In this document: one piece after another, positions 1-64,000 of the stretch
Numbering within the stretch: the first letter of the stretch is position 1
How the letters are laid out: each line of letters starts with the position of its first letter
IMG/VR virus record: IMGVR_UViG_3300037245_000806
Location: 1-64,000 of that record
Length of the DNA stretch: 64,000 nt
Reading direction: 5' to 3' (one strand)
Origin: a virus
Notes under the pieces: generated by a model
What the model was told of the DNA's origin: nothing
Seen by the model: the letters and a program-made list of their open reading frames with translations, nothing else
Databases searched by the model: none
Made by a program: the position numbers and the translations under genes

Positions 1-69
1 CATATCAACCAAAGGGTGCTCACCCTCCTTCGGTATCTTCCCGAACTTGGCTTCATCAACGGGATGCAT
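1..69 (-). CDS. Hypothetical protein, N-terminal part only
   Basis: Partial gene running off the left edge. The ATG at 69 follows a strong ribosome binding site (GGAGG, six bases before the start). The 23 visible codons are open and begin MHPVDEAKFG. It overlaps the end of the NrdR-like gene by 14 bases, which suggests coupled translation. Too little is visible to assign a function. Confidence 0.6.
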   Translation of the reverse strand, partial: MHPVDEAKFGKIPKEGEHPLVDM

Positions 70-544
70 TAACTTCCTCCTGCTCGATAAGAAGTCCTGT
101 GCGTTTCGCGAAGTCCCAGACAATCCCCAGCATGTCAGCCGCGTCCTTCGGTGACTCCCATTCCAGCGCGAACCGTAGCGCTGCAACCGGATGCAGATTG
201 AGCAACAGCATTTCTGCGTACCCCGCCAGCCGCTCCGTTGTGAACTCGGGCTGGACCATCAGCGTGGGCACGAGTATCTTCAGCGCGTCCTGAACCTCCA
301 AGAATGGGATGTCCAGCTTCGAGCAATGCCGCTCAATTCGATCCTGAAAGATGTCCGGGTTGAAAAGCTCGACCTTCCCATCCTTGTGCCTCACTTTTGT
401 CTTACCCGGAACCACCCTCTCGTAGGTAGTCCAGCGATGTTTGCACAGGTGACACTCCCTCCTGCGCCGATACGTCACCCCACCTTCAGCCGGGCGACCA
501 TCGACCACACCGCTATCGTCCTTGCGACAAAGTGGGCATATCAT
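56..544 (-). CDS. nrdR: NrdR-like transcriptional regulator
   Basis: 162 residues, the usual NrdR length. The N-terminus carries a zinc ribbon with C3, C6, C31 and C34, and the run YRRRREC and the motif TTYERV match NrdR. Residues from about 48 on resemble the ATP-cone domain that senses ATP/dATP. In bacteria NrdR represses ribonucleotide reductase genes, so the phage copy may reset host or phage dNTP synthesis (inference). No reductase gene is visible here. The gene follows the 84-residue gene by 8 bases and overlaps the next start. Confidence 0.85.
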   Translation of the reverse strand: MICPLCRKDDSGVVDGRPAEGGVTYRRRRECHLCKHRWTTYERVVPGKTKVRHKDGKVELFNPDIFQDRIERHCSKLDIPFLEVQDALKILVPTLMVQPEFTTERLAGYAEMLLLNLHPVAALRFALEWESPKDAADMLGIVWDFAKRTGLLIEQEEVNASR

Positions 545-552
545 GGTTCACC

Positions 553-807
553 TCAGACAAGCTCGGCCTTGTCACAAATGATCTTACCGGGCTCGTAAAT
601 CCACGCGCCCCGGAGTATGTGTGCCTCCAACACAGCGCCAATCCGATACGCGCGAACATCGCGCTTGTAGTCAGCAACCGGTGGAGTGGCAACACCCACC
701 GGGGGTCGCTTCAACTCGCCCAGCACTGACAGGGGGAACATGAACGTCCTGTATGTGCTCCCCCACTTGACCTCGACGGGCCACATCGTTTCTTCCTGCT
801 CAGGCAT
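553..807 (-). CDS. Hypothetical protein (84 aa)
   Basis: Not recognised. The ATG at 807 has GGAGG seven bases upstream. The intergenic palindrome at 821-835 lies just before that ribosome binding site. The sequence is mixed, with no membrane segment or cysteine cluster. It is the first gene of a short run leading into the NrdR-like gene, so the two may be co-transcribed. Confidence 0.7.
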   Translation of the reverse strand: MPEQEETMWPVEVKWGSTYRTFMFPLSVLGELKRPPVGVATPPVADYKRDVRAYRIGAVLEAHILRGAWIYEPGKIICDKAELV

Positions 808-820
808 AGCACCCTCCTGC

Positions 821-835
821 GTGACACAGTGTTAC
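821..835. promoter_or_regulatory. Dispersed operator-like palindrome, site 1
   Basis: GTGACACAGTGTTAC on the plus strand. The TAA stop of the 388-aa gene lies inside it (832-834). Its lower edge is 14 bases before the start codon of the 84-aa gene. No convincing promoter was seen next to it. Confidence 0.7.
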
Positions 836-1998
836 GAATTCTGGAAAATCCGGTACAGTTCGCACCGGCTACACGTGCAGCCGTTCGCAGCTGCTTCAGC
901 CATCGTCTGGCCCTTGTCATGCATCCACTGACCTGACTTCAATCCGGGCAGGACAGCCGCGAGCTTCCCAACCCGTGGCGGCACCGCCTTGAGCGCGGAG
1001 TCAATACTCTCCACGATGATCTGTGCGGTGACCGGGGGCAGGGCCTCACGAACGTAGCCCTTCGCCTGCACCAACACGTCAGCCAATATGCCCTGCGAGG
1101 CAAGCGCCTCCCGGTACGGTCCTGTCTCCTCCACGCAGATGCACGGGCGACGACCTGTTCGCTCCTCGACCCACCCGTCACCATCGCACTCGTCGCAGAC
1201 CTTACCGCCAAGCTCGACAAGCTCGTCCTCTAATGCCTTGACCTTCTCGCGTGCCTCGTGGAGTTGATTCGATGCTTCCACCATTCGCGTGTGCGTGTGC
1301 CCACGCTTCTCTTCGGCGTCTTCGTACTTCGCAGTGATCCGGCCCATCTCGATCTGGAACTCAGCCTTCACCTTCGCCCAGAAGTCGCGAATGTACTGCG
1401 CAACGAAAACCTTCTCCTCGTCGCCGATGGTCTCAGCCTTGCACACCACATCCTCGATGAAGTCCTCGGCGTCCTTGTCAGTGTCCAGCGCATGCATATG
1501 CGCCGCGTTCAGCATGAACGACAGATGCCCCTGACCCGCCAAGTGCATCTGTAGCACCACGCCACCGAGAAGCGACTTGGCAGTCTGCAACTCCACCCCG
1601 CATGCTTCGATCTCTGTATGCAGCGAATCGTTCGTGCGCTCGCGCCGGTCCAGAGCAACACGAAGAAGCCGCATCTCCCGCCGAAAATCCATCACGTTAT
1701 CAGGCGTCCCCGCGAGGCTCCGCAGGAATACCCACGGGTCGTAGCACTCCTGAAACTGCGGGTCATCCCACTCAGGCACTTCACCGCCGGTACCTTCTAG
1801 GAATTCCGAGTCGAGCTTGGCGAGTTCCGCGAGGAGCTTGAACCAATCCTTCGGATGGACGCGCGCTTCGATCTGTTGGTGTGCCCGCGCGAGTACACCC
1901 TCGATGGTCAGCTGCACGACCGTGCCATCTTTCCGGGGGATGACTACAAAGCCCCCGTCCCACTTCGCGTTTCCAAAATCCAGTTCTCTCTCGGGCAT
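832..1998 (-). CDS. Coiled-coil protein with a DnaJ-like zinc motif
   Basis: 388 residues. I chose the ATG at 1998 because it follows AAAGGAAA at good spacing; a longer frame opens at 2055 without such a site. Heptad-like helical sequence spans about residues 105-265. It is followed by a CxxCxGxG-type zinc motif (C268, C271, C286, C288), like one repeat of the DnaJ zinc domain. A second cysteine cluster ends the protein (C374, C376, C379). Function is unknown; metal binding plus a coiled coil suggests an adaptor (inference). It lies downstream of operator site 2. Confidence 0.75.
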   Translation of the reverse strand: MPERELDFGNAKWDGGFVVIPRKDGTVVQLTIEGVLARAHQQIEARVHPKDWFKLLAELAKLDSEFLEGTGGEVPEWDDPQFQECYDPWVFLRSLAGTPDNVMDFRREMRLLRVALDRRERTNDSLHTEIEACGVELQTAKSLLGGVVLQMHLAGQGHLSFMLNAAHMHALDTDKDAEDFIEDVVCKAETIGDEEKVFVAQYIRDFWAKVKAEFQIEMGRITAKYEDAEEKRGHTHTRMVEASNQLHEAREKVKALEDELVELGGKVCDECDGDGWVEERTGRRPCICVEETGPYREALASQGILADVLVQAKGYVREALPPVTAQIIVESIDSALKAVPPRVGKLAAVLPGLKSGQWMHDKGQTMAEAAANGCTCSRCELYRIFQNS

Positions 1999-2013
1999 CG
2001 AATTTTTCCTTTC

Positions 2014-2028
2014 GTGACTCTGTGTCAC
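2014..2028. promoter_or_regulatory. Dispersed operator-like palindrome, site 2
   Basis: GTGACTCTGTGTCAC on the plus strand; read on the minus strand it differs from the consensus at one arm position. It is 16 bases upstream of the start at 1998. It also contains the TGA of a weak 72-codon frame (2025-2243). Confidence 0.6.
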
Positions 2029-2243
2029 GGATTCTTCGTTACGCTTCTCAGGCAACCTTGCATCGAGGCCGTTCTCCTCGGATTAGACTCTAAAAGGTGT
2101 GCGTGACAGGCGGCTGCCGTTTGCCGCCTGTCGTAGAACCTTTTTGTATCAATTGAATACATAGATATTACATGTAATGCATATGTATACAGATGATCCA
2201 TTGACCCATGGGCCAAAAGCAAGAAGTGTGCCAGTGTACCCAC
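2025..2243 (-). CDS. Possible small protein, uncertain
   Basis: A 72-codon frame with a GTG start nine bases after AGGAGG. Its TGA lies inside operator site 2, as the stop codons of accepted genes do at several other sites. Against it: the frame runs through an AT-rich palindromic stretch and through a 10-bp-stem hairpin, and the protein looks unlike its neighbours. A competing 33-codon ATG frame (2149-2250) uses the same ribosome binding site, but only two bases away. If neither is real, 1999-2314 is a non-coding regulatory region. Confidence 0.3.
   Translation of the reverse strand: MGTLAHFLLLAHGSMDHLYTYALHVISMYSIDTKRFYDRRQTAAACHAHLLESNPRRTASMQGCLRSVTKNP
2105..2132. terminator. Strong hairpin, possible terminator
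   Basis: Perfect 10-bp stem (GACAGGCGGC and its complement) with an 8-base loop. On the plus strand a run of five T follows after about ten bases; on the minus strand ACACCTTTTAG follows. It lies between the RecQ operon and the 388-aa gene. Confidence 0.55.
2149..2220. other. AT-rich palindromic segment
   Basis: Clearly richer in A and T than its surroundings. It holds a perfect 12-bp palindrome, ATTACATGTAAT (2167-2178), and the short palindromes CAATTG, ATGCAT, CATATG and GTATAC. It may be a regulatory or replication site (inference). Confidence 0.4.
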
Positions 2244-2303
2244 GGGACATAACCTCCTGAGCGTGGCGGGGTAGCAACATACTCCCCCAAAGAGTTCACG
2301 CGC

Positions 2304-2318
2304 GTAACACAGTGTTAA
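2304..2318. promoter_or_regulatory. Dispersed operator-like palindrome, site 3
   Basis: GTAACACAGTGTTAA. It contains the TAA stop (2315-2317) of the 224-aa gene that follows the helicase. Confidence 0.7.
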
Positions 2319-2989
2319 AAAGAAGCAGGAATTGCAAGTGTGTACAATTGCTGCTGAATCTCATAGACGTTACCGACGTAATCTGTCACGCAGCTTTTAC
2401 GTTTGTCGCCTTTGATTGCCAAGCGGACCTCCGCATTCATCAGCGGTGTTGCCGCTTCAGTCGCCGCTTCCAGTATGGAGCACACTTCCCGTACTCGCCA
2501 GAAACGTCCCGTCTTTGACTTGGCCTTCTTGCCGCGTCGATGATTGCACGAGACGTAGAGCTTCTGAGGACTCACTGCGACTTGGACATTCGCCAGTTCA
2601 GTGTGGGTGTGTACAAACTTGAAGTTTAGCTCCTTGATTGCCTCGACCAGCGAATCAGTCGCTTCATCGACGTCCATGTACTTTGGCCTGTGCGTGAGGC
2701 CAGCGCTCTGCATGCTCGTGCGCCAATCTGTCAACTCGTCTTTGACGCCACGTAGTTCTGACTCGACCACAGTCCACCATTCGCTCATGCTGCGCGTATA
2801 GTGGTCCTTCAGTTCAGCTATGTATTGGGCCTTTGTCGGAAGAAGCTTCAGAATCCGATACCGTCGCGCCCGACCTTTCTCGCGTTCCGCCTCCTCGACA
2901 TACCCCAGAGTCTCCAAATCTTCGCCCGCACCTTTGTGGTACATGTTTGCGAGCTTCTGAACGCCGATGATGCCGATGCGCAGTATCAT
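2315..2989 (-). CDS. Hypothetical protein (224 aa)
   Basis: Not recognised. The ATG directly abuts the stop of the RecQ-like gene (TGAATG), so translation is probably coupled. The protein is basic and mostly helical to about residue 130, with scattered cysteines in the second half but no clear metal motif. Its position suggests a role alongside the helicase in DNA repair or recombination (inference from context only). Confidence 0.7.
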   Translation of the reverse strand: MILRIGIIGVQKLANMYHKGAGEDLETLGYVEEAEREKGRARRYRILKLLPTKAQYIAELKDHYTRSMSEWWTVVESELRGVKDELTDWRTSMQSAGLTHRPKYMDVDEATDSLVEAIKELNFKFVHTHTELANVQVAVSPQKLYVSCNHRRGKKAKSKTGRFWRVREVCSILEAATEAATPLMNAEVRLAIKGDKRKSCVTDYVGNVYEIQQQLYTLAIPASF

Positions 2990-4726
2990 TCAAAACCCCT
3001 TCTGGAAATAATCGCGGATGCACTGAGCGCGGTCCTTTGCGTGGACATACGCGCACATCTGCGCGAAGCGCTTCAACTCGCGTGCGCGTTTTGCTTCGAT
3101 TTCCTCGCGGGGCAGGAAGTCCTCAAGCTTTGCGAGCCACTGCTTGACGCGCGTAGTCTTCCCTCGGAATTGCCTCTCAACCCTAATGATGCCCTTCTTG
3201 TTCAGCACGCTGAGCGCCCGTGAGAAGGCCAGCTTACTCATGCCAAGCTTGGACGCCATCGAAGCCCGGTCAATGTGAAGCTCGCAGCATTTCTGCAACT
3301 GGCCCGTCGCTAGGTCAGCAAGCTCAGCCGCGACCTTGGTGACCACCTTGCCGGTCGCGTCCCCGAGTTGCTCCTTGTCCACGAGCAACGTCGCGCCTGA
3401 GCCTGCGTATGCGCGCACGACAAGATCGTTCTTCTCCATCATGTTGAGCACCGTGCGCACAACGCCTGACTCAATGCAGTGCCCGGCGCTCTTCAGTATG
3501 GCGGATATTGCAGCACAGGACAGCGAGAGTTGTTCTCTCGGGCCTGTAACCGCGAGATGGAGGTATTCCCATATGCACTCGAATGCCTCATAGGGAGGAT
3601 TGGCCTCTTCGAGGAACGCCTGTTGAAGCGTGTAGCTATAGTCACTGTTGAGAAGTATGGCCCGTGAGTTCTTGCCGTCACGCCCGGCCCGGCCTGACTC
3701 CTGCACGTAAGCTTCGAGCGAGCCGGGGATGCCGAAGTGTACAACCTCGCGAATGTTCGGCACGTCAATCCCCATGCCGAAGGCGCACGTGGCGACGATG
3801 ACCGGAAGCTTGCCGTCCTTGAACGCGTTCTGAACCTTCTCGCGCTCTTCCTTGCGCATCCCGCCGTGATAGAAGCCGACGCACCCCGGATACAGCTGGC
3901 GCTCCACGATCTCAGCGATCTTCTGTGATGCCGCCCGCGTCCCGACGTACACGATGTACCGCCCATGCGCCGTGTCGAAAGCACGAGCGATACGGTTTAT
4001 CGCGGACCACTCATTGGTATGGCAGACCTCATACTTGATGTTCGGCCTGACCGGGTCACCGACGAAGCGCACGTAATCGTCACGCATCCCAATGGACTCA
4101 GCGATGTCATCCTCGATGTCAGCCGTCGCAGTAGCCGTCACCGCAATGACCTGAGGACGCTCGTCTTCCCCGTGTGCTTCGCCGATAGCGTCGAGAATCA
4201 GCTTGATGCGCGAGTACATCGGTCGGAAGTCGTGGCCCCACATGGACGCGCAGTGCGCCTCGTCAACGACCAGATAGCTGATATGCGCGCTCCTGATCGT
4301 CGCAAGGAACTCCTTGGACCTGAGCCGTTCCGGCGCGACGTACAGGAGCTTGTACGAGCCGCCAATGAAGTCGTCTAGGCGCTCGGTTCGTTCGTCTTCA
4401 TCCACGTGGCTGTTGACATAGGTCGCCGGGATGCCGCGAGCATTGCAGTCGTCCACCTGATCCTTCATCAGCGCGATGAGGGGCGATATAACGAGCGTGC
4501 TGCCTTCGGCAATCATTGCAGGTATTTGGAAGCATACACTCTTGCCGTATCCGGTCGGAAGGACAGCAAGCACGTCTTTGCCGCTGAAGATGTCACGTAG
4601 CACGCGGGCTTGGTCCGCACGGAAGTCGTCAAACCCCCAGCGATCCTTGAGCACCCCGCGAGCGGCTTCCATGATTTCGTCCATGGACCTGTTGAGGTCT
4701 GCGGCGATTTCGCTTGTACTAGGCAT
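2990..4726 (-). CDS. RecQ-like ATP-dependent DNA helicase
   Basis: 578 residues. RecQ family features are in order: motif 0 near residues 29-40, Walker A LPTGYGKS (56-63), DEAH box (155-158) followed by the RecQ-type aromatic loop with WGHDFRP, and motif VI ESGRAGRDG. These enzymes unwind DNA 3' to 5' in repair and recombination. The last residues (MCAYVHA...CIRDYF) resemble only the first half of the RecQ zinc domain, so RQC and HRDC parts appear truncated or replaced by a winged-helix-like segment. The start at 4726 follows GGAG; the frame extends to 4921 without a better site. A promoter is predicted at 4799-4827. Confidence 0.9.
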   Translation of the reverse strand: MPSTSEIAADLNRSMDEIMEAARGVLKDRWGFDDFRADQARVLRDIFSGKDVLAVLPTGYGKSVCFQIPAMIAEGSTLVISPLIALMKDQVDDCNARGIPATYVNSHVDEDERTERLDDFIGGSYKLLYVAPERLRSKEFLATIRSAHISYLVVDEAHCASMWGHDFRPMYSRIKLILDAIGEAHGEDERPQVIAVTATATADIEDDIAESIGMRDDYVRFVGDPVRPNIKYEVCHTNEWSAINRIARAFDTAHGRYIVYVGTRAASQKIAEIVERQLYPGCVGFYHGGMRKEEREKVQNAFKDGKLPVIVATCAFGMGIDVPNIREVVHFGIPGSLEAYVQESGRAGRDGKNSRAILLNSDYSYTLQQAFLEEANPPYEAFECIWEYLHLAVTGPREQLSLSCAAISAILKSAGHCIESGVVRTVLNMMEKNDLVVRAYAGSGATLLVDKEQLGDATGKVVTKVAAELADLATGQLQKCCELHIDRASMASKLGMSKLAFSRALSVLNKKGIIRVERQFRGKTTRVKQWLAKLEDFLPREEIEAKRARELKRFAQMCAYVHAKDRAQCIRDYFQKGF

Positions 4727-4798
4727 ACCACTCTCCGTTTCTAAATTCGGGTGCCGAGCGCGCCATCCGCGCTGCCGTTTCCCGTGTTCGACCGTGCG

Positions 4799-4827
4799 CT
4801 TGTACAGTGCTGCATGTACGCCGTCAA
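4799..4827 (-). promoter_or_regulatory. Predicted sigma70-like promoter of the helicase operon
   Basis: TTGACG, 17 bases, TACAAG. The sequence just upstream is A-rich (GGAAAAAAGAC). It gives a leader of about 66 bases before the ATG at 4726. Operator site 4 lies further upstream. Confidence 0.5.
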
Positions 4828-4870
4828 GTCTTTTTTCCGTACAGGGCGATAAATCTTTCTGGGGGTTTTG

Positions 4871-4885
4871 GTAACACAGTGTCAA
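4871..4885. promoter_or_regulatory. Dispersed operator-like palindrome, site 4
   Basis: GTAACACAGTGTCAA. It contains the TGA stop of the 65-aa gene (4882-4884) and lies about 45 bp upstream of the helicase promoter. Confidence 0.7.
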
Positions 4886-5079
4886 GCCGCCCGCGAAGCA
4901 AGATAGAGCACGCAGTCCCACATCATCTGGTGGAACTTGGCCCGTGTCACTTCGTACACCTTCGGGCGATCTTGAATGGTAAAGGATACGTGGGTCTTCG
5001 TGATCGTCTCGATCTTGACATGAAGACCACCGCTATATGTCATGTACACGTCGCCCTCTTTGACGATGTAGCTATCCAT
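4882..5079 (-). CDS. Hypothetical protein (65 aa)
   Basis: Starts at MDSYIVKEGD, where GGAGGAAGCGC precedes an ATG that overlaps the previous stop (TGATG). The alternating pattern with IVKEGDVYMTY looks like a small beta-barrel of SH3/KOW type, but this is only a visual impression. Function unknown. Confidence 0.7.
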   Translation of the reverse strand: MDSYIVKEGDVYMTYSGGLHVKIETITKTHVSFTIQDRPKVYEVTRAKFHQMMWDCVLYLASRAA

Positions 5080-5234
5080 CAGCGCTTCCTCCTCCACGGC
5101 AACTGCGTCACGTAATACCACAGCACCTTCCACCAACGGTCATAGACATGGATTGCCCGGTATGAGGCGAAGCCACACTTCGGGCAGTCATACCCTCTAA
5201 GGAATAGGCGTTCACAGTGCGCACAAACTCGCAT
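5079..5234 (-). CDS. Small zinc-ribbon protein (51 aa)
   Basis: Two CxxC pairs (C4/C7 and C17/C20) form a zinc ribbon; the tail is rich in tryptophan and arginine. The ATG at 5234 follows AAGGAGG; the longer frame to 5297 has no such site. It is coupled at both ends to its neighbours. Role unknown. Confidence 0.7.
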   Translation of the reverse strand: MRVCAHCERLFLRGYDCPKCGFASYRAIHVYDRWWKVLWYYVTQLPWRRKR

Positions 5235-5235
5235 C

Positions 5236-5454
5236 TCAGCCCTCCTTGAAGCTCCCGCACCATACGTGGAGGATATCGAGCCCCCCTTGATAGTCAATCC
5301 TAGTTGTCATCTTGGGCTCGAAGGTACGGTTCAGGGGATGTTCACCGTTCTCTTTGCGGCGTAGTTTGCACGTGTCGGCATGCACGCAGGTGGGCTTGTT
5401 CAACGTGCATGGCCCCACCATCGAGACCACCGGCCACTTCTCCTTCTTCGCCAT
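5236..5454 (-). CDS. Cysteine-containing hypothetical protein (72 aa)
   Basis: Starts MAKKEKWPVV after GAGGGG. Four cysteines (in GPCTLNKPTC, DTCKL and HVWCG) could bind a metal. It is the first gene after the terminator hairpin at 5505-5538 and leads a run of small genes down to 4882. Confidence 0.7.
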   Translation of the reverse strand: MAKKEKWPVVSMVGPCTLNKPTCVHADTCKLRRKENGEHPLNRTFEPKMTTRIDYQGGLDILHVWCGSFKEG

Positions 5455-5504
5455 CTCAGGCCCCTCGCAGCTTGTCTCAAAGCCCTTACTTGAGCGAACA
5501 GACA

Positions 5505-5538
5505 AGTCGGGGCCGACACGCAAGTGCCGACCCCGACT
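5505..5538 (-). terminator. Terminator hairpin after the XRE regulator
   Basis: A 15-bp stem (with three G-U pairs) around a TTGC loop, lying 17 bases after the stop of the XRE gene. On the minus strand it is followed by TTGTCTGTT. It should end the regulator transcript and separate it from the small genes below. Confidence 0.7.
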
Positions 5539-5555
5539 CACTTCGACGGGCCGAG

Positions 5556-5813
5556 CTAGGCAGCCTTCTTGGCCTTCTTGGGCATCGCGGACGGCATGCC
5601 GTCGTAGCCTTCGAGGAACCACGCCGGGCTCACCTTCATCTTCTTGGCGAGCGTTTCGAGGTCGGCGAGGAGAATGGCGGTCTCGCCCCGGAGCTTCTTG
5701 CTCACGGTCTGCTGCGAGATGCTCATCATCTTGGCGACCTTCGCCTGCGTGCCACCCTTCGACATGATCCGCATGCCGATGTTCGTGTACCGTCCGACTT
5801 TCCTGTCAGCCAT
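5556..5813 (-). CDS. XRE/Cro-type helix-turn-helix regulator
   Basis: 85 residues starting MADRKVGRYT after a GGTGGAG site. Residues about 22-42 (TQAKVAKMM, ISQQTVSKKLRG) form a textbook XRE helix-turn-helix, followed by two helices and a lysine/alanine-rich tail. It has its own promoter (5888-5916) and terminator (5505-5538), so it is transcribed alone, unlike almost all other genes here. The only other regulator seen is the NrdR-like protein. It is therefore the best local candidate to bind the dispersed palindromes (inference). It is short for a CI repressor, with no dimerisation or cleavage domain, and closer in size to Cro. Confidence 0.85.
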   Translation of the reverse strand: MADRKVGRYTNIGMRIMSKGGTQAKVAKMMSISQQTVSKKLRGETAILLADLETLAKKMKVSPAWFLEGYDGMPSAMPKKAKKAA

Positions 5814-5887
5814 GAGTCTCCACCTCTCTCCTGCGCGACGGGTAAGCCCCACTCACTCGGCGGGGCGGTTTACGCCTGACACACCAA

Positions 5888-5916
5888 GTGATAACGCACC
5901 TGACCTGACCTGTCAA
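5888..5916 (-). promoter_or_regulatory. Predicted promoter of the XRE regulator
   Basis: Consensus TTGACA, 17 bases, TATCAC, with GCGAAATAAGG upstream. The leader is about 68 bases. A loose TGACAC...GTGATA dyad (5877-5893) overlaps the -10 box and could allow autoregulation, but its spacing differs from the other sites. Confidence 0.6.
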
Positions 5917-5920
5917 GACC

Positions 5921-6190
5921 TTATTTCGCTTGACGCGTCTTTTTTTTATTCTGATTTCGACCCGGCCCGGTCCTGAATTTGCCGGTCCCGTAGCTTCGAC
6001 ACCGTATCGTGCATGCCCCGCTCTCTTCAATCTCCACCAGAAGCTGGGGGAGTCGCCGCGACTGTGGGCCGTTGTGTCGGTACGACTGCGACAGCACTTT
6101 GCATCGCTGCTTGTGCAAGCAGCCCATGCCGTCACAGTACCCGAGGTCGTGGGTGTTCCCCACCATACGAACAGCTTTCGTGTCGGCCAT
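5921..6190 (-). CDS. Hypothetical protein (89 aa)
   Basis: Starts MADTKAVRMV; the ATG overlaps the stop of the 998-aa gene (TGATG) and follows GGGAGG. Five cysteines occur (in YCDGMGC, QRC, GAC and RC). The C-terminus is strongly basic. Not recognised. The end of the gene runs into the upstream region of the XRE promoter. Confidence 0.6.
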   Translation of the reverse strand: MADTKAVRMVGNTHDLGYCDGMGCLHKQRCKVLSQSYRHNGPQSRRLPQLLVEIEESGACTIRCRSYGTGKFRTGPGRNQNKKKTRQAK

Positions 6191-9186
6191 CAGTCCTCCC
6201 AATCCTCTATCTCATCAGGAACCTTGGCGAAGTCGCCCTCCTCTTCCGGCGGCATCACGTCCACGCTCTTCGGAAACCGGAAGCTCGTAGGCAGCGCCTC
6301 ATCCTTGTGGAGCTTCAGCGGATGCTTGAGCCCCTTGGCCGTCTTCTTGACCCACGCGATGGACTTCCCGCCGAGCTTCAAGCCCTGCTCGACGATAGCG
6401 CAGAGTGGCTCGTCAAGCTCACGCATGTTCGGTCGGTGGAGCTTGTGCTTATCCTGCTGCTCCTTCAGATGGTCTTCCCACAGGGTCTCATCCTTGAGGT
6501 CTTCACGATACTTGGCGTGCTCAGCTTCGATTATCGCCTTGTGGACCACGTCTTCAGCCGCCGACTGTGCTTGGTCAACAATGACTTGGAGCTTCTTGCG
6601 CCGTATCGTCAGCGCGTCGTAGGCAGCCTCTTCCTTCACCAGCGTTTTGATATTCTCAGGCCATGACCGCAGGAGGCGCGTATGCTCGTCCGCGTACTGA
6701 TGATAGCGCGGTCGCTTCTCCTTGGTGAAGTCCCACGGAGCCCGAGTCACGGTACAGTCAATCTCGCTGTTGCAGGACATGCGGAAACGAAGCACGCCCG
6801 ACTTCCGCGACCATAGAATCTCCACGTACCTAATCGGAGCATTCTGCCGGTCAGCGGTCAGGATGCACTTGCCGGTCGTAATCACCGTCTTATGCGTCGT
6901 GAAATAGATCAACAGCTTATGCGACTCGGGTTGCCACGTTGCCGCGAGCTTGAGGAAGCGTAGATACTTCTTCCCCCGCAGTTCGGTGCGGTGTCCCCAC
7001 GTGTGGTTCCGAGTCGCGTCGGCTATCGCGTCCTCCTCAGCCGCCTCGAAGCCCCACACAACCGCCTGCTTGATCTCGGGGTCGCTGAGCACGTTCTCTC
7101 GCCGGAGCCCGATCTTGAGCTTCGGCCAGCGCTCCGTGGACCAGAGCACCTTCCAACGCTCGCTTCGCTTGTCGAGGAGTGACCACTCCCGGCAGACAAT
7201 CTCTTCAAGACTTCCGCTCCGCTTCGATAGCCGCCACACTTGCTCGCATACGAAGTCATTGTCCTTGTTCATGGGCGTGATGGTCACGTACCGCGTGCCC
7301 TTCTGGTGACCCACGTAGACACAGCCCTTGGCTGCCTTGCGAAGCGCCTTCACCACCGGGTCCACGAGGTCCGCTTGCTCCGCGAGGTCATTCGCGCGCA
7401 CACGTTCGAGCCGGAACTCATTGACGATCATCCTGATTGCCTTGGCGTCCTCAGACTTGAGCGCACGGTGCGTCTTGTTCTTGAACTTCCACCAGCGCAC
7501 GAGGTCGTCAACGCGCGCACGAGCCGCCGCAGCAGTAACGCCGTGGGCCTTGACGATCTCACCCGCGAGGAGCTTCTTGAACGGAACCTCTTCAGCTTCC
7601 TCCCTGTGCCGAAGCCGTCGAGCACACTTGAGGAGCGGGAACATGACAGTGTAGTTCGACCTGTCGAGTCGGTTGCTCAGATAGAAGTTGATGTCCGCTT
7701 CCGTCACAAGGTCGAAGTTGATAACGAAATCGTCGCCCTTGTGAATCCTGAAGGACGCCCGCTTGTCTGACGTATGGCCACTCCACCGGTCATACGCAAA
7801 GAGTATGACGCAAGACTCGTTCTCCTTGCGCTCAACCGTATAGAGTTCGTGGCTGTTCGGCATGCGGCCCCTCGGGTGCGAGCGGTATTCCATGTCCCTG
7901 TGCAGCGACGATAACGCATAGCTGCTGAACTCCCCAATGACGCGCATGCCAATTTCCATGCGGCTGTTGATGTCGTGCAGCCAATCGTGGAAGCGCGGTC
8001 GGCCATCCGATAGCACCATCTCCGCATCACGTAAGAAGCGGAGGTACTTCTCGTGCTGCTTCGGGTCACACAGGTTGATCGCAAGGTCGGGCAATGGCTT
8101 GAAGACCTTCGTCCGGTCGATGAGGCCCTGCATGAAGAGGAGGATGCGAAGGTAGTGCCGCTTTCTCTTATCCGCCTTCTTCATGGCGTCCATGTAACGA
8201 GACGTGCCGGGGTGCAGTGGCGTCTTCAACTGCTCGTGCGTATCCCAATCGCGGTCGAACGAGAAGAAGAAGTCCTGAAACTCTTCGTGCGTCGGGAAGA
8301 GGACATCGTCCACGGAGAGGTTTGTATTGACGCGATACAGGCGCTCGCCATTCCTGATGAGAAAGTATGTCTGCGTCACCGAGTCCGGGTCACCCCTGTT
8401 CTTCTTCTCCCCGCGAACATGGAACGCGACAACCCCTTTGATCTCAGGAAGCACCTGCTGAAGGTGCTTCGGTTGCTTCACCCACGCGTCGAACTCGTTG
8501 ACTTGATGCGTGTCGATACCGCCATCCTTCGCGGCAACCGCGCACTCTTCGTCCATGTTGAGGACAAGCTGGCGCACCACGATCTTCTCGTCCTTCGGCG
8601 CTGCCTTGCCGCCCCGTAGCTGCTTGATCTTCTCGTGACGCCCGAGATACAACTCGATGGTCCATATGGCTTCGGCTGCCATCTTGACCATCTTGTCCAG
8701 AGCATGGACCTTCGCTTCGAGCGCATGCTTCTGCTCACCCAAGAGAGCCGACAACTGCTCCTGCTTCGCGAGCATCTTCTTCTTGAACACCATCGCGCTG
8801 TTCCGGGCGAGCGCCACGGCCTTCCTTGCCTGCGCAGGTTCCAGAGACCCTTGCACCAAGTCACCGCCGGTCGTCGCGGCGAAGCCCTCCTGAGCAAGGG
8901 GCAGGAGCTTTGGAATCTCCGGGGACATTCCCTGAAGCTCCACCATGAGGTCCGCAAGCTCCTTCGCCCTCTCGTCACGCCCCTCGGGAGCGAACTCGTA
9001 GGCAGTCTCGAACCTGTCGTCTTCGTTGCCCTCTTCTTCCGTCCACATCGCACCATGGTCACCCCACACATAGTGGATGCCCTCTTCGTCAATCTCCGTG
9101 ATGAGGACGAGCCCGCCCTTGGGAACATCCCCACTGTAATCGGGTTCGCAGAGCGAACGCCAGTATTGTCCGGGTACGGGCTTCAT
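6190..9186 (-). CDS. Large protein of unknown function (998 aa)
   Basis: Not recognised. The start follows GAGGAGG. The first 80 residues look beta-rich and small-domain-like (VPGQYWR, VLITEI, YVWGDHG). Helical, coiled-coil-like sequence follows (about 80-190), then a long mixed region with many WH/HW/RY positions, and another helical stretch near residues 860-930. The C-terminus is acidic. There is no P-loop, no polymerase or nuclease motif I can name, and no membrane segment. It is the largest gene of the accessory region. It could be an early takeover protein or a minor virion protein (inference). Confidence 0.75.
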   Translation of the reverse strand: MKPVPGQYWRSLCEPDYSGDVPKGGLVLITEIDEEGIHYVWGDHGAMWTEEEGNEDDRFETAYEFAPEGRDERAKELADLMVELQGMSPEIPKLLPLAQEGFAATTGGDLVQGSLEPAQARKAVALARNSAMVFKKKMLAKQEQLSALLGEQKHALEAKVHALDKMVKMAAEAIWTIELYLGRHEKIKQLRGGKAAPKDEKIVVRQLVLNMDEECAVAAKDGGIDTHQVNEFDAWVKQPKHLQQVLPEIKGVVAFHVRGEKKNRGDPDSVTQTYFLIRNGERLYRVNTNLSVDDVLFPTHEEFQDFFFSFDRDWDTHEQLKTPLHPGTSRYMDAMKKADKRKRHYLRILLFMQGLIDRTKVFKPLPDLAINLCDPKQHEKYLRFLRDAEMVLSDGRPRFHDWLHDINSRMEIGMRVIGEFSSYALSSLHRDMEYRSHPRGRMPNSHELYTVERKENESCVILFAYDRWSGHTSDKRASFRIHKGDDFVINFDLVTEADINFYLSNRLDRSNYTVMFPLLKCARRLRHREEAEEVPFKKLLAGEIVKAHGVTAAAARARVDDLVRWWKFKNKTHRALKSEDAKAIRMIVNEFRLERVRANDLAEQADLVDPVVKALRKAAKGCVYVGHQKGTRYVTITPMNKDNDFVCEQVWRLSKRSGSLEEIVCREWSLLDKRSERWKVLWSTERWPKLKIGLRRENVLSDPEIKQAVVWGFEAAEEDAIADATRNHTWGHRTELRGKKYLRFLKLAATWQPESHKLLIYFTTHKTVITTGKCILTADRQNAPIRYVEILWSRKSGVLRFRMSCNSEIDCTVTRAPWDFTKEKRPRYHQYADEHTRLLRSWPENIKTLVKEEAAYDALTIRRKKLQVIVDQAQSAAEDVVHKAIIEAEHAKYREDLKDETLWEDHLKEQQDKHKLHRPNMRELDEPLCAIVEQGLKLGGKSIAWVKKTAKGLKHPLKLHKDEALPTSFRFPKSVDVMPPEEEGDFAKVPDEIEDWED

Positions 9187-9292
9187 ACGGCCTCCTCAAC
9201 CCACTTTGCAGCCCCATAGAGCTGTTTTTAGCGGAAATCCGGCCCCCAGCTGCCTGACGCCCTGAATCGCGCTCGTAGCGTCCTGACGCCTC
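9187..9292. other. Intergenic region with short direct repeats
   Basis: 106 bases between the 998-aa gene and the gene upstream. It holds two copies of GGCGTCAGG (minus strand) and no clear promoter, palindrome or terminator. Confidence 0.3.
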
Positions 9293-9511
9293 TCAGCACA
9301 TCGACTGAGCGACCATGATGCTGGCTTCCTTCTCAGTCACGCCGAGGCGCTTGTTCAACCGGCGCACGATGCTCGGCCTGTTCTCCACGGGCGAGCAATC
9401 GTAATCCTCGACAGGCCTGAAGCCGCTAGTGCCAGCCTCCACGATGACCACCCGACCCTCGTGTTCGCCCGGCCCTGAATGAACCGCGTATGCGACCTTG
9501 GACTTCGCCAT
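9293..9511 (-). CDS. Hypothetical protein (72 aa)
   Basis: Starts MAKSKVAYAV; the ATG overlaps the stop of the Lar-like gene and follows GGGAGG. The second half looks helical (SIVRRLNKRLGVTEKEA). Not recognised. Confidence 0.65.
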   Translation of the reverse strand: MAKSKVAYAVHSGPGEHEGRVVIVEAGTSGFRPVEDYDCSPVENRPSIVRRLNKRLGVTEKEASIMVAQSMC

Positions 9512-9747
9512 CACGTCCTCCCGTTCCAGAAACCGAAGAGCTTCTCCTTATCGTGGTGCGGGCCTGAGACCTTCGGCCTGACCTCGCACGTCGCGCTATG
9601 GCACCCAACGAAGTACCAGCGCACCGTCCCATTGCGGAAGCCCGTGAGCCCGAGCGTTGTCGGAACGTCACGCGTAGTAACCTTCCCCTCCCCTCCGCAG
9701 AAGGGGCAAGGCTTCAGCGTCACCGACTTGAGCTTCAGAAAATTCAC
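9511..9747 (-). CDS. Lar-family restriction alleviation-like zinc protein
   Basis: 78 residues. It begins with the family signature LKPCPFCGGE, has a second cysteine pair (C14, C17, C49, C54) and ends with the typical FWNGR (usually AWNRR). Lar proteins of Rac-type prophages modulate type I restriction; many phage homologues are untested. The match is to the small zinc fold, so the function is inferred. Confidence 0.7.
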   Translation of the reverse strand: MNFLKLKSVTLKPCPFCGGEGKVTTRDVPTTLGLTGFRNGTVRWYFVGCHSATCEVRPKVSGPHHDKEKLFGFWNGRT

Positions 9748-9759
9748 GTCCAGCCCCCA

Positions 9760-10014
9760 TCAGCATGAGAAGAGCATGTGCTTGTGCGTCTCAGGCTTGT
9801 CGTCGCACGGGCACGGATTCGCCTCGCCGTTCTTGAACGTCCCGTCGTGCAAGGTCCACCGCGTAGGCACCGAAAGTATTTCCGAGTTGACCCGGTCCTC
9901 CGCTTCCTCCGGTGAGAGCGACGTACACACCGAGCAAAAGCAAAGCCCGGAGTTATAGATCACGAACTCATCCGCCTTCTTGTTGTCCTTCGCCTGCGCT
10001 TCTGCCCCCGTCAT
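9760..10014 (-). CDS. Cysteine-rich hypothetical protein (84 aa)
   Basis: Contains CFCSVC and CPC motifs and a terminal cysteine, so it may bind metal. The start follows AAAGGAAA. It overlaps the end of the next gene upstream by four bases. Not recognised. Confidence 0.6.
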   Translation of the reverse strand: MTGAEAQAKDNKKADEFVIYNSGLCFCSVCTSLSPEEAEDRVNSEILSVPTRWTLHDGTFKNGEANPCPCDDKPETHKHMLFSC

Positions 10015-10319
10015 GGCGTTTCCTTTTCTAGAGTCACCCTGTGACTCGGCACGAATGCCTCACACCGGTTGAAGGCCAACAGCGTGAACGCGCGCTTGTA
10101 CGCTATGTCGAGTCCCCGGAACCAGCTTGCGAAGTCGGCTTGCATCGCCGTCCAGTTTTTGAAGGCTGGGCAGTCGTCCCGGTCGGCAAGGACCAGCGGG
10201 GTGTCGTCCTCGGGGAAGAGCCTCTTGCTGAACTCCTCGAAGCTGATGCCCTTCGCCGTCGAGCATACCATATCGACAAGTTGAACCATCTCCTGCAAGG
10301 GCAGTTGAATCTTCTCCAT
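10011..10319 (-). CDS. Hypothetical protein (102 aa)
   Basis: Starts MEKIQLPLQE after GAGGAGG. Largely helical, no motif recognised. The 17-base palindrome GAGTCACCCTGTGACTC lies at its 3' end (10031-10047). Confidence 0.65.
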   Translation of the reverse strand: MEKIQLPLQEMVQLVDMVCSTAKGISFEEFSKRLFPEDDTPLVLADRDDCPAFKNWTAMQADFASWFRGLDIAYKRAFTLLAFNRCEAFVPSHRVTLEKETP

Positions 10320-10330
10320 GTCAGGCCTCC

Positions 10331-10666
10331 TCAGTTCAGCAACCACGGCGGCGTCCGCGTAGTTGGCGCGTCTTCACCCTCGTCTTCGTCACTGTCGTCT
10401 TCCACGTCCGGGCCGATGCACTCCGCGCAGTCCATCGTGTCAACCAGACGCGCCATGAATTCGGCGGGGTCCATGCCAAGTTGGTGCGAAAGGCTGTACA
10501 CCACGGAGGCCACCATCTTGGACCAATTGAGCCCCTCAGGACCGCCCTGCTTTACGTCAACAGTACACCGGTCCTCTAGGAGCAACGCTATCAGCATCGG
10601 TCGCTGCTGCTGTTCCGCAAGGTCGAGAAGCTTGTCTGCCATATCCCTCAGTTCGTCAGTAGCCAT
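10331..10666 (-). CDS. Acidic-tailed hypothetical protein (111 aa)
   Basis: Helical N-terminal half (residues about 1-75). It is followed by a strongly acidic stretch (DVEDDSDEDEGED), which could mimic DNA charge or bind a basic partner (inference). Not recognised. Confidence 0.65.
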   Translation of the reverse strand: MATDELRDMADKLLDLAEQQQRPMLIALLLEDRCTVDVKQGGPEGLNWSKMVASVVYSLSHQLGMDPAEFMARLVDTMDCAECIGPDVEDDSDEDEGEDAPTTRTPPWLLN

Positions 10667-10667
10667 A

Positions 10668-11210
10668 TTAGCTCCGTATGTCTATGGGCCTGCCGTCGCG
10701 ATGCGTGTAACGCGTCTCGCGACCTTCGCCCACCTGAACGACGTTCTCAGGCAAGAGCTTATGCGCCCGCTCTTCCCCGGACTCCCGCTTCTTCCACGCG
10801 TCAGCGAATGCAACCTCAGTACCGTCCTGAAACACATCGGAGCCACAGGAGAGGCACACGTGCCGACCGACCTCCGACGCATCCTTCAGAATGCACCACG
10901 GCTTGAGGGCGAAGAGGATGCCACATCTGCAACGTATGAACGCCACGTGGGCTTCTAGCATGTTGCGTTTGCGAGCCGTCAGGCCCAACTCGTCGCGGGG
11001 CTCCTTGGCTTCGAGTACGCTCTGGCAGACCTGCTCGACGACCCGCATGAATGACCGCGCTTCCTTGACCGTAGTCACCGCATGGGCCTTGGTGCCGGTC
11101 TCACCGTAATTGATCGTGAAGGTAACCTCACCATCCGGCCACTCCTTCTGCTCGTCCTCCGTCAAGGGGCGCACGCTCATGTACGTGCCCAACTCAGTCT
11201 GTTCCGGCAT
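10668..11210 (-). CDS. Zinc-ribbon hypothetical protein (180 aa)
   Basis: Starts MPEQTELGTY after AGAGAGG. Residues 94-122 form a zinc ribbon (C94, C96, C119, C122). The remainder is mixed, with a basic C-terminal third. It overlaps the next gene upstream by 17 bases. Function unknown. Confidence 0.65.
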   Translation of the reverse strand: MPEQTELGTYMSVRPLTEDEQKEWPDGEVTFTINYGETGTKAHAVTTVKEARSFMRVVEQVCQSVLEAKEPRDELGLTARKRNMLEAHVAFIRCRCGILFALKPWCILKDASEVGRHVCLSCGSDVFQDGTEVAFADAWKKRESGEERAHKLLPENVVQVGEGRETRYTHRDGRPIDIRS

Positions 11211-11520
11211 CTTCGACCTCTCTTCCCTTCCGTGGCGTCTTCTCCCCGCGCGCCTGATGGTCAAGGACACGCTGCGTGTCACCCTCGAATTCGACCTGAG
11301 CCCGAATAGAGGTGTCCACCTCCTGAGCCCGCGCGAGGAACAGGGCCTCCACGTTGACGTGACCCGGCTCTGGTACGTACTCGCGACCCTCACGCTTCCG
11401 CTTCTCCAAGCTCCGCGAACGCTTCCTGATATCCCGCCCGAGGCAAAGCAATACGTGCTTCACGTCCGCACCGGATAGGTCAAGAGTGACGCGCTGCTCT
11501 GCGGATTCAATGAGTTGCAT
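11194..11520 (-). CDS. Hypothetical protein (108 aa)
   Basis: ATG overlaps the preceding stop (TGATG) after GGGAGGG. Basic and helical in the middle (KRSRSLEKRKREGREY). Not recognised. Confidence 0.6.
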   Translation of the reverse strand: MQLIESAEQRVTLDLSGADVKHVLLCLGRDIRKRSRSLEKRKREGREYVPEPGHVNVEALFLARAQEVDTSIRAQVEFEGDTQRVLDHQARGEKTPRKGREVEDAGTD

Positions 11521-11705
11521 CAATCGTTCCCTCCCATCATCGCGTGCCGCAGTCGTAGCTCAAACGGAGTCGAGTTCTCGTGCAGCCTGTCGATGATCTT
11601 CTTGAGGTCACGCTCCCCCGCCTCGTGGCAGGGAACGCACACGCTCGCGTACCGACCTTCGCCGGGTTTGAATACGTGCCCGCAGGCACCGCATGAAGAC
11701 GCCAT
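11520..11705 (-). CDS. Small zinc-ribbon protein (61 aa)
   Basis: C5/C8 and C23/C26 form a ribbon, followed by a helix (residues about 28-55). The architecture resembles small zinc-binding phage proteins but no family is certain. Confidence 0.65.
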   Translation of the reverse strand: MASSCGACGHVFKPGEGRYASVCVPCHEAGERDLKKIIDRLHENSTPFELRLRHAMMGGND

Positions 11706-11706
11706 T

Positions 11707-12000
11707 CTAGTGCTCCATCTCAGCTGCGGCCTTCACTGCGAGGAAGCCCGTGCTTCCATCGTTGTCGTCTAGCATGCCCTTGCGGTACATGTCCACCATG
11801 AATTTCCACGACCATCGGCGGCGATGCTTGAGCACGCGACGACTCTTGGGGTCTTCCGACTTGCACACGTCAATAGCCGTCTTGAGCGACCGGATGGCAA
11901 TCTTGGGGAACCCGTCCCGTATGGCATACCCGGCTGTCGCCATCCAGTATTCGACAGACGAGGCACGCTGTTTCTTGAAGCCTGTTCGTAGCCCTGCCAT
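11707..12000 (-). CDS. Basic hypothetical protein (97 aa)
   Basis: Starts MAGLRTGFKK two bases after the preceding stop; the ribosome binding site is weak. Rich in lysine and arginine (SRRVLKHRRRWSW). Possibly nucleic-acid binding (inference). Confidence 0.6.
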   Translation of the reverse strand: MAGLRTGFKKQRASSVEYWMATAGYAIRDGFPKIAIRSLKTAIDVCKSEDPKSRRVLKHRRRWSWKFMVDMYRKGMLDDNDGSTGFLAVKAAAEMEH

Positions 12001-12002
12001 CG

Positions 12003-12341
12003 CTATACCCCGCATCCAGCTGCTGCCTTGCGCTCTTCCATCACGCGCGTGACCTCCTCGAAGTCAGCGCTCTTCAGTCTAACGCCCCAACGCTGCCCGG
12101 CGAGCTTCTTGCGCTCGGCTCTGTCATGCACGGCCTGCCTCACGCTATAGAAGCATGTCGTTCTCGGGCCAACGGATACACGCTCGTCAGTGCCCATCAA
12201 CAGAAACCGTTTCCGGCGACTCAAGACGGGATACTGCCGACCGTACCACTGCTCCGTGAACCCGGCGAAGCAGTAGCCACCGCGCACGAGCATTCGTGAC
12301 ACGGTGTTGACGATCTTAGCGTTTGCCTTACTCCGGGCCAT
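12003..12341 (-). CDS. Basic hypothetical protein (112 aa)
   Basis: Overlaps the end of the upstream gene by 14 bases. Strongly basic, with aromatic residues in the first half. No motif recognised. Confidence 0.6.
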   Translation of the reverse strand: MARSKANAKIVNTVSRMLVRGGYCFAGFTEQWYGRQYPVLSRRKRFLLMGTDERVSVGPRTTCFYSVRQAVHDRAERKKLAGQRWGVRLKSADFEEVTRVMEERKAAAGCGV

Positions 12342-12879
12342 CAGCCTTGCCCTTCGCGTCGAGCTTCTTCTCCTGCTCCTTGAGCTTCTCGACCCAAGCT
12401 TTGAACTTGAAGAGGTGATTCTGTATGACCATCACGCAGTGTACGGCCCCGGCCTCACTCGCCACCGCTGAGAGCGCCCACAAGCGCTGCTCGAAATGCT
12501 GCGGCGGCATCGGGCCATGCAACACCTGATCGAACCACACGCCGATCAACGTGACGTAAATGGGTTCGAGGAGTTCCGACGGAATGTGATACCCGCCGTT
12601 CGTGCGCATGGTGTACGACTCCTTCGCGGGCGCGGCCTGCTTCGATGCAACCGTGAGTTCCAAGCCCTCGTACTCGTTCATCAGCTTGCGAACACCGCGC
12701 TTCGTAGCAGCCCTCCACGCGGCGCGCTCCATGTCGCTGTCGCCCGGCGCAGCGTCCGCGCTGTTATCGAAGAGTGCGACGGCGTTGCGCAGAATGTCGT
12801 CGCGGTCGAACCTGAGCACCTTCCGGTCGTGCTCAGGCCCCCACTTGTACTCTATGAACGCCTTGACTTCGTCGGCCAC
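12328..12879 (-). CDS. Hypothetical protein (183 aa)
   Basis: I chose the GTG at 12879 (MADEVKAFIE) because GGAGGAGAA precedes it. The ATG at 12927 would run through operator site 5. The C-terminal 50 residues are helical and lysine-rich. Not recognised. Confidence 0.65.
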   Translation of the reverse strand: MADEVKAFIEYKWGPEHDRKVLRFDRDDILRNAVALFDNSADAAPGDSDMERAAWRAATKRGVRKLMNEYEGLELTVASKQAAPAKESYTMRTNGGYHIPSELLEPIYVTLIGVWFDQVLHGPMPPQHFEQRLWALSAVASEAGAVHCVMVIQNHLFKFKAWVEKLKEQEKKLDAKGKADGPE

Positions 12880-12900
12880 GGTAATTCTCCTCCGGTATTG

Positions 12901-12915
12901 TTGACACAGTGTTAC
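12901..12915. promoter_or_regulatory. Dispersed operator-like palindrome, site 5
   Basis: TTGACACAGTGTTAC. It contains the TAA stop of the 308-aa gene (12912-12914) and ends 22 bases before the GTG start of the next gene. Confidence 0.7.
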
Positions 12916-13838
12916 GACTTCTTCCAAGTGCCGTTCTCATTGATATGCGCGTCGGCGAGCGCCCGGAGCCTCTTGTCCAACTCGGCCCAATCGGTGCCTT
13001 GGAGCTTGCGGAGGGTCTTGGCGTCGGCAGTGAGCTTCTCGATCTTGTCGAGCACCTTGTCGAGATTCATGCCGATCTGCGTGGGCCACTGGCTGGCGTC
13101 AGGGTTCAGCGTGAATGGCCTGAACTCGCTGAAGGGGTTGTTCGTGTTCTTGTCGTGGACGTGGATATACGCGGCTTCGTCATGTGTGATGACGTCGAGG
13201 TTGGCAAGCTCAAGTCCGAGATTCGCGTGCATCATCCGCCGGGTCAGTACATCGTAGGCCTGCGCTTCAATCGCCGTGATGAGCTTGTGACTCACCACGA
13301 TGACAATGCAGCGATGCGACACAGCGTGCTCACACTCGGAGTACCACGTGTCGCGGGCGGTATGGCACGACTCGGGATTGAAGCCTTCCCAGCGGGTACC
13401 TGTACGCAGGAGCGCTTCGTTCTCGGTGTCAATGTCGGGCTTGCCTTTGTACTCCTCCTTGTCAACGGTGAACAGCGCGTACTCAGACGTGCCCCGCTGG
13501 ATAATCCACTTCTGGAACTCCACCGGGAGGTCGCGGAAGACGATAGCGGGCAGCCCGCGCAACGCCCACGCCTGTTCGAGTTTTGGATCGCTCTCAGGGT
13601 AACTGTCGAAGGCCTTGTCTGTCGCGAAGACCTTGTGCGCGCCGTCGTCGTTTGTGGCGAGGCCTTCCGCGATAGCCCACTTGTGGAGTGTGCCATGCTT
13701 CCGGCCATCGGGCTCGACCATGCCGATACATACGACGCGCTGCGAACCATACAGCTTGTCGTCGATCACGGCCTGCGCCAGTGCGTCCCGCAACTTCTCC
13801 TTCTTCGCTTCGAGCGTCTCGTCGGTTTTGTGAGCCAT
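12912..13838 (-). CDS. Hypothetical protein (308 aa)
   Basis: Starts MAHKTDETLE after GGGGAG. Mixed alpha/beta sequence with several histidines in the middle (HKLITAIE, HDEAAYIHVH) and a helical C-terminal third. No family recognised. It has a strong predicted promoter whose -35 box lies inside operator site 6, so it is probably under direct repression (inference). Confidence 0.7.
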   Translation of the reverse strand: MAHKTDETLEAKKEKLRDALAQAVIDDKLYGSQRVVCIGMVEPDGRKHGTLHKWAIAEGLATNDDGAHKVFATDKAFDSYPESDPKLEQAWALRGLPAIVFRDLPVEFQKWIIQRGTSEYALFTVDKEEYKGKPDIDTENEALLRTGTRWEGFNPESCHTARDTWYSECEHAVSHRCIVIVVSHKLITAIEAQAYDVLTRRMMHANLGLELANLDVITHDEAAYIHVHDKNTNNPFSEFRPFTLNPDASQWPTQIGMNLDKVLDKIEKLTADAKTLRKLQGTDWAELDKRLRALADAHINENGTWKKS

Positions 13839-13899
13839 GTTTGGCTCCCCTTTCGTTCCCGTCTCTGTGCGTCCCCTTGCTCCTTTACTTATCGGGAGG

Positions 13900-13927
13900 A
13901 TTATGCCTCGCCTTAACACAATGTCAA
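13900..13927 (-). promoter_or_regulatory. Predicted promoter with embedded operator
   Basis: TTGACA, 16 bases, CATAAT: the best -10/-35 pair in the accessory region. The -35 box is part of the dyad at 13913-13927. The leader to the ATG at 13838 is about 55 bases. Confidence 0.65.
13913..13927. promoter_or_regulatory. Dispersed operator-like palindrome, site 6
   Basis: TTAACACAATGTCAA, a variant with AATGT in place of AGTGT. It overlaps the -35 box of the promoter at 13900-13927, as expected for a repressor site. Confidence 0.65.
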
Positions 13928-13984
13928 GGATAAATCACGCGTAATGCGCAATTTTTTTCAGGGGGTCACACAGCTTGGTGGCAC

Positions 13985-14605
13985 CTATTGAAGGAGGAGT
14001 AGTATCGGCTCGATGGACCGAGGTGTGAGCCCGGCGGGCAGGAGTTGCACGGGGACCGGGAGGAACGCGGGACAGTCGATCTCTTGGTCCAGCAAATTCT
14101 CACGCTCTTTAAGGAGGGCCTCATAGGTTGCGATGGCACCAGCATGCTCCTCGCGGACCTGCTCAGCCTTCTCATCGAACGCGGCCTGCGACTCGGTGGG
14201 TATCACGTACCGCCCGTCAGTCTGTACCGGAACGCCCTTGTCGTCCTTCGCTGCGAACTCCTTGCAAAGAGCCTCGCGTTCCACGTCGTAGTCTTTGTAC
14301 TCTGGGGTCGGTTCGGCGGCGTTGTCGATCTCGACAACCACGGGCTGCAACAGCTGCCGGTTAAAGGCGACACGATGCGCGAACATGGCGTTCTCGGCAG
14401 GCACATCCATGAACGCATCGAGGCACTTCCTTATATCAAGGAGTCTTTGCCGCGTCAGCTTCTCGGGTCTCGGATTCCGGGCGTTCTGCATCGCTTCCAT
14501 CGCAGCTGCGCGTGCGACCGGCGGGAGTACCGCAAGCGCCTTGTGGATGTCGCTTCTCGGTGTGCCCCGAGGCTTCGACTTGCCCTGTCCTGTCTTACCG
14601 GCCAT
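13985..14605 (-). CDS. Hypothetical protein (206 aa)
   Basis: Mostly helical, with a basic N-terminus and the segment LPPVARAAAMEAM. It follows the lysis genes and overlaps the spanin-like gene by 11 bases, so it is probably in the lysis transcript. No domain recognised. Confidence 0.65.
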   Translation of the reverse strand: MAGKTGQGKSKPRGTPRSDIHKALAVLPPVARAAAMEAMQNARNPRPEKLTRQRLLDIRKCLDAFMDVPAENAMFAHRVAFNRQLLQPVVVEIDNAAEPTPEYKDYDVEREALCKEFAAKDDKGVPVQTDGRYVIPTESQAAFDEKAEQVREEHAGAIATYEALLKERENLLDQEIDCPAFLPVPVQLLPAGLTPRSIEPILLLLQ

Positions 14606-15083
14606 TTGAATCTCCTTCGCTTGTGTAACCGTATTGGATGTTGTGTGCCCGCGCGGCTGTGTTGTACTTCAGGACTCGGGTGTCGAGCGTGTTTGCATAC
14701 GTAGCCAAGATGGTCTCACGCGGTGTGAAGTCCTTTGGCTCCGCAGGGAGTGTCGGACAGACGGGCACGTCAATGGTGAGCCACTCGCCCTCGATGGTCA
14801 CGTACTTGGTGAAGAGGCATCCGGGCAGTACGAGGCACAGGAGGAGGAGAAGGCCCGCACCCCTGAGGCGGGCCTTCTCATTCCACGCTGCTGCGGTCGA
14901 AATGACCGCGTCGGGTATGGCTGCGTTGACCTCGCGCTCGATGCGGTCGATCATCTTCATGGATTCCATCTTGGCTGCCATCGCCTTCGCTTCCCACTCA
15001 GCCGCTTCTCTTCGCTCCCCATCATACCAGAGCTTGAAATAGCTGAGCACGGCTTTGACGATAGCGCCGATGACGGTCTCCAT
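14595..15083 (-). CDS. Spanin-like protein with an internal lipobox
   Basis: 162 residues. Residues 1-70 are helical, with an amphipathic start and no signal peptide. Residues 77-88 are hydrophobic and end in the lipobox LPGC (C89). A proline-containing periplasm-type tail follows. Small phage proteins like the first part often sit next to Rz1-type outer-membrane spanins; here both appear joined in one frame. No in-frame start is visible between them. It lies directly after a holin-like gene, so a role in outer-membrane disruption is likely (inference). Confidence 0.6.
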   Translation of the reverse strand: METVIGAIVKAVLSYFKLWYDGERREAAEWEAKAMAAKMESMKMIDRIEREVNAAIPDAVISTAAAWNEKARLRGAGLLLLLCLVLPGCLFTKYVTIEGEWLTIDVPVCPTLPAEPKDFTPRETILATYANTLDTRVLKYNTAARAHNIQYGYTSEGDSNGR

Positions 15084-15088
15084 GGGGG

Positions 15089-15808
15089 TTATGCTCCGTC
15101 CGTGTCAGGCTCGGTGACGACCTCAGCGGAAGGCACCGGGGGCGTCGTGATACCGTCGCTCTCAGGCGTCTCGCCCTTGAGCCACTTGGTGCGCACGTAG
15201 TCCACGCCCTTCGCCACGAGCCAGTTCGAGTATTTCTCCTCGGCGAGCGTCACAGCCGTTTCCTTGCCGGGGAACGGTGAGACATTGTCAGCCGCCCACC
15301 TGATTGCCTGATCGAGGTACGCGTCACCGACAAGCTCGACGATATCGAGGCCCTGCGTCTTGAAGTATGCCTTCGCGGAGTTCTTTGCTTCCATGCCCCA
15401 CTTCTTGAGTTCCGCCTTGATGTCAGAGGCATCCATATCGCCCGCGAGTATTTGCGGCAGGAGGGCCGGTAGCTTCTTCTCCATGGTCGTTGCACAGAAG
15501 TCGATCAGGAACCGTTTCAGGTCGATGGTGAGGATATGCCTCGCGTTGACGCCATGCACCAGACCCTCGGCCTTGAGCTTCACGGCTTCCGCCTTGGCTG
15601 CCGCCGCCTTGCGCGCGAGGTATGGCGTTGCAAAGGCGGTGATGACCAGCATGAGGACGACCTCGACAATCTGCGCCCACAGCGGTTGCCCCGCAGGAGG
15701 TACAGGCATTGCCGTGGCTTCCGCCGCGAGCACCATGCCGGGGACCGTCACGACAGCGAGCACCGCACACAGGGCACTCAATACAGCAAATCTCCATCTC
15801 CGCATCAT
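15089..15808 (-). CDS. Putative holin-like membrane protein
   Basis: 239 residues starting MMRRWRF after GGAAGGGGG. An N-terminal hydrophobic segment (about 5-27, with an AEA cleavage-like site) is followed by a second membrane helix (about 44-65). A long soluble, charged tail then follows. Two membrane segments next to a spanin-like gene and behind a dedicated promoter fit a holin or lysis regulator. It is longer than most holins, so the call is tentative. No endolysin is visible nearby. Confidence 0.5.
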   Translation of the reverse strand: MMRRWRFAVLSALCAVLAVVTVPGMVLAAEATAMPVPPAGQPLWAQIVEVVLMLVITAFATPYLARKAAAAKAEAVKLKAEGLVHGVNARHILTIDLKRFLIDFCATTMEKKLPALLPQILAGDMDASDIKAELKKWGMEAKNSAKAYFKTQGLDIVELVGDAYLDQAIRWAADNVSPFPGKETAVTLAEEKYSNWLVAKGVDYVRTKWLKGETPESDGITTPPVPSAEVVTEPDTDGA

Positions 15809-15850
15809 CACATCCCCCTTCCAGAGGTCTCGTAGTCGTATCACGCGAGA

Positions 15851-15879
15851 ATTGTGCCCCACACAGGGGGGCATGTCAA
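15851..15879 (-). promoter_or_regulatory. Predicted promoter of the lysis genes
   Basis: TTGACA, 17 bases, CACAAT. The spacer holds a GC-rich imperfect dyad (CCCCACACAGGGG on the plus strand). Leader of about 36 bases to the ATG at 15808. Confidence 0.6.
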
Positions 15880-15915
15880 GGCAATTCAGTGAGCTTTTTG
15901 ACCCGTCACGCGAGG

Positions 15916-16476
15916 CTATCGGGGGTCCACAATGGCGTCTAGCTCGGCCTTCGTGGTCGCATCCCGCACTTCCTTCTTGATTGTGCGCCCGGACTGAAGC
16001 CGATTGCGCAGCCTTGTGTTGAACGCCCGATACAGCGCGCGCAACGCAGGTTGGTCCCCGATCTCGTACTCAACGCTTTCGTCCGCAGTCGAGACCTTCG
16101 CGGGGTACGTCAGGTCGTTCATGCGCGCTTCCATGGCCACCGCGCTCAGTGTTGCCTGCGCGTTGCTTGACATGGAGAAATGGTGATCGTCGTAGTCGAA
16201 CCCCTTTGCGATGAGTTCACCGGTACGCTTGTCTATCGCTTCGTCCTTGGCTACCTTGAGCGAAGGGAGGCGCTCGGTGTCCACCACGTCCTTCTCCGCT
16301 TGGTCCATCTCGACGAGCTTGTCGTCGTCGATCTTCCAATACGCAGGGTCAACGTCCTTGATGATGTCAAGGTCCGGGTCAGCCATGAACTCGTCCGGGT
16401 TAGAGGCCACGAGCGTCGCAACATCCAAGACGGACATTGGCGTCATGTTGGACTTGTTGAAGCAGTTGATCTTCAC
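15916..16476 (-). CDS. Tail fibre assembly chaperone-like protein
   Basis: 186 residues with a GTG start after AAGGGTAGG, just after the tail fibre gene. The middle (KRTGELIAKGFDYDDHHFSMS) resembles the DUF4376-type domain of fibre chaperones. The N-terminal YWKIDDDKLVEM segment is typical of proteins encoded beside tail fibres. It probably helps fold or attach the fibre. Confidence 0.65.
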   Translation of the reverse strand: MKINCFNKSNMTPMSVLDVATLVASNPDEFMADPDLDIIKDVDPAYWKIDDDKLVEMDQAEKDVVDTERLPSLKVAKDEAIDKRTGELIAKGFDYDDHHFSMSSNAQATLSAVAMEARMNDLTYPAKVSTADESVEYEIGDQPALRALYRAFNTRLRNRLQSGRTIKKEVRDATTKAELDAIVDPR

Positions 16477-16479
16477 GGA

Positions 16480-18714
16480 TTACCTACCCTTCGCCATAAC
16501 GCTGATAGAAAAACCGGGATTGAAACTTCCGCCTCTTTCGATCTTCCAGAAGTAGCCCCGCTGAACCGGGAACGTAATACATCCCTTGCACCCACCGCTA
16601 CTCACGCCGTCATACGCCACAAGTTTAGCCGGATCAGGTGAAGCGTCTGTGTAACCCCTTATATTGAGGTCGGTATCGCCCGACCCTTGCACCACGACGA
16701 TCAAATCACAAGGAGCCTGATATACGGTGTCAATAGCGTAGTCATCAGTCAACTCAAGGTACTTGTCATACTGCCAACCGATCCCAGACACGGGGTCTAT
16801 AATCGGTCGAGTTAGCACCTTCTTGGGGGTCGCACCTGACGCTGTAGGTCCAGACATGCTCTCATTCATGGTGATACGCATGAACACGCCACTCTCAAGA
16901 ACAGCACTCTTTACGGTGTACCTGCCCGTGTTTTCTGAACCAAGGCTCAGATAGACAGCAGAATCATCCGGCCATTCGTCCACGTCAAGACTTTCAGCGT
17001 TGTAGAGCAAGACAGAGTTGGTTGATGGTGCTTCCTCAAAAATGGCATACTCATGCGCCGGAGCCTTTGTCGTTGCACCCGCACCTTCATTGGCTGAAGG
17101 GACAAGCGTACAATCAATCACAGTACGCCCCCCGGTTAAGGTGGAACCTAGACCGCCCACTCTGTAAGACCGGTTGTTTCCAGCAACACCAGCGCCCACC
17201 ACACGAAAATAGCGGTCCTTGCTGAACGCCGCGACATGGTCACCTTCCACCGTAATCGTACTGTTGGTATTCGAGATGATGTAAACTCTGGTGAAAAGAT
17301 CATCCTCGTAACGCAAGTCGCTAATCTGCCAGTCGGTCAGCGTGGCCTGATAGTGGAAGAGACCATAGACAATCGGCGCGCCCCTAGTACCAATCGCAGT
17401 AATGCGCGAAATACGCGGACCTGTGACATCCATGCTCAGTGGACCAACAACTGGACGCCACTTGTTCGAGGTCGATGTTGCTATTATGTCATCGACTTCC
17501 GCCCAACTGCCAACATAGATCATGGGCTGATCAAGGCCAACGAAGATCACAGACGTTGTGAGACCGCAAGAAAGAAGCTTCGCAGAAGCATTGACGTAGG
17601 CGTAGGTTACGCCAGAAAAATGAATGTCCCGCGCTGTGGCGTAATTATCTAATGTGAGGGAGCCCGTCATAGTAATCGTCGGTCTACCGACTCCGATGAG
17701 ATGGATATTGTGCGCCACACTGATATTGCCCGCCGACCAAGACTGCCCACTGCGTTTCTCAAACAAGTAGACCACGCATTGACGGTCAACAGCTCTAGGC
17801 AACCCGGCGACATACGAAAGCGCGACTGCCAAGTCCGTGAAGTCACAACCGGTCTCACCAACTGTAACGGCACTCAACGCCGCGTCAGAGCTAATCTCCA
17901 ACTTGAGCTTGAGCCCCGCCGCCGCACCAAAGCCCCACTTAGCGCCGTCATACACCAGCCCTGTACCTGTGGGGGGTGCAGCAGAGTCAACCGGAATGCT
18001 CTGAAGCGCGCGTGCGTTCTGGTCGGCAGAAAGGAACGGGCGCACGTCGGTGATATCCGCCGCGTCAACGACAATCGAGCCACTGTCCTCATCGACCTTC
18101 ACGATGGCAATCATCATCTTGTCACCGGGGAACTCAGGCACTGTCCCCGGAGTTCCAGCAACACCCTGCGTTACCCCGAGTGCCCCGGCGTCATTGATAT
18201 GCACGAGGTCGTAGCGGGTCTCACCGCCGCCAACAAGCGTCGTGATCTGCACGGAGTCGCCCGCGAAGCTCACGTATCCCGTACCAGCGGTTTTCTGATA
18301 GCGACCGGCGGCAACCTGAACGTAATCGTCGGGCGTCCCCGTTGGGGTCGGCCACAGGTCATTCGTAGCACCGACCTGATCCTTGCGGACTGCATCGCTG
18401 TCGGCTGTCCCGGCGGCAAGGCCAGTGATCTTCTTCGCACCCATCTTGAGGTCAGCGAGCATCGCCTGCACGCCGTCACGGGGGAGGAAGAGGACTTTTG
18501 AGTCCGCAGCACCGGTTGAGATCGCGTTGCTGTTGGCGATGAGAAGGTTCGCACGGTTATGTAGCGTGTCATCACGCTGCTTCAACGCGTCGGGCTGCCG
18601 GTTCGCCGCAGTCGGGCCAACCCGGTCAAATGAGTTGATCGGGTCGAGCGCGGGGAACGACGGGTCACCCGATGCCTCCGTGGGTATAGGGTCAATCGCT
18701 GGAAGTGTCGCCAT
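16480..18714 (-). CDS. Tail fibre or tailspike protein
   Basis: 744 residues. Residues about 90-115 (MGAKKITGLAAGTADSDAV) match the repeat common in phage fibre shafts. Residues from about 280 on, with turns such as IHLIGVG, ITMTGS and IHFSGV, look like a right-handed beta-helix of the pectate-lyase type. This suggests a receptor-binding or glycan-cleaving spike. The C-terminus forms a beta-rich tip. It lies between a fibre connector and a fibre chaperone. Confidence 0.8.
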   Translation of the reverse strand: MATLPAIDPIPTEASGDPSFPALDPINSFDRVGPTAANRQPDALKQRDDTLHNRANLLIANSNAISTGAADSKVLFLPRDGVQAMLADLKMGAKKITGLAAGTADSDAVRKDQVGATNDLWPTPTGTPDDYVQVAAGRYQKTAGTGYVSFAGDSVQITTLVGGGETRYDLVHINDAGALGVTQGVAGTPGTVPEFPGDKMMIAIVKVDEDSGSIVVDAADITDVRPFLSADQNARALQSIPVDSAAPPTGTGLVYDGAKWGFGAAAGLKLKLEISSDAALSAVTVGETGCDFTDLAVALSYVAGLPRAVDRQCVVYLFEKRSGQSWSAGNISVAHNIHLIGVGRPTITMTGSLTLDNYATARDIHFSGVTYAYVNASAKLLSCGLTTSVIFVGLDQPMIYVGSWAEVDDIIATSTSNKWRPVVGPLSMDVTGPRISRITAIGTRGAPIVYGLFHYQATLTDWQISDLRYEDDLFTRVYIISNTNSTITVEGDHVAAFSKDRYFRVVGAGVAGNNRSYRVGGLGSTLTGGRTVIDCTLVPSANEGAGATTKAPAHEYAIFEEAPSTNSVLLYNAESLDVDEWPDDSAVYLSLGSENTGRYTVKSAVLESGVFMRITMNESMSGPTASGATPKKVLTRPIIDPVSGIGWQYDKYLELTDDYAIDTVYQAPCDLIVVVQGSGDTDLNIRGYTDASPDPAKLVAYDGVSSGGCKGCITFPVQRGYFWKIERGGSFNPGFSISVMAKGR

Positions 18715-18725
18715 GTCTTACCCCT

Positions 18726-19295
18726 TTAAGGCGCAGGTGCCAACGTGATCGTATGGTCAAACTGAAGCGCCAACGCAGACGTCTTCGTGTGCGGCGTGTA
18801 CGTAGTACGGGCAATCAGCTTACCGCTGTTGCTGAAGAGCCCCTCCTCAGTGAAGATCACGCCATCCTTCTCGGGCTGCGGAATGAGCCCGCTGAAACGA
18901 ACTTGGCCGGTGCTCGGATACGTCACGGTCAAGAGCGAATCGCCTTCACCAACCTCCGCGTGGAAGTCCCACTCCGTCACGCCCTCCAAGGCCGAGTCGC
19001 CAGAAACCGGTGCGGAGGGGGAAACCTCAGCCGTAACGAGCATCTGCACAACAGCGAGGTCGCGGACAGTTGCTTCGTCAACCGCTGAGCCGCCAACAGT
19101 CGGATTCCCGCGCCCGCCCCCGAGGAGCGCCGCGAGTGTGTCGAGCCCGATGTTCACCACGAGATTGTCAGAGCGGAAGACCGGCATGGCGAGCCCGTTC
19201 ACAATGGCCACAGCAAGCTCAGCCGGGGAAAGGAGCCGGTTAAGCTTGAGTGCAGTCACGCGTAGCACGCCGGTCGCCCTGAGGTCGTCACGCAC
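18726..19295 (-). CDS. Tail fibre connector-like structural protein
   Basis: 189 residues, GTG start after GAGGAGA. The helical N-terminus is followed by a beta-rich part with LLTVTYPSTGQ and DGVIFTEEGLF, reminiscent of fibre-network proteins. Placed between the gpI-like protein and the fibre. No family is certain. Confidence 0.55.
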   Translation of the reverse strand: MRDDLRATGVLRVTALKLNRLLSPAELAVAIVNGLAMPVFRSDNLVVNIGLDTLAALLGGGRGNPTVGGSAVDEATVRDLAVVQMLVTAEVSPSAPVSGDSALEGVTEWDFHAEVGEGDSLLTVTYPSTGQVRFSGLIPQPEKDGVIFTEEGLFSNSGKLIARTTYTPHTKTSALALQFDHTITLAPAP

Positions 19296-19307
19296 GCTTG
19301 TCTCCTC

Positions 19308-20708
19308 TTAAACGTCAGTGAGGACGATTGTATCCCCAACTGCTACTTCTTCGCCAGTACCAAATCCGTTTCCGACCTCAAGATCGGTCGCAAAGAAGCG
19401 GATGTCCACCTGTGCGGGGAGCACGTCCTCGCCAAGCTGTGCGGCAATGAACTGCTTGAAACGCGCCAACTCAGCCGCAGGGGTCAGCATGCTGATTGGC
19501 TGCCCGCCTGTTTGATTGATGTGCAACGCGATACGGCTGCTCGGAACGTAGTAGTTGTAAATACGCAGCGCGGCACACGCACTATTGAGCCGCCCCATGG
19601 TGAGCAGTAACTCAGGGTCGCCCTCAGGTGCCAGAGGCTTCGCGTCCAGCACCAAGGCGGAAGCGTCTATCGCAGCGACAAGATTATCACGCGTCTCGAA
19701 AGCATCAGCGCCTATCGGTACGGTCACGTCGCCGCCACTCCCGAAGCCGAATGTCACCTGCGTGATGTAGTCATCGACTGTCACCGTCTCGCCGTCGAAT
19801 GGCTGCGCAGCGCCCACGAACTGAAGCCCAATGTGTGGTGCGCGATTACGCGAGCCATGAATCACTTCGATCCAATCGATGCCCTTCTCGCCTGTCAGGT
19901 CATCCTTGTAATTGGCGGGGTTGTCAGGATTCACCCATATCTCAAGGGGGTACCCAGAGTACCCAAGGCTTCGCAGCCGGATGGAGACTGCACGAGCAAG
20001 CCCCTTCTGCTTGAACGTGGGGATTGCGTCACCCACCGTGCGGCGCTGCACTTCCTCAGGCTCAGCCGCGTTGGTCTTGAGTCCGAAGTTCTGTCCGAGC
20101 AACGGCAGCAAGTCCAGCGGGCACAGGTTGGGGTCGATGAACTCGGTCAATGCACGAGCGTCAACCATCCACTCTGTCATCGTCGCGCCCATCAAGCGTG
20201 CGTAGTAATCATAGATGCCGTCTGGATCGAGTGCCGTGAAAGCGGCCTGACCTGCGACGGCACGCTCGGGCCACGTCTTGTACGCCTTCCACACACCGTC
20301 ACGCCAGCGCTGGAAGCCTAGTTCAGTCGGAGCCCCCACGTCATCGAGAGCCACGTGCCAGACCACCTCGAATAGGTAAGGCTCGCGGAATACGTAGACA
20401 ACCGCTGCTTCGTGGAGGGTCTTCGTACCAATGCTGCCCGGCTTCGCGCCCTGATCGTACAGGGGGTCGCCAGCAGTTCCCGCGAAGCTTGGAGACATGA
20501 CGAAATGGCCGTCGATGGGAACGTTGGCTGCGGCAATTGACGTAAGGTTGAGCACGGACATTGAGTTCACAAGGAGGGGCGTACTCGGCCTATAGCCAAT
20601 AGCCTCCTTGCGGTCCTCGGGCGTGTACCGGTTCGCACGCAGCACATGGATCGTGCCTGTGAGGGCCGGATTGATATCGATGGAACCAGACAGGGTGTAG
20701 GTAGCCAC
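19308..20708 (-). CDS. P2 gpI-like baseplate/tail protein with inserted domain
   Basis: 466 residues, GTG start after GGGGG. The middle third (LCPLDLLPLLGQNFGL and the following KGLARAVSIRLRSLGY) fits the phage tail protein I family, which links baseplate wedges to fibres. The C-terminal third carries a beta-rich insert starting DGETVTVDD, related to inserts in the J-like and sheath proteins. Operator site 7 lies just before the start. Confidence 0.7.
   Translation of the reverse strand: MATYTLSGSIDINPALTGTIHVLRANRYTPEDRKEAIGYRPSTPLLVNSMSVLNLTSIAAANVPIDGHFVMSPSFAGTAGDPLYDQGAKPGSIGTKTLHEAAVVYVFREPYLFEVVWHVALDDVGAPTELGFQRWRDGVWKAYKTWPERAVAGQAAFTALDPDGIYDYYARLMGATMTEWMVDARALTEFIDPNLCPLDLLPLLGQNFGLKTNAAEPEEVQRRTVGDAIPTFKQKGLARAVSIRLRSLGYSGYPLEIWVNPDNPANYKDDLTGEKGIDWIEVIHGSRNRAPHIGLQFVGAAQPFDGETVTVDDYITQVTFGFGSGGDVTVPIGADAFETRDNLVAAIDASALVLDAKPLAPEGDPELLLTMGRLNSACAALRIYNYYVPSSRIALHINQTGGQPISMLTPAAELARFKQFIAAQLGEDVLPAQVDIRFFATDLEVGNGFGTGEEVAVGDTIVLTDV
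19555..19835 (-). repeat. Tail inserted domain, copy in the gpI-like protein
   Basis: Protein-level repeat, approximate limits. It runs from FVGAAQPFDGETVTV through a VPIG...A..TRDNLVAAIDAS segment to RLNSACAALRI. It matches the copies in the J-like and sheath proteins in order of motifs. Confidence 0.5.
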
Positions 20709-20724
20709 GTGACCCCCTAGAGCC

Positions 20725-20739
20725 TTAACACAGTGTTAA
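20725..20739. promoter_or_regulatory. Dispersed operator-like palindrome, site 7
   Basis: TTAACACAGTGTTAA, perfectly symmetric and extending to 17 bp (20724-20740). It starts three bases after the stop of the 133-aa gene and lies 17 bases before the GTG of the gpI-like gene. Confidence 0.75.
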
Positions 20740-20742
20740 GCC

Positions 20743-21144
20743 TCAGACGAACCGTACCGCCAAGTCGTCAAGCTCCAATTGATCGCCAGATGCGAGCGTG
20801 ATAGCGCCTGAAAGCTCCCACCACGCGAGGACGTTGCCACTGCCGTCCACAATGTAAGCGCCGCGCACGTTCTCTATTGAGCCACCACCGGCAGTCCACA
20901 CTTGATCGACAAGCGTCACCTTCGAGTTTGTCGCCGCGTAGGTCCAGTTGGCCTCTGTGATCGCGTGGCCACCCGCCGTGTACCCGTTGCCTGTCGGGAC
21001 TTCGTTGAAGCCGCTGCCATCCTTGGCCGGGGTGCTGTCGCCTTTGAAGAGCCGTATAGCCTCCGCAATGCGTGCGATACTGCCGAGGCTCGTGGGGCTC
21101 TTCAGCGTGGCCTCTTCACCCTTGTACGTCAGCGAGTTTGCCAT
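20743..21144 (-). CDS. Minor tail structural protein (133 aa)
   Basis: Beta-rich, beginning MANSLTYKGE, with GGGSIENVRGAYIVDGSG and a final LDDLAVRFV. This resembles small phage proteins that decorate tails or fibres. It sits between the J-like and gpI-like genes. No firm family. Confidence 0.55.
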   Translation of the reverse strand: MANSLTYKGEEATLKSPTSLGSIARIAEAIRLFKGDSTPAKDGSGFNEVPTGNGYTAGGHAITEANWTYAATNSKVTLVDQVWTAGGGSIENVRGAYIVDGSGNVLAWWELSGAITLASGDQLELDDLAVRFV

Positions 21145-21154
21145 CTGCGTCTCC

Positions 21155-23566
21155 TTACACGGTGATAGGTGTGAGGCTCAGCATCAGACGCCGCAAGTTG
21201 ATCGCCTGCACCAGCGACGAGGACGGAATGCCCGAGTCGTAGTATATCTCGTTGTTGTACAGATACGTCTCGTCATAGTACCTGCGCGTCCCGCCAACAG
21301 ACGGAATGTCAATGTCTTGAATGGGCTCGTATGGCGCAACACCACCGTCGCGGAAGAAGTCACCGCCAGTGCCGCCACCGCTCATACCAGCAACGGTGAT
21401 GGACGCGCCGGTCGTCGTCGTGTCCACGTTCCCGACCGAGCCGTCAGTGTTGTTCACGAGGTCAAGTGTCGGGTCGGTAGCTGCGCCATTCACCGTCGCA
21501 GTGATATTCAGGTTGGCCTCAATGGCCGTCTTCAGGGTGGCGAGAGTGGTGTCAGCGTCACCGCCAATAAGAACAGCTATGTTACCCGGAGTCACCCCAC
21601 CGCCATCGTCAAACTCGAATGTCTCAGCATTGACGCCGTCGCCTATCGCGATGGTCTCGCCGTCAGCAGGATTCGTGTCACCATCGAAGACAATGGTCCC
21701 TGACGCGGGCGATGATGGATCGTAAGGGCCTACTGGCCAGTGGTCATCCGAAGGGTCTTGGTCACGGCGGTAATCGATGATCTCAGCTTCAGCCGTGTCA
21801 AGCCCACCGGTCATACCGGTCACTGCCAGCACAGCGCCGGTCTTGAAAATCGCCTTATTCCCGTCAACGCCCGGCGTGTTGTTCAAGAGGTCCAGCGTCG
21901 GGTCAACGGCTGTAGTGTCGATAACAGCCACGACGTTCAGGTAACTGTTGATCGCGATGCGCAGGTTGTCCAGCGTGTCTGCCGCAGTGCCCAGCAAGGG
22001 CACAGCGATATTCCCCGGAATCACACCACCACCATCGTCAAACTCGAAGGTCTTTGCGCCGTTGCCGTCGTCAATGGTAACCGTGTCGCCATTTGCCGGA
22101 TTCACGTCGCCGCTGAAGGTGACGGTACCCGTGGCCGACGCGATGATGAGGTGCTCGAAGACCACACGATCAATATAGAAATAGGAGACCCCGACAGCGT
22201 CACGCACAGCGTTGTACAGTTCCGCGATGCGAATGGTGAACCCGGTGCTCCCCTCGAAGACCGCGATAACGGCTGCGGTGATATTGGCATGCACTTCTGC
22301 CTCAGTGTAGCGTGAGTCGTACCGAACACTGCCCAAGTACACGTCAACAAACGCCATGTCGGGGCGCTCAATCGACGTGAGCGCGCTCGTCATCGTGCGG
22401 GGTGAGATGTATTCCTGAACCTCGCGGATTCGACCGGCGGGCATTGTCGCGTATCGATTGTAAGGCAGCGTGGTCGAGACCGTGTCGTCTTCAGTCTCGG
22501 AGGTGAACTCAAATTCCTCCTCTTCCCACACGTGCAACCGCACGACGTTCGCCGTATACGAAGCGAGCAAGACGTCCGCGTAAGCTAGGACGATGTCAGG
22601 GATGCGTAGCGCCGTTGTCTCGAAGTCCAACAGGCTGAGCGCCTTGTCAACCGTGCGGATGTACGCCGGGATGTTGACGCGAAGATCGTCGAGTGTTTCG
22701 CGGTCTGCGCCGCCCGAAGCGGTACCCGTGGAGTTCGCATAGGTGACGCCAACCGTGCCGAGACCGCCGCCAATGTCAACCTTGATGGAGCCACTGACTG
22801 CGAGGAGGGGCAGGTCACCCGCTTTCCCGCGCGTGGTCTGGTATTCGAGCGTGATCGTGTCCGCAGGTATTGACCCGGCAGCACCGTCACCGAAGACGAT
22901 GTGCAACTTACCGTCGCCGTCGAAATAGACCTCGTATGTTTCGGTCGGGGCGACTTCAAAGGCGACTTTGTCAACCTGCACCCACTCGTTATCGGGGTTG
23001 CCCGCATCGCCCACGAATACGTGCCACGTGCCGTCCGCGACAACACCACTCGCCGAAGCAACCTCCTGACGGGGCTGACTTGAAGGATCGAAGGTCTCCA
23101 CGTAGCTGGTGACTTCCACCAGCGGAAGGGTCGAGTTGGTGTCACCCGACACGATTGTCACGTCTTCCTGAAGCTCGTACCGCAGGTCACCTATCTCGAT
23201 GGCGGAACCGGCGGGCACCGTGCCGCCGTTCGTTTGAAGGCTTGAGGGCAGGGGGTCGGCTATGACGAGCACACTCGATGGTGTCGCCGACCGTGGAACG
23301 TAGCCCACTGCGCGAGCGAAGCGGATTGCGGATTCGTATCGACGCATGGTGGAGAGGAAGAACTCACCCGCCCCGGCGTCCAAGCCGTATGTTATCATGT
23401 CGCCGATGAAGGCATTCAACTCAATCAGCATCTTGCCGAGGTTGCTCTCGAAGAAGTCGGACCACTCGCTGGGGCGCGTGGCCTTCACGAGAGCCTCTAG
23501 CTCAGAGCCTATCGTTGTGAGGTCTCTGGCCGTGAAGCTCAATTGAGGCGCTACTGTTACTGGCAT
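21155..23566 (-). CDS. Baseplate J-like wedge protein with two inserted repeats
   Basis: 803 residues; J-like/gp6-type wedge proteins are usually shorter. Residues 1-450 show the J-like pattern (LIELNAFIGDMITYGLDAGAGE, RFARAVGYVPRSAT, then DLPLLAVSG). Two homologous beta-rich inserts of about 105-110 residues follow (about 478-587 and 622-729). Each starts with DxNPAxGxTxxI, has FEFDDGGG and PGNIAV, and ends GMxGG. The gene follows gp25, the usual order. Confidence 0.8.
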   Translation of the reverse strand: MPVTVAPQLSFTARDLTTIGSELEALVKATRPSEWSDFFESNLGKMLIELNAFIGDMITYGLDAGAGEFFLSTMRRYESAIRFARAVGYVPRSATPSSVLVIADPLPSSLQTNGGTVPAGSAIEIGDLRYELQEDVTIVSGDTNSTLPLVEVTSYVETFDPSSQPRQEVASASGVVADGTWHVFVGDAGNPDNEWVQVDKVAFEVAPTETYEVYFDGDGKLHIVFGDGAAGSIPADTITLEYQTTRGKAGDLPLLAVSGSIKVDIGGGLGTVGVTYANSTGTASGGADRETLDDLRVNIPAYIRTVDKALSLLDFETTALRIPDIVLAYADVLLASYTANVVRLHVWEEEEFEFTSETEDDTVSTTLPYNRYATMPAGRIREVQEYISPRTMTSALTSIERPDMAFVDVYLGSVRYDSRYTEAEVHANITAAVIAVFEGSTGFTIRIAELYNAVRDAVGVSYFYIDRVVFEHLIIASATGTVTFSGDVNPANGDTVTIDDGNGAKTFEFDDGGGVIPGNIAVPLLGTAADTLDNLRIAINSYLNVVAVIDTTAVDPTLDLLNNTPGVDGNKAIFKTGAVLAVTGMTGGLDTAEAEIIDYRRDQDPSDDHWPVGPYDPSSPASGTIVFDGDTNPADGETIAIGDGVNAETFEFDDGGGVTPGNIAVLIGGDADTTLATLKTAIEANLNITATVNGAATDPTLDLVNNTDGSVGNVDTTTTGASITVAGMSGGGTGGDFFRDGGVAPYEPIQDIDIPSVGGTRRYYDETYLYNNEIYYDSGIPSSSLVQAINLRRLMLSLTPITV
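21375..21703 (-). repeat. Tail inserted domain, second copy in the J-like protein
   Basis: Approximate limits, residues about 622-729. Key elements: GDTNPADGETIAI, FEFDDGGGVTPGNIAV, LKTAIEANLNI, TDPTLDLVNN and GMSGGG. Nearly the same order and spacing as the first copy, about 435 bp away. Confidence 0.75.
21797..22134 (-). repeat. Tail inserted domain, first copy in the J-like protein
   Basis: Approximate limits, residues about 478-587. Key elements: GDVNPANGDTVTI, FEFDDGGGVIPGNIAV, LRIAINSYLNV, VDPTLDLLNN and GMTGGLD. Confidence 0.75.
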
Positions 23567-23569
23567 GAC

Positions 23570-23986
23570 TTACTCCCCACTGAGCAACCGAACCTCAGGA
23601 CGATTGTTTACTCGCACAAGGCGAGTCTCGGCTGTTGCATCGCCCGTCAGGTGGAATGTAATACGTAGCTGCAAAACCTTCTCCACTGTCTGGACGATCA
23701 CGCTCTGTACAACCACGTGCGGTACCCAAACTTTTGCGGTGTCAATGATGATGCTTTCCACGAGCGGCTGCTGGCCCTTAGGGTCGGGCTCAAAGAGCAC
23801 CTTGCTGAGCGCGCTGCCAAAGTTACGCTTGCCCGGACGCGAGCCGATTGGCGTGAAGATAGCCAAAAGAAGATCGCCCCACGCGGTGTCATGGGCGCTC
23901 TTAGACGCGAAGTACCCGCCGACCGTGCGGATCGCGGGCAATGCGAGTCCTCTGCGTAACCTCTGTCCTGTGGTCGCGTTCGCCAT
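23570..23986 (-). CDS. gp25/GPW-like baseplate wedge protein
   Basis: 138 residues, the usual family size. The signature GSRPGKRNFGSALSKVLFEP corresponds to the conserved R.G.....FGS.L..LLFEP core of gp25/lysozyme-like wedge proteins. It starts assembly of the baseplate wedge around the hub. Operator site 8 precedes it by 20 bases. Confidence 0.8.
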   Translation of the reverse strand: MANATTGQRLRRGLALPAIRTVGGYFASKSAHDTAWGDLLLAIFTPIGSRPGKRNFGSALSKVLFEPDPKGQQPLVESIIIDTAKVWVPHVVVQSVIVQTVEKVLQLRITFHLTGDATAETRLVRVNNRPEVRLLSGE

Positions 23987-24005
23987 GTAGCTATCCTACT
24001 CACTC

Positions 24006-24020
24006 GTAACACAATGTCAA
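24006..24020. promoter_or_regulatory. Dispersed operator-like palindrome, site 8
   Basis: GTAACACAATGTCAA. On the minus strand its left half is TTGACA, and TAGGAT follows 16 bases on. That pair could be a weak promoter giving a nearly leaderless transcript, but the same AGGAT probably serves as the ribosome binding site. Confidence 0.65.
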
Positions 24021-24021
24021 C

Positions 24022-24561
24022 TCATGAGAGCACGTGAACGTGTGCCGGACCGAACCCTGTCGCCGTTGCCGCGTTCGCCGTCAGATGATCCATGAGCGCC
24101 GTGGCGAATGCGTCCACAAACGGGTCTATCGCTGGCCCGTTCATGGACACCGCCCCTATGATCGCTGACTTCAACCCTGAACCGCTTCCGAACGTGAGCC
24201 CGTGTGCATGTGGCGCGATGCCGTCCTGCACGTCCATCACCGTCGAAGATATCAGATACGATGAAACTGAACCCGCTATGTCGGTTGCAAACTGTGTCGC
24301 CGCACCCGCGTACCCCAAACCCGCCACCGGAGCCGACATCAACGCCGCGACAAGCGTAGTTAGCACGTGAGTATGAGGATACGCTGGTGGCGGCGGGGGA
24401 CCACCGAGGCCCGGTGCCATCACGCCCGCAGCCCACATGGACGCAAAGCCCTGACAGAGGGCGTCGATGTACGCGTAATTCGCTTGGCCCGACAGCCATT
24501 TCCAATCCCCCGGAAAGAGTACAATGGTCTCATCACGCAGGCCTGACGCGCTCACACCCAT
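24022..24561 (-). CDS. Baseplate-region hypothetical protein (179 aa)
   Basis: Glycine/alanine-rich with recurring histidine pairs (PHTHVL, PHAHGL, PAHVHVLS), which could bind metal at a spike tip like PAAR proteins do. The standard PAAR motif is not visible. Located between the gp25-like and spike genes, so probably a spike or hub accessory. Confidence 0.5.
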   Translation of the reverse strand: MGVSASGLRDETIVLFPGDWKWLSGQANYAYIDALCQGFASMWAAGVMAPGLGGPPPPPAYPHTHVLTTLVAALMSAPVAGLGYAGAATQFATDIAGSVSSYLISSTVMDVQDGIAPHAHGLTFGSGSGLKSAIIGAVSMNGPAIDPFVDAFATALMDHLTANAATATGFGPAHVHVLS

Positions 24562-24563
24562 GG

Positions 24564-25268
24564 CTATACCTTCAAATTCTCAGCGCCGCTGAAGGGCGAC
24601 CCTGCAAAGAGGCAGACAGGTATGATCTCATCCGTTAGCACCTTGCCTGAACCCCCGCCAACAACACACTTCGGGTCAATGCTCACCTGACTCGCTGCTT
24701 CAATCTTGACCGCGCCGCCTGACTTCACCGTGGCGTCACCGACTGCCTCCACGGTCGCAGTCCCACCAGCCTTCACGAGCGCATTGCCTTCAGCTTCTAT
24801 CGTAGCCGGGCCACTCACGACCACTTTGAAGCTATTGTCCTCCTGTGAGATGACCAACTCGGCGTCACCAGACTTGATTCTTACGTGAAGCTCGCCTTCC
24901 TTCTCAGACACTTCAATCAGGTTGCCAGCCCGGTCCTTCTTGACCCAGCGCCTGCGGTCTTCAGTGTAATCCTCAGTCTGCTCACTCGGGAGGTCTGACT
25001 TGCCCTTTGGGGCAGCAATCCATCCGCCGACCAGCACCGGCAACTCGCGGTCGCCGCCCTCGAAGTCCACCCACACAAGGTCATCGATCTCGTAGTGCGG
25101 TACATCTCCCCAGCCTCGCCCGGCATGCGTTAGCATCTCAGCCCACGGAAGATGCGCCACAGGTATTGCCTCGTCATGCAGCCGAAGAATACGAACACGG
25201 TAACGTGCCCGCTCTTGGCTGTCGTCCACGGCAACGATAATGGCGCGTTCCAAGCCAACCATGGACAT
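24564..25268 (-). CDS. Baseplate central spike protein (gpV/gp5-like)
   Basis: 234 residues. Residues 1-90 fit the OB-fold of gp5/gpV (VRILRLHDE, LPWAEMLTHAGRGWGD, LVWVDFEGGDRELPVLVGG). Residues about 125-215 contain short alternating repeats ending in GNALVKAGG, DATVKSGG and GAVKIEA, which form the intertwined beta-helix of membrane-piercing spikes. The ATG overlaps the hub gene stop. Confidence 0.85.
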   Translation of the reverse strand: MSMVGLERAIIVAVDDSQERARYRVRILRLHDEAIPVAHLPWAEMLTHAGRGWGDVPHYEIDDLVWVDFEGGDRELPVLVGGWIAAPKGKSDLPSEQTEDYTEDRRRWVKKDRAGNLIEVSEKEGELHVRIKSGDAELVISQEDNSFKVVVSGPATIEAEGNALVKAGGTATVEAVGDATVKSGGAVKIEAASQVSIDPKCVVGGGSGKVLTDEIIPVCLFAGSPFSGAENLKV

Positions 25269-26611
25269 CAGGCACCCCCACGTTGTCGAGTAATTTCGCT
25301 TGACGACGGGATATTGCTTGTACGTATGGTCTTGTTGACAGTTGATCTGGTGGGGGCACGCTGACTCGCGGCTTTATCGGCCTGCGTCTCAGGCTCCTCA
25401 GTCGTCGCGTCTTTCTTGCCAGCGATGCTGCGCTCGCTCTCGTTACGTAGCGCCTTCGGTCCGCTCTGCCGGGTGCCCTCGCGGGTAAGCTCCATTGTGG
25501 TCTTCCAGCCGCCTGAGTCCACTGAATGCGTGATCTCGTACACCTTGAATGTGCCGGAAAGATAGTGAATCTTCCCATCGCTGTTGTAGTAGTTCACGGT
25601 CACATAGTCCATGGGGCTGACTGCGTGCGTGCCGACGACCTCAAGCGTTGCCTTGTACGATTCACGCCGCAGGCGTTGCAGCCGGTACGCTGCCTTCTGT
25701 ACCAACTCCTCCTGATCGCGAGCGTAAATGGGCACCCACGCTTTCATGTCGCCGAGCTGCTCAGAGGTGTATCCCGCATCGGGATACGTTATCTTCTTCG
25801 CGCCGTCCAAGCCGCCAGTGTCGGTACCCTCGGTCTTGATGCTGGTGCCTTCAGCCGAATCGATGCCGACGAACTTCGAGTTGCCTGCGCCGAGCAACCG
25901 CTGCACGAGCGACTCGTCTGAAGGGGCGAAACTGATTACGTTGCCCATCGAGTTGCGCGCGAAGTTATAGACAACGCCAACGTGGTTCAAGAAGCTGTCG
26001 CTATGGAAGTGCGCCTTGTTCTCAGCGTCTATGAAAAAGACAAAGCTCTGCTTGTCAACATTTGCTGTCTTCGGGAGTAGTATCTTCCGTATGAAGGAGA
26101 CATCACTTTCGCCGGTCTGCTGCATCTCGGGGAGCACGCCAACACTGTCTTCAACGACTTCAGCCGTGTCCCAATCACGTTTATCGGCAATGTCATTGAA
26201 TATCTCAGTCGCGGTCATTCCGGCTGGCCACGAACGATTCCGCTTGTCGAGCACCTGCTGTACGACCTTCTCAGCTGCAAGCTCAAGCTGAAGCTCAACA
26301 CCTTGCGCTGTGAACGTCGGGCTATACTTCACCAGCAGGAACGTGAACGAGCGGGAAGTGCTGCGATGATCGTCCCACTTCCACGAGAGCTTGATGAGCT
26401 TGGCCATACCCTGAACAATCAGGAGCTTCTCAAGGTACTCGCCAGCATGATCGAATAGCGAGAGTGTCGCCTGCGGTACGTCCTCATTGGAGAAGCGCAC
26501 CTCAAACGATTGAAGGTAGTCTTGTGTTGGCACTTCGATGACTTCGCCGGTTGCCGACTCGAAGAGGAGCCGAATTGCCATCGATGCCAGAGACCCGTAA
26601 GGGCTAGACAT
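25268..26611 (-). CDS. Tail hub protein (gpD/gp27-like)
   Basis: 447 residues starting MSSPYGSLAS after GAGGG, overlapping the gpX-like gene. The beta-rich N-terminal half has LLVKYSPTFTAQGVELQLELAAE. TATEIFNDIADKRDWDT and the GESDVSFIRKIL segment are typical of gpD-type hubs. It probably forms the trimeric hub that carries the spike. The C-terminal 60 residues are polar and low-complexity. Confidence 0.8.
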   Translation of the reverse strand: MSSPYGSLASMAIRLLFESATGEVIEVPTQDYLQSFEVRFSNEDVPQATLSLFDHAGEYLEKLLIVQGMAKLIKLSWKWDDHRSTSRSFTFLLVKYSPTFTAQGVELQLELAAEKVVQQVLDKRNRSWPAGMTATEIFNDIADKRDWDTAEVVEDSVGVLPEMQQTGESDVSFIRKILLPKTANVDKQSFVFFIDAENKAHFHSDSFLNHVGVVYNFARNSMGNVISFAPSDESLVQRLLGAGNSKFVGIDSAEGTSIKTEGTDTGGLDGAKKITYPDAGYTSEQLGDMKAWVPIYARDQEELVQKAAYRLQRLRRESYKATLEVVGTHAVSPMDYVTVNYYNSDGKIHYLSGTFKVYEITHSVDSGGWKTTMELTREGTRQSGPKALRNESERSIAGKKDATTEEPETQADKAASQRAPTRSTVNKTIRTSNIPSSSEITRQRGGA

Positions 26612-26942
26612 TCGGAACCCTCGCAATATACTCTAGCACAGCCTCGCGAGGCGGTATGAGGATCACTTGACCGCCGCGCATCTCCATCTCAGAGTCAAGG
26701 ATGCCATTGACAAGCGCAATCACCCACCAGAGTTCTTCGTACCCCGGCCCGAAATACTTCACGGCGAGCGCGTCGAGTGCTCCGATCTCGAAGTCACTGA
26801 CGCGATGCTCCCGGTAACCAATGCGGTCCTCAGTGAACTCTATCGGGGCCTCGAAGAGCGCGAATTCCGGGGTACCGAGCACAGACTCGTAGACTGCGGT
26901 GTCCTTGTACCTGCTCAGTTCCGACATGGAGAACGTGGCCAT
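26604..26942 (-). CDS. Tail protein X / gp53-like baseplate protein
   Basis: 112 residues with the compact pattern DALAVKYFGPGYEELWWVIALVNG and GGQVILIPP, typical of LysM-like gpX and gp53 proteins. It sits beside the hub gene, with overlapping start and stop at both ends. Confidence 0.7.
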   Translation of the reverse strand: MATFSMSELSRYKDTAVYESVLGTPEFALFEAPIEFTEDRIGYREHRVSDFEIGALDALAVKYFGPGYEELWWVIALVNGILDSEMEMRGGQVILIPPREAVLEYIARVPNV

Positions 26943-27619
26943 TACCTTCTCATTCCATACGAGTAGTTGTCAATCCGCTCCCGAACAGCCTCGAACGTAC
27001 ACGCCACGTCTGCTGCGTGGGCCAGAAGCGTCTCAGGATCAAAGGGCGGTTGCCATGTTATCTGCACGTCCGTCGCGAGGACGCGGCCCTCAAAGAGACG
27101 CCCCAACGTGAGCATGCATGGGGGAGGAGCGTGCGAAATACCATCAGACCCGGCCCAAGGTTGCTTCAAGGCGTCCAGCCAAAGCGCCGGATGAAAGACC
27201 TCATTCTCCAATACAGCGATTAGCGCCTCACGTTCCGGGTCGTTCACGGGCCTGTCACGTGCGGCGAGCCGGTCAAAACGCTCCCAACGTTTCTCGCGTT
27301 CCGCAGTAAGGCTTAGGCCCTGCGCATGGAACTTGAACACGAGGGAGAACGTGCGATTCCCTGTTCCGGTGTAACTCTTGTACGCCTCAGCACGACCGAT
27401 CACATCGAAGTCAGCGTAGTTCACTGCGCCGCCCTCTTCAAGACCACCTTCGAGGTCCAGCGACAGGAAGGACAGTTTTGTGGGGGCGACGTATGGCTTA
27501 CTCGATATGCTCCCTGAAAAGGCACCAAAGCCCAAGTCCTTGTTAAGCTCGTACCACGTCGGGTCGATACGCAAGGAAATGAGCTTGTCCATCTCGGGAA
27601 TGCTTCTGCGCTCACCCAT
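26942..27619 (-). CDS. Baseplate/tail tube initiator-like protein (225 aa)
   Basis: Encoded directly after the tape measure gene, with a TAATG overlap. Beta-rich, with the segment LTLGRLFEGRVLATDVQITWQPPF near the end, which is common in myovirus hub proteins that connect the tube to the baseplate. The assignment rests mainly on gene order. Confidence 0.55.
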   Translation of the reverse strand: MGERRSIPEMDKLISLRIDPTWYELNKDLGFGAFSGSISSKPYVAPTKLSFLSLDLEGGLEEGGAVNYADFDVIGRAEAYKSYTGTGNRTFSLVFKFHAQGLSLTAEREKRWERFDRLAARDRPVNDPEREALIAVLENEVFHPALWLDALKQPWAGSDGISHAPPPCMLTLGRLFEGRVLATDVQITWQPPFDPETLLAHAADVACTFEAVRERIDNYSYGMRR

Positions 27620-30600
27620 TAGAGGCCCCCGTTTGCAATCGTGGCGACATCAGGGTCTATGCCCTTCGTGCGTGGCCCGGAACGCGTGCCTGCGCCAGCC
27701 ACTCGCACCGGCCTGCCACCCTTAATGGCGGCGACGATCTCAGCAAGTAGCTCATTCGAGCGTATCAACGCATCGTGTACCGGCTTGTCTGAAGTGCTCG
27801 GGTCAAGTTCCATACGCGTCGTCTGTGAAATCTCACCGTGAGCAAGGACCGGTGAACTGAGTTCCTGCCTGAGATTCTTCGCGGTTGACACAGCGGCACG
27901 AATCGCCGCAGCCGTCTTACCGCGCTGCGTGATTATCGACTTGGCGTCCTCGCGAACGTTTCGCAGCATGCCAGCAAGAGCCTTGATGCCAGCCACAGGC
28001 TTGACAAGTCCTGACACCGCCTGCGTAGCTACATCGGAAGTCGTCTTCAGCGTCTCGGCAGTCATGCCGCCGATATTCTGCTTGAGCAACGCCATCTCAC
28101 CCACGATTGAGACGATACCTTTGCGGAAGGGCTCCATGCCTGCCACAATCGTCGTGAGCGCGCCGCTGAATATCCAGCCGTCCTGAAGCGCGCCAATGTT
28201 CTCACCTGTTTCGGCCACAGCAAGCGCGAGCGGGTTAAGCCCACGCACAACCTCTGCGGACACCTTGATCGCATGGATCGCTGCGTCGGCCCCGCCGAGG
28301 CCCTTGTCGAGGAAGAAGAACTCTGCCACGAGGCTGCGAATAACACCCGTTATGCCTGAGGCCTTGCCTGCCAGCGCCGCCATCGGTGAATCGACGCCGA
28401 AGAAGTCCATGATCGACTCCGTGGCCCGGCCAAGGTAAGTCGGCGAGATACTGCGGAGGCTCTGCGTTATCTTGTTGTAGTTGACCGTGAACTCAGCCAC
28501 CGCCTTGACGGTCCCACTCACATTGTCCAGCGCCTTAATCTCCGAGTTGCTGAAGTTGAACTTGGACACGAGCTTGTTCACAGTCCGCTTGATGGACGTC
28601 GTTTGGTCTGAAAGGCTTTCCAGCGGTGACTTCGCACCGAAGCCCCAGAGGATGAGGTCAACTGCTTTGCCAACCATAGCGCCAGCCGCGAGACCCGTGA
28701 TCGTGGCGGCAACCACAGCCAAGCCCGTAATGAACCTTACCGAACCTGTCATCGCCTTGAGCGCCGCGTCGAGCTTCGCCTGATCCACGTTGAACGTGTC
28801 GAGAAGCGTACTGATTATGTTGCCCACGCTACCTGACACACCCGTGGGATTGAGCACCTTCATGGCCCCGGCGAAGAGCATGAAGCCCGGCACTGACAGT
28901 GCGAGCCCTGCGCTGAGGCCGACCACACCCACCCCGATGCCAAGGAACGCTGGACCGATGAGAAGCAGCGATGCTGCCGTAGCGGCAATCTGCCCGGCGC
29001 TCATCGACTTGAACGCGTCAAACATGGGTGTGACTGCTTTACCTATGGCTTCGCCTATCGCCACGATTGCAGGGGCGGCAATACGCGCCATCGCGGCAAC
29101 CGAGAACCCGACACCCACGAGCGCGAGAAGCCCGAGGCCACCCGGACCCATCATGGCTGCGCCGAACGTGGTGAGCGCGGGCGCGAGAGCCGTCAGACCA
29201 GCGGCAAAGCCCGTCAGGAAGCCGCCACCACCCACAGCGCCACCAGCAGCGCCTGCCCCGGTTGCGAGCGTGGTAACGCCAGCGCTCGCCTTCTTGAAGA
29301 CGCCCATCGACGACATCAGATTCTTGCCCACCTTGAGGACGCTGCTGCCAATACCGAATATGAGCCGCTTGCCCGCAATGAGTGACTCAACACCCATCTT
29401 GGCGAGGTATCCCGTAGATACGATCACCTGCGGGTTGAAGTCGTCGAAGAATTCCCCGAGGCGTATCCCGAACTTCTCGGAGAACCAGAGCCCCACGGAA
29501 TCCTTGAATCCGGTCCACGAACCGCGCGTGGCTTGTGACCGCTCAGACAACTCAGCCATACCCTCAGCGACAGGGGCTATCGAGGCACGGAGCTTCTTAG
29601 CCGTGGCGACAATCTGGTCACCGTTCCTCGCGAGGTTCACGAACTGCTCTGCGGTACCCTCAAAATTCAGTGCTTCGAGCACAGGCTTCATGTTCTGCGT
29701 TGTGTCGCCCGCGAACTTGGCCATCCGCTGCGTCATGGCCTCTATGACCTCGACGCCTTGCCCGGAGGCCAGACTGTTACGTAGCTGGTCAACTGTGAGG
29801 CCGGTCAGCTTCGTGAACTGCGGACCGTACTCAGCCGGGTCAGTGAGCGCCTGCGACATTATCTGCGCCATCTCACCGCCGAGTTCACCCCAGTTTTGCG
29901 CGAGCGAGCCTGAGATAAGGGCGAACTGCTCGATCACGCCCTTCTTCATCGCGGGGTCTTTTAGCTCGGACAGGAATGCACCCAAGCCGCCCTCATTGAT
30001 CTGCGACATCATCTTCTCGCGGAACTGCTCGAAGTCGAGTGGCGTCTGCTGCGCGAACCTCCCGAAGGTCGTGAAGGTAGCAGCAATCTCATCGCGCGAA
30101 AGGCCGAAGGCATCGTTGAGCCGGTACATGCTTTCGGCCACACCACCAGCGTCGGTACCAAAGGCCTTGGCGGTCATGGCAGCGAGTGGTGCCATTTCCT
30201 TGAGCACGTCAACGTTTGTCTCACCGGCTTCGGTCATGGCGAGGTACGCACGGCCAACCTCGTCGGCGTTGACCGCGTTACCGTACAGCGCACGAGTATT
30301 TGCGATGAGCGCTTCCGTGGTGCTGTACAGCGTTTCGCGTGTCATGCCAAGCTTCGTGTTGGCTTCAAACATGCTCTCCGACAGGCTCTGCGTAGCATCG
30401 GTGCTTATGCCCACTTGGTCAGCGACTTCCCCGGCGGCGGAACGCACCCCACCAAAAGCCTGTTGCATGGACCCGAGTGCCCGGTGTATCGCCGCGAAGC
30501 GTGTCGGGCCAAGGATTTTCTTGAAGAGGTTACTGAACGTGTCTTCAGCCTCTTCGCCTTCCTCCTGAAACGCCTTGACCTGACCGGTCGCCTTCTTGAG

Positions 30601-31422
30601 CGCCGGGAGGAGCATCTTCTGCATCGACTGCGGCATCTTGGTGAAGTGCTCGCGGGCACCCACGAGGTGAACGTTGAGTGCGTCCATGGCCACGTTGTAC
30701 TTCGACTGCGCCTTGGGGTCGAGCCCAAGCTCCGCGAGGTCTTTGAGCTTCTCGGACGCCGTGGCGATGTTCTCAATGTTGGCCATGGCCTCCGCGAGAC
30801 CCTTACTGACGAACTTCCCCTTCGCCATCGTCTGCAATTCTTTGACGACATCAACAGGCAAGACAGCTTCGCCGGGCGTCAGTAGTGCGAGCACGTCGTC
30901 AATCCCACCGGCACCGGGGACGATACCACCCTTCGCGAACTTGGGGAGCCCCTGAAAGACGCCACGCATGTCGGGTGGCTGCGTCATGTCTTTGTACGCG
31001 GACCTGAGCGCGATGCTCGTGTCGAAAAACTTGTTCCGCTTGAGCGGAATCGTTGCACTGAGCCGAAGGGTTGTCTTGCGGAGAGCTTTCGTGACGGCCA
31101 TCGTAACAGCCCTGCCGATGGACTTCGCGCCCTTCGGCGACAACTCAAGAATGAGCGGTTGCGTGATGGGCTTGACGACTTTCCTGATCTTCGCGAGCGC
31201 CTTGCGATAGCTCGCAGCGGCGGTATTAGGCAGGGCCTCGAAGCTCTTCACCAATCTGGTGAGAGCCCCGAAGCCCTTGTTTGCGGAAGTGTATGCCTGT
31301 GCGTTCCACTTCGTGAGCGACTTGGTGAAACGCTCGTAGTCATTCGACGCACGCTGAAGCTCTGGCGACAGCGTGTTATCCAGCTGTAGGTAGAAGCCGA
31401 TGGCGTCCGCAGCGAAGCTCAT
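27619..31422 (-). CDS. Tail tape measure protein
   Basis: 1,267 residues. Helical over most of its length, with glycine/alanine-rich hydrophobic stretches near residues 720-850 (TAGAA-type helices, LLALVGVGFSVAAMA) that would cross the host membrane on injection. Located between the tail chaperone and baseplate genes, as expected. At roughly 0.15 nm per residue it would set a tail of about 190 nm (rule of thumb, not measured). No peptidoglycan-hydrolase domain was recognised. Operator site 9 lies 12 bases before the start. Confidence 0.85.
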   Translation of the reverse strand: MSFAADAIGFYLQLDNTLSPELQRASNDYERFTKSLTKWNAQAYTSANKGFGALTRLVKSFEALPNTAAASYRKALAKIRKVVKPITQPLILELSPKGAKSIGRAVTMAVTKALRKTTLRLSATIPLKRNKFFDTSIALRSAYKDMTQPPDMRGVFQGLPKFAKGGIVPGAGGIDDVLALLTPGEAVLPVDVVKELQTMAKGKFVSKGLAEAMANIENIATASEKLKDLAELGLDPKAQSKYNVAMDALNVHLVGAREHFTKMPQSMQKMLLPALKKATGQVKAFQEEGEEAEDTFSNLFKKILGPTRFAAIHRALGSMQQAFGGVRSAAGEVADQVGISTDATQSLSESMFEANTKLGMTRETLYSTTEALIANTRALYGNAVNADEVGRAYLAMTEAGETNVDVLKEMAPLAAMTAKAFGTDAGGVAESMYRLNDAFGLSRDEIAATFTTFGRFAQQTPLDFEQFREKMMSQINEGGLGAFLSELKDPAMKKGVIEQFALISGSLAQNWGELGGEMAQIMSQALTDPAEYGPQFTKLTGLTVDQLRNSLASGQGVEVIEAMTQRMAKFAGDTTQNMKPVLEALNFEGTAEQFVNLARNGDQIVATAKKLRASIAPVAEGMAELSERSQATRGSWTGFKDSVGLWFSEKFGIRLGEFFDDFNPQVIVSTGYLAKMGVESLIAGKRLIFGIGSSVLKVGKNLMSSMGVFKKASAGVTTLATGAGAAGGAVGGGGFLTGFAAGLTALAPALTTFGAAMMGPGGLGLLALVGVGFSVAAMARIAAPAIVAIGEAIGKAVTPMFDAFKSMSAGQIAATAASLLLIGPAFLGIGVGVVGLSAGLALSVPGFMLFAGAMKVLNPTGVSGSVGNIISTLLDTFNVDQAKLDAALKAMTGSVRFITGLAVVAATITGLAAGAMVGKAVDLILWGFGAKSPLESLSDQTTSIKRTVNKLVSKFNFSNSEIKALDNVSGTVKAVAEFTVNYNKITQSLRSISPTYLGRATESIMDFFGVDSPMAALAGKASGITGVIRSLVAEFFFLDKGLGGADAAIHAIKVSAEVVRGLNPLALAVAETGENIGALQDGWIFSGALTTIVAGMEPFRKGIVSIVGEMALLKQNIGGMTAETLKTTSDVATQAVSGLVKPVAGIKALAGMLRNVREDAKSIITQRGKTAAAIRAAVSTAKNLRQELSSPVLAHGEISQTTRMELDPSTSDKPVHDALIRSNELLAEIVAAIKGGRPVRVAGAGTRSGPRTKGIDPDVATIANGGL

Positions 31423-31433
31423 CGCTCATCCCC

Positions 31434-31448
31434 GTAACACAGTGTCAA
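31434..31448. promoter_or_regulatory. Dispersed operator-like palindrome, site 9
   Basis: GTAACACAGTGTCAA. It contains the TGA stop of the frameshifted chaperone frame (31445-31447) and lies 12 bases before the tape measure start. Confidence 0.7.
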
Positions 31449-31657
31449 CGCTTCCGCATACTCTGCCTGACCCGCTGATTGTGCTGTTGCTGTGCCTGAT
31501 GCTTCTCCTTCAGTTCGTCATTCAGGCGATTCACATGCCAATTCAGCGTGTCGAGCGTCATTTCACCGATGAAGTCACCGGTGTAGCCATTCCCACAGTT
31601 TAGCAGGAAGTACGTATAGACCCGAAGCGTCTCGGCATCACAGACTGCTTGGCCGAA
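31445..31657 (-). CDS. Downstream (T) frame of the tail chaperone, reached by frameshift
   Basis: An open frame of about 70 codons overlapping the end of the 274-aa chaperone gene. It has no credible start: no good ribosome binding site precedes any ATG or GTG in it. At TTC TTT CGG (31661-31653) the tRNA reading TTT could slip one base forward onto TTC before the slow codon CGG. That would join residue 269 of the chaperone to 69 residues ending in a Q/H/R-rich tail. A -2 slip would reach the same frame. Such fused chaperones are usual just upstream of tape measure genes. Confidence 0.6.
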   Translation of the reverse strand, partial: FGQAVCDAETLRVYTYFLLNCGNGYTGDFIGEMTLDTLNWHVNRLNDELKEKHQAQQQHNQRVRQSMRKR

Positions 31658-32462
31658 AGAACTCGGCGGTGAACGGCATCGCCATCTTGTTGACCGCGCC
31701 ACAACCCCGACACTCAGGGTAGACGGTCAAGTCGATGCCGGGCTCAACGCCCTCCACTTCGATTCTGATCTTCGCGGTATCCGTCGCCGACAACTTGCGG
31801 ACAAACTGCTCGCGCTTATTGAGCTTCACTTCCTCTTCGTCTATCGACACGATCTGAAGCGCGATGCGCAGCAGGTACGACGGGTCAGCTGCGTCCACGG
31901 ACTGAAGCAGCAGACGCTTCGTCCGCTTGACGATGCGCTCCTCGTCGCTGCCCCGCAGGAACCTGAGCTTCAGTTCACTCCCAGAGTCGGGCAGTGTGAT
32001 CGCAATGGGCTCTTCGAGAGTCCAATCCTCAACGTCTTCCCCGGCCTTATCCGCCTTCTCCGCACGCGCGTCGGCGATGGTATCCGGGGTGTTTTCTTCG
32101 AGGTCTTCGAGAATGTTGACCGGCGTGCGCTGCATCTGGCCGCAGTACGCACACTTGTAATCGAAGTTGTAGTTGGGGCCAAACGTGATCGTCCTGAGCG
32201 CCAGCATGGTCGCCATGCGGTCCGTCAGCAGCAGGTCTTCATGCTTGAAGCCGCCGGGAAGCTGGACGCAACTCTTCAGGGTGAGGTTCATCCTGTCGAG
32301 GCCTTGAGCACCCTGCCCAAGCAAAAGTGCCTCCTCGGTGGCCTTGAGCTTCCTGATGCCTATGACACCATCAGGAATGCTGTCCCCGTAGAGGACGCCG
32401 CGAGAAGGCAAATTTGCCGTCGTGTAACCCAATTGCTTCGTATCAGACTGTGCTTCGCCCAT
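31638..32462 (-). CDS. Tail assembly chaperone (T4 gp26/gp51-like)
   Basis: 274 residues. The N-terminal part (LPSRGVLYGDSIPDGVIGIRKLKATEEALLLG) and two cysteine pairs (C104/C107 and C251/C254) fit the T4-type base plate hub/chaperone family, now viewed as tail assembly chaperones. It lies between tube and tape measure. The last codons contain a likely frameshift site. Confidence 0.7.
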   Translation of the reverse strand: MGEAQSDTKQLGYTTANLPSRGVLYGDSIPDGVIGIRKLKATEEALLLGQGAQGLDRMNLTLKSCVQLPGGFKHEDLLLTDRMATMLALRTITFGPNYNFDYKCAYCGQMQRTPVNILEDLEENTPDTIADARAEKADKAGEDVEDWTLEEPIAITLPDSGSELKLRFLRGSDEERIVKRTKRLLLQSVDAADPSYLLRIALQIVSIDEEEVKLNKREQFVRKLSATDTAKIRIEVEGVEPGIDLTVYPECRGCGAVNKMAMPFTAEFFRPSSL

Positions 32463-32544
32463 CTTAATACCCCTTCGCTGAAAGAGGGCCTATACCAACT
32501 CCGACACAATGCCGGAACACACACACATGCATCGTCTCACCTGA

Positions 32545-33066
32545 TTAGGCGAGGACGTTTCCGCCTGCGACCGGGATCGCCTTGTCGATGGTGAGCGTCA
32601 ACGTGATGTTGATCGTGTCCTCACCCGCGAGGTCAACGTCGCCCGGATCGAAGCCCGAAGGCCAGCAACCGATGAGGTCGTACTGGCGGATGAACTCGCC
32701 GTTGGGCGCGTAGAGTTCCGCCCAACCGTTCTTCGCGTACTCCCACTTGAGGCCAATCTTGCCGGTCTCAGGATCATACACGAGCTTGCGCCACGCGTGC
32801 AGGATCGAGGACGTGTTCACAGGGACGTAGTCCTTGTAAAGCACGGACAGGTCGTCGAACGTCGGCAGGCCCGCGAACTTGCGCTTCTCGTTCACGTGCC
32901 CAATCTCGACGATACCGTTCGTCACCTTCGGGAGAGGGAATGACGCCAGCGAGAGCGACAACTCCTCGTCACCCGGAAGATCGGCGAAGTGCAACACAGC
33001 GTTGTTTACGCGCTGCGGCTCCCAGCCCTGCGAACCGACATGGTCTGCTACAAGGGAAATCGGCAT
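32545..33066 (-). CDS. Tail tube protein (gp19-like)
   Basis: 173 residues, close to T4 gp19. The segment VLYKDYVPVNTSSILHAWRKLVYDP, followed by YDLIGCWPSGFDPGDVD, matches tube proteins of the gp19 type. Encoded directly after the sheath gene with a small hairpin between them. Ribosome binding site GGGAGG. Confidence 0.8.
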   Translation of the reverse strand: MPISLVADHVGSQGWEPQRVNNAVLHFADLPGDEELSLSLASFPLPKVTNGIVEIGHVNEKRKFAGLPTFDDLSVLYKDYVPVNTSSILHAWRKLVYDPETGKIGLKWEYAKNGWAELYAPNGEFIRQYDLIGCWPSGFDPGDVDLAGEDTINITLTLTIDKAIPVAGGNVLA

Positions 33067-33094
33067 GTGAGCCTCCCAACCTTCACCGCATCCA

Positions 33095-33110
33095 GAAGCC
33101 TAAAGGCTTC
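33095..33110 (-). terminator. Small hairpin between sheath and tube genes
   Basis: GAAGCC, loop TTTA (minus strand), GGCTTC: a 6-bp stem without a T run. More likely an mRNA processing or stability element than a full terminator. Confidence 0.35.
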
Positions 33111-33124
33111 GCCTCATCGCGTCG

Positions 33125-35428
33125 TTACTCCGAGAATTCTACCCCGGAGGCGAAGACCGCGAAGTCCATCTCAATGCCCTCAGCGCCGGGCGTCGGCGTA
33201 AGGTAAAGCTTGCCCTTCATCGACCGCCTGCGCCGCAACGTCGGCGGGTTCGTAGTGCCGTCACACACGACCTTGAACGACTCCAAACCCCGCTGGGCCG
33301 CGATGTCCCCGAGGTGCTTGTTGCAGACCGTCTGGAACTTCTTCCACGTCGTCGGGTCATTCGGCTCGAAGACCAGATACTTCACGGACGTGGCGCAGAG
33401 CTTCTCGGCGCGCAGGAGCAAGCGGCGCACATGCACGTCGGTCAGCTGAGACCACTTCCTCTGAAGCGTCCGGTTGCCGAAGAGCGTCGGCCCCTGCCCC
33501 ACGAAGTCCACGATGGGGTTGACGCGGTTGTCGCCCGTGAAGATCGGGCACATCTCGTCGCGGTCGTCCTGCGACGGACTGTACTCGACGGCATCCGAAT
33601 CGATGATACCCCGGTTGTGTCCGGCGGCGGGGAACCATGGCGCGGCCACGCGGTCGGTGTACGCGAACCGTGCAGCGACGTAGCCGGATGTCGGCAGCCA
33701 GATGTTCTGCTTGTTGTACTCGTCGTACACACGCGACCACGACCACGTGAAGGTACCGTAACTCGTGTCGAGCGCGACGAGCGGTGCCTCCGGGTCAGTG
33801 GCGAGATCGCCGTTGTGCCAGTCAATCGCCTCGGCCTTGGTGAGCCCGAAGGGGGCGTCCACAAGGCAGATGCTGTCGAGGCGCTTTTCCGCCGTGGCAA
33901 TCATCTCGTTCACCACGTCGCGATGGCTGACGCCCGGCACCGCGAGGACGTTGAACTCGATGGACTCGTTGTTCTGCACGGCCTTGAGGCCGGTCGCAGA
34001 CGTGCCCGAGATCGTGCCGACGTAGTCGGCGGTCGTGAGGCCGGTGATACCATTGCGACCCTCAGTTGCGGGTGACGTGCCGAGTTGGTACGTGGCATTC
34101 GTCGGGGTACCATCGGTGATGACGTCCAGAGTGATGTACTCCGACGGATCGACCTCGTTCAAGATGCCTTCCTCGATGACCTTCTCGGCGTAGCGTTCTG
34201 AGGCCGGGTCGAGTACGAGGTTCACGAAACGCTCGACAATCGCGCGGGCACCACTCTTGTCCACCACGGCCTCGACGACGAGGTCGAAGGCGTCCACGGG
34301 CGCATTGAGGGCGCTCGTGTCGCTGATGATAACGGAAACGTTGTTATTCGCCCACGTCCCCGGCGTTGCCGCAACTGCGTCCATCAACGGAATGACGCCG
34401 CCCGGTATGGCGTCCACACCACCGGTCAGACCGACCGTCCCGATGTTCACGCCGTCAGTGACGAGCACTGCATTGCCGTCGATGCCGCCGGTCTTGTGCG
34501 TCACGTCCATCTGAGGAATCGTGACAGTGCCGTCCGCAACGTTCACGTCAACGCTCGTGAGCGCAATGGCGGCGATGAGGTTGGTCAGCGTCTCGGCAGC
34601 ATCCGTGCCAATGAGGACGGGCACGTTGCCGGGGAGATAGCTGGCGTTGTCGTCGAACTCGAAGGTGTACTTGTGTGTATTCGCGTAGTTCACGCTGCTG
34701 ACGTTGAACGCCTCGCCGTTGATCGCAGCGTGGAGCGCGGCCATCGCCTCGTAAGGATCGGTGATGCCCGTGATGTCCACCCACACCTCGGTGACGGGGT
34801 CAACCGTGTTGAACTCGAAGGTGGTCGGCGTCACGCCATCGGAGACAATGACTTGGTCACCAGACAGAGGCATGGCGCTGCCAATGAGCTTGAGCGTGCC
34901 GACCGCAGGATGTGTCGGGTCGCCACCGTCCATGCCAGTTGCGGCGATGCGCGCACCACCGACAGGCACCGAGAGCGCCACGTTACCGAGCGCACCGTCG
35001 TTGTCATTCTCAAGGTTAAGCTGCGGCACCGTGTCGTGGATGGTGACGGTCTCACCGTCACTCGGGTTCGTGGACGCGGTGAACGAAACGTTACCGCTGG
35101 CGTCAACTGCTGCCACGCCCGCCGAAGGCCCGTTGATCTCTACCTCAGCGCTCGCCACGCCGGTGACAGGAGTCTTGTCGGCGACACGCGTGTAGATCAG
35201 CTGGTCGCCCTCCTTGAGGTATTGAATCGCGGCCTGAAGGCCGTAGTCAGTCACGAGGGGTGCGCCGAACTTTTCGATGAGTTCCGGCTCATTGGTAACG
35301 AGCGTCGGGGTATCGACTGGCCCCTTCGTCGCGCCGCCAAGAGCACAGAAGCGCGTGAGGCCCAGCTGCGCAGCGTACTCGGAGAAGTCCAACTCATTAA
35401 CACGAACGCCTGCACTCAGGATAGCCAT
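33125..35428 (-). CDS. Tail sheath protein with inserted domains
   Basis: 767 residues. The N-terminus (VRVNELDFSEYAAQLGLTRFCALGGATKGPVDTP) and the C-terminal half (NRTLQRKWSQLTDVHVRRLLLRAEK and KGKLYLTPTPGAEGIEMDFAVF) are typical of contractile sheaths. Between about residues 110 and 340 are beta-rich copies of the domain also seen in the J-like protein. These inserts would sit on the outer surface of the sheath (inference). Confidence 0.85.
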   Translation of the reverse strand: MAILSAGVRVNELDFSEYAAQLGLTRFCALGGATKGPVDTPTLVTNEPELIEKFGAPLVTDYGLQAAIQYLKEGDQLIYTRVADKTPVTGVASAEVEINGPSAGVAAVDASGNVSFTASTNPSDGETVTIHDTVPQLNLENDNDGALGNVALSVPVGGARIAATGMDGGDPTHPAVGTLKLIGSAMPLSGDQVIVSDGVTPTTFEFNTVDPVTEVWVDITGITDPYEAMAALHAAINGEAFNVSSVNYANTHKYTFEFDDNASYLPGNVPVLIGTDAAETLTNLIAAIALTSVDVNVADGTVTIPQMDVTHKTGGIDGNAVLVTDGVNIGTVGLTGGVDAIPGGVIPLMDAVAATPGTWANNNVSVIISDTSALNAPVDAFDLVVEAVVDKSGARAIVERFVNLVLDPASERYAEKVIEEGILNEVDPSEYITLDVITDGTPTNATYQLGTSPATEGRNGITGLTTADYVGTISGTSATGLKAVQNNESIEFNVLAVPGVSHRDVVNEMIATAEKRLDSICLVDAPFGLTKAEAIDWHNGDLATDPEAPLVALDTSYGTFTWSWSRVYDEYNKQNIWLPTSGYVAARFAYTDRVAAPWFPAAGHNRGIIDSDAVEYSPSQDDRDEMCPIFTGDNRVNPIVDFVGQGPTLFGNRTLQRKWSQLTDVHVRRLLLRAEKLCATSVKYLVFEPNDPTTWKKFQTVCNKHLGDIAAQRGLESFKVVCDGTTNPPTLRRRRSMKGKLYLTPTPGAEGIEMDFAVFASGVEFSE
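34410..35100 (-). repeat. Tail inserted domain, two or three copies in the sheath
   Basis: Approximate limits. One partial copy joins STNPSDGETVTI to ALGNVALSVPVGG and GMDGG. The following stretch repeats SGDQVIVSDG, FEFNT and FEFDDNASYLPGNVPV, then LTNLIAAIA, GIDGNAVLV and GLTGGVD. The order of motifs is the same as in the J-like copies. Confidence 0.65.
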
Positions 35429-35497
35429 CGGTCACCAACCTTCTTTCACATTAGCCGCCGAACCACGTCCGGTAGCCAACCCTCCGATGCGCCCCTG

Positions 35498-35695
35498 TTA
35501 CGCAGGGCGGATTTTGATGTGATGCCGGTCAGCGAGGTGCTTCGTGCGCTTCGTCTGACAGGATGCATCCACCGGTCCATGCTTGCCGCGTGGCCCAAGG
35601 TTTACCGTCTCATCCTCGCCTGCCGCGTTGCGGAGCACGAGCTTGACGGACTGATTGAGCTTGTTATGGATTGTTATCATGTCGGCCACGGTCAA
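35498..35695 (-). CDS. Small hypothetical protein (65 aa)
   Basis: Reads MTVADMITIHNKLNQ from a TTG at 35695; a GTG two codons on, or the ATG five codons on, are possible starts. AGGAAGG precedes the TTG. Beta-rich first half (SVKLVLRNAAG), basic tail. Position before the sheath gene suggests a virion accessory. Confidence 0.55.
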   Translation of the reverse strand: MTVADMITIHNKLNQSVKLVLRNAAGEDETVNLGPRGKHGPVDASCQTKRTKHLADRHHIKIRPA

Positions 35696-35721
35696 CCCAA
35701 CCTTCCTTGCAGATACGCCGC

Positions 35722-37269
35722 CTATATTGAATGGCCCCGATAGGGACCGTCAAACCTTTGAATATAGACCGCAGAAAGCGCGGTTGTCTTCGGAACGCGC
35801 AGCGCGAGGGTATCGCCCTTCGGTTGCACGAGGAAGACAGCGCCCACGTTCACGGAGGAATCTACAACACGCTGCGCCGAGTAGGCGGGGGCGGCAGCAT
35901 CATCCTCAACCGTGACAATGTTGGGGCCACCGGTAGTGGCCGAAACGACAATTATGCACAGCCATGGTTCCCGTGCAAGTGAAAACCACTCATATTTTAT
36001 CTCCTCGCCGAGGTCAGTTTGGGCGTCGGGAGCGACCTTTGTTTGCTCATATACCCGGCGAACCTCGATTGCAGACACGAGCACGTCCTGCGCGGCCTGA
36101 TTACCGATGCCAGCGATGCGCGCGATATAAGAATCTTCATCGACAACGCTGAAGTAATGTACCTTCTGCCACAGGTCGCTCGCGGGAAGGATCAAACTGT
36201 CAGCGCTTGACAGTGTGTCAACATCGAACTTGCGCTGCACGACTTCGAGTTCAACCCGTCCTGACGCCGTATACTGGAATGACGTGGCGAAGACGTTAAG
36301 GCCGTCGTCATCGAGAAGCGTTGGGCTCTCGATCAATGGCACCTTGTCTGCCTGAACTGCCACGCCTATACGCAGGGTCAATGGCACGCCGCCAGCAAAG
36401 GCGTCCTTGGGGAACTCAACACTCGCTTTTACCGTAGCGTCACCCTCGACAGGCCACAACTCTGAGAAGCGGTTCTCAGGGAACTTGACGCGAAAGAGGT
36501 TCCACGACTGCACTGAAAGGTCAGCGGTGTCCAGAAGCACCCCGTCGTCGCCTACCTCCGCGTATACATCAGTGCCACCAACCTCGACAGGGTATCCGCC
36601 TTCAGTCGAGGGCTTGAACACCCACGTGCGCAGACTGAACGTGTATTCCTTGCGCATGTACCGCGCGCCTTCGCCTTCGAGGTCGGAAAGGTCACTGCTG
36701 CCGGTCATCTTGAGGGAATGCATGATCTCACCGAACGGCTCTTTGTGAACCACGGGGATGAAGAGTTCGTTCTCAGCGGCTCCGCGATTCCCGAGCTGTC
36801 CGTATATCCATTCGCGCATATAGACTTCGGTATACTTCTTGATGCACCACAGGGTGACGCGGTAATCAGTGCGGTAGTGCGACGGGAATGGATGCCGCTC
36901 ATACTGCCCGGTCGCCTCATTGAAATACTTGGTCCTGAACTCCTTCGTCGGCGAACCGGGAAGCTCAGGATCGAGGACCGGCTCATCGCGTTCCAGCGTG
37001 GCGATGGGGAGGGGAAGTATCGTGAAGTCCTTCTTCGCCTCTTTGCGCATCTCTTCCGCGTCGGCACCCTTTACAAAATCCAGCCCCACGAGGAGGTCAA
37101 CCACGGTCGCATACGCGCGTTGAGGGGTGCTGTACACACGCAAGATAGGGAACTGCGGCTTGGCCTCACCACCGAGATCGCCGTAATCGACAAGAAGCCC
37201 GCTAATCCAGTTGTAGAAGGCCACGTCGTGGACCCGCATGCTGTCTTCAAATGTCTCAGGGACCGCCAT
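35722..37269 (-). CDS. Virion structural protein, neck/tail region (515 aa)
   Basis: The first 230 residues are alpha/beta with YSTPQRAYATVVDLLVGLDF and TDYRVTLWCIKKYTEVYMREW. The remaining part is beta-rich, like a jelly-roll or carbohydrate-binding domain (VQSWNLFRVKFPENRFSELW). Located between neck genes and the sheath. No family recognised. It could be a tail terminator with an added surface domain. Confidence 0.6.
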   Translation of the reverse strand: MAVPETFEDSMRVHDVAFYNWISGLLVDYGDLGGEAKPQFPILRVYSTPQRAYATVVDLLVGLDFVKGADAEEMRKEAKKDFTILPLPIATLERDEPVLDPELPGSPTKEFRTKYFNEATGQYERHPFPSHYRTDYRVTLWCIKKYTEVYMREWIYGQLGNRGAAENELFIPVVHKEPFGEIMHSLKMTGSSDLSDLEGEGARYMRKEYTFSLRTWVFKPSTEGGYPVEVGGTDVYAEVGDDGVLLDTADLSVQSWNLFRVKFPENRFSELWPVEGDATVKASVEFPKDAFAGGVPLTLRIGVAVQADKVPLIESPTLLDDDGLNVFATSFQYTASGRVELEVVQRKFDVDTLSSADSLILPASDLWQKVHYFSVVDEDSYIARIAGIGNQAAQDVLVSAIEVRRVYEQTKVAPDAQTDLGEEIKYEWFSLAREPWLCIIVVSATTGGPNIVTVEDDAAAPAYSAQRVVDSSVNVGAVFLVQPKGDTLALRVPKTTALSAVYIQRFDGPYRGHSI

Positions 37270-37271
37270 GG

Positions 37272-37694
37272 TTACGCGCGTCCGTTTCCATTCAGTATGT
37301 TCTTGACAAGAACGATGTCAAAACCCTGATCCTTCAGCCATGCGTAGAAGGTACTCACTTCGAGTCGCGGCTCGTCGAGACCGAACGGCTTTATCAGCCC
37401 TTCGGGGTCACCGAAGACTTTCTGGTCGAGGAACACGCGCCCGTAAAGATGCCCGTCCTTCTGCTCGTCGTCGATATGTATCAGGATATTCTTGCCACCC
37501 AGCAGGACCACAAGACAATGCTTCGCCTTGCTAACGAGTGTCTTTGGGATGTCTGCACGGTCGATACCTTCGAGGACAACGGTCTTCTTCACGGATATCC
37601 CGAAGCCGAGGTCAATGTCAACTTCAACGCAATTGACAGAGCGCACACGGAACGTGCGCCCACGATAAAGACGTGTCGGAAGCACCGTGTTCAT
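37272..37694 (-). CDS. Staphylococcal-nuclease-fold-like protein
   Basis: 140 residues. The order VEVDIDLGFGISVKKTVVLEGID, then ILIHID, then GHLYGRVFL follows the SNase beta-barrel. The second catalytic arginine region (YGR) is present. The first catalytic loop reads GIDRAD rather than the usual RLLL.D.PE, so activity is doubtful. Neck or baseplate genes of other myoviruses also carry this fold. Confidence 0.55.
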   Translation of the reverse strand: MNTVLPTRLYRGRTFRVRSVNCVEVDIDLGFGISVKKTVVLEGIDRADIPKTLVSKAKHCLVVLLGGKNILIHIDDEQKDGHLYGRVFLDQKVFGDPEGLIKPFGLDEPRLEVSTFYAWLKDQGFDIVLVKNILNGNGRA

Positions 37695-38266
37695 GCTCCG
37701 TGCCTCCTGTGTTCACAGTTGATTGCCATGTACAGCCTCACGTTCGTGTTCTTCCAATAGCCCACACGGTCGATCTGAAGGAAGGTGTACTCGTCACCGT
37801 CCCATGACACGTAGTCACCCTGCTGCATCGTAACCCCCGCCTTGTCGAGGAGCGTGAGCGGGATGAAAAGCAGGAGGTCACGTATCTTGTCGAATCCGTA
37901 CTTCTTCAATTCAAGCTCATGTGCCTCACGCTGAACACGGAAGTTAAGCTTCACGGGGTCGCGGAAAAGCTCCGTGTCCGCAGCGTCCGCAACGCCATCG
38001 CCGTGGGGTTGCTTCCACCCCGTTACCGCCATGCTCTCCGGTACCGACTCGCCCCACACGGGGTCAAACTGCGTATTGCCCGGCTCGCCGGTTGGCTGGT
38101 CGGGGTCAGTCATGGGCGTCGTGGCTTTCTTGAGCCCGTAGTAATCAAGCTCTGGGAAGTGCCGAAGCCACTTGGACTCGATCTGCCGCAACACGTTGAC
38201 AATATCTTTGCCATAGGCCTTGGGCCATGTGGCAGAGATCAACGGGTCAGGTGGAAGATAGCTCAT
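37691..38266 (-). CDS. Neck/head completion-like protein (191 aa)
   Basis: Contains DPVWGES and a C-terminal beta-rich part with QQGDYVSWDGDEYTFLQIDRVGYW, seen in myovirus connector proteins. Overlaps both neighbours by four bases. Assignment by context. Confidence 0.5.
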   Translation of the reverse strand: MSYLPPDPLISATWPKAYGKDIVNVLRQIESKWLRHFPELDYYGLKKATTPMTDPDQPTGEPGNTQFDPVWGESVPESMAVTGWKQPHGDGVADAADTELFRDPVKLNFRVQREAHELELKKYGFDKIRDLLLFIPLTLLDKAGVTMQQGDYVSWDGDEYTFLQIDRVGYWKNTNVRLYMAINCEHRRHGA

Positions 38267-38805
38267 TTGAACACCGCCGGGAACCTCTTCTTCATGCGAG
38301 TGCGCACGCGCTTCATCACACGCTTGCGCACTCCGGGGGCCTGCCCTCGCATCACGTCATAATAGGGCTTCCAGTGCCTGCGCCTTGGAATGTGCATCTT
38401 GACCGACCCGTATTCGTGTACGCGGGCCAGCTTCCACAGCGGATACGGAACCTTCTTGCCCTTACTGTTCTGAGCCATCGTCAGCCGGTCGAAGCCCACA
38501 CGGAACCGCATGCGATACTTCGACTGATGCTCGCGGAAGACCTGTATCGAATCAAGGTAGTGACGCGTGCGAATCATCACGCGCGGGTCGAGTCCTGCCT
38601 TGATCTTCGCGGCCCTGTACTCCGGGTTGAGGGGTGCGGCGTTGAAGTCCTCGAAGCCCTGTCGCTTGACACGATTGACAAAGCCTACCCGCGAGCTATC
38701 CGCGAAGCTTGACACCTCCGCTTCCGTCTCCTGCACAGCAACTTCAGCCAGCACCGTCACAATGCGACGGAAATTCGGTATGTGCGGTTTCTTCGGCCCA
38801 CCCAC
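38263..38805 (-). CDS. Tail completion protein (HK97 gp10-like)
   Basis: 180 residues, GTG start after CGAGG. The pattern RTRHYLDSIQV, then VGFDRL, VHEYGS and IPRRRHWKP fits the gp10/virion morphogenesis proteins that finish the tail top. Strongly basic C-terminus. Operator site 10 lies 11 bases before the start. Confidence 0.65.
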   Translation of the reverse strand: MGGPKKPHIPNFRRIVTVLAEVAVQETEAEVSSFADSSRVGFVNRVKRQGFEDFNAAPLNPEYRAAKIKAGLDPRVMIRTRHYLDSIQVFREHQSKYRMRFRVGFDRLTMAQNSKGKKVPYPLWKLARVHEYGSVKMHIPRRRHWKPYYDVMRGQAPGVRKRVMKRVRTRMKKRFPAVFK

Positions 38806-38815
38806 AGCGCACCTC

Positions 38816-38830
38816 GTAACACAGTGTTAC
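38816..38830. promoter_or_regulatory. Dispersed operator-like palindrome, site 10
   Basis: GTAACACAGTGTTAC, a perfect 15-bp dyad. It contains the TAA stop of the 254-aa neck gene (38827-38829). Confidence 0.8.
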
Positions 38831-39591
38831 CCAATAATCGGGTTGATGGGGACCATTCGCAGCTTGATCTCCTCGATCAGCTTCTCCTGATCCGTGCGAC
38901 CCTCCTCCTGAAGCTCAGCGTAGTCATTGTCCTCAACGCTGCCGTCAGGCATGTTGACGCCGTGGTACTTGCCACGAATGCGCCCGAGTATCTGCTTCAC
39001 GAGCGCGGTGACGAACTGCAATATCCAATCCACGTCGCCATTCGGGACGAACTGCATCCCGGTGTCCTTGTCGTTGTCAGGCGTCACGTGCCACGTGTAC
39101 GTGTAAGAGCACAGGTAATTCACGTTCGGCGAAACGTCGAGGAAGAGGTACAGCTTGTTGTCGCGCTCCCACTCGACGTGGAACTCGGGCTCTGAACTCG
39201 TCACCTGCCGCGCCTGTTCGAGGTAATCCAGCTGCTGCGCGAAGGCACCGTATGTGTCCCCGGAGCCTAGCAGCTGCCCGAATCGATATGAGTACGGGTT
39301 AAATGGATCGATGTCGCCTGTGTGGACGGTCGCGTTGACGAACTGAACGCGCGTGATCCCAGCGATACCCGCGTGATCGATGGGGCCATACTTCTTCTGC
39401 GCGGAAGTAATCGGGATGGCTTGGTTGGCGTGCTGAGGCCTGTAGCGATTGTATTCGCCAATGGCCTCGTCTAGACAGGAAAGCACGTCCTCATCGTCGG
39501 TCTCGACGTCAACGCCCGTGCAACTGGACGCGCCGAGCCGACGATTCACATGCTCCGTTATCTTGGACCGCTTGAGTCGATTGTTCGGCAC
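38827..39591 (-). CDS. Head-tail connector/neck protein (254 aa)
   Basis: GTG start after GGGAGG. The N-terminal LSCLDEAIGEYNRYRPQ helix is typical of connector proteins. The rest is mixed, with a helical C-terminus. Gene order (after capsid, before tail completion) supports a neck role like T4 gp13. Confidence 0.65.
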   Translation of the reverse strand: MPNNRLKRSKITEHVNRRLGASSCTGVDVETDDEDVLSCLDEAIGEYNRYRPQHANQAIPITSAQKKYGPIDHAGIAGITRVQFVNATVHTGDIDPFNPYSYRFGQLLGSGDTYGAFAQQLDYLEQARQVTSSEPEFHVEWERDNKLYLFLDVSPNVNYLCSYTYTWHVTPDNDKDTGMQFVPNGDVDWILQFVTALVKQILGRIRGKYHGVNMPDGSVEDNDYAELQEEGRTDQEKLIEEIKLRMVPINPIIG

Positions 39592-39627
39592 AGTACACCT
39601 CCCGGTTAGCCGTCAGCGGGAAGCGCC

Positions 39628-40101
39628 CTACGCCTCGGGGTCGCCCTCGCCACCCTCGCCCGCAGCGGCTTCCTCAATATCGGCGATGCGCTTCTCGATG
39701 GCGTCGAGTGCGCCCTTGCGGGCTTCACCCTCAAGCTCGATGGAGAGCCACGAGTTGAGTTCCTCGACGTCGTCCATCTTGGCGACCATCTCCTTGATGA
39801 GAGGGATGGTGTAGTCGCTCACCGTCTCGACTTCGGGAGCGCCAGAGCCGCCGTCACCTGTGCCTTTACCATCCGCTTCACCCTTGTCAGAAGCCTCCGG
39901 GGCAGGCTTGGCTTCTTGGGGACAGGGAAACAAGGGGCCTTGCGAGCTGACGAACTGCTCGTAGTGCGCTCCCGTCACGGAGTAGATGCCATCGCCACCG
40001 GCCTTGCGCTTCTCCCATGGGGCAACTCTGACAGGACGCCGCTCTTCATTGAATATCTGGACGGGAGCGTCTTGCAGGTTGACGAACACTTGGTCCGACA
40101 T
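39628..40101 (-). CDS. Capsid-adjacent hypothetical protein (157 aa)
   Basis: Starts MSDQVFVNLQ after AAAGGGG. The N-terminal 65 residues form a small beta-rich domain. A G/E/D-rich linker follows, and then a helical acidic end. It comes directly after the capsid gene, so it may be a decoration or head accessory protein (inference). Confidence 0.55.
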   Translation of the reverse strand: MSDQVFVNLQDAPVQIFNEERRPVRVAPWEKRKAGGDGIYSVTGAHYEQFVSSQGPLFPCPQEAKPAPEASDKGEADGKGTGDGGSGAPEVETVSDYTIPLIKEMVAKMDDVEELNSWLSIELEGEARKGALDAIEKRIADIEEAAAGEGGEGDPEA

Positions 40102-40151
40102 GGTAAGACCCCTTTCACAGACTGCCGATAGCAGTTGTCCTCGACTTGACA

Positions 40152-40201
40152 ACCCTCACATCAGAGGGTCGCCAAGGCGAGGGGGTGGTTTCCCACCCCC
40201 T
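40152..40201 (-). terminator. Tandem hairpins after the capsid gene
   Basis: The first hairpin (40180-40201) has a 9-bp GC-rich stem AGGGGGTGG with a GAAA tetraloop on the minus strand. The second (40152-40169) has a 6-bp ACCCTC stem. No T run follows, so partial termination or mRNA stabilisation of the capsid message is likely. Confidence 0.55.
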
Positions 40202-40218
40202 GCCAAGGAACGCGGAGC

Positions 40219-41730
40219 TTACACTCCGAGGTCGATCCTGACGTACATCAGGTTGTTGACCATCTTGGTGGCGTACCGGGACGCCATGCCCTTCTGCGTG
40301 ATGAAGTCCGCAGTCTGCAAGGACTCGGTGCTGTAGAGCAGCTGGTACGGGCTCCACACCATCCCGGCCTCGAAGAACTGCGAGCCCTTGAAGCCCATGA
40401 GGATGTTGCCGTAATCCGAGGCACCGACTTCCTTGTCGAGGTGCAAGTCCTTGTAGACCCTGTACTTCTTCAGGAGCGTCCCGATGAAGTGCAGACCCTG
40501 CACGTTCGACGGGCGAGGTGCCGCGACGAACATGCCCTGAGGGAGCGACTCGATGACGTTCGACGCGCCCTCATCGACGACCAGCCAGTTGCCGTAGCCC
40601 TTCTGCGTCCGTGCCCAGATGCGGTTGGACGCCTGATGGAGGACATAGCCGATGTCCTTGAAGTGGTCCTGCTGGTTGTATCCGGGCGTCGAGGGCGGCG
40701 TGATGGGGAACGACGCGACGACCGGCGCGACGACCCACATCTCGTGGATGATCTGCCGGGCGATCTCGAAGTTCATCTGCTCTGCCGCGCCGGAAACGAG
40801 GTTGGGCTCAAGGCTCACCCCGAACTCGGCCATGATGTCCTGCATGGACTCCATGCTGTAGTTGATGAGGATCGCACGACGCTCTGTCTCGACGGTGGAG
40901 GTGATAATCTGCACGTCCACCTGAGGCGTGAGCTTCGACCCTTCCGAGTCCCAGCGGTACGTTGCGGTCGCCGGGGTCGTGGTGAAGGTCGTCGTGTCGA
41001 TGACGATCTCCCAGACGCCGGTCTTGTAGTCGATGACGCTGGACACGATGGAGAAGCCAGTGCCGCCGGAAAGAATGAAGGCACCCTGCGAGTTGTCATT
41101 GAACGTGACAGTTGCAGCACCTGCGGTGATCTGTGCGGTGAGCTTCACGGTGCCGGGGCGAACGCCGCCGCCGTCGTGCTGCTTGAGCGTGCCACCGATG
41201 GTCGTGCCAGCGCTGCCGAGCGTGGCGACGGTCTCGATGTCGATGACTTCGTTGGAGAAGTTGAAGCCAGCGTCCTGCTTACCGGTCTGCGCGTCGAAGA
41301 GGCGCATGCCCTGATGGTACGAGCCCTTGCCCTTGCCGACGATCCAGTTCCAGTACACGATGGTCGCGTTCCGGCGAGTCGTGGGCTGGACCGACACGAG
41401 GTCGTTGATCGGGTTCGTCGGGAAGGCGGCGCGGATGATGGGGAAGATGTAGTCGGAGAAGCCGCCGACCATTGCGGAGCGGGTGACCTCGTCGATCACG
41501 AACCGACCCTGAGGGTCGAGCCTCTTCCGGCACTTCGTCGCCATCCAGCGCTTCGCGTTTTCGAGCATCAGCGCCGTCTGCGAACGCAGGTTGTCGTCGG
41601 GGATGCGGAGGTCCGCGTCGTCGGACTCGGAGAAATACTCCTGCCAACCGCCCTCTGCTTCCGGCGTATCCGCGAGGCGAAGACCCGCCTCGATCATGCC
41701 CTCGTAAAGTCCGTCATTTCCCAGAATCAT
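40219..41730 (-). CDS. Major capsid protein (T4 gp23-like)
   Basis: 503 residues. The order RSAMVGGFSDYIFPIIRAAFP near residue 90, EVIDIETVATLGSAGTTIGG with a beta-rich insert, STVETERRAILINYSMESMQDIMAEFG, then YGNWLVVDEGASN and a final TKMVNNLMYVRIDLG is that of gp23-type HK97-fold capsids. It follows the protease-scaffold gene. Strong ribosome binding site AAAAGGGAG. Confidence 0.85.
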   Translation of the reverse strand: MILGNDGLYEGMIEAGLRLADTPEAEGGWQEYFSESDDADLRIPDDNLRSQTALMLENAKRWMATKCRKRLDPQGRFVIDEVTRSAMVGGFSDYIFPIIRAAFPTNPINDLVSVQPTTRRNATIVYWNWIVGKGKGSYHQGMRLFDAQTGKQDAGFNFSNEVIDIETVATLGSAGTTIGGTLKQHDGGGVRPGTVKLTAQITAGAATVTFNDNSQGAFILSGGTGFSIVSSVIDYKTGVWEIVIDTTTFTTTPATATYRWDSEGSKLTPQVDVQIITSTVETERRAILINYSMESMQDIMAEFGVSLEPNLVSGAAEQMNFEIARQIIHEMWVVAPVVASFPITPPSTPGYNQQDHFKDIGYVLHQASNRIWARTQKGYGNWLVVDEGASNVIESLPQGMFVAAPRPSNVQGLHFIGTLLKKYRVYKDLHLDKEVGASDYGNILMGFKGSQFFEAGMVWSPYQLLYSTESLQTADFITQKGMASRYATKMVNNLMYVRIDLGV

Positions 41731-41758
41731 AGCCTAACTCCCTTTTCCTTGACGTTTC

Positions 41759-43363
41759 TTAGCTACTCGGTGCCGCCATCTTTCTGACGGCCCCACCAGC
41801 CATACGTGCCCCACGGCTCGGGTTGACTCCTTGACGCTGCGGACCACCGCTAACGTCAGACTCGACAACCATACCGCGCGCGGGTAGCGCACGACTCACA
41901 ACAGGTTTCGGCGGCGTCACAGAATTCCGGGCCGCTTGCCTCTTGGCGGCGACCGCAGGAAGAAGCTCTTCAGCAAGCTCAATGACCGCGTCGGCATCCA
42001 CTGCCTTTTCAAGCGCAGAGCGGAAGTCTTCAAGGCCAGCGACCTCATTGATTGCTTCGTCCACGGCTTTCTGCTTCGCGTCATCAACCTCTACAGTGGA
42101 TTGCGAGGATATCACATCCCGCGCAATGGAAAGCATCCCACGAACACGCTCAAGTTCGGCCTTCGCGTCTTCAAGGTCTTCCTCAAACGTGTCGTCGTCG
42201 GACATGCGTGCGGCTTCGAGTTCCTCTTGCGTAGTCTCCAATTCGGCCCGGAGACTCTCAACTTCCTCAGAGGCGCTTTCGACTTGGCCCTGAAGGTCAT
42301 TGATCACGCTTTGGGCTGCCTCATCCTGCTCGGGGTCACCGTCTGCAACGATGTTGGCGAGGACTTCGTCAATGTCCGTCAACGCAGTGTCCGGGCTGGC
42401 CTCATGTGATTCCTTCAGCGTTCGGACCAACCAGTCCTGAAGCTCGGTGACATCTTCGTCCGACATGCCGTTCGAGCGTCCGAGGCTGTTGACTCGGCTG
42501 AGTTGACCCATGAGATCAGACATGAACTTGCGCCGGGTGGACTCGTCAAGGCCCTCCACGTCAATCTCGCGCAAACTTGTGACTTCCGCAAGACAGGACT
42601 TCGCATCCTCAGTGAGGCTACTCGGTCCGTTCGCACTCTCCGTGGTACGCTTCCCCTTTCCTCCGGTAGGTTGCGGATAAGCTCCGGGTGTGGAAGGGCG
42701 CATCACAGCGTCAAAGGTAACGAGTTGGAAATCAGACTCATTCACCTTGCCGCCGTCGTCAACAGAGCCATTGCCCCGCGACGATACACCCCACCTGACC
42801 TTCTTACGTGTGTACTCCTGAAGAATGAGACCGTTGGGGGTGTCCAAAAGCTCGGAGGCACCCCATACCACGCCGTCTTCTCGAAGGCGTAGGCTCCGGG
42901 TGACAATCGCGCCTTCCTTGCCATCCATGCGGCCATCCGCAGGATGCTCAAGGTGCCCGACCATGCCACCGGCTTTGATATTCTGCTGAGCGTCACTCGA
43001 CTCGTTGCCGACGATGCGCTCCCATATCTTGCGTGAGTAGGTTCGACCATTCGCGTTCTTGGTATCGGAGCGCTGGTACGGACCTTCGACGATCCAGACG
43101 CCGTCCTTCACCGTCTTGATGGGCTTGCCGCCGACCACGCGCTCGACAAGCTCAAGGTCTTCAAAGTTCTCGACGATGTCAACCGACTCGTCAATTGACT
43201 CAATGAGAAGTTGCGTAGATTCGCCTAGCGCGAACCACGCCTTCTTGCCCTGCTTAACGCAGATGACTTCGGGGATAGAAAAAACGCAGGCTCCTGCATC
43301 GCCGAAGCCTGAGTCAAGGCCTTCACATATGGGACCGAAGGCTTGGGAGATTTTGGGGTCCAT
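41759..43363 (-). CDS. Prohead protease fused to scaffold/core protein
   Basis: 534 residues starting MDPKISQAF after GGAGGAG. Residues about 90-245 match the gp21/assemblin serine protease: GPYQRSDTKNANGRTYS, HLEHPADG with candidate catalytic H140, GVSSRG with candidate S195, and FDAVMRPSTPGAY. Residues about 270-480 are acidic coiled coil, as in scaffold proteins. The tail is proline/arginine-rich. In T4 protease and scaffold are separate (gp21, gp22); here they are one chain and would self-release by cleavage (inference). Confidence 0.85.
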   Translation of the reverse strand: MDPKISQAFGPICEGLDSGFGDAGACVFSIPEVICVKQGKKAWFALGESTQLLIESIDESVDIVENFEDLELVERVVGGKPIKTVKDGVWIVEGPYQRSDTKNANGRTYSRKIWERIVGNESSDAQQNIKAGGMVGHLEHPADGRMDGKEGAIVTRSLRLREDGVVWGASELLDTPNGLILQEYTRKKVRWGVSSRGNGSVDDGGKVNESDFQLVTFDAVMRPSTPGAYPQPTGGKGKRTTESANGPSSLTEDAKSCLAEVTSLREIDVEGLDESTRRKFMSDLMGQLSRVNSLGRSNGMSDEDVTELQDWLVRTLKESHEASPDTALTDIDEVLANIVADGDPEQDEAAQSVINDLQGQVESASEEVESLRAELETTQEELEAARMSDDDTFEEDLEDAKAELERVRGMLSIARDVISSQSTVEVDDAKQKAVDEAINEVAGLEDFRSALEKAVDADAVIELAEELLPAVAAKRQAARNSVTPPKPVVSRALPARGMVVESDVSGGPQRQGVNPSRGARMAGGAVRKMAAPSS

Positions 43364-43670
43364 CCGTCTCCTCCTCAAAGCTCACTCTCGCAGTGCGGTC
43401 ACCCCCGCGAGGGAACACTGCAACTGCACGGCCAGTGACGAGTGAAGCCTTAACGGCTCCGAACTCTTTCGCTATGTCAATGGCCCGGTCACCAAGTTCG
43501 CTGCAACCCCACCGCCTGAAACATGCACGCGCGGCAGGGATATCGCCACTGAGGTTGTAGCTGCTCGCGTCCGCGTCTTGGATGTGGAGGATGAAAACAT
43601 GCTTGTCCCGATTCCACTCCAAGGCGAAGACCTCACCGGGTAACTTATCCGGCAGAGGTGCTTCAGCCAC
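43323..43670 (-). CDS. Hypothetical protein (115 aa)
   Basis: GTG start after GGGAGG. Mixed alpha/beta with GEVFALEWNRDKHVFILHIQDAD. Overlaps the start of the protease-scaffold gene by 41 bases. Not recognised. Confidence 0.6.
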   Translation of the reverse strand: MAEAPLPDKLPGEVFALEWNRDKHVFILHIQDADASSYNLSGDIPAARACFRRWGCSELGDRAIDIAKEFGAVKASLVTGRAVAVFPRGGDRTARVSFEEETDGPQNLPSLRSHM

Positions 43671-43682
43671 GTACAGCCTCCC

Positions 43683-43838
43683 TCACTCGTCGTCAGGCTT
43701 CGCGCCCCTCGGTGTCTCGCACGAAGGACACGCTGAGGGATAGCGACCCGGATAGATCGGCAGCGGAAAACCGCAACCGCAAATTTCTCGGTTGCGGTTG
43801 CGGTTCAACGCCTTCAAGACTCCGTTTGTCAGTTTCAC
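43683..43838 (-). CDS. Small zinc-ribbon protein (51 aa)
   Basis: A short gene opening with GTG at 43838 (the GTG overlaps the preceding TGA) and ending with TGA at 43683. GAGGG lies seven bases before the start. C20, C22, C37 and C40 (CGCG and CPSC) form a zinc ribbon. The exact fit between two genes, the start overlap and the ribbon make it credible. A competing frame (43693-43902) lacks these features. Confidence 0.65.
   Translation of the reverse strand: MKLTNGVLKALNRNRNREICGCGFPLPIYPGRYPSACPSCETPRGAKPDDE
43769..43805. repeat. 13-bp inverted repeat inside the small zinc-ribbon gene
   Basis: Arms AACCGCAACCGCA (43769-43781) and its exact complement (43793-43805) around an 11-base loop. 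Within the coding sequence it encodes an NRNRNR run followed by CGCG. It would form a strong mRNA hairpin. Confidence 0.7.
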
Positions 43839-44281
43839 GCTTCTGCCCTCGACTCCCACCGCTGAAGGTCGTCAGTCCATGACACGATGGCGAGCCTGCC
43901 ATGCTGCGCTTTGCTCACCGCGTCGGCCTTGAAGCGGAGGTAGCTGTCGCCAGCTGTGAGTTCGCCGGGCTCGATGGCAAAGACAACGCGGGCACCGGGG
44001 ACCACGACCACGCTTGTGACCTCGCTGCCGAGGTTACGTATTTCGATGCCCGAGTACGCGTCAACCTTACCATCGTCGTCTGACTCCTCCACAGAGAAAG
44101 TGAAGGGTTCATCACCGAGGTTATCGACCATGCCGAAGAGGGGCGCAACAAGCCCGTCCGCTTCAGCCCGGCCAAGCAACTTGAGCCCGCCGATGACCGG
44201 CTCCAACGCTGCGGGGGTACCGGCGACCTCACCGACTTCAAAGGTCTCTATTCTCGGTAGCAACTCGGTCGGCACAGTCAT
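43835..44281 (-). CDS. Head-region structural protein (148 aa)
   Basis: Beta-rich acidic protein starting MTVPTELLPR after GAGGGG. Alternating hydrophobic strands (SVVVVPGARVVFAIE) suggest an Ig-like or jelly-roll head accessory. No family recognised. Confidence 0.55.
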   Translation of the reverse strand: MTVPTELLPRIETFEVGEVAGTPAALEPVIGGLKLLGRAEADGLVAPLFGMVDNLGDEPFTFSVEESDDDGKVDAYSGIEIRNLGSEVTSVVVVPGARVVFAIEPGELTAGDSYLRFKADAVSKAQHGRLAIVSWTDDLQRWESRAEA

Positions 44282-44340
44282 GATTCATCCCCTCGCGTTA
44301 CAAGCGCACGCAGAAGCCAGACACTACACCTGAAACGCGC

Positions 44341-44709
44341 TTAAATCTTCAGCGTTTCGAGGTTCATGTCGGCACGAATCTGCACCTGCAAGCGCGTCTC
44401 GCCGAGGCCGACGACCCGCATGTGCGTGTCCACGCCCTCGCGGAGGAGGAGCGTATAGTCGCGATGCTCGACCTGCGGAATCACCTCGTCAACCACGCCC
44501 TTGAGGTTGTCGGCGTCCGTGGTGTCGGCCCACGTGCTGCCATCGGGAGAAACCTGCACGGAGACGGTGCCGTCGTAAAGGCCCTCTGCGTTCTCGAATC
44601 GCATCGAGACCTTTCCGCCATGGACGACGCGGAACTTGAGGACTTCACCCTCGGTGGCCGGAAGGCCAACGTCGAAATTCTGCACCGCAGCAACCTGACT
44701 CTTCGGCAT
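44341..44709 (-). CDS. Head decoration-like protein (122 aa)
   Basis: Beta-rich; VRVSPDGSTWAD-like strands (VQVSPDGSTWADTTD) recall discoidin/Ig-type phage surface domains. It has its own strong predicted promoter with operator-like sites on both sides, so it may be highly expressed and tightly controlled (inference). Confidence 0.6.
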   Translation of the reverse strand: MPKSQVAAVQNFDVGLPATEGEVLKFRVVHGGKVSMRFENAEGLYDGTVSVQVSPDGSTWADTTDADNLKGVVDEVIPQVEHRDYTLLLREGVDTHMRVVGLGETRLQVQIRADMNLETLKI

Positions 44710-44728
44710 GACCGACCTCCTTCTTCCC

Positions 44729-44743
44729 GTGACACAGTGTTAC
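44729..44743. promoter_or_regulatory. Dispersed operator-like palindrome, site 11
   Basis: GTGACACAGTGTTAC. It is centred about 17 bases downstream of the predicted start of transcription from the promoter at 44760-44788, and 20 bases before the ATG at 44709. Confidence 0.75.
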
Positions 44744-44759
44744 CTAACTACGAGTCCGA

Positions 44760-44788
44760 ATAATAGGTGGGGGGTAGTAGTTTGTCCA
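44760..44788 (-). promoter_or_regulatory. Predicted strong promoter of the decoration-like gene
   Basis: TGGACA, 17 bases, TATTAT (5/6 matches each). The upstream sequence GCGAAAATACGC is nearly the same as at 59425-59437. Operator site 12 is centred about 62 bases upstream of the predicted start and site 11 just downstream. Confidence 0.65.
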
Positions 44789-44807
44789 GCGTATTTTCGC
44801 CATTTTG

Positions 44808-44822
44808 TTGACGCTATGTCAC
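44808..44822. promoter_or_regulatory. Dispersed operator-like palindrome, site 12 (degenerate)
   Basis: TTGACGCTATGTCAC, 11 of 15 positions matching. It lies six bases after the stop of the 242-aa gene, at about -62 of the promoter at 44760-44788. Confidence 0.5.
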
Positions 44823-44828
44823 GAGGAT

Positions 44829-45557
44829 TTAGCGCTGACGATTGACAATGTCATCGACATAGCCGGTTGTCATCTCGATCTTTCCGGCCTCAAGTGACGC
44901 GGGGATGGGAAGGCGCTGCTCGATCAACCACGCGAAGAAGTCTTCCATGTCTGGCCTGTCTTCGTTGGAACTCCACTGCTCCGCGAAGACCTGAAGCCAC
45001 TCACTGGAACCGCCCACAGCAGCATTCCCATACTCGTCTATGGCGAGCACAGCCTTGGACCCCTGCACGGAATTCAGGAAGATTCGACCAACCTTGCGAA
45101 GGCCGCTATTGCGCTCCTGTAGTTCCTTCACGACGTCAATCTCAGGTCGTGCGTTGACTGCCTCGATCCATGGGCTGATGTCAATGCCATCGCCGAGTGA
45201 CTCCTGAAGATTCGCCAACGCAGTCAGGTACTCACTGCGATGCAGGTCTGTGTTTTCGCGTGCGCTCACGATACGTGCGGCCATATCGGCATCCGCAGCC
45301 CCGGCCAACACAATGTCCTTCGCGTCACCCATTGCCCAGCTATACGGCTCTTCCCCGACAAGTGGAGGTATGGGCTCGAACTCGTCATACGCGACTTCCA
45401 AGCCCTCACCCAACGCCCACGAAATTGTCCACCAATGTGCCCACAGAACCACAGACACGCCCTCGGAGGAGAGCGCGAAGTCAACCGGAACATCTTCCTC
45501 GTAGTACGGGGAGTGCAATTGGAGCCCACGCATGCTCGCCTGAACAAGGTCTATCAC
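44829..45557 (-). CDS. Hypothetical protein (242 aa)
   Basis: GTG start overlapping the TGA of the giant gene, after AAGGAGA. The first third is beta-rich, the middle helical, and residues about 165-205 again beta-rich (SKAVLAIDEYGNAAVGG). It is translationally coupled to the giant gene and may be its partner or chaperone (inference from coupling). Confidence 0.6.
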   Translation of the reverse strand: MIDLVQASMRGLQLHSPYYEEDVPVDFALSSEGVSVVLWAHWWTISWALGEGLEVAYDEFEPIPPLVGEEPYSWAMGDAKDIVLAGAADADMAARIVSARENTDLHRSEYLTALANLQESLGDGIDISPWIEAVNARPEIDVVKELQERNSGLRKVGRIFLNSVQGSKAVLAIDEYGNAAVGGSSEWLQVFAEQWSSNEDRPDMEDFFAWLIEQRLPIPASLEAGKIEMTTGYVDDIVNRQR

Positions 45558-48500
45558 AGCTTCTCCTTGCCAACCAACACAAACACTTTCTCAGGGGGTT
45601 GCTTCTGCGGTCCGAAAGCTGTCCAGCCACGCTCTGCACACATGTCAAGAATAGCGTCTATATCACTTTGATTCGCGCACGTGGCACGGTAAAGGTAATC
45701 GAGAAGGTTAATGCCGTGTCGAACGTTCACTTGATACCGTGACATCGTGTTAAGCGCGCCAGAAGAACTGCCGTAGCCTTCGTCAAAATCCCTTTTCCAT
45801 TGCTCGGGCGTCATCAAGCGCTCTTTGACGTCACTGCCAAATTCGTCACCACGACCGACAACGACGCAATCAGTGCGCAGAGCAAGAGACTTATCAAAGT
45901 AAAGCACGTGATCCTGCTTCGTGGCTGCCTTACGGAAGCCCAAGAATACACCCTGCGTACCGCCATAACCGTAGTCTGACTCAACCGAAGCGCCTGTGTT
46001 GCCTGCGCCCCAGAACGACCTGACATTATGCGCCATGAGAATTGGCAATTCACCCAGCGACTTGATATACGACTTGGTGGTGCTGTTCAAACCATGCCCT
46101 ACATAGAAGTGCTTGCCAAAGAGCTTTTCCAGCTTTGCCCTGTCCCAGCCAAGGCGTTCGTGGCGCATGTACCCCACACTGCCTTCGTCGTACCGCCCGG
46201 CGAGCAATGGTTTGGCCTCAGCCTTAGCCTTGGTCACAGAGATTCCAAGAGCTTTTGCCGTTTGCTTCTGCAAGGCAGACAACGCCAGATCGTCGGCACC
46301 CTTACGGTACAGCTCCATGGCAGTCGTATACTCAGGGGTCACAACGCCAGTACCGTCCGACTTTGGCTTAATTTCGCCACCACTCTGATTCAAGTAGGCC
46401 TGCTTGGACCAGAATAGAATCTCTTTATCCTTCTCCGTAGCCACAGACATATCGATGCCGGTTGCCTGCGCAAAGAGCGTGAACAACGTTGCAATAGTTG
46501 CTGCGGACGCCGTCCCCTCAATGTACCCCCAAGACTGCCCTTGATGGCCTTTAACGCCCGTCTGCAATCCGGGCAGATTGGAGTCCATACCCGTGGAGTT
46601 CACGAAGAGTTTTGCGCCCAACGCCTTGGCCACGATCACAAACTGGTCCTGATTAGCGCCTGCGTAAACGTCATGGCTATCGTGCTGAAGAAGCAACGTG
46701 CCGTCCGCCTCCTGAACTACCTTTGGCCACTTGGCGTGGCTGTTCCCCTTCACGTCGAAAGCCTTCGGCACGTCGGGTTGCTCGTCAGATTCATCGACCT
46801 CAGGGGCTTGCCACAGGAACTCGCCCAGCTTCGGCGTGTGCTTACCCTTATGCGCAAGGAGGTCAGCCATGATAGGCTCAATGTACAAAGTGAGGTATTC
46901 AAGGTACATCCCGGCCATCGAGTTCACGATAGCGTTGGGCTCGTCCATCGGGCCATAAGTTCCAGCCGTCTTACCAGTAGCCTTTATGATCGCTATCAGG
47001 TCGGGCTTGATAGCAAAACAGGCCGCCATGGTCTTCTCGTTTACCGCCATATCCTGATTAGCCCCGCCGCCATCCTCTTCAGGGGCGAGGTGGTAGTTGA
47101 TCGACTTGATCGCGGCTTGGATTTTGGACCAGAAACCGTTCTGCGAGTCCACGGCCAATAGGTGCGGCCCCCCACTCCCCGTCACTTGCTTGATAACACC
47201 GGACTGCTTGAGCAACTTCGGAACAGCAAGCATCCCGGCGTGGCGTGCCATACGGAAATGAATGAGTGTTGCCGGAACCTTCTTACCCGGCGACTTCTCC
47301 CACATCACCGCCTTGACCATCACCTCCTGCTGCTCTATGGAATCACGGTCCACCTTCATCGCTCGCCCGCGTATCGGATACGCGGAGGCTATCGCTATGT
47401 CTTCCGCCTGCGCCTTGCCAAAACCCAAGGTCTTCGGATCAATGCGCAGCCGTGGTGCCTTCATCGACATCTTGATCTTGCCGATCTTCGGCCACTTGAA
47501 GTCGCTCTGAAGCTTCTTCAGCACCTTGGTCCAATCCTTCAGGTAGTTCTTCTGCCGTTTGTACAGCGTGTCAAGAATCTTGGTGCGCTTAGCCCCCGTG
47601 ATATCCTCAGACGCGAAGATGGGCGCGAGGAGCCCCTGAATATGCTTCTCCGTTAGCTTCCTGATCTTCTCGATCATTTCCCGAGCGGCCTTCCAAGCCA
47701 ACTCAGGTATCTCAGCCGTGGAGGCACCCCAATCATTCAGAAGCTTCTTTGCGTAGCCCTCCCCAACATTGCCCTTCGGATGCCAATGGGGGTCGAGACT
47801 CTCCGTAAGGCCCTTGAGTACGAACTTGAAGGCCTGTCCTCGATCAACAGGAACAAGACGCCCGGCCTTGAGTCGCATCCAGTTCCCGCGATGCCCGTCA
47901 TGGTCACCCATGAACATGTCGAGCATATGCTGTGTAAGGATTTCACCCTTGTCTTCATCCGGCAGGTCATTGGGGTCTGACTCAGGCGGCGAGCCTTCAA
48001 GCAATGGCTGGAAACTCCCGAGCTTCCCGTTGAACTCCATTTTCCCGACAGGTACCGTTGGCGTCTTGTCAACAAGCTGCGCCAGTTTGAAGGCTGCAAC
48101 CTCAACGTGTACCCGAACCTCAGCTTGGTCCTTTGGCGTCTTGAAGAACCATTGAAAGCCACCCGGCGAGGAGAGGACAGCGCAAGGATTGCTCCCACCG
48201 CTAATTGTGCCGCCCGTGTCCTTGAAGAGTCCGGGCTCAGGCGCACTGACCTGCTGTAGTATCGCGGGTGAATCGAACGCGATTTTAGCTGTGCCGATCT
48301 TCACGACAGGGGCAATGACGGGCTTCCACGCGGGCACAGCTGCGTATGACTTCTGCACCATTCCCGTCGCCGTGGGCGGCGCACCCACCGGAGCTTTCGT
48401 CTTCTTCGCGAGCTTGTTCTTGCCCTTGTGTGAGGCCTTCATGCGCGCCTTGAGCATACCGATGACAGCTTCGTACACAGGCTTCGTTGCAGCACCGGGT

Positions 48501-51500
48501 ATGAACAAAGACGCCACGTCCTGCACAACTATCTTCGTCATAATCGACCATGCAGGAAACTTGACCTTCTTCATCCACGCCGTGCTGAACGTCGTCATGT
48601 TTGTACCGACGGCCTTCAAATTTCCGCCGTTAGCGTAGAGTTGCTGAATCAACTTATTAGTCTTGGGGTCAGGGTGAGTGAACCACGCGTCGGGATTGCC
48701 AAAGCCTTCGTCACCGGACACCGGGAGGTACGCCCCCATTGCGGTGTCGGTCGCGGACAAAACGATATACTGTCCGGCCTTATTCTGTGAGAACATAAGC
48801 TTGTGCTGCTTCTTCATTGTGTCCGTGACAGCGAGGTAGCCAAGACACACAAGAGGTGCCCCGTGCAGCAGGAACACGTCACCAAACGAGACACCCGGAA
48901 CACTGGCGTGCTGACGTGAGCAATTGAAGGCGGCAGGAGCATACCCCTCTTCTGCTACGACGTCCTTCAGCACCGTGAGCATTTCTTCGTTGACCGGATA
49001 CGGGCACTTGAACAAGAGCGCGCGCCATATGTCAGCCTTGCTGGTGTCCGCAGGGATCGTCTTAGTCTTTGCCATGACCGGTGAGACGACGGGGTAGAAG
49101 TCTTTAGCCTTCGTGGCGTATTCCTTCTTGCCGGTCGGCCCTTCAGCCTCCATCTGCCAATACAGCGTGCGCCAATCGAAATCAGTACCCGACTGCATTA
49201 CAATCGCAGTCGTGACAAAGCCCCCGGTGGTCACGTACCGCATGTAACCAATAACAGTCTGTTGTAGCTTTTCAATTTTGACGGTGACCTTAACGCCGGG
49301 CGGAGGATAGCCCTGATCCAACATCGACAGCGCTGGAATCCATGCCCACGTCTTTGCGTCCGGTAAACTCAATGAAGCAGACACCCACGCCACTGCACCC
49401 GCTGGGACAGCGTAGTCAACAATACTGGCCTGCTGGTCTGTGCCGGTGGCCGCTATCGTGTGCATGTCATTCGGATTGAACGCCACAACGCCGGTCTGCC
49501 CCTCGACGTCCTGCGGACCAGTGACCTGACTATACGCGTCGGCCTTCTCACCCGTGAAGAGGTGCGGCCAACCCTTGTCAAGAAGCCACTTGACCGTGGC
49601 GTCGGTGACCAGCTGATCACGCTTGTGCAGTTCCCCGTACCACGGCAGCTTCTGGTACGAAAGGGGCACTGGCTTGAATGTCACAGCGTCAGTCTCACTG
49701 CCCGCCTTCAGGGGGTCGCCGCCCGTGATATAGCCAATGAAGAATCGCGTGACTGAGTCGTTGCCCTTGAAATCGCCTAGATAACCCACGGGCTTCACGG
49801 CGAGGCCTGTCTCCTCGTACACTTCCCTGACAGCCGTCTGCTCAAGTGACTCGCCCTTGTCCACGGTCCCCTTCGGGTACGTGAGCGTGTACCCGCCGTA
49901 GTCGTTCATCGGGTTGACCAAGAGGAAGAGCGTGCTCGGTGCGGGTGCCATGGACTCGCCGTCGCTCATCATCGCCAGCGGAGGCATGACGGCAATGATA
50001 CCTGCTGAGATGTGTCCTCCCGTGGGGAGCTTCGCCATGGGGGGCTGCTCCACTGGGTCGGGGTCATCCCAGCCGTATGGCAGAGGAACACCCGCCCCGA
50101 TATTGGCGTCATAGGGGGTCTTCAGCGTCAAGCCTTGGCCGTTCATCTTGCTGAAGACCATCTCACCGGTAACCGAATTCATGTCGGCGCTGTGCTTGAA
50201 CGCGATGGTGTAGCTGTTCGCAAGGTCTTCGACTTCGACGAGGTACGTGGCATCGTCGTCCTTGTGCCGCAGGACCGCCAACTTTTCACCTGTTGGCTCG
50301 CCCATCTTCGTCTGGTCTACCCACGCAATCAACTTGATCTTCTGGGGCTCAGTGGCGGGCTTGTACACCAGCTTAGCACCGACAGGGAATGGCGCGTCGT
50401 CTGGCGACGGGACGTAAATCAGTTTGTCTTCCAGCGCCACCTTCTTCGCGGTGCTGCTCAGCGCATAGTTAAGCTTCGGGAACGCAACCACCTCCTTGCC
50501 GGGGGCCGGGAGGAGTTCGTCCACCACGTCCTGCAAAATCTCGATCATGGGGCCATACGCCATGTTCCCTGAGAGCGCCTGCTTAAAATTGATGTTCCCC
50601 TTCTCAGTCATGATGATGTAGTAGTGCTTCGGCGAATCGCCATCTGGTTGTCGCGCGTACCCGATGATCGTGCGCGTCTTGGCGTGCCCGTAAGCAAGCT
50701 TCCCCCCAAGATCAAACATGAAGATGGGGCTGTCGCCCTTCGTGAGGGGTACAAAGCCCTTCTTCGCGATGAACTGAAGTGCCTCCGGGGTGCCTGACAT
50801 CTTCGACGGGCCAGCCTCCGAGTCCAGCGCGTCTTCAGCACCTCGCTCGGGTCGCGGACCTTCGGGCTCATAGCTGGACGTGACCGGCTTGCCTATGGAC
50901 GCGTAATCGATGACGTAGTAATTGGGGTACGTGATTGTGTTGCCGCTCAGCGTGATGGTGTCGAACGCATATGCCAAGACAACCTTGCCGTCGTCTGTAT
51001 CGAAGGCACTGACAAGGGTGTAATCCTTGTCGCCGAGCGCAACAGGGCCACCGGCAGAAAAGCCCGGCGGCAGGCTAATCGCAGACGCCGTTGTCCAATT
51101 CGGTATGGTCACGTACTTCTCGCCGGTCATCGTGCCGTCAACGTGCGTGGCAATGTCTACACCACTGTCCTCAATCGACTCCTTCAACTGAGTCTCGACA
51201 TTGCACCCTGTCGCTGACGCATGCAGGCGCAACAGCTGATACATACCGTCGTCAAAGCCAAGGACCAAGTAGTTCCCCAGACCTTGCCGCTTAACGATGG
51301 TGCCGATCTCGAACTTCATCGGAGGCCCGCCTTCAGTGGCGGTCGTGGGCGTGCCAGCTATTTCCGGCGTTTGCGAGGCCACGTTCAAGACATTCGGGTC
51401 TTTCCAGCCCGACAACTTGATGTTGCCCTCCGAAATGATATCAGCGAAGTCACCGTCATCCTGCCAGATTAGCTCGCCGTCAGGATTGCGGATGATGATG

Positions 51501-53305
51501 ATCAAACCCTCGGGCGTCGTATACACCGCGAGGAACACGAACACGTCGCCGTTCTTGTCTGTGAGCGTCATGCCCTCTGAGAGGTGCCCGCTAAAACGAT
51601 TGTAAGCCGCCATTGACGAGTCTGTGTCATTGAACGACGCCTTCTCAAATGTCGTGTAGTGGTTGGGGAAGTCAGCCGCGAGAAGCTCGTCGATCTCGCC
51701 TTCCTGCGTCGTAACAGGCTCCTGCACAGCCGCAGGTGCCACCACAGTCTGGCCATACAGAGTTCCGGGCATGTCCTTGTGCGCCTGCTTGACGACAGTC
51801 GTGCCTCCGGTCAGATCGCTGGTAAAATTGTGGTCCAAGATACCTACCACTTTGCCCTGCGGATTCTCGACCATGTGTACGACCGTACCTGACGCGTTCT
51901 TCCACGCGCCAAGATACACGTAGTCCACGCCAGCCAACGTTATTATGGAGTAAACACCCAAGGGCGTCTTCTTACCCAACGCCACGAACGCCGCCTTGGT
52001 GCTCTTGACCGGGGTGGTCTTTGAGTTCTTCCAAGCAGGGCCGCTGAGATACTTGGCGACCTTCGCCTTTTCCGACTTCTTCGCAAGCGTCTGCTGAAGC
52101 TTGATGCCGTCCTTGGGTATCGGGTTGCCCTTCACGAACTGCTCGAAGTATGGGCGCACGTCAGCGTCACGTGGGATGTTCTCTAGAATGTGCTGCCAGT
52201 TGCCCTTCTTCCAATCGGCGATGAAGATATGAAAGAGGTTACCGGCAAGCTTGTTCTGTGCTGTCCATCGCCGAGCGGAGCCGAGAAGCTTCTTGGCAAA
52301 TGGCGGCGGAATGTTCTTGCCGTAGTACGCCTTCCATACGAGCGAGATCACCTCGGCCTCAACGCCGCTGAACTTCGGATCGCCAGCTGAGGAGACGTAC
52401 CGACCGCCGTCAGGATGGAAGTAGGAGATGCACGTGTTGATCGTGTCATTGTACGATAACCACGACAGCGGATTCTGGCCATACTTCGGCGGCTTCGCCG
52501 ATAGCTCGTTGTACTCCTTGACGATATCAGGCGCTTCCGTGGCGAGGATGAAGTACGCCACGAATGGAGCCCACACAAGCTTCGCAGCCTGCTTCGGGTT
52601 CATGCCCGTGAAGACATACTTCTTGAACGCCTCCAAGACCAGCTTATCGTCAGGCGGCGTGTTGCGCTTGAGGAACGCAAGGTCACGTGAGGCGGCAATG
52701 CGATACTCAACGTCTTCCGCCATCATCGCACGATACAGCGTTCGGAACGGGTTCGGTGTGTGATAGCGCCTGTACACCGCGTTCCCGACAGCCTCAGCGC
52801 TCTGACCGAATGCCTGCCTGAGGTCCAGTGGCCATCCTGTTGCACGCATGTAGTTCTCAGTGAAACGCGCTGCCTTGCGTGGGTTCAGATCGTACTCGTA
52901 ACGCCACGCGCCGAGTGCGAAGCGATTGTACACACCTTCCGGGCGAAGGGTCATGAGTTCCGTCACGGGATCAGCCGGAATGATGCCCTGCTCAACTGAC
53001 TCCTTGAAGACCCGGTCGGACCACGCACGCCCGCTGGCTGAACCGTGTAGGTACCACGATTGAATCAGCGCGGAGTCCTGAAGGGTCTTGAAGGATTGCA
53101 CCTCTTCGAGATACGGCTTCGCGTTGACCGCGAAGAAGCGGTGCAGCTTGGCAACAACATCGAGAGTCACGTGACCGCTGGCGAGAGCCTCAGCCATACT
53201 GAAACCAGCGACACCGGGTAGCTTCCCCTCGGGATCACTGTGGGCGTCTAGGCCCTTCTGGGCGGCACGCTGAACAATCGCTGGAACGATGAAGGTCATT
53301 GGCAT
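45554..53305 (-). CDS. Giant multidomain protein with Nudix and kinase-like cores
   Basis: 2,583 residues starting MPMTFIVPAI after GAGGG. Residues 1-400 are helical. From about 440 to 1,600 run beta-rich stretches of similar shape (GDVFVFLAVYTTPEGL, LGNYLVLGFDDGMY, DYTLVSAFDTDDGKV), suggesting diverged repeats. A perfect Nudix box lies at 1146-1168 (G...E...REVYEETGL). Residues 1801-1827 carry GDHDGHRGNW and VPVDRGQAF, the catalytic and metal loops of PI3K/HipA-type kinases. The last 200 residues are a separate domain (VGHGLNST, GGTQGVFLGF, GRGDEFGSD) that might be an ADP-ribosyltransferase or similar (weak). Position beside capsid genes suggests an injected internal head protein like T4 Alt (inference). 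Confidence 0.75.
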   Translation of the reverse strand: MPMTFIVPAIVQRAAQKGLDAHSDPEGKLPGVAGFSMAEALASGHVTLDVVAKLHRFFAVNAKPYLEEVQSFKTLQDSALIQSWYLHGSASGRAWSDRVFKESVEQGIIPADPVTELMTLRPEGVYNRFALGAWRYEYDLNPRKAARFTENYMRATGWPLDLRQAFGQSAEAVGNAVYRRYHTPNPFRTLYRAMMAEDVEYRIAASRDLAFLKRNTPPDDKLVLEAFKKYVFTGMNPKQAAKLVWAPFVAYFILATEAPDIVKEYNELSAKPPKYGQNPLSWLSYNDTINTCISYFHPDGGRYVSSAGDPKFSGVEAEVISLVWKAYYGKNIPPPFAKKLLGSARRWTAQNKLAGNLFHIFIADWKKGNWQHILENIPRDADVRPYFEQFVKGNPIPKDGIKLQQTLAKKSEKAKVAKYLSGPAWKNSKTTPVKSTKAAFVALGKKTPLGVYSIITLAGVDYVYLGAWKNASGTVVHMVENPQGKVVGILDHNFTSDLTGGTTVVKQAHKDMPGTLYGQTVVAPAAVQEPVTTQEGEIDELLAADFPNHYTTFEKASFNDTDSSMAAYNRFSGHLSEGMTLTDKNGDVFVFLAVYTTPEGLIIIIRNPDGELIWQDDGDFADIISEGNIKLSGWKDPNVLNVASQTPEIAGTPTTATEGGPPMKFEIGTIVKRQGLGNYLVLGFDDGMYQLLRLHASATGCNVETQLKESIEDSGVDIATHVDGTMTGEKYVTIPNWTTASAISLPPGFSAGGPVALGDKDYTLVSAFDTDDGKVVLAYAFDTITLSGNTITYPNYYVIDYASIGKPVTSSYEPEGPRPERGAEDALDSEAGPSKMSGTPEALQFIAKKGFVPLTKGDSPIFMFDLGGKLAYGHAKTRTIIGYARQPDGDSPKHYYIIMTEKGNINFKQALSGNMAYGPMIEILQDVVDELLPAPGKEVVAFPKLNYALSSTAKKVALEDKLIYVPSPDDAPFPVGAKLVYKPATEPQKIKLIAWVDQTKMGEPTGEKLAVLRHKDDDATYLVEVEDLANSYTIAFKHSADMNSVTGEMVFSKMNGQGLTLKTPYDANIGAGVPLPYGWDDPDPVEQPPMAKLPTGGHISAGIIAVMPPLAMMSDGESMAPAPSTLFLLVNPMNDYGGYTLTYPKGTVDKGESLEQTAVREVYEETGLAVKPVGYLGDFKGNDSVTRFFIGYITGGDPLKAGSETDAVTFKPVPLSYQKLPWYGELHKRDQLVTDATVKWLLDKGWPHLFTGEKADAYSQVTGPQDVEGQTGVVAFNPNDMHTIAATGTDQQASIVDYAVPAGAVAWVSASLSLPDAKTWAWIPALSMLDQGYPPPGVKVTVKIEKLQQTVIGYMRYVTTGGFVTTAIVMQSGTDFDWRTLYWQMEAEGPTGKKEYATKAKDFYPVVSPVMAKTKTIPADTSKADIWRALLFKCPYPVNEEMLTVLKDVVAEEGYAPAAFNCSRQHASVPGVSFGDVFLLHGAPLVCLGYLAVTDTMKKQHKLMFSQNKAGQYIVLSATDTAMGAYLPVSGDEGFGNPDAWFTHPDPKTNKLIQQLYANGGNLKAVGTNMTTFSTAWMKKVKFPAWSIMTKIVVQDVASLFIPGAATKPVYEAVIGMLKARMKASHKGKNKLAKKTKAPVGAPPTATGMVQKSYAAVPAWKPVIAPVVKIGTAKIAFDSPAILQQVSAPEPGLFKDTGGTISGGSNPCAVLSSPGGFQWFFKTPKDQAEVRVHVEVAAFKLAQLVDKTPTVPVGKMEFNGKLGSFQPLLEGSPPESDPNDLPDEDKGEILTQHMLDMFMGDHDGHRGNWMRLKAGRLVPVDRGQAFKFVLKGLTESLDPHWHPKGNVGEGYAKKLLNDWGASTAEIPELAWKAAREMIEKIRKLTEKHIQGLLAPIFASEDITGAKRTKILDTLYKRQKNYLKDWTKVLKKLQSDFKWPKIGKIKMSMKAPRLRIDPKTLGFGKAQAEDIAIASAYPIRGRAMKVDRDSIEQQEVMVKAVMWEKSPGKKVPATLIHFRMARHAGMLAVPKLLKQSGVIKQVTGSGGPHLLAVDSQNGFWSKIQAAIKSINYHLAPEEDGGGANQDMAVNEKTMAACFAIKPDLIAIIKATGKTAGTYGPMDEPNAIVNSMAGMYLEYLTLYIEPIMADLLAHKGKHTPKLGEFLWQAPEVDESDEQPDVPKAFDVKGNSHAKWPKVVQEADGTLLLQHDSHDVYAGANQDQFVIVAKALGAKLFVNSTGMDSNLPGLQTGVKGHQGQSWGYIEGTASAATIATLFTLFAQATGIDMSVATEKDKEILFWSKQAYLNQSGGEIKPKSDGTGVVTPEYTTAMELYRKGADDLALSALQKQTAKALGISVTKAKAEAKPLLAGRYDEGSVGYMRHERLGWDRAKLEKLFGKHFYVGHGLNSTTKSYIKSLGELPILMAHNVRSFWGAGNTGASVESDYGYGGTQGVFLGFRKAATKQDHVLYFDKSLALRTDCVVVGRGDEFGSDVKERLMTPEQWKRDFDEGYGSSSGALNTMSRYQVNVRHGINLLDYLYRATCANQSDIDAILDMCAERGWTAFGPQKQPPEKVFVLVGKEKL

Positions 53306-53316
53306 AATTAGCCCTC

Positions 53317-53331
53317 GTAACACTGTGTTAA
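53317..53331. promoter_or_regulatory. Dispersed operator-like palindrome, site 13
   Basis: GTAACACTGTGTTAA, here with the central base in the opposite orientation to most sites. It lies 12 bases before the giant gene and about 13 bases downstream of the predicted transcription start. Confidence 0.7.
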
Positions 53332-53343
53332 GCGGTTGCGGAC

Positions 53344-53371
53344 ATTATGCACTTTAGATGGCAGGCGTCAA
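53344..53371 (-). promoter_or_regulatory. Predicted promoter of the giant gene
   Basis: TTGACG, 16 bases, CATAAT. The -35 box lies at the 3' end of the methyltransferase gene. The leader is about 32 bases and contains operator site 13. Confidence 0.6.
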
Positions 53372-54571
53372 GGCCTGCCAATCGGCATCTTCTCCATGAA
53401 CCTGCTCGACCCAACGCATACGAATCGTGTCAACGTGAGTTGGGCTCATCTCAGCCATGTAGCAGACACGACCGAGCGCCTCAGCTGCGGCGAGCGCGGT
53501 ACCCGATCCACCGAAGGGATCGAAGACAATTTGGCCTTCCGAGGTCGAGTCCTCAACCATCTGGGTAATCAATTCCACGGGTTTCTGGCAGGGGTGCAGC
53601 TTGTTGACCTTGGGCTGCGGGTACTCAAAGACATTCGAGCAAATCCGGTTCGGCTTCGGCAACGCAACGCCAGCACGACCGCCGTAAAGGAGGAGGTCGA
53701 ACTGATGCATGTAGTCACCCTGCGTGAGGTTCCACGAGTCCTTCGCCCACATGAGCCACTGGTGTACCTCGCCCTTGTTCATTAGCCATGACTCGAAGAG
53801 GTTGGGCAGGAAGCGACTCGCGCAAAAGACATACGACGCGCCCTTCGTGACAGACAGGATGGTCTTGCACATGGCAGTCAGGAACATCGCCCACGAATCG
53901 CTGTCCATGTCGTCGTTATCAATGCCCTCCCACGAGTAGTTCTCGTAATCGACATTGTACGGCGGGTCGGTGATGCAGACGTGCGCCTTCTTGCGCCCGA
54001 AGAGGTCGAGCACTGCGCCGGGTTGCATGATGTCGCAGCACGCGAGACGGTGCTTGCCCAACTTATAAATGGTGTCCTTCTTCGACGCGGCTTTGTCTGG
54101 TGCCTCGGGTGTCTTGTCCTTCGCCCTGTTCTGAAGCTTCTTATCCTTCGGCAACAGCGCGTGAATGGACTCCTGTAGCTCAGCGAAACCCATCACGTCA
54201 AGCTGCGGCAATGACTTGCGTATCGACTCAAGCTGAGGGAGCGCCTTCTCCGCGTCCCAATGGCCCTGCACCGCTGGGTTATTCATCACGAGGTTCGCCG
54301 TCTTCTCAGTCACCTCATCGAACTCGACGACGATGCAGTCCACGAACTCAAAGCCCTCCTCAACGAGGCCTCTGATTCGCTGATGCCCCGAAATGCAGCG
54401 CGGAGGATCGACGGCAACGTTGACCACCGGTACTTCGAGAAGGGTCAGCGCGCGGAGGGATTCCTTGAGCCCGCGAAGAGCGTCGGGCGTGATGTCTCGC
54501 GGGTTGTAGTCGGCAAGCTCGATGTCAGCTAGGCGAAGCTTCCGGGTCTCCGGCTGAAGCGCTGCGGGCAT
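53354..54571 (-). CDS. ParB-domain DNA (adenine-N6) methyltransferase
   Basis: 405 residues. Residues 10-105 are a ParB/sulfiredoxin-like domain with the GHQRIR motif. A methyltransferase follows with the catalytic DPPY at 202-205, HPCQKP at 326-331 and the SAM-binding DPFGGSG at 351-357. DPPY before FGGSG is the beta-class order, so it probably methylates adenine N6 (or cytosine N4). Such genes often lie near phage packaging genes and protect or mark DNA. The paralogue at 54809-56089 has lost the catalytic motif. Confidence 0.85.
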   Translation of the reverse strand: MPAALQPETRKLRLADIELADYNPRDITPDALRGLKESLRALTLLEVPVVNVAVDPPRCISGHQRIRGLVEEGFEFVDCIVVEFDEVTEKTANLVMNNPAVQGHWDAEKALPQLESIRKSLPQLDVMGFAELQESIHALLPKDKKLQNRAKDKTPEAPDKAASKKDTIYKLGKHRLACCDIMQPGAVLDLFGRKKAHVCITDPPYNVDYENYSWEGIDNDDMDSDSWAMFLTAMCKTILSVTKGASYVFCASRFLPNLFESWLMNKGEVHQWLMWAKDSWNLTQGDYMHQFDLLLYGGRAGVALPKPNRICSNVFEYPQPKVNKLHPCQKPVELITQMVEDSTSEGQIVFDPFGGSGTALAAAEALGRVCYMAEMSPTHVDTIRMRWVEQVHGEDADWQALTPAI

Positions 54572-54839
54572 TTTTGGTCTCCTTCACAACTTGCGCGAGC
54601 GCGTGTGCGCGTGCGCCGTTACTCGACATGGCTCTCAGCCGGGTGTAAAGCCTGTGCGCTGATTCAGCGGTCTCGCGCACGATCTTACTGGTTTCAGACT
54701 CAGGGTCATCAAGTTCCTTGAGCCTTTGCGCCGCCCTCTCTGCAATAGCCTTGCGCAACTCAGGTGACAACGCGCTGAGCGCCGCGTGTAGTTTGTTCTT
54801 TGAAGCCGTCAATCGATCATTGGTGTCACGGCCTGCCAC
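54525..54839 (-). CDS. Small helical protein between the two methyltransferase genes
   Basis: 104 residues. I chose the GTG at 54839 because GAGGGGG precedes it. It overlaps the upstream pseudo-methyltransferase by 31 bases and the active methyltransferase by 47 bases. Nearly all helical (ELRKAIAERAAQRLKELDD). It could be a small packaging or adaptor protein; nothing identifies it. Confidence 0.55.
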   Translation of the reverse strand: MAGRDTNDRLTASKNKLHAALSALSPELRKAIAERAAQRLKELDDPESETSKIVRETAESAHRLYTRLRAMSSNGARAHALAQVVKETKNARSASAGDPEASPS

Positions 54840-56089
54840 TTCGCCCCCTCGCCATGTACGAACGTGGCCCATCGCTTCCGCACGATGTCGCAGAGCCGGG
54901 GCGTTCGCACGTATCCGATGAGCCGACGACCTGTCTTCTCAGCTGCAATGACCGTGGCCCCTGTGCCCATGTTCGGATCAAGCACGGTGTCGCCGATCTT
55001 CGAGGAGTCCATGATCGCGCGAGTCACGATCTCGACCGGCAACTTCGTCGTGGGCTTACGCTTCAAGCGGAACAGATTGCCAACGCTGCGCTCGCCCTTC
55101 ACCGCATTCCTCGCACGGAAGTATCGAGGAGAGCCTTCGCGCCAACCGTAGAGGACCGGAATCGTCGCCTCCCGGTAAGGGTACTTGGAGCTTGCCTTGA
55201 GCGAAGGGATCATCCACGCAAGCGTGTTGGACCAATGCCCCCCGAGCGCCACGAACCTTTGGTGGAGTCGCGGCAGCGTGAGAAGATTACTCGCTACGTA
55301 GACGTTGCCGTCAGTGTTATCGAGCGTGTGCTGAAGCATGACGTTCAAGAAGTCTTCGTTCACGTGCTTGGTCTCAGCGATGCACGTGAAAGCCATATCG
55401 GCGACCTTGACAGGAAAGCCTTCAAGGCTCCCCGGCTTCTCAATGGCGGCGCAAGCAATGACGTGCTCGCCCAGCTGATAGAGCCGTCCCCGTACTGACT
55501 CGGGTGATGTGCGCGCCACGGAGGGCTCAATATCCTCGTCAACCTTGCCGTGATTCTCGACGTCGTCAACGCCAGCCACAGCGCGAAGACTCCGCAAGGT
55601 GGTCTTGAGAAGTGAGTCCAGCCGCAGTGACTTGAGTTGCTTCTGTGCCTTGTCCCCGAGGGTCGAGCCGATGTCAGCGAGTAGTCGCTTCGTGAGTTCC
55701 GGTATGAAGTGCCCCCGGATGGTGCCGTTGTTGAGCGCGAAGTTGGCCCGGCGCTCCGTGGCATCATCGAAGCGGACGACAATGCAGCTAACCTCCTCCA
55801 CGCCATGAGCGATAAGCTGCCGGATGCGCTGGTGACCGCCGACGATACGCGCGCTGCCCTTGCGTAGGTTCACGACAGGGAAGGCGAGCAACCCCAGCTG
55901 CTGAAGGCTATTCGAGAGCCCGGTGAGCGCGTCCTGCGTAATGGACCTCGCGTTGTACGGGGCCTCTTCGAGCGCTGCTATGTTGAGGGTCTTCAGGGTG
56001 ACGCTGGCGTACTTCGGGTCGGCCTTCGGCTTCTTCACCGCAGACTTGCTCTTCTTCTTGGCGCTCTTCTTCTTCTTACGGGCAACCAT
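54809..56089 (-). CDS. ParB-domain methyltransferase paralogue, catalytically degenerate
   Basis: 426 residues starting MVARKKKK after GAGGGAGGG. A lysine-rich leader is followed by a ParB domain with GGHQRIR (84-90). The methyltransferase domain aligns with the neighbour to the last residues (WQAVTPMI against WQALTPAI). At the catalytic site the neighbour has DPPY, but this protein has CIAE (236-239). The SAM loop is changed to DPNMGTG (371-377). It probably cannot methylate but may bind DNA or form a heterodimer with its neighbour, as METTL14 does with METTL3 (analogy, inference). Confidence 0.75.
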   Translation of the reverse strand: MVARKKKKSAKKKSKSAVKKPKADPKYASVTLKTLNIAALEEAPYNARSITQDALTGLSNSLQQLGLLAFPVVNLRKGSARIVGGHQRIRQLIAHGVEEVSCIVVRFDDATERRANFALNNGTIRGHFIPELTKRLLADIGSTLGDKAQKQLKSLRLDSLLKTTLRSLRAVAGVDDVENHGKVDEDIEPSVARTSPESVRGRLYQLGEHVIACAAIEKPGSLEGFPVKVADMAFTCIAETKHVNEDFLNVMLQHTLDNTDGNVYVASNLLTLPRLHQRFVALGGHWSNTLAWMIPSLKASSKYPYREATIPVLYGWREGSPRYFRARNAVKGERSVGNLFRLKRKPTTKLPVEIVTRAIMDSSKIGDTVLDPNMGTGATVIAAEKTGRRLIGYVRTPRLCDIVRKRWATFVHGEGAKWQAVTPMID

Positions 56090-56143
56090 GCTGCCCTCCC
56101 TCTCGTTGTAAAGGGGTACGGGCGTGTGAAACACAACGTAGTC

Positions 56144-57517
56144 TCAACTCACCCAATCAGCGAAATTCACAGCACTCTGTCGAGCTTCGGCGTCGGTCTT
56201 GATCTTACCGGCCTTCGCTCGCTGTTCCTTCTCCCAATCGTCCTGCTTGCCCATCTCCCAATCGCCGTGGTACGTCAGCTTCGGAAAGAACTTGTCGCCG
56301 ACACCAAAGCCACTGAAGGCACGGTGCGACCAGCCATACCACTTGCCGGTCTTCGCGCCCTTGCCGATGCTGGCCACCTCGTGACTCGAATGTGATTTCT
56401 CAGGCGTGATCTTGTACCGATTTCGGAAGTCCTTCGGATTGTCACGCCAATGCTTCTCGTCCAACGCGATGGGGAACATCACGTCTGCGCGCTCGGAAAT
56501 GAAGCGTGAGCCCCGAAAGCGAAACTGCTCAGTCGGGACGTATACGCCGTCCTGTTCGCGCTCGAAGAGGATGGACAAGTCGGGACGTGCATGGATGTAG
56601 TATTCGGTCGCAGGCTGCACTGACTCAACGATGAAATTAGACTGACCGGGGCGCAGGAAGAGCGGGCCTTCGACCACGGAACGATCCATCGCCTCGATGA
56701 TCGCCTCGGTGGTCCCATGCTTCTTCCCGGTCTTCTTGGCCTTGTACTTCTTGGCGTTGAACGGGGGCGGTACCTTAGGCTTGGGCCATTCGTTCTTCCC
56801 CGGCTTGTCGAACGTTCGCGTGGCGGGGTTTTGCTGCTTCTTGAGCCACGCCTTCCCGATAGGATTCTTCAACGGGCGCTTGAGGATACGCTGCCCAAGG
56901 TTATGTAGCTGCGGCTTGATAACCGCGACCCAATCGTCAACGCTCACGTCCACGTTGTTATCGACAATGCGCATGTTCTTCGGGCCGAAGAGCTTGGCGT
57001 ACTTCTCCATATTCCGGTGCGCGCCACGCCACGCATCTTCCACGAAGCTGTCGGGCACGAAACGTCCACCGGCTTCTTTGCGCACGCGGTTGCGTTCGAG
57101 CGCCTTCTCAAGTGACGTGGTCACGAAGACCATGAAGATGTCATAGCCGAGCGCCCTGAGTTTCCGGGCGGGTTTGGCAACGCGGTCATAGGCCCATGCG
57201 GTACCGTCGATGATGAGCCCGAGGCGTCGTTGAGCGTAGTGGCGCAACTCCATCTTCATGGCATCACGCGCCTTGGTGAAGAGCCCGTATTCTTTGCCGA
57301 CCTCGGCGGGGGGTATACCGGCGAATTTCATGTAACGCTCAAGGTGCTTGTCTGCGTTGATGATCTTGAGGCCCGCACCGCCGAAGAGCGCCGTGGATAC
57401 CAGCGACTTGCCTGCGCCACCAGCACCGGCGAGGAAGACGGCGCGTAGGGTATGCGAGTCGCGAAGCCCCTCAGAAACCACAGAGTCTTCGGACACGAAC
57501 GCCTCACTCAGACTCAT
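56144..57517 (-). CDS. Zeta-toxin/polynucleotide-kinase-like P-loop protein
   Basis: 457 residues. Walker A GAGGAGKS at 31-38, then IINADKHLERYMK, LIIDGTAW, VFVTTSLEKALERN and a lid R..GRFVP, as in zeta toxins and T4 polynucleotide kinases. The C-terminal domain contains GKWYGWSHRAFSGFGVGDK (about residues 390-410), a motif I associate with head-region proteins of large myoviruses. It may phosphorylate nucleic-acid ends, a nucleotide or a cell-wall precursor; the substrate is unknown. Confidence 0.7.
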   Translation of the reverse strand: MSLSEAFVSEDSVVSEGLRDSHTLRAVFLAGAGGAGKSLVSTALFGGAGLKIINADKHLERYMKFAGIPPAEVGKEYGLFTKARDAMKMELRHYAQRRLGLIIDGTAWAYDRVAKPARKLRALGYDIFMVFVTTSLEKALERNRVRKEAGGRFVPDSFVEDAWRGAHRNMEKYAKLFGPKNMRIVDNNVDVSVDDWVAVIKPQLHNLGQRILKRPLKNPIGKAWLKKQQNPATRTFDKPGKNEWPKPKVPPPFNAKKYKAKKTGKKHGTTEAIIEAMDRSVVEGPLFLRPGQSNFIVESVQPATEYYIHARPDLSILFEREQDGVYVPTEQFRFRGSRFISERADVMFPIALDEKHWRDNPKDFRNRYKITPEKSHSSHEVASIGKGAKTGKWYGWSHRAFSGFGVGDKFFPKLTYHGDWEMGKQDDWEKEQRAKAGKIKTDAEARQSAVNFADWVS

Positions 57518-57978
57518 GCGTCCTCCTCAGGGAGCCGAGTAACCGGCGCGTCCTCGATGAGGCCCTCTGCGCCAATGAGAAGATACGCACGCGCGATGGT
57601 CTCCGTCGTGAAGCCCAACGAGACAGCAGCATGTTGCGCGGCGTCAACTGCGTAAGCACCGTACTGGTCAGCAAGGTCGTGCGCGGCCACGATTGATGGC
57701 CCGCGCTCAACTGCGCCCTCTTCGCCCTGAACTTGGTGGCAACAGTCGAGCATACGCTTGACGAGCCGATGCGTAGTGATGGACTCGCGGACCACGCGCA
57801 GGTCGTCGCCTTCGAGGTCAGTCAACTCCACTGACTCCCCCGAAAGCACGTTGACGGCGAACCACTGGCCGTCCTTCTCCGACTTGACCGGCGTAAGTCC
57901 ATTTTCTTGCTCAGCAACTTCGCAGTCGGATATCTGTCGCATGATATGGGCGTGGGGATCATAAATGCGAAGGCTCAT
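57514..57978 (-). CDS. Hypothetical protein (154 aa)
   Basis: ATG overlaps the upstream stop and its own stop overlaps the kinase start. Alpha/beta N-terminus and a helical second half (residues about 65-140, with paired cysteines DCCHQ). Not recognised. Confidence 0.6.
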   Translation of the reverse strand: MSLRIYDPHAHIMRQISDCEVAEQENGLTPVKSEKDGQWFAVNVLSGESVELTDLEGDDLRVVRESITTHRLVKRMLDCCHQVQGEEGAVERGPSIVAAHDLADQYGAYAVDAAQHAAVSLGFTTETIARAYLLIGAEGLIEDAPVTRLPEEDA

Positions 57979-58316
57979 GTGAGCTTCCTCATCCGGCCAA
58001 GTGCAGCACTGGCCAAGGACGCACCGGTCTTCTGCTCGACAACTGGCGAACGCTCTCGCAGGAATGCACCGGGGTCGAAGGGCTGATCACCTTCATCCTC
58101 GGCCAAGTCACCCGCCAGACCAGCTGCGAGCGCGCCAAGCGTAGTCACGACAGGGCGCTTCGGAGCGGTCGGCTTTACCGGCGGCTTGGCTTGGAAGTCC
58201 TCCTGCGCCGATTCATCCGCGTGTTTGGTGATGCCTCGATACGTGGATGCGTCAGCTTGTAAGTGTCCGACAGGGGGGAGTACGCCGGAAGGTGCGTTGT
58301 CTGGTACAGGGTTCAT
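57975..58316 (-). CDS. Proline-rich hypothetical protein (113 aa)
   Basis: Starts MNPVPDNAPS after GGAGG (second of two ATGs). Low-complexity, proline-rich first half; helical last 30 residues. Probably unstructured; no function assigned. Confidence 0.55.
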   Translation of the reverse strand: MNPVPDNAPSGVLPPVGHLQADASTYRGITKHADESAQEDFQAKPPVKPTAPKRPVVTTLGALAAGLAGDLAEDEGDQPFDPGAFLRERSPVVEQKTGASLASAALGRMRKLT

Positions 58317-58343
58317 CATGGCCTCCTCGGTAGTAGGAGGATT

Positions 58344-58377
58344 GGGGGCGACCACCCTGCCCGAAGTGGTCGCCCCC
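58344..58377 (-). terminator. GC-rich hairpin before the proline-rich gene
   Basis: A perfect 12-bp stem, GGGGGCGACCAC and its complement, with a 10-base loop, directly after the lysine-rich gene. No T run on the minus strand, so it may attenuate transcription or protect mRNA. Confidence 0.55.
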
Positions 58378-58407
58378 GTTCCCGCCGCGCAGGAAGGAGG
58401 AAGAATA

Positions 58408-59358
58408 TCAGGCGTCGTCGCCTGCCTTGTCCTTCTTGGTTTCGTCTGGGGCACGCCCGTTGGTCACGTGCTCGCAAAGGCTGCCTGCGAGCGATGCGCC
58501 TTCGAGGATGCGCTTGGGCCTCGGCTGGCCTTCGACGGATGCGGCAATGCCCTTCTTGCCCTTTTGCGCGCCCTTCTTGGCGAGCTTCTTGGCCGCGCCC
58601 TTCTTGGCCTTCGCCTTCTTCTTGACCGTCTTGCCGCCCGCAGCGTCGGCGGTCGCCTGCCCCATCTTCGCCTTCTTGGCGGTACGGGCAATCGCGCCCT
58701 TGTGCGCCTTCTTGTACTTCTGCCACTTCTTGACGCCCGCCGGGGTGCCATCGGCGTAACCGGCAGGGTCTTTCTTGTAGTCGCCCGACTTGTAACCCTT
58801 GCCCGACGGAACGCGCTTGATGACCGACTTGTGGAGCATGGCGAGGAGCATGCGCGTGACCCTGTCCTTGCCCTTGTCGCTGCGGTTGCGAATCTTGCGG
58901 AACTCGCCCTTCTTGAACGGCCCCTTCGCCTCATCGACCTCGTAGCCCGCGAACTCCAAGGCCGCTGCGAGACGCGCCTTCTCTTCGAGCGTGTCGCCGC
59001 CGAGTTCGTTCTCAAGGTGGTACTCGAACATGGCGAGGAGGTCATCGACGTCGATGATCTTCGCGAGCGCCTCGGGGTCGAGGGTCTCGACAGGATACAG
59101 AGTCGCGCCCTCTTCGCCTTCCTTGGAGGCCTCGAACACACCGTCCTTCTCGGTGAGCCAGAGTTCCTCGAAGGTCACGATACCGGACTCGCGAACCTCG
59201 GGGTCAGCGAAGACCTCCTGAAAATCCACGCCATCGAGGAAGTCGCTGATGATTTCGCCTTCGAGGGTGAGGGTCTCCCCGTCATCCTTGAAAAGCAGGC
59301 CCATTACGTCCTGAGGATCACTGCTCGCTGCTTCGCCAACGCTAATCTCGACCGGCAT
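58408..59358 (-). CDS. Hypothetical protein with lysine/alanine-rich tail (316 aa)
   Basis: Starts MPVEISVGEA after AGGAGG. The acidic N-terminal half contrasts with a C-terminal third rich in lysine and alanine (KKKAKAKKGAAKKLAKK), like histone H1 tails or phage DNA-compacting proteins. It could bind packaged DNA (inference). It has its own predicted promoter with operator site 14 about 61 bases upstream. Confidence 0.6.
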   Translation of the reverse strand: MPVEISVGEAASSDPQDVMGLLFKDDGETLTLEGEIISDFLDGVDFQEVFADPEVRESGIVTFEELWLTEKDGVFEASKEGEEGATLYPVETLDPEALAKIIDVDDLLAMFEYHLENELGGDTLEEKARLAAALEFAGYEVDEAKGPFKKGEFRKIRNRSDKGKDRVTRMLLAMLHKSVIKRVPSGKGYKSGDYKKDPAGYADGTPAGVKKWQKYKKAHKGAIARTAKKAKMGQATADAAGGKTVKKKAKAKKGAAKKLAKKGAQKGKKGIAASVEGQPRPKRILEGASLAGSLCEHVTNGRAPDETKKDKAGDDA

Positions 59359-59396
59359 GTTACGCCTCCTTCCGAATCCCATTCGTAGTACCCGGA

Positions 59397-59425
59397 AGCT
59401 TAGCGCCGGGTGACGCGCTTGTCCA
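59397..59425 (-). promoter_or_regulatory. Predicted promoter with conserved upstream element
   Basis: TGGACA, 17 bases, TAAGCT (weak -10). Upstream GCAAAAATATGC is nearly identical to the element before the promoter at 44760-44788. The weak -10 suggests activator dependence. Confidence 0.5.
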
Positions 59426-59443
59426 GCATATTTTTGCTCACTC

Positions 59444-59458
59444 GTGACACAGTGTCAC
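59444..59458. promoter_or_regulatory. Dispersed operator-like palindrome, site 14
   Basis: GTGACACAGTGTCAC, perfect, and symmetric out to 21 bp (59441-59461). It lies three bases after the stop of the acidic 437-aa gene and about 61 bases upstream of the predicted start of the next transcript. Confidence 0.8.
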
Positions 59459-59461
59459 GAG

Positions 59462-60775
59462 CTACTCAGCGTCGGAATCGTCTTCATCGTCTTCGACTGT
59501 CTCGTATGTGACCTCGTCGCCCTTGAAGAACATCTTGACAGCGGACGCGACTGACTCGTCAAGGGTGACCTCGTAGCTGTCGCCAGTCTTGACGACCTCC
59601 GCGCTGTCGCCCGCACCGGCCTTCTGCGCGACCTCGATGAACTCCTCAATGCGCGTTGCGGGGAGGGTGACAACGACCTCACCGACACCACCGGCATCGT
59701 GTGGCTTGCGTGACTTGAACAGGCCCTTGAATTCGCCACGGTATTCCCGTGCGCCGACCTTGAGCTTGCGAATGACCATGTCCACCGCGCGGAAGTCAAC
59801 ATTCCACGTACCGTCCTTCTGCTTGGTGGGGGGGTGAATGTCCGAGACGCCGCCCTCGTAGTCGTCCAAGATAGCTTCTTTGAACTTCTTGGCGTCTGCC
59901 TGCGACTTGAAAATAACCCGAGCGCCGCGCCACTTGCCACCGGCTGCCTTCTTGCGCTCATCGACGGACTCGCCAGTGTTCTTGCCCGGCCCCGGACCGA
60001 CATCGAGGGGTTTCTTCGGCTTGGGTGCAGCCTTCGTGGGAACGCCTACCCTTGGGCTGCCCTTGCCGCCTGCGCCAGTGCTCTTGCCCGGACCCGGACC
60101 GACATCGACCGGCTTCTTCGGGGCGGGAAGCGACTTGCCAACGGCCTCGGCGATGGCGTTGGCCGCGACGAGTGCCTCGTCGTAGTTGCCCTCTGCCTTG
60201 GCGTCGTCGAAGATGCGGAGAGCCTCCATCAGCTTCTCCTGCGCGAAGTCGGCCCCGTCGAGGATTTCTTCGACCCGCTCTTGCAGTCCATCGAGGGTGC
60301 TCTCGGGCTTGAGCTTACCGTCCTCGGTCTCGTCTTCGAGGACGTAGCAGAGCGAAAGGCCCTCGGCCTCGAATGCCTCTGACTTCTCAGTGGCATCCTC
60401 GGCGGTAAGGCTGCACGCGTCGGAAATGACCACACCGGTTTCCATCTGGACGAGCACGTATTCCTCAGTGTCGCCCTCGTTGGTGTCATCATCGTCATCA
60501 TCGTCATCGTCGAAGGTTTCGCCCGATGCGGGAAGGTCAGCAATCTCGAAGGCACCGCCGTGGCCCATGAAGATCGCATGGCCGGGACTCGCGATTGCGA
60601 AGCCGTCATGCATCTCGTAGACGTCACCGGGCTCCTCGTCGAACTCCTCGAAGAGCGATACCGACGCTTCACGCGCAAGCAGCTGCGGTGACTCACCGGA
60701 TTCATCGATTTGATCGGCGGAATGAACTTCGATAACCGTCCTGCCAAAAGCAGCCTCGACCTGAGCCTTGGACAT
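59462..60775 (-). CDS. Acidic multidomain hypothetical protein (437 aa)
   Basis: Starts MSKAQVEAAF after GAGGGGAG. Acidic N-terminal half with nine consecutive aspartates; a proline/glycine-rich linker with two DVGPGPGK repeats; then a compact alpha/beta domain of about 130 residues (WRGARVIFKSQADAKKFKEA). The acidic stretch suggests binding to a basic partner, possibly the lysine-rich product of the next gene (inference). Not recognised. Confidence 0.6.
   Translation of the reverse strand: MSKAQVEAAFGRTVIEVHSADQIDESGESPQLLAREASVSLFEEFDEEPGDVYEMHDGFAIASPGHAIFMGHGGAFEIADLPASGETFDDDDDDDDDTNEGDTEEYVLVQMETGVVISDACSLTAEDATEKSEAFEAEGLSLCYVLEDETEDGKLKPESTLDGLQERVEEILDGADFAQEKLMEALRIFDDAKAEGNYDEALVAANAIAEAVGKSLPAPKKPVDVGPGPGKSTGAGGKGSPRVGVPTKAAPKPKKPLDVGPGPGKNTGESVDERKKAAGGKWRGARVIFKSQADAKKFKEAILDDYEGGVSDIHPPTKQKDGTWNVDFRAVDMVIRKLKVGAREYRGEFKGLFKSRKPHDAGGVGEVVVTLPATRIEEFIEVAQKAGAGDSAEVVKTGDSYEVTLDESVASAVKMFFKGDEVTYETVEDDEDDSDAE
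59981..60125 (-). repeat. Two direct repeats encoding DVGPGPGK linkers
   Basis: Two copies of about 42 bp, 102 bp apart, encode KKP(V/L)DVGPGPGK(S/N)TG. They form a flexible linker between the acidic part and the C-terminal domain. Confidence 0.7.
60485..60511 (-). repeat. Trinucleotide repeat encoding nine aspartates
   Basis: Nine GAC/GAT codons in a row within the acidic gene. The codons alternate, so this is less slip-prone than a pure repeat. Confidence 0.85.
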
Positions 60776-60805
60776 TCGATTCTCCCCTCGTAGCCTGAAG
60801 ACCAC

Positions 60806-60833
60806 ATCATGCACGGAGCGAATACTAAGTCAA
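60806..60833 (-). promoter_or_regulatory. Predicted promoter of the acidic gene
   Basis: TTGACT, 16 bases, CATGAT, with CTCGAAAGGGC upstream. Leader of about 24 bases to the ATG at 60775. No palindrome is attached. Confidence 0.45.
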
Positions 60834-61037
60834 GCCCTTTCGAGCGGAATTTATGACCTTCCGCAGGGTGCCGCTGGACTTGGATTTCGTTACGCGTTTT
60901 CGCGCCTCCGCGCATCGCTGAGAAAGCGTGTCTGCCTCTAGAAGTGAATTCAAATTGGTGGCCAACTCCGCAACAAACGCCGCACGGTCTTTACGACTCG
61001 TGTCGATACACCACGAAATGAATTCTCCATACTCCAA
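60825..61037 (-). CDS. Hypothetical protein (70 aa)
   Basis: Reads from a TTG start after GAAGGG. Helical, with a basic second half. The -35 box of the next promoter lies at its 3' end. Not recognised. Confidence 0.5.
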   Translation of the reverse strand: MEYGEFISWCIDTSRKDRAAFVAELATNLNSLLEADTLSQRCAEARKRVTKSKSSGTLRKVINSARKGLT

Positions 61038-61064
61038 CCTGCCCTTCCCTTCTCCCCCCGTAGC

Positions 61065-61580
61065 TTAACAACCCCCGGCCTTCCGCATACGCTCGCGAAT
61101 ACTCATGCGAGATTTCTTGCGCACACCTCCGCTCGATTTCTTGCGAACGCCCGCACTTGGCTTCTTGGTGGTCAGGCCTGCATGCTGCTTCAGCACCGTG
61201 AGCGCTTTCAACGTGTGGAGATTGACGTCTACTTCGTTGAGCAACTCCGTATCGAACCGCTCGATTGTGCGCACGATACCGGCGAGGGTGGAAGCTTCCA
61301 TTGGCTCACTGCCGAAGAGCAACTCGGAGGCGAGGTATCGCGTTTGCTGTTGCGGGAAATACATAAGCACGGCTAGAAGCGCGTCTTCAAGGTCTTGCGG
61401 CAGCTTCGATGTTGACGTATGTGTAGGTGTGCTGCGCAGAGGCGGGGCAGACGAGGCGCGCTTGCGCAGCTTCACGCCCTCATTGGGCTTTACGCGCTTG
61501 CGGAGGCGTACACCCGAGTTTGCCGTCGCACGTGCATTCGTGCTGCATTTCGCCGACGAGGTTGCGGAGCCGCTTTTCAT
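61065..61580 (-). CDS. Basic hypothetical protein (171 aa)
   Basis: ATG after AGAAGG. Serine/arginine-rich ends surround a helical core (residues about 58-130). The tail carries two KKSxGGVRKKS-like repeats. It overlaps the small membrane protein gene by 101 bases in another frame. Possibly nucleic-acid binding (inference). Confidence 0.55.
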   Translation of the reverse strand: MKSGSATSSAKCSTNARATANSGVRLRKRVKPNEGVKLRKRASSAPPLRSTPTHTSTSKLPQDLEDALLAVLMYFPQQQTRYLASELLFGSEPMEASTLAGIVRTIERFDTELLNEVDVNLHTLKALTVLKQHAGLTTKKPSAGVRKKSSGGVRKKSRMSIRERMRKAGGC

Positions 61581-61686
61581 TCATTGCCTTCTCTCGAACC
61601 GTTCTCCTGAGTCGCCAGTTCTGTACTGCCTGCACGACAACCAACACGTACAGCACAATGATTACGGCTGCGCAGGGTATTGACAT
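61480..61686 (-). CDS. Small membrane protein (68 aa)
   Basis: One N-terminal membrane helix (residues about 5-21: CAAVIIVLYVLVVVQAV), then a charged helix and a cysteine pair (CTCDGKLGC). Strong ribosome binding site GGGGGAGGAGG. Its promoter contains operator site 15. Its shape recalls i-spanins or small phage membrane effectors. The 101-base overlap with the next gene also recalls nested lysis genes, but no lipobox is seen there. Confidence 0.6.
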   Translation of the reverse strand: MSIPCAAVIIVLYVLVVVQAVQNWRLRRTVREKAMNEKRLRNLVGEMQHECTCDGKLGCTPPQARKAQ

Positions 61687-61707
61687 AACGCCTCCTCCCC
61701 CTGTAGC

Positions 61708-61735
61708 AGAATAGCAATCGGTAACACAGTGTCAA
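61708..61735 (-). promoter_or_regulatory. Predicted promoter with embedded operator
   Basis: TTGACA, 16 bases, TATTCT. The -35 box is the left half of operator site 15, as at 13900-13927. Predicted leader of about 15 bases. Confidence 0.55.
61721..61735. promoter_or_regulatory. Dispersed operator-like palindrome, site 15
   Basis: GTAACACAGTGTCAA. It lies two bases after the stop of the nuclease-like gene and overlaps the -35 box of the promoter at 61708-61735. Confidence 0.75.
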
Positions 61736-61737
61736 GG

Positions 61738-62553
61738 TCATCTGCTCCCATGGAGTAATCGCCAAAACTTCCTCAAGCTCTTCTTCCCATACAGGTGCTT
61801 CGGAAGAAGCGCGTGTATCGGGAAGCTCGGAACAACGTGATTGTACACCTGCACATTCCGCAGTGCGCCTGTCCGGGGAGCGTAGCCGTCTGTCGAATCA
61901 AACCAGCGCAGCAACCATTCCTTCCAGCCCTCCCGCAAACCGCGAAGCTGGTGCGGCCTGATCCGGCGGAAGTCGCCACGCCATTGCGCGCCGTCCTCAA
62001 GGCGACACTGCGCAAGAATGGCTAGGACCACGGCGAAGTCGAGCACGTAACATTCGTTGACATGCTGCGCGAGCGCGTACTGAAGCTCGCTCTGATACTC
62101 AAAGTCGCCAACCTTCTCCTTGATGCCGTGGACCCAGAAGACGAAGAGCATCGCGGGGTTCGGGTCGAGCCCCCGATGCACGGGTTCATACGCCTCCGTC
62201 AATTGCATGTAGTTATCTATCGCCCGTTCATGCAGGAAGAAGTGTCGGCCCCGTGGCCCGGTCGCCTTACACTCAATGAAGAATTCACCGTTGGCCTCAA
62301 TGTGATCGGGGCACAGGTCTGCGTTGGAATCGTTGACGTATCGATTAGCGCCATTCACGCCGAAGAGGTGGCTCGTGAGTTCCTCGAAGAAGTCGCCGAC
62401 AATCACGGAGCCATGCCAAGACCCGCGCACCTCGGGGTCGTCCCACGGGTCACCCCCGTCGTCTTTACCGCCAGCAGACGTGAGGGACATTTGATCGAAG
62501 CGCGCCCTGTTCCGAGGCAGCTTCTTCGGTGGAGTCTCAGGTTCTTTTGCCAC
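61738..62553 (-). CDS. PD-(D/E)XK nuclease-like protein
   Basis: 271 residues, GTG start after AGAGG. A core with E57/E58, D79 and E94-C-K96 (NADLCPDH, then FFIECKATG) fits the PD-(D/E)XK nuclease fold, as in Holliday junction resolvases and restriction-type enzymes. Downstream helices are basic. Its role might be DNA processing for recombination or packaging (inference). Confidence 0.65.
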   Translation of the reverse strand: MAKEPETPPKKLPRNRARFDQMSLTSAGGKDDGGDPWDDPEVRGSWHGSVIVGDFFEELTSHLFGVNGANRYVNDSNADLCPDHIEANGEFFIECKATGPRGRHFFLHERAIDNYMQLTEAYEPVHRGLDPNPAMLFVFWVHGIKEKVGDFEYQSELQYALAQHVNECYVLDFAVVLAILAQCRLEDGAQWRGDFRRIRPHQLRGLREGWKEWLLRWFDSTDGYAPRTGALRNVQVYNHVVPSFPIHALLPKHLYGKKSLRKFWRLLHGSR

Positions 62554-62575
62554 GGTACCTCTGGGGGGTCAATGT

Positions 62576-62893
62576 TTAGAATGCGCGCTGAACCTCAGCG
62601 TCACTCGGTAATGGGCCATCAGCACCTACGAGCGGGACTGACACTTCAATGGACCCGAAGACTGTAGTAAAGAACGTGATGTGATCCTCGTGTACGCGAC
62701 TTATCACCTTGAGGCTCGGGTCGTCCACGATCTTTTCCATCGCCTTGCAGAGCGTCTCAGACACCTTCATGCGTGCCTCGACGATCTCAGAGGGTGTCGG
62801 AGAATCCCCAAGTTGCTTCGTCAGTTCCTCCGTGAGTTCCTCGCTGAGTGCTGCGCCAGCACGGCATAAGAGCGCCAGTGTGTTCTCAGTCAT
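62576..62893 (-). CDS. Hypothetical protein (105 aa)
   Basis: Starts MTENTLALLC (second of two ATGs after GGAGG). Helical first half (ELTEELTKQLGD), beta-rich end with ISRVHEDHITFFTTVFG. Not recognised. Confidence 0.6.
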   Translation of the reverse strand: MTENTLALLCRAGAALSEELTEELTKQLGDSPTPSEIVEARMKVSETLCKAMEKIVDDPSLKVISRVHEDHITFFTTVFGSIEVSVPLVGADGPLPSDAEVQRAF

Positions 62894-62903
62894 CATGCCT
62901 CCA

Positions 62904-63620
62904 TTATCCTGCGAGTACCGCGCCGAAGCGCTGTAGTGTTTCCATGGCTTCCGCTGAGATAGCAAGCTTTGGCTTGCCGCCATAGAGCGCCGCGAACTTC
63001 TCCTGCTTCGTGAGCTTGAACTCCTTCATGAGCTTCACCACCATTGACTCGCCGTACTCTGACGGCGGAAGACTCTGCACAAGCCCCATACCGTGGGGAG
63101 GCTCCATACCAGCGCATGAATCCCAGACCACCCCGGCTGCCTGCTGCTGTATACCGAAGTTCTTCACATTCGTGACTATCGCCGCCATCATCTTGTCCTC
63201 GGCCTCGGCGAAGTCGATACCGCCCATGTGCGCCACGTCCTTGGGGAAGTGAACCTGCTTGAGCCCCGGCAGGATAGACTTCGGCAGGGACTTAACCGCA
63301 GACGCGTTACCGTACAAAACATCGTGTAGCTGCCCCTTGAAAGCTGAGGGATGATGCTGGCCGACGATCACCCCGGACGCTGTCTCCAACGCTTTCGCTT
63401 CCAGCCATGCCTTGGCAGCGGACTCAGTCATTTCCAGACACATCTGGTCATACGCGTGGTCGGTGATTGCGAAAAGCTCCGCGAGGCACTTGCCACCACA
63501 GTACAACCGATACTGCAAGGTACAGAGGGACATGCTGCCCACACACATGATATCGTAGCTGTTCCCCTGAAACACGAATGACTTCACAGACGTGCCCGGA
63601 AGCAGCTTGGAATGTGTCAT
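62904..63620 (-). CDS. Hypothetical protein (238 aa), paralogue of its neighbour
   Basis: ATG overlaps the upstream stop after CGGAGG. Residues about 30-60 (TLQYRLYCGGKCLAEL) and the C-terminal METLQRFGAVL resemble matching parts of the gene at 63617. Several cysteines in the N-terminal half. Function unknown. Confidence 0.6.
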   Translation of the reverse strand: MTHSKLLPGTSVKSFVFQGNSYDIMCVGSMSLCTLQYRLYCGGKCLAELFAITDHAYDQMCLEMTESAAKAWLEAKALETASGVIVGQHHPSAFKGQLHDVLYGNASAVKSLPKSILPGLKQVHFPKDVAHMGGIDFAEAEDKMMAAIVTNVKNFGIQQQAAGVVWDSCAGMEPPHGMGLVQSLPPSEYGESMVVKLMKEFKLTKQEKFAALYGGKPKLAISAEAMETLQRFGAVLAG

Positions 63621-64000
63621 GAGTCGTCCTCCGATAGAACTGCACCGAAACGATTGAGCGTGCGCATGGCCATGGGCGTCAGGGCCTTGACGATCACAGC
63701 CTTCTCCTTCACCGTGACGTCCTTCTTGAAATCAATATCGCCCGGCGTGAACGTGAAGTCACCGGTAAAGGACACACGCACGTGCTCGTTGCCATGCATG
63801 AACTCGTACTGTGTCGGCCACAGTTTCATCAGACCACGCTCAGCAAGCACCTCACCCGCAGCATCGAGGTAGCAGAGCGTACCGTCCTGCTTGTGGCCTC
63901 CGCTGAGAATGGGCGGGTCGAATACTGTCTGCCGCCACTCCATGAGCTTCTGAAACTCCATCGAATCCGCAGGGACTATGACGCTAAGCTCAACGTCGGG
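63617..64000 (-). CDS. Hypothetical protein, C-terminal part
   Basis: The frame is open to the right edge of the window. The internal ATG at 63961 has no ribosome binding site, and the 13 upstream codons look coding (ELSVIVPADS), so the gene starts outside. It shares GEVLAE and the ending MRTLNRFGAVL with the next gene, indicating a tandem duplication. Confidence 0.6.
   Translation of the reverse strand, partial: PDVELSVIVPADSMEFQKLMEWRQTVFDPPILSGGHKQDGTLCYLDAAGEVLAERGLMKLWPTQYEFMHGNEHVRVSFTGDFTFTPGDIDFKKDVTVKEKAVIVKALTPMAMRTLNRFGAVLSEDDS

Follow-up and report, generated by a model that had tools for sequence, protein, structure and literature searches.

The dispersed palindrome in the 64-kb window

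The window, i.e. the whole stretch of DNA that was analysed, comprises positions 1 to 64,000 of the virus record IMGVR_UViG_3300037245_000806 (G000). It carries many copies of a short odd palindrome, the site sequence of this phage being GTAACACTGTGTCAC. An earlier note on this DNA listed 15 such sites, all of which were recovered at their coordinates differing from GTRACACAGTGTYAC at 0–3 positions on one or both strands; all sites below are given on the minus strand. The intergenic site at 821–835 contains the TAA of the upstream gene 832–1998, and those at 2304–2318, 4871–4885, 12901–12915 and 38816–38830 overlap the stop codons of genes 2315–2989, 4882–5079, 12912–13838 and 38827–39591, respectively. 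Other sites precede genes, including the intergenic 2014–2028, which is followed by an ATG after 16 bp, 31434–31448 and 53317–53331, which lie 12 bp upstream of genes 27619–31422 and 45554–53305 (the latter site with A as the coding-strand centre base), and 59444–59458, upstream of gene 58408–59358, whose family has an upstream site in 6/11 records. Promoter-like elements accompany three more: 13913–13927 (TTGACA, 16 bp, CATAAT; a promoter-operator candidate), 24006–24020 (TTGACA-16-TAGGAT), upstream of a baseplate wedge homolog at 23570–23941, and 61721–61735 (TTGACA-16-TATTCT). The sites at 20725–20739 and 44729–44743 are intergenic, and a weaker one (44808–44822; score 18.2) lies 79 bp from the latter.

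The exact 9-bp core, ACACAGTGT, is present in 11 copies rather than the ten first counted, against an expectation of 0.48 (100 dinucleotide shuffles, none of which reached 11), and thus the strong excess over chance stands with both figures amended. The claim that all sites fall between genes is valid for the listed sites only (15/15 in one gene set and 14/15 in a second, in which the call of a small gene at 31434 differs), since the window also has sites inside genes. These are 12296–12310, absent from the first list, in gene 12003–12341 (PWM score 15.5), 36207–36221 in gene 35722–37269 (score 19.1), 45739–45753 in the 2583-aa gene 45554–53305 (score 18.8) and a weak, doubtful site at 27885–27899 in gene 27619–31422 (scores of 10.6 and 16.7 in two scans). 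An RNA hairpin was rejected as the basis of the symmetry; A and C, a non-pairing combination, often occupy positions 3 and 13, and the sites were therefore taken as DNA half-sites.

Extent of the array and its occurrence in related viral records

Weight-matrix scans of the whole 143-kb phage record gave 38–39 sites, versus 0.6–1.7 expected. Coding sequence makes up 94 % of the record; 23 of the sites are intergenic and 15–16 (~40 %) lie inside genes. The sites within genes exceed chance, with 16 observed versus a mean of 1.4 and a maximum of 4 in 20 synonymous-codon shuffles. The sites are ~3.6 kb apart, and their spacing is over-regular: the coefficient of variation (CV) of the gaps is 0.59, whereas 20,000 random placements averaged 0.96 (P=0.00025). 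Searched at the nucleotide level against phages, the first 25 kb gave no match, nor did tblastn with a 1267-aa protein.

A de novo palindrome search found that 16 of 27 related viral records have a dispersed odd palindrome of their own. In 21/27 the top palindrome exceeded the largest of three simulated genomes; G008, G017, G020, G022 and G027 were left out of the 16, having 3–4 copies of an unrelated arm, and the 16 counted records were taken on to a weight matrix. The de novo test misses short stretches, e.g. G008, which is part of the same phage, was not flagged for its sites. The 16 include both G024 and G015, as well as the same-sample, same-motif pairs G005/G021 and G012/G013. Near-duplicates among the records are G008 (99.997 % identical to part of G000), G024 (identical to part of G015), G003 (95.7 % to G005), G022 (99.6 % to G020) and G023 (99 % to G021). 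Weight-matrix counts reached 57 sites in G006, 52 in G014 and 37 in G011, versus 0.3–1 expected, and fell to three each in G018 and G021, versus 1.7 and 0.7 expected. No clear array was seen in G017, a 94-kb distant relative with three ParB_N matches, and none was found within the 20–32 kb of G020, G022 and G023, which encode ParB.

The half-sites differ among records, being KTRACACW in G000, AYTGACAYS in G006, CAGTGACASS in G010, ATTTACGCW in G015, CAACAAW in G005 and CTGGAC in G016. All 16 are nonetheless odd palindromes that carry A and C at −4 and −3, respectively; 10/16 read T-R-A-C, and the other positions of the palindrome have diverged. Gap CV was below random (P<0.05) in 10/14 records with at least four sites, or in 10/13 when G024 is excluded; G005, G015, G024 and G016 showed no over-regular spacing. 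The interval between sites ranges from 1.2 to 13 kb among the phages. In all eight records tested, sites within genes outnumbered those in the largest of 20 synonymous shuffles, and more than half of the sites are within genes in, for example, G013, G011 and G019. Hence, the view that the palindromes form one genome-wide set, conserved in relatives as a system, is borne out by the 38–39 sites and the 16/27 records, but with ~40 % of the sites inside genes.

Sites at promoters

At 8/23 intergenic sites of G000, a −10-like hexamer (at least 4/6 matches) lies 16–18 bp past the −35-like hexamer of the site in the direction of transcription, versus 2/23 for the same spacing against transcription and 3.3 % at random positions. 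Most intergenic sites have no −10, and in eight other records the share with one runs from 0/14 to 7/14. Three gene families, parB included, have an upstream site in a majority of the records, whereas for most families the upstream site is not conserved. By inspection of the sequence, the −35 hexamer TTGACA of a promoter-like element ahead of parB is supplied by the site in G000 and G013, and in G015 the site overlaps the −10. A promoter role is thus plausible at a minority of sites. The coding-strand centre base is T at 20/23 intergenic sites of G000; a comparable bias is absent from the intergenic sites of most of the eight other records.

The earlier reading of the sites as an operator network therefore survives in part, as a site set for a dimeric DNA-binder, and is insufficient as the whole account because ~40 % of the sites are in genes, most intergenic ones lack a −10, the spacing is even and upstream sites are not conserved for most gene families. 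On a rival view, a phage repressor, perhaps of the Cro/C1 type, would shut promoters and block elongation at dispersed sites, as in mycobacteriophage L5 or with the inverted repeats of phage phiC31. Such a repressor would suit the strong preference for gene junctions (23/39 sites), the −10-like hexamers, the centre T in this phage and the presence of an HTH_3 protein encoded at 5616–5768. However, it is unlikely, given that the sites are symmetric, that the centre bias is not general in relatives, that many sites are in genes and that regular spacing is not predicted by it. Additionally, a search for tyrosine integrases (PF00589) found none in eight records, which may be incomplete. As binders, the HTH_3 repressor was rejected (matches in 5/11 records, over the cut-off in two), as was NrdR (an NrdR-like protein in 1/11 records). 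The likeness to the stoperators of L5-type phages, which also are many and scattered across the genome (PMC9283540, in part), breaks down on symmetry; judging from the available portions of PMC9283540 and PMC4351075, L5-type sites are asymmetric and bound by a monomeric immunity repressor.

An orphan ParB encoded by the phage

The candidate binder is a 380-aa ParB encoded beyond the window, on the minus strand at 126631–127773 of the record, adjoining recA-like and exonuclease genes and near polA. It matches PF02195 (ParB_N) with 46.0 bits (cut-off 26.3) and PF17762 (HTH_ParB) with 33.2 bits (cut-off 22.6), and has the CTP-box residues AGERR and ENSEEGR; GERR is present in 7/9 family members, with GHRR in G006 and GFRR in G013. 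By sequence and fold it resembles ParB, Noc and KorB in the PDB. The top Foldseek matches have low whole-chain TM-scores (0.45 of target for rank 1) and the better ones reach 0.68–0.72, including 0.72 of target for KorB (8qa9) against the model of the phage protein. Its C-terminal region is conserved and its own. Based on domain matches and the model, the protein belongs to the ParB/Noc/KorB family, and CTP binding and closure into a clamp are predicted.

ParB and sites are both present in seven records. In 5/7 a site lies 37–90 bp upstream of parB, versus a background of 158/1352 genes (binomial P=0.0004, uncorrected for the families looked at; G000 was the reference, and the background includes G024). 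No site precedes parB in G010 or G021, and in G014 the parB start is uncertain, such that the site could fall in the gene. Two other gene families keep upstream sites as often (7/10 and 6/11 records), and therefore the parB result is not unique. Among seven large relatives, parB homologs were found in 5/5 with a polA homolog. ParB-methyltransferase fusions are also present here, and since an iterative HMM drifted into them, the ParB set was hand-picked by helix-turn-helix region and replication-cluster location; a ParB search of genome contigs gave no confirmed relative. On this evidence, we infer that ParB is the best candidate for binding the sites.

Another conserved binder, such as a nucleoid or packaging protein (MatP- or HU-like) or a helicase with a Crp-type helix-turn-helix, seems improbable, although any genome organiser fits the even spacing, and matS is a similar palindrome. 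The helicase encoded at 2990–4726 has an HTH_Crp_2 domain just above the cut-off (27.9 versus 27 bits) and occurs in 6/7 relatives, but it was not found in the site-bearing G013, a record that may be incomplete. Two proteins match the HU family, which is not sequence-specific. Further candidates lie among the 47 genes that match in at least four of the seven large relatives, several of them without assigned function, a domain scan having covered part of the set; the site upstream of parB in 5/7 records speaks against all of these.

The presence of ParB also raises the possibility of a plasmid-like prophage that has many centromeres and is partitioned by a classical ParABS system, for which the dispersed centromeres of phage N15 are a precedent. 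This we regard as very improbable. No ParA family was detected (PF13614 in 0/7 records and PF01656 in 0/8, most of which may be incomplete), including in G006, whose 127-bp terminal repeat suggests completeness. The ParA-binding motif, as defined in the available text of PMC12704722, is missing from 9/9 ParBs. Furthermore, the phage encodes its own polA, recA and dnaB-like genes.

Comparison with known systems

Among known systems, the nearest parallel is a 17-bp repeat found in Cluster O mycobacteriophages. According to the accessible part of PMC4351075, phages such as Corndog and Firecracker have >30 odd palindromes (TGTTCGG-N3-CCGAACA), about a third of them in genes, and lack integrase and parAB; Corndog gp90 is ParB-like, the function of the repeat was left unexplained, and the authors doubted that the ParB-like protein has a role in keeping the genome stable. 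Cluster O and the present phage thus have in common >30 dispersed odd palindromes, some in genes, plus a ParB-like gene, yet they differ in site sequence and phage group, and the arms are degenerate here and invariant there. When we analysed Firecracker, its 34 sites showed no regular spacing (CV 1.02, P=0.71), and the parB-like gp94 had its nearest upstream site 369 bp away.

Among bacterial and plasmid systems, RK2 has a ParA-type partner, and Noc acts in nucleoid occlusion at the membrane from NBS sites that are even palindromes spread over the chromosome. The KorB-OB system of RK2 resembles what is proposed here in combining a ParB-family clamp, operators and silencing of distant promoters (PMC11790492, in part); it differs in having KorA, and the conserved C-terminal region of the phage ParB is particular to that protein. 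Noc, a ParB paralog without the ParA-binding motif (PMC12704722, in part), is among the top structural matches, but is bacterial and belongs to Firmicutes (PMC7383237, in part). The orphan phage and prophage ParBs surveyed in PMC12704722 are likewise standalone, without the ParA-binding motif and with methyltransferase fusions, and dispersed sites are not described in the portion of that text examined. In the temperate phages Maja and Kiko, which carry an orphan ParB, no comparable array was present, and the Yong-DA record, with both ParA and ParB, resembles a plasmid. Among the literature matches listed, subscription papers and preprints aside, the portions available did not announce that palindromes dispersed in phages are linked to a phage-encoded ParB.

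Proposed function and its implications

We think it likely that an orphan phage ParB uses the palindromes as parS-like loading sites along a probably virulent phage genome and that some of them double as promoter operators. A ParB dimer would read each odd palindrome via its helix-turn-helix and, charged with CTP, would close into a clamp and slide into adjacent DNA, such that clamps from all sites would cover the entire replicating genome. The resulting coat would compact or mark the genome and damp transcription, and may thereby benefit the phage. Some sites would also be operators in sigma-70-type promoters, the parB promoter perhaps being autoregulated via its own site. Because sites recur every 1.2–13 kb (3.6 kb here) and no ParA was found, the job of the protein is taken not to be plasmid-style partition. 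Tentatively, and with somewhat less assurance, we suggest that tailed phages of one clade, probably virulent, cover the whole of their DNA with a ParB-CTP clamp of their own making that works without ParA and is loaded at evenly spaced, fast-evolving palindromes, with site and protein specificity co-diverging in each lineage.

If true, this would give orphan phage ParBs a testable function and offer a possible explanation of the Cluster O repeats, which had no known function when they were reported in 2015. The seven records with both ParB and sites would represent naturally diverged ParB–site pairs for studying the evolution of DNA-binding specificity, and a probably lytic virus would be organising its genome with a bacterial chromosome-segregation clamp.

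Distribution and spacing of the palindromic sites

The phage carries a 15-bp odd palindrome that is dispersed throughout the 143,033-base IMG/VR virus record, all of which was analysed and whose bases 1-64000 form the window. With a symmetric weight matrix and a score of at least 13, the record contains 38 sites versus 0.6 in Markov sequences, and a gap in the scores sets the true sites apart from background. Every one of the 15 positions proposed in an earlier note does carry the site, and the enrichment of its 9-bp core also held, with 11 copies (rather than the ten counted before) versus 0.48 expected. The full-genome matrix scan bore out the array itself but not the contention that all sites lie between genes; 15 or 16 of them are within genes across the record, and in 20 synonymous-codon shuffles the in-gene sites averaged 1.4, with a maximum of 4, versus the 16 observed. 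The 15-mer takes in the stop codon of the preceding gene at 11 of the 23 intergenic sites; this is a compact fit and no sign of function. The centre base on the coding strand is T at 20 of the 23, an intergenic bias absent from most other records; in the related record G014, T occupies the centre at 17 of 21 in-gene sites.

The gaps between sites have a mean of 3.6 kb, a maximum of 7.9 kb and a coefficient of variation (CV) of 0.59. So low a CV had P=0.00025 among 20,000 random placements, and never arose in random picks among the 161 gene junctions. The relative G006 is more regular still (57 sites, CV 0.53), and even spacing reached P<0.05 in 10 of the 14 records having at least four sites, the others being G005, G015, G016 and G024, the last of which duplicates part of G015. 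Mean gaps across records range from 1.2 kb (G019) to approximately 13 kb (G005).

Divergence of the motif among relatives

Related viral contigs were gathered via capsid and polymerase profiles, and 27 records were scanned de novo for enriched inverted repeats, blind to the motif. Odd-palindrome arrays of the present kind were found in 16 of the 27 (duplicates included), with those of G018 and G021 resting on only three sites each. Positions -4 and -3 are A and C, respectively, in all 16 arrays, and the other positions differ, as is evident from the half-sites of this phage (KTRACACW), G006 (AYTGACAYS), G010 (CAGTGACASS), G015 (ATTTACGCW), G005 (CAACAAW) and G016 (CTGGAC). The remaining 11 records are mostly short (14-32 kb); the longer ones, G009 (46 kb) and G017 (94 kb), are distant and were recruited solely via ParB or RecA.

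The phage and its ParB protein

The minus strand holds all 160 called genes in one gene set and 160 of 161 in another, and the coding fraction of the record is 0.94. The phage encodes a T4-like portal, tail sheath, major head protein and head maturation protease, as well as RecA, a DnaB-like helicase, a 5'-3' exonuclease and a family-A DNA polymerase fused with a uracil-DNA-glycosylase-like domain (record 131887-135018, equivalent to 7887-11018 of sequence L012). The G006 homologue of the polymerase has a long insertion that, from the consensus, is a putative intein. A nucleotide search of a named-phage collection with the first 25 kb gave zero matches, and the capsid protein has <60% identity to all of its matches there.

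The leading candidate for binding the sites is a 380-aa ParB encoded within the replication cluster. This protein is above the Pfam cut-offs for ParB_N and HTH_ParB, and its sequence matches include Caulobacter ParB, Noc and KorB chains. An AlphaFold2 model (mean pLDDT 77, pTM 0.54) matches ParB, Noc and KorB structures, with target TM values of 0.72 (KorB 8qa9_B) and 0.70 (Caulobacter 6t1f_D); in several top-ranked rows of the structure search, TM is lower and rmsd is large. The family's nine ParBs have in common an [AS]GxRR box, an EN box, a helix-turn-helix in which an RR pair is invariant and their own C-terminal region, and they lack the ParA-binding motif. A ParA family was sought in the phage and its relatives and not found, and a search for a tyrosine integrase likewise found none. 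parB is present in five of seven large relatives, the same five that hold the polA homologue.

Sites upstream of genes

In five of the seven records with both parB and a site matrix, the parB start is preceded by a site, at distances of 85 bp (this phage), 90 bp (G006), 70 bp (G013), 48 bp (G015) and 37 bp (G014, whose start codon, and so distance, is uncertain); G010 and G021 have no such site. Given an upstream-site rate of 158/1352 over all genes, the binomial P is 0.0004, uncorrected across gene families. Two further families match or exceed parB in retention, namely a baseplate hub homologue (31638-32462, minus strand), which has the site in 7 of 10 records, this phage not among them, and the gene for a 316-aa protein (58408-59358, minus strand), which has it in 6 of 11; their upstream sites are candidate conserved promoters. 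In this phage and G013, the parB-upstream site supplies TTGACA, followed 17 bp on by a -10-like hexamer, CATACT (4/6) or TAAGCT (3/6, under the cut used in the promoter survey), and in G015 the site overlaps the -10 of TTGACA-17-TATTAT. Judged from sequence, this layout would be that expected of an autorepressed promoter.

A rightly spaced -10-like hexamer accompanies 8 of the 23 intergenic sites of this phage along transcription and 2 of 23 against it, with a random rate of 3.3%. The same survey gave 7/14 in G012, 2/7 in G019, 3/31 in G014, 1/11 in G015, 2/44 in G006, 0/14 in G010, and 0/11 in both G011 and G013. Because such hexamers are few in most records, promoter operators appear to be a minority use of the sites. 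For most gene families, the upstream site is not kept across records.

Other candidate DNA-binding proteins

Domain scans, which took in part of the 47 widely conserved genes, recognised several DNA-binding proteins besides the 380-aa ParB. Within the window, two adjacent minus-strand genes (53354-54571 and 54809-56089) encode fusions of a ParB-like domain with an N6-N4 DNA methyltransferase, and a dispersed site at 53317 is directly downstream of the pair. Also on the minus strand are genes for a small HTH_3 (Cro/C1-type) protein (5616-5768), with matches in 5 of 11 records, two over cut-off; an NrdR-like zinc-ribbon protein with a weak ATP-cone (56-544), present in 1 of 11 records and in none of the 10 relatives searched; and a DEAD-box helicase (2990-4726), present in six of seven large relatives, whose C-terminal helix-turn-helix of Crp type narrowly passes the cut-off. 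The phage that encodes the HTH_3 protein has no recognised tyrosine integrase. Two HU-like proteins are encoded as well.

Comparison with known systems and possible function

Stoperators, KorB, Noc and classical ParABS each have some features in common with the present system, with others missing. According to PMC4351075, Cluster O mycobacteriophages have >30 odd 17-bp palindromes, with function reported as unknown and approximately one third of them located in genes; these phages encode a ParB-like protein and lack an integrase. The two systems look alike. Firecracker has 34 exact copies at uneven intervals, and those closest to its parB-like gene are 369 bp away on the upstream side and 143 bp away on the downstream side. 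Aphanizomenon phage Yong-DA (ON073792), a record in the phage collection, is plasmid-like, with parAB, a replication protein and zero annotated virion genes.

ParB proteins, as described in PMC7053999, load at palindromes, bind CTP and slide, their spreading requiring closed DNA and the clamps being able to escape via free ends; KorB clamps silence genes at >1 kb distance (PMC11790492). The phage ParB probably loads at the dispersed palindromes, takes CTP and slides away, and, with sites at intervals of a few kb, its clamps would be able to reach the entire genome. Since spacing is kept and upstream sites are mostly not conserved, the selected property seems to be coverage of the genome, plus a few promoters. 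The resulting coat might serve in compaction, the marking of self-DNA, the damping of transcription or protection.

Follow-up and report, generated by a model that had tools for sequence, protein, structure and literature searches.

The tail sheath protein of a T4-like phage appears to carry an outer domain that is interrupted by a second, circularly permuted copy of the same domain. I estimate a probability of roughly 0.6 that this self-nested domain, of the sheath-extension or flagellar-cap type, is a modular outer decoration of the contractile tail. It is also quite probable that, within one phage clade, sheaths extend their outer arms through such self-nesting, up to three deep and with one or the other of two loops used depending on the lineage, the inner copy being circularly permuted in the lineage of this phage. 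The result would be arms of graded length on contractile tails that otherwise resemble each other. As a rule, domains in proteins are multiplied in tandem. If the nested reading is true, zero to three nested levels at one site would be a natural record of a domain growing inside itself while the surrounding contractile machine kept working.

One domain in three tail proteins

The window analysed here is a stretch of 64,000 nucleotides, positions 1 to 64,000 of the virus record IMGVR_UViG_3300037245_000806; the searches covered the whole record of 143,033 bases. The following genes and domain copies lie in the window.

21155..23566, minus strand: J-like baseplate wedge protein, 803 aa (Pfam Baseplate_J, E 1.1e-4; PHROG 219 baseplate wedge, E 3.6e-21)
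21803..22141, minus strand: domain copy J1, complete, protein residues 476-588 (BLAST and profile searches)
21374..21712, minus strand: domain copy J2, complete, protein residues 619-731 (BLAST and profile searches; AlphaFold2 model, pLDDT 97.6)
19308..20708, minus strand: gpI-like tail protein of 466 aa, whose residues 184-264 match Pfam Tail_P2_I (E 2.2e-10)
19596..19826, minus strand: diverged copy of the domain, which follows the Tail_P2_I region of the gpI-like protein (support covers profile positions 7-87)
33125..35428, minus strand: tail sheath protein, 767 aa, with an apparently nested insert at residues ~95-345 (PHROG 23; Pfam Phage_sheath_1C)

Both the N and C parts of the sheath core are present (PHROG 23 tail sheath, E 3.5e-68 over residues 2-767), and the Phage_sheath_1C match, at E 3.1e-6, is above the cutoff. 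As the sequence-only reading had proposed, the J-like protein has two copies of the domain; they stand in tandem within its C-terminal part and share 56% identity over 111 residues. J1 and J2 match the sheath with BLAST E-values of 8e-17 and 6e-16 and the gpI-like copy with 4e-8 to 5e-4 over the first ~60-70 residues, values that are optimistic because composition correction was off and dbsize was set to 50,000. A two-row profile of J1 and J2 found seven places in the whole record, all in the J-like, sheath, and gpI-like genes (E 1e-14 for the sheath, 1e-8 for gpI, and 5e-7, 1e-4, and 0.004 for other sheath pieces). A 41-row domain profile found the same seven and none further. The claim that one homologous domain occurs in three tail proteins is thus borne out by profile comparison. 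Similarity by chance or low complexity was ruled out by these searches and by shuffle tests. The order of motifs that had been described (NPxxGxTVTI, FEFDDGGG, PGNIAV.IG, LxxAI, TLDLxNN, GMxGG) is correct, but the domain measures 112-113 residues rather than 105-110, and the single diverged copy ascribed to the gpI-like protein holds for the first ~80 residues only, with the first two thirds clear.

When J2 alone was scanned against viral contigs, zero relatives came up; relatives were sought with a closer, five-row alignment of domain copies. Among named phages, the sole match to J2 was in Caulobacter phage CcrColossus (a tail tube/minor tail protein, two records of one phage; E 0.6, 36% identity). 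The matches of the whole J-like protein to named phages were confined to its first ~465 residues among the best 60 of 142. Against PDB sequences, the J1 and J2 profile found designed proteins only (E 3.4-8).

Two domains in the sheath insert

The sheath insert was divided into four segments by part-profiles trained without any permuted sheath. From the N-terminus they are as follows.

35030..35104, minus strand: N1, first two strands of the outer domain, sheath residues 109-133 (part-profile score 25.9)
34922..35029, minus strand: C', last three strands of the inner, apparently circularly permuted domain, sheath residues 134-169 (score 13.4)
34685..34915, minus strand: N', strands 1-5 and helix of the inner domain, sheath residues 172-248 (score 43.2)
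34418..34681, minus strand: C1, strands 3-8 and helix completing the outer domain, sheath residues 250-337 (score 73.2)

For each segment, 0 of 2000 shuffles reached the observed score. The C' piece was found at E 0.004 and 0.009 in the whole-record profile searches, and it is weak in the relative L094, where 12 of 2000 shuffles scored as high. The order is N1, C', N', C1, and the segments are complementary: profile positions 2-25 go with 27-113 in the outer domain, and 81-113 with 2-~78 in the inner one. Thus, the sheath appears to have an outer domain (109-133 and 250-337) interrupted by a circularly permuted inner domain (134-169 and 172-248). In the proposed arrangement, the outer copy would be cut in the loop between strands 2 and 3, and the second copy, with its strands circularly permuted, would fill the cut. 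Two or three sheath copies had been counted from the sequence at first sight; three strong stretches do exist, but together with the weak fourth they make two complete domains. Three separate copies were dropped in favour of two nested ones since the segments complement exactly, and other readings of the segments were retained as rivals.

Predicted fold and links to known families

The domain is predicted to be a beta-sandwich of the sheath-extension or flagellar-cap type (FliD D2-D3, Flagellin_IN). An AlphaFold2 model of the single copy J2, made with a 41-row alignment, had a pLDDT of 97.6 and a pTM of 0.90. Its best VIA-align match was the A-1(L) sheath at residues 93-186 (Z 9.2, 90 aligned, 2.8 A), and the other sheaths were those of Sf14 (80-183, Z 8.7), Mu (102-213, Z 7.8), and Milano (94-200, Z 7.4). 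Flagellar proteins also matched (FliD, Z 7.4; a surface flagellin at 176-277, Z 7.0; Vibrio FlaA, Z 6.5); most VIA Z-values lie between 6 and 9, and those below 8 may reflect a common arrangement only, by the tool's own warning. That other fold families are missing from the VIA lists carries no weight here. Foldseek found no PDB entry under E 0.001 for the J2 model, FliD and flagellin being best at E 4.7e-3 and TM 0.55.

The model of the sheath insert (pLDDT 82.6, pTM 0.74) was built from a 13-row alignment, in which the whole homologues themselves extend over the two halves of the outer domain. All strands form, those of N1 as E25-33 and E44-48. Model residues 25..254 (sheath 108..337) align with 103 contiguous flagellin residues, 87 being aligned at 2.9-3.0 A, close to the 88 (3.1 A) of the single-domain model on the same chains; the skipped middle is deduced, because the aligner reports only the first and last aligned residues. 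The predicted structure of the insert therefore agrees with the pairing of the outer halves. The rows for the permuted inner domain (48..165) reach Z 3.8 at most, against unrelated beta-sandwiches; a permuted domain is not matched as such because the aligner is sequential. FliD D2-D3 aligns across nearly the whole two-domain insert, but at 4.4-7.5 A.

It is known that the gp20 sheath of Agrobacterium phage Milano has an extension domain at residues 91-203 that is external in the solved structure (PMC10811340). The insert of the window has the same place in the sheath chain (~95-345) and, judged from the model of copy J2, the same predicted fold; the sheaths of Mu (gp39), A-1(L), Sf14, and E217 have outer domains of this kind too. 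By analogy with these solved sheaths, the outer position that had been suggested for the insert is probably right. In contrast, the matches to outer domains of these types span one domain, while the window sheath has two nested ones with the inner permuted. At the sequence level, Milano sheath residues 117-172, within the extension domain, were matched at E 0.0036. The sheath family PHROG 165 was matched by 10 of the 41 domain members (best 1e-5; J2 not among them) at profile positions 103-207. Flagellin_IN (PF07196) was matched by five of the 41 (best 6.3e-5), and when ten members were scanned singly against it, one (L043) passed the Pfam cutoff, with 23.5 vs 22.7 bits. FliD and flagellin chains are among the top structural matches. 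The window proteins had zero Pfam matches to Flagellin_IN at E <= 1, and J2 had none. The sequence support for this known domain type is weak but consistent.

The authors of the report on Vibrio phage XM1 liken its sheath insertion domain to FliD D3, so kinship between a sheath insertion domain and the flagellar cap is already published (PMC10457771). That link is structural and concerns one phage, whereas here sequence profiles join sheath, wedge, gpI, and flagellin-type proteins. If true, sheath decoration is tied at the sequence level to the outer domains of the flagellar cap and flagellin. The promiscuous Ig-like domains of phages (Fraser et al. 2006, as quoted in other papers) are a comparable case, a single mobile beta-domain that recurs in a wide range of structural proteins. 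Unlike them, the three window proteins and P0001-P0007 had zero matches to Ig-like Pfam families at E <= 1, an absence that excludes little.

Age of the copies and proposed role of the arm

Is the domain spreading within this genome, as was proposed? In a tree of 73 domain units, the window copies cluster by host protein across phages and not by genome; the gpI-like copy groups with L031 (support 88). Third codon positions of J1 and J2 are just 43% identical. Therefore, the placements are old, the domain copies predate the split of these phages, and recent spread inside one genome is unsupported. Insertion into the sheath, and of J2 into the J-like protein, was supported: the L009 sheath, 41-43% identical, runs continuous across the site, and the J-like proteins of L014 and L027 lack J2 with both flanks kept.

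The sheath insert is most likely a rigid, outward structural arm. It would point away from the tube, outside the sheath parts that drive contraction, and the stack should be rather rigid because two chain crossings join each level to the one below. Its role may be structural (to space, brace, or stabilise) and not that of a receptor-binding module, and the tandem copies of the J-like wedge protein and the gpI-like copy would likewise decorate or brace the baseplate edge. A putative adhesion module, as the sequence-only reading had suggested, which would bind host surface sugars weakly and concentrate the phage on cells, is a less probable function, perhaps one chance in four. In its favour, the same domain is present in a flagellin (L054) and, in Planctomycetes, in giant proteins that carry multiple copies, and Evseev et al. 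2022 (PMC9230969) suggest adhesion for Ig-like sheath domains but stabilisation equally. However, between the window and L021, the closest complete relative, the core is 63-64% identical and the arm 66-78%. The arm evolves no faster than the core, and therefore there is no sign of a fast-changing host-binding adhesin. The inner N' piece is less conserved than the C-terminal core in two relatives, at 35% against 53% identity in L040 and 47% against 54% in L094. If the nested reading is true, sheaths with graded arms could test the roles of outer domains (stability, spacing, adhesion), on which the sheath literature has not settled (PMC9230969).

Depth and site of the proposed nesting among relatives

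Relatives have zero, one, two, or three levels at this sheath site. With N for the first part of a domain, F for a whole domain, and C for the last part, the sheaths of L029 and L080 have a single F and that of L015 has N F C. The pattern N N F C C was found with the cut after strand 2 in L016, L019, and L075 and after strand 3 in L037, L077, and L078. The cuts are complementary in L037 (profile 2-39/37-113 and 2-37/37-113), L077 (2-35/36-113 and 1-40/39-113), and L015 (2-29/25-113).

Since N N F C C sheaths place all N parts first and all C parts last, the first hairpin and the C-terminal part may have been amplified separately to give N N N C C C, with no genuine insertion events and with nested or crossed pairing. 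The C parts of each level also tend toward their own tree branches; the domain-unit trees have few columns and do not split this scenario from nested insertion. It is nevertheless rather unlikely: the numbers of N and C parts are equal in complete examples (1/1, 2/2, 3/3, with one L019 N part assigned by eye), and the permuted inner copy is left unexplained. Three eroded tandem domains without nested pairing (the first minus its middle, the second minus its end, the third minus its start) could also be written as N1 C' N' C1, and HMMER gives three stretches in the sheath, but this is improbable given pieces that complement exactly, the recurring complementary cuts in three relatives, and an insert model in which every strand forms and the outer range spans 25..254.

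Compared with 50,697 phage records, the inserts of L016 and L037, both read as nested, had no match at E <= 0.01. Limited literature searches on the nested or permuted arrangement and on the relations of the domain, with subscription journals mostly outside, found no description of this arrangement. Type 3 multi-domain sheaths (Evseev et al. 2022, PMC9230969) similarly have extra, often Ig-like, domains beyond the core, and some of these are formed by two regions of the chain and are hence nested. Same-family copies nested in each other and circular permutation are not described in the available part of that work. In a sheath tree of 41 rows, a single branch with support 100/100 contains all 14 sheaths that clearly bear the domain.

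The same domain in three tail genes

By gene content, the virus is a T4-like contractile phage, because a Gp23-like capsid gene and a prohead-core type protease (Peptidase_S77) lie at 40219-43378. Three of its tail genes encode copies of a domain of about 112 residues, predicted to be a beta-sandwich.

Domain-bearing genes of the window
21155-23566, minus strand: J-like protein; Baseplate_J (Pfam) and PHROG 219
33125-35428, minus strand: tail sheath; PHROG 23 and Phage_sheath_1C (Pfam)
19308-20708, minus strand: gpI-like protein; Tail_P2_I (Pfam)

The J-like protein has the domain twice (J1 and J2, residues 476-588 and 619-731; 56% identity), and further copies are found in the sheath and the gpI-like protein. 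The sequence-only reading had proposed one domain in three tail proteins. This was confirmed: a profile of the two J copies hit seven places in the whole 143,033-base record, all within these genes, and a 41-row profile found the identical seven places. Between the J-like and gpI-like genes, 20743-21144 encodes a 133-residue protein with a sub-threshold match to the podophage fibre gp80 (E 0.0048, below the cutoff).

A J2 model from 41 diverse rows (pLDDT 97.6, pTM 0.90) has eight strands and one main helix. Foldseek against the PDB ranked the flagellar cap protein FliD first (E 4.7e-3), with the phage Milano sheath at 1.9e-2, and gave no match under E 0.001. With VIA-align, sheath outer domains lead, those of phages A-1(L) (93-186, Z 9.2) and Sf14 (80-183, Z 8.7), and Mu (102-213), Milano (94-200), T7-type tail nozzles, FliD, and flagellin outer domains were also matched. 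In a predicted viral structure library, 15 matches pass 0.001, among them one J-like, one major tail, and one major capsid protein. At the sequence level, Milano sheath residues 117-172 were matched (E 0.0036), a stretch within the external extension domain that is described as residues 91-203 (PMC10811340). The PHROG 165 sheath was matched by 10 of the 41 members, at profile positions 103-207, and Flagellin_IN by five of the 41, with one of ten members scanned singly above the cutoff. A resemblance between sheath and FliD has already been published for phage XM1 (PMC10457771).

A permuted domain, probably nested in its own kind

The sheath had been thought to carry two or three copies. The insert is in fact divided into four segments.

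Segments of the sheath insert
109-133: first segment, strands 1-2
134-169: second segment, strands 6-8
172-248: third segment, strands 1-5 and helix
250-337: fourth segment, strands 3-8 and helix

By sequence, the first and fourth segments together amount to exactly one domain, and the second and third to exactly one more, circularly permuted. Part-profiles trained on 42 complete domains, with every permuted-type sheath excluded, recovered each segment, and none of 2000 shuffled inserts scored as high; their column frame came from an earlier round that included permuted sheaths, a mild circularity. The segments of two related sheaths (L021, L040) were likewise recovered, as were all those of L094 except the strand 6-8 piece (12 of 2000 shuffles as high).

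The insert was also modelled (sheath residues 84-352; pLDDT 82.6, pTM 0.74) from 13 rows, made up of the window's own sequence, four homologues of the permuted type, one of them truncated, and separate fragments of the outer hairpin and outer remainder, which do not join the two halves. Against flagellin chains 3k8v_A and 2zbi_B, the model was aligned over its residues 25 to 254 (sheath 108 to 337), with 87 residues matched to a run of 103 contiguous flagellin residues at 2.9-3.0 A; the single J2 domain covers the same stretch, aligning 88 residues at 3.1 A. The first hairpin of the model and its last segment thus jointly form a domain with the middle skipped, the skipped residues being deduced from the range ends, which are all that the aligner reports. 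The alignment of crystal FliD D2-D3 takes in almost all of the insert, with 120-124 residues at 4.4-7.5 A. In T4 gp18 and flagellin, unlike domains are nested in one another. No description of self-nesting or permutation in a sheath was found in the literature searched.

How common is the domain among sheaths? Clear domain copies were found in 14 of 81 sheaths (85 frames less three re-fetches of the window's own and a second piece of L076), and two more (L088, L093) have a weak partial copy. At the same site, L029 and L080 have a single complete domain and L015 has a hairpin, a domain, and a remainder. Two hairpins, a domain, and two remainders occur in L016, L019, and L075, with the cut separating strand 2 from strand 3 (the second L019 hairpin was assigned by eye, without a profile match), and in L037, L077, and L078, cut after strand 3. 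The permuted type is found in the window, L021, L040, L094, and L073, the last cut by a contig end. In the sheath core tree (41 of the 85 rows, the others left out for low core-profile coverage or as repeats, and L073 retained despite low coverage), the 14 fall together in a single branch (support 100/100). Within it the permuted type is not a single branch; the sheaths with two hairpins and two remainders, as well as L015, are interspersed.

History and function

In a 73-unit tree (supports 88-94, few columns), the window's J copies group with those of L010 and L027, its last sheath segment with those of L021, L073, L094, and L016, and its gpI copy with L031. Of the third codon positions, 57% are different between J1 and J2. 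The J-like proteins of L014 and L027 have J1 and lack J2, with continuous flanks. The L009/L024 phage has a sheath without a copy and a J-like protein (L024:5227-7326) with two, inserted near residue 150, which is not the window's J site. The grouping by protein, the third-position difference, and these absences indicate that the domain has been mobile over long times; a recent spread inside this genome is thus not borne out by the sequences.

The sheath arm (residues ~95-345) should lie outside the contracting core, given the homology to solved sheaths. Evseev et al. reported extra Ig-like sheath domains, some built from two chain regions, and suggested adhesion or stability for them (PMC9230969). 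The window and L021 share 63-64% identity across the core and 66-78% across the arm; with L094 and L040, arm identity is near or below that of the core, the lowest being 35% (third segment, L040). These values weakly favour a structural arm over a fast-changing adhesin.

Distribution in viruses and bacteria

The domain alone as query found no relative in a first scan of viral contigs. A search with the sheath returned five loci, including a near-identical contig (L008), L009, whose sheath is 41% identical without any insert, and a related phage (L010) with both copies in its J-like protein. A five-row alignment then found 39 viral and 20 bacterial genome loci, and after four profile rounds the fetched DNA held 224 domain stretches, counting loci that overlap or repeat one another. 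At E <= 0.001, 13 of 20 viral carrier proteins scanned matched a PHROG, and seven (L018, L023, L025, L026, L030, L038, L043) did not. Among the 13 are sheaths and J-like wedges, along with a minor tail protein, a tail collar/fibre protein, and the head-tail adaptor encoded at L044:894-1790 (PHROG 477).

The bacterial loci are mostly from Planctomycetes, in very long proteins with many copies each (L055-L060, L062-L071); one frame of an unclassified bacterium (L068) has 13 stretches, as does one of a Planctomycete (L065). A Piscirickettsiaceae MAG encodes a flagellin (L054, 5338-6597) with the domain at residues 223-326, between the N- and C-terminal flagellin domains.

Elsewhere in the window, 45554-53323 encodes a 2589-residue protein whose sole recognisable part is a NUDIX domain (residues 1147-1214, E 1.8e-10), adjoined by an N6/N4 type DNA methylase (53354-54571, E 2.7e-23), and 2990-4921 encodes a Crp-like helix-turn-helix domain fused to a DEAD-box helicase.

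Follow-up and report, generated by a model that had tools for sequence, protein, structure and literature searches.

Why would a phage keep, beside an intact ParB-methyltransferase, a second full-length copy that has apparently lost its active site, and what could such a copy do? The question is raised by a 64,000-nucleotide stretch of DNA (the window; positions 1 to 64,000 of IMG/VR record IMGVR_UViG_3300037245_000806), which belongs to a 143,033-base virus record from a tailed phage with myovirus genes for a tail sheath, a head protease and a major head protein. Two genes on the minus strand, each defined by its open reading frame and translation, make up the locus. The upstream gene (54809..56089) encodes a 426-aa protein with a ParB domain and an apparently dead beta-class methyltransferase domain (the pseudo-copy), while the downstream gene (53354..54571) encodes a 405-aa protein with a ParB domain and a beta-class amino-methyltransferase domain (the active copy). 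Both genes read one way and share one frame, and read-through of the TGA would give a product of 911 aa. The initial annotation of this DNA described the two proteins as alignable over their full length, and they do align end to end with 33% identity over 426 columns (two-sequence E = 1e-56). No other PF01555 protein was found in the 143,033-base record, and a third, distant match to a profile of the pair (127303-127545) comprises a ParB part only.

A 115-aa open reading frame (54525..54872, minus strand) spans the gap between the two genes, overlapping the pseudo-copy gene at its 3' end and the active gene at its 5' end, and weakly matches phrog_30626. A role for it as a third component was weighed and set aside, as it is not conserved; no counterpart exists in two related phages (G007 and G021), where the pair genes abut, and it probably lies outside the methyltransferase system. 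Directly upstream of the pseudo-copy, a gene at 56144-57517 (minus strand) encodes a zeta-toxin-like kinase (PF06414, E 1e-16) that carries the type I Thoeris inhibitor domain Tad6 (PF25188, E 2e-25) at its C-terminus; the fusion possibly has an anti-defence role. On the other side, 45554-53323 (minus strand) encodes a 2589-aa protein in which a NUDIX domain (residues 1147-1214) is the sole domain recognised and whose N-terminus is conserved in relatives; it looks like a polyvalent protein and is possibly injected. The same phage encodes a RecQ-like helicase (2990-4921, minus strand) and an NrdR-like zinc-ribbon/ATP-cone protein (56-544, minus strand). Among those window neighbours whose families were searched, no cognate endonuclease was recognised near the pair.

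Both copies descend from a recognisable phage family. They match phrog_498, annotated as DNA methyltransferase (E 5e-42 for the pseudo-copy and 2e-82 for the active copy), as well as the beta-class N6_N4_Mtase family PF01555 (active copy, E 2.7e-23), and neither matches MT-A70 (PF05063) in Pfam at E 0.1. The N-terminal ParB_N domain (PF02195) is matched by the pseudo-copy at E 4e-5 with 24.0 bits, under the cut-off of 26.3, and more weakly by the active copy. Thus, the ParB-N6_N4 fusion architecture, an N-terminal ParB fold followed by a C-terminal N6_N4_Mtase domain, is found in both proteins, and fusions of this kind are enriched in phages and prophages (PMC12704722; PMC6536676). The GHQRIR motif that had been pointed out in both ParB parts is present in both translations; its GHQR, nucleotide-binding box II, corresponds to residues 62-65 of the active copy (54377..54388, minus strand) and residues 85-88 of the pseudo-copy (55826..55837, minus strand). 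The active copy furthermore has the DPPY of catalytic motif IV (53957..53968, within TDPPYNV), HPCQKP as motif X (53579..53596) and DPFGGSG as SAM-binding motif I (53501..53521), all on the minus strand, so that the retention of DPPY and DPFGGSG is as previously described. Catalytic motifs IV, X, I and II are present in the active copy of all seven phages that carry the pair, with DPPY in 7/7; elsewhere, active copies have TDPPY, an HP-x-QK motif X and a motif I of the form DPF/DLF/EPF-x-GSG. The active copy is an ordinary member of the phage ParB-N6_N4 methyltransferase fusions.

The pseudo-copy, however, fails in each of these motifs in all seven phages. At the site of the lost motif IV it reads CIAE (55373..55384), with DPPY and the following loop deleted; at KLPVEI (55028..55045) a five-residue deletion removes motif X (HPxQK); and motif I has degenerated to DPNMGTG (54959..54979, all minus strand). 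DPPY is missing from 7/7 pseudo-copies, the alignment showing a gap after a conserved strand, and so is HPxQKP, whose counterpart in EcoP15I contacts the target adenine through motif X residues (PMC4490356). Motif II has lost its acidic residue: where 7/7 active copies have Glu, 7/7 pseudo-copies have Val or Ala. Alignment of the family to CcrM shows that the equivalents of K118 and E135, two active-site residues with a role in stabilising the target base in CcrM (PMC6787082), are absent from 7/7 pseudo-copies. CIAE, DPNMGTG and a lysine-rich leader had been listed as features of this protein, and all are seen in the translation of 54809-56089. The leader (residues 1-26; 56012..56089, minus strand) is basic in 6/7 pseudo-copies and has no equivalent in the active copies (0/7), which suggests that it contacts DNA. 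Judged by its sequence, the loss of the SAM and target-base sites is complete and the pseudo-copy is catalytically dead, as the initial annotation had suspected; in its motif content it is a homologue by descent and not a catalytic member of phrog_498.

Could the losses be artefacts, or signs of decay? Among the 91 full-length ParB-methyltransferase homologues outside the clade that were retained for tree building (from AcaML1 and IMG/VR contigs), the DPPY/SPPY motif is kept in 91/91, and none of the homologues examined has lost motif IV. The same losses in seven diverged copies, set against this background, exclude chance or sequencing error. A decaying pseudogene would likewise lack catalytic motifs, but the pseudo-copy frame is open in seven phages down to ~40% identity, and for the closest pair (G020 vs G010), NG86 gives a dN of 0.131 and a dS of 0.685, a ratio of 0.19, compared with a dN of 0.152 and a dS of 0.564 (ratio 0.27) for the active copy. 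Mean identity of the methyltransferase domain is 45% within the pseudo clade and 44% within the active clade. Together, a dN/dS of ~0.19 and near-equal identities are unlike a gene free of selection; the pseudo-copy is under purifying selection, and the noted retention of the inactive copy is real. As the loss also appears to be a single old one shared by descent, decay is excluded as an explanation and its chance is negligible.

That descent was followed in a tree of the 14 paired proteins and 16 homologues. The seven pseudo-copies form one clade (100/100), as do the seven active copies (100/99), and the two clades are sisters (95/91), with a single-copy active homologue (L034) that has the same C-terminal HGE..W..LTP ending branching outside both (100/98). 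Catalytic losses common to all seven copies of one clade are most simply explained by one ancestral event followed by descent, and the history would most simply be one old duplication, one catalytic death and then co-inheritance. The stem branch of the pseudo clade is longer than that of the active clade (1.03 vs 0.66). Rapid change on this stem, together with a conserved GA[TS][VL]IAAE-like stretch at the former motif I site of the pseudo-copies, would fit a switch from SAM-dependent methyl transfer to another cofactor or chemistry; we consider this very improbable, since the former pocket shows no new set of conserved polar residues that could take over catalysis, and the sites for the target base, motif X and motif II have all disappeared.

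Pairs of ParB-methyltransferases exist in another form. AcaML1 and other contigs encode tandem SPPY and DPPY proteins that are both intact, and neighbouring SPPY and DPPY ParB-methyltransferases recur in phages (L003, L038, L059, L075, L077, L079, L080, L093, L102 and L108), the SPPY-type protein being m4C-like and without HPxxKP, and both copies apparently intact. Such neighbours are apparently a second, separate kind of ParB-methyltransferase pair. An origin of the present pair from a tandem like that of AcaML1 was rejected, as the pseudo-copies are sisters to their own active partners and not to the SPPY class; by its position in the tree, the present pair is a separate duplication inside the DPPY class.

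Conservation of both copies in relatives had been proposed as a check on the pairing. Neither protein, used as a single query, found a match among the viral contigs; relatives were instead reached through the major capsid protein, and their records were then searched for ParB-methyltransferases. The pair was found at the same locus in six more phages of the same capsid type (G005, G007, G009, G010, G020 and G021), each with one gene that has the catalytic motifs and one that has none of them. A profile of the seven pseudo-copies retrieved the same six phages and no others from the viral contigs, with no orphan pseudo-copy, and no pseudo-copy was found in 85k bacterial and archaeal genomes. Every record with a pseudo-copy also has an active copy, and intact loci without one copy are without both, in a sample of related phages that represents few independent events and in which several records are fragments. 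Neither gene occurs in the records of four relatives, G004, G006 (150 kb), G011 (91 kb) and G014 (96 kb); in G004, the upstream kinase gene is directly followed by the gene of the 2589-aa type, with no pair between. The two genes had been annotated as a tandem, which they are in the window, but adjacency is not essential: in three of the seven phages (G009, G010 and G020) they lie 2.5-2.7 kb apart with variable cargo between. As the pair is kept across this gap, its retention is not a by-product of adjacency. The mirror-tree correlation between active and pseudo-copies is r = 0.98, which hardly exceeds the 0.96-0.97 obtained with the capsid protein and thus demonstrates co-inheritance, not contact. 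That the active and pseudo-copy form an obligate pair is well supported.

Across the relatives, no conserved neighbour was found between or beside the pair. Staphylococcal-nuclease-like small proteins, recognised by inspecting translations, flank it in two relatives only (L017:11600-11941 and L143:5197-5628, the latter on the minus strand). Variable cargo between or beside the pair differs per phage (L144:5581-7350, L145:5582-6991, L146:5041-7239 and L017:5838-8780) and includes beta-helix-like and secreted-looking proteins, so that insertions seem to recur at this locus as at a hot spot. In three related phages, a small Cys/His protein overlaps or abuts the 3' end of the pseudo-copy gene (L144:5075-5530, L145:4492-4983 and L146:4856-5257), with no clear counterpart in the window.

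What has the dead copy kept? AlphaFold2 models built from a 56-sequence alignment reached a pLDDT of 86.1 and a pTM of 0.68 for the pseudo-copy and a pLDDT of 86.0 and a pTM of 0.70 for the active copy. Among solved structures, the pseudo-copy model matches CcrM best, then M.BceJIV and M1.HpyAVI-SAM, with ParB-CDP (6sdk) among the lower matches and chains of METTL3-METTL14 and MTA1-MTA9 further down; the active copy model matches the same structure families, including ParB-CDP 6sdk. The methyltransferase domain of the pseudo-copy is thus predicted to keep the full methyltransferase fold. In the ParB part, G, H and R of box II (GHxR) are invariant in 14/14 paired proteins, and the box II arginine is required for nucleotide binding in ParB-fold proteins, which can bind NTPs when fused to methyltransferases (PMC12704722). 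It could be speculated from these features that the pseudo-copy acts alone, as a ParB-type, nucleotide-switched DNA-binding or nicking protein in packaging or genome marking, with the methyltransferase shell as a dimerisation or DNA-binding scaffold. The GHQR box intact in all copies and the lysine-rich tail unique to pseudo-copies would agree with this, as would the link of the ParB-methylase BCE_0392 to DNA nicking, its ParB domain being reported with non-specific nicking (PMC3459991, PMC5512222). However, the pseudo-copy is never without its active sister, and its methyltransferase domain is as conserved as that of the active clade, which makes a solitary role unlikely.

Instead, we think it probable that the two genes encode the catalytic and a dedicated non-catalytic subunit of one phage DNA methyltransferase, derived from a duplicated homodimer. 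Beta-class homodimers already split roles between protomers: in EcoP15I, ModA reads the DNA while ModB methylates (PMC4490356), and in CcrM, catalysis is carried out by molecule A, with B keeping hold of the non-target strand (PMC6787082). Duplication with one-sided catalytic loss is therefore a natural way to fix such a split. The ancestral ParB-methyltransferase would have been a homodimer in which one protomer methylated and the other mainly held and read the DNA. After a single duplication in the ancestor of these phages, one copy would have retained catalysis, whereas in the other only the fold, the nucleotide-binding ParB domain and a basic tail would have outlasted the loss of the SAM and target-base sites. 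The dead subunit may position the DNA and/or activate its catalytic partner, a step that nucleotide binding by both ParB domains possibly gates. It may also be what gives DNA specificity, as the initial annotation proposed, or may load the enzyme or restrain it. The product would be N6-adenine or N4-cytosine methylation of phage DNA, most plausibly serving host restriction evasion or the marking of the genome for packaging.

A physical complex of the two proteins is likely on comparative grounds. When interface positions are mapped by sequence alignment to CcrM, and not by coordinates, the residue aligned with F130, which sits in an aromatic cage of the partner in CcrM (PMC6787082), is Tyr in 7/7 pseudo-copies (Y305) and Tyr or Phe in active copies. 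By the same mapping, the interface position aligned with D113 is Thr in 7/7 pseudo-copies and Trp in 6/7 active copies, and such clade-specific fixation would be expected if a symmetric interface had become asymmetric. Pseudoenzymes often regulate live relatives. As such, the pseudo-copy might pair with the active enzyme as an inhibitor or regulator that holds it off until late infection or packaging, which the co-occurrence and homology evidence fits equally. No positive pointer to inhibition was found, and the pseudo-copy gene, upstream and in the same direction, is placed more naturally for co-assembly, albeit a weak point; we regard inhibition as rather improbable.

How does a pair of catalytic and non-catalytic subunits compare with known systems? 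The phage ParB-N6_N4 fusions (phrog_498, the ParB-Tls locus and BCE_0392) have the same domain order and full-length homology to both copies, but their known members are catalytically intact, whereas the pseudo-copy is without motif IV. The EcoP15I Mod2 and CcrM homodimers are the closest solved folds and have protomers with different jobs; yet, these protomers are identical and both catalytically competent, while here the proposed roles are split over two genes, and in place of their large TRD/CTD the phage proteins carry an N-terminal ParB domain. PacII, a non-canonical type I M1M2S system, is bacterial and also has two different M subunits, but both of these are reported to take part in modification (m6A and m4C), and the system has a separate S subunit (PMC9613975). 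In METTL3-METTL14 and MTA1-MTA9, an active enzyme is joined by a degenerate paralogue without SAM or catalytic residues, and the role described for MTA9 is a structural one, in which it stabilises the binding of substrate (PMC9174199). The same pattern appears in the sequences and predicted folds of the phage pair, where one paralogue is without SAM and catalytic residues while the fold is kept. The parallel with METTL3-METTL14 drawn initially therefore stands for the pairing of an active with a degenerate paralogue and fails for the family: the eukaryotic proteins are MT-A70 without ParB, the phage pair combines PF01555 with ParB, and MTA1c has different partners (p1 and p2). The comparison goes no further than analogy. 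No report of a prokaryotic or phage pseudo-methyltransferase subunit was found in the literature searched, which is not proof of absence. We tentatively suggest that in this pair, for the first time in a viral or prokaryotic N6/N4 DNA methyltransferase, the roles of a homodimer may have been split by duplication between a catalytic and a pseudo-methyltransferase subunit. With a ParB nucleotide-switch domain on each subunit, the reading or loading of DNA may be under the control of NTP binding, and the pair would be an independent, prokaryotic solution of the METTL3-METTL14 type.

Pairs of an active and a pseudo-methyltransferase are typical of eukaryotic m6A/6mA writers. With one old duplication, a single-copy outgroup and seven diverged descendants, these phages offer a natural series for the step from a homodimer to an active/dead heterodimer, which bears on how such pairs arise from symmetric ancestors. 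In addition, the pair gives a functional handle on the common but little-understood ParB-methyltransferase fusions of phages.
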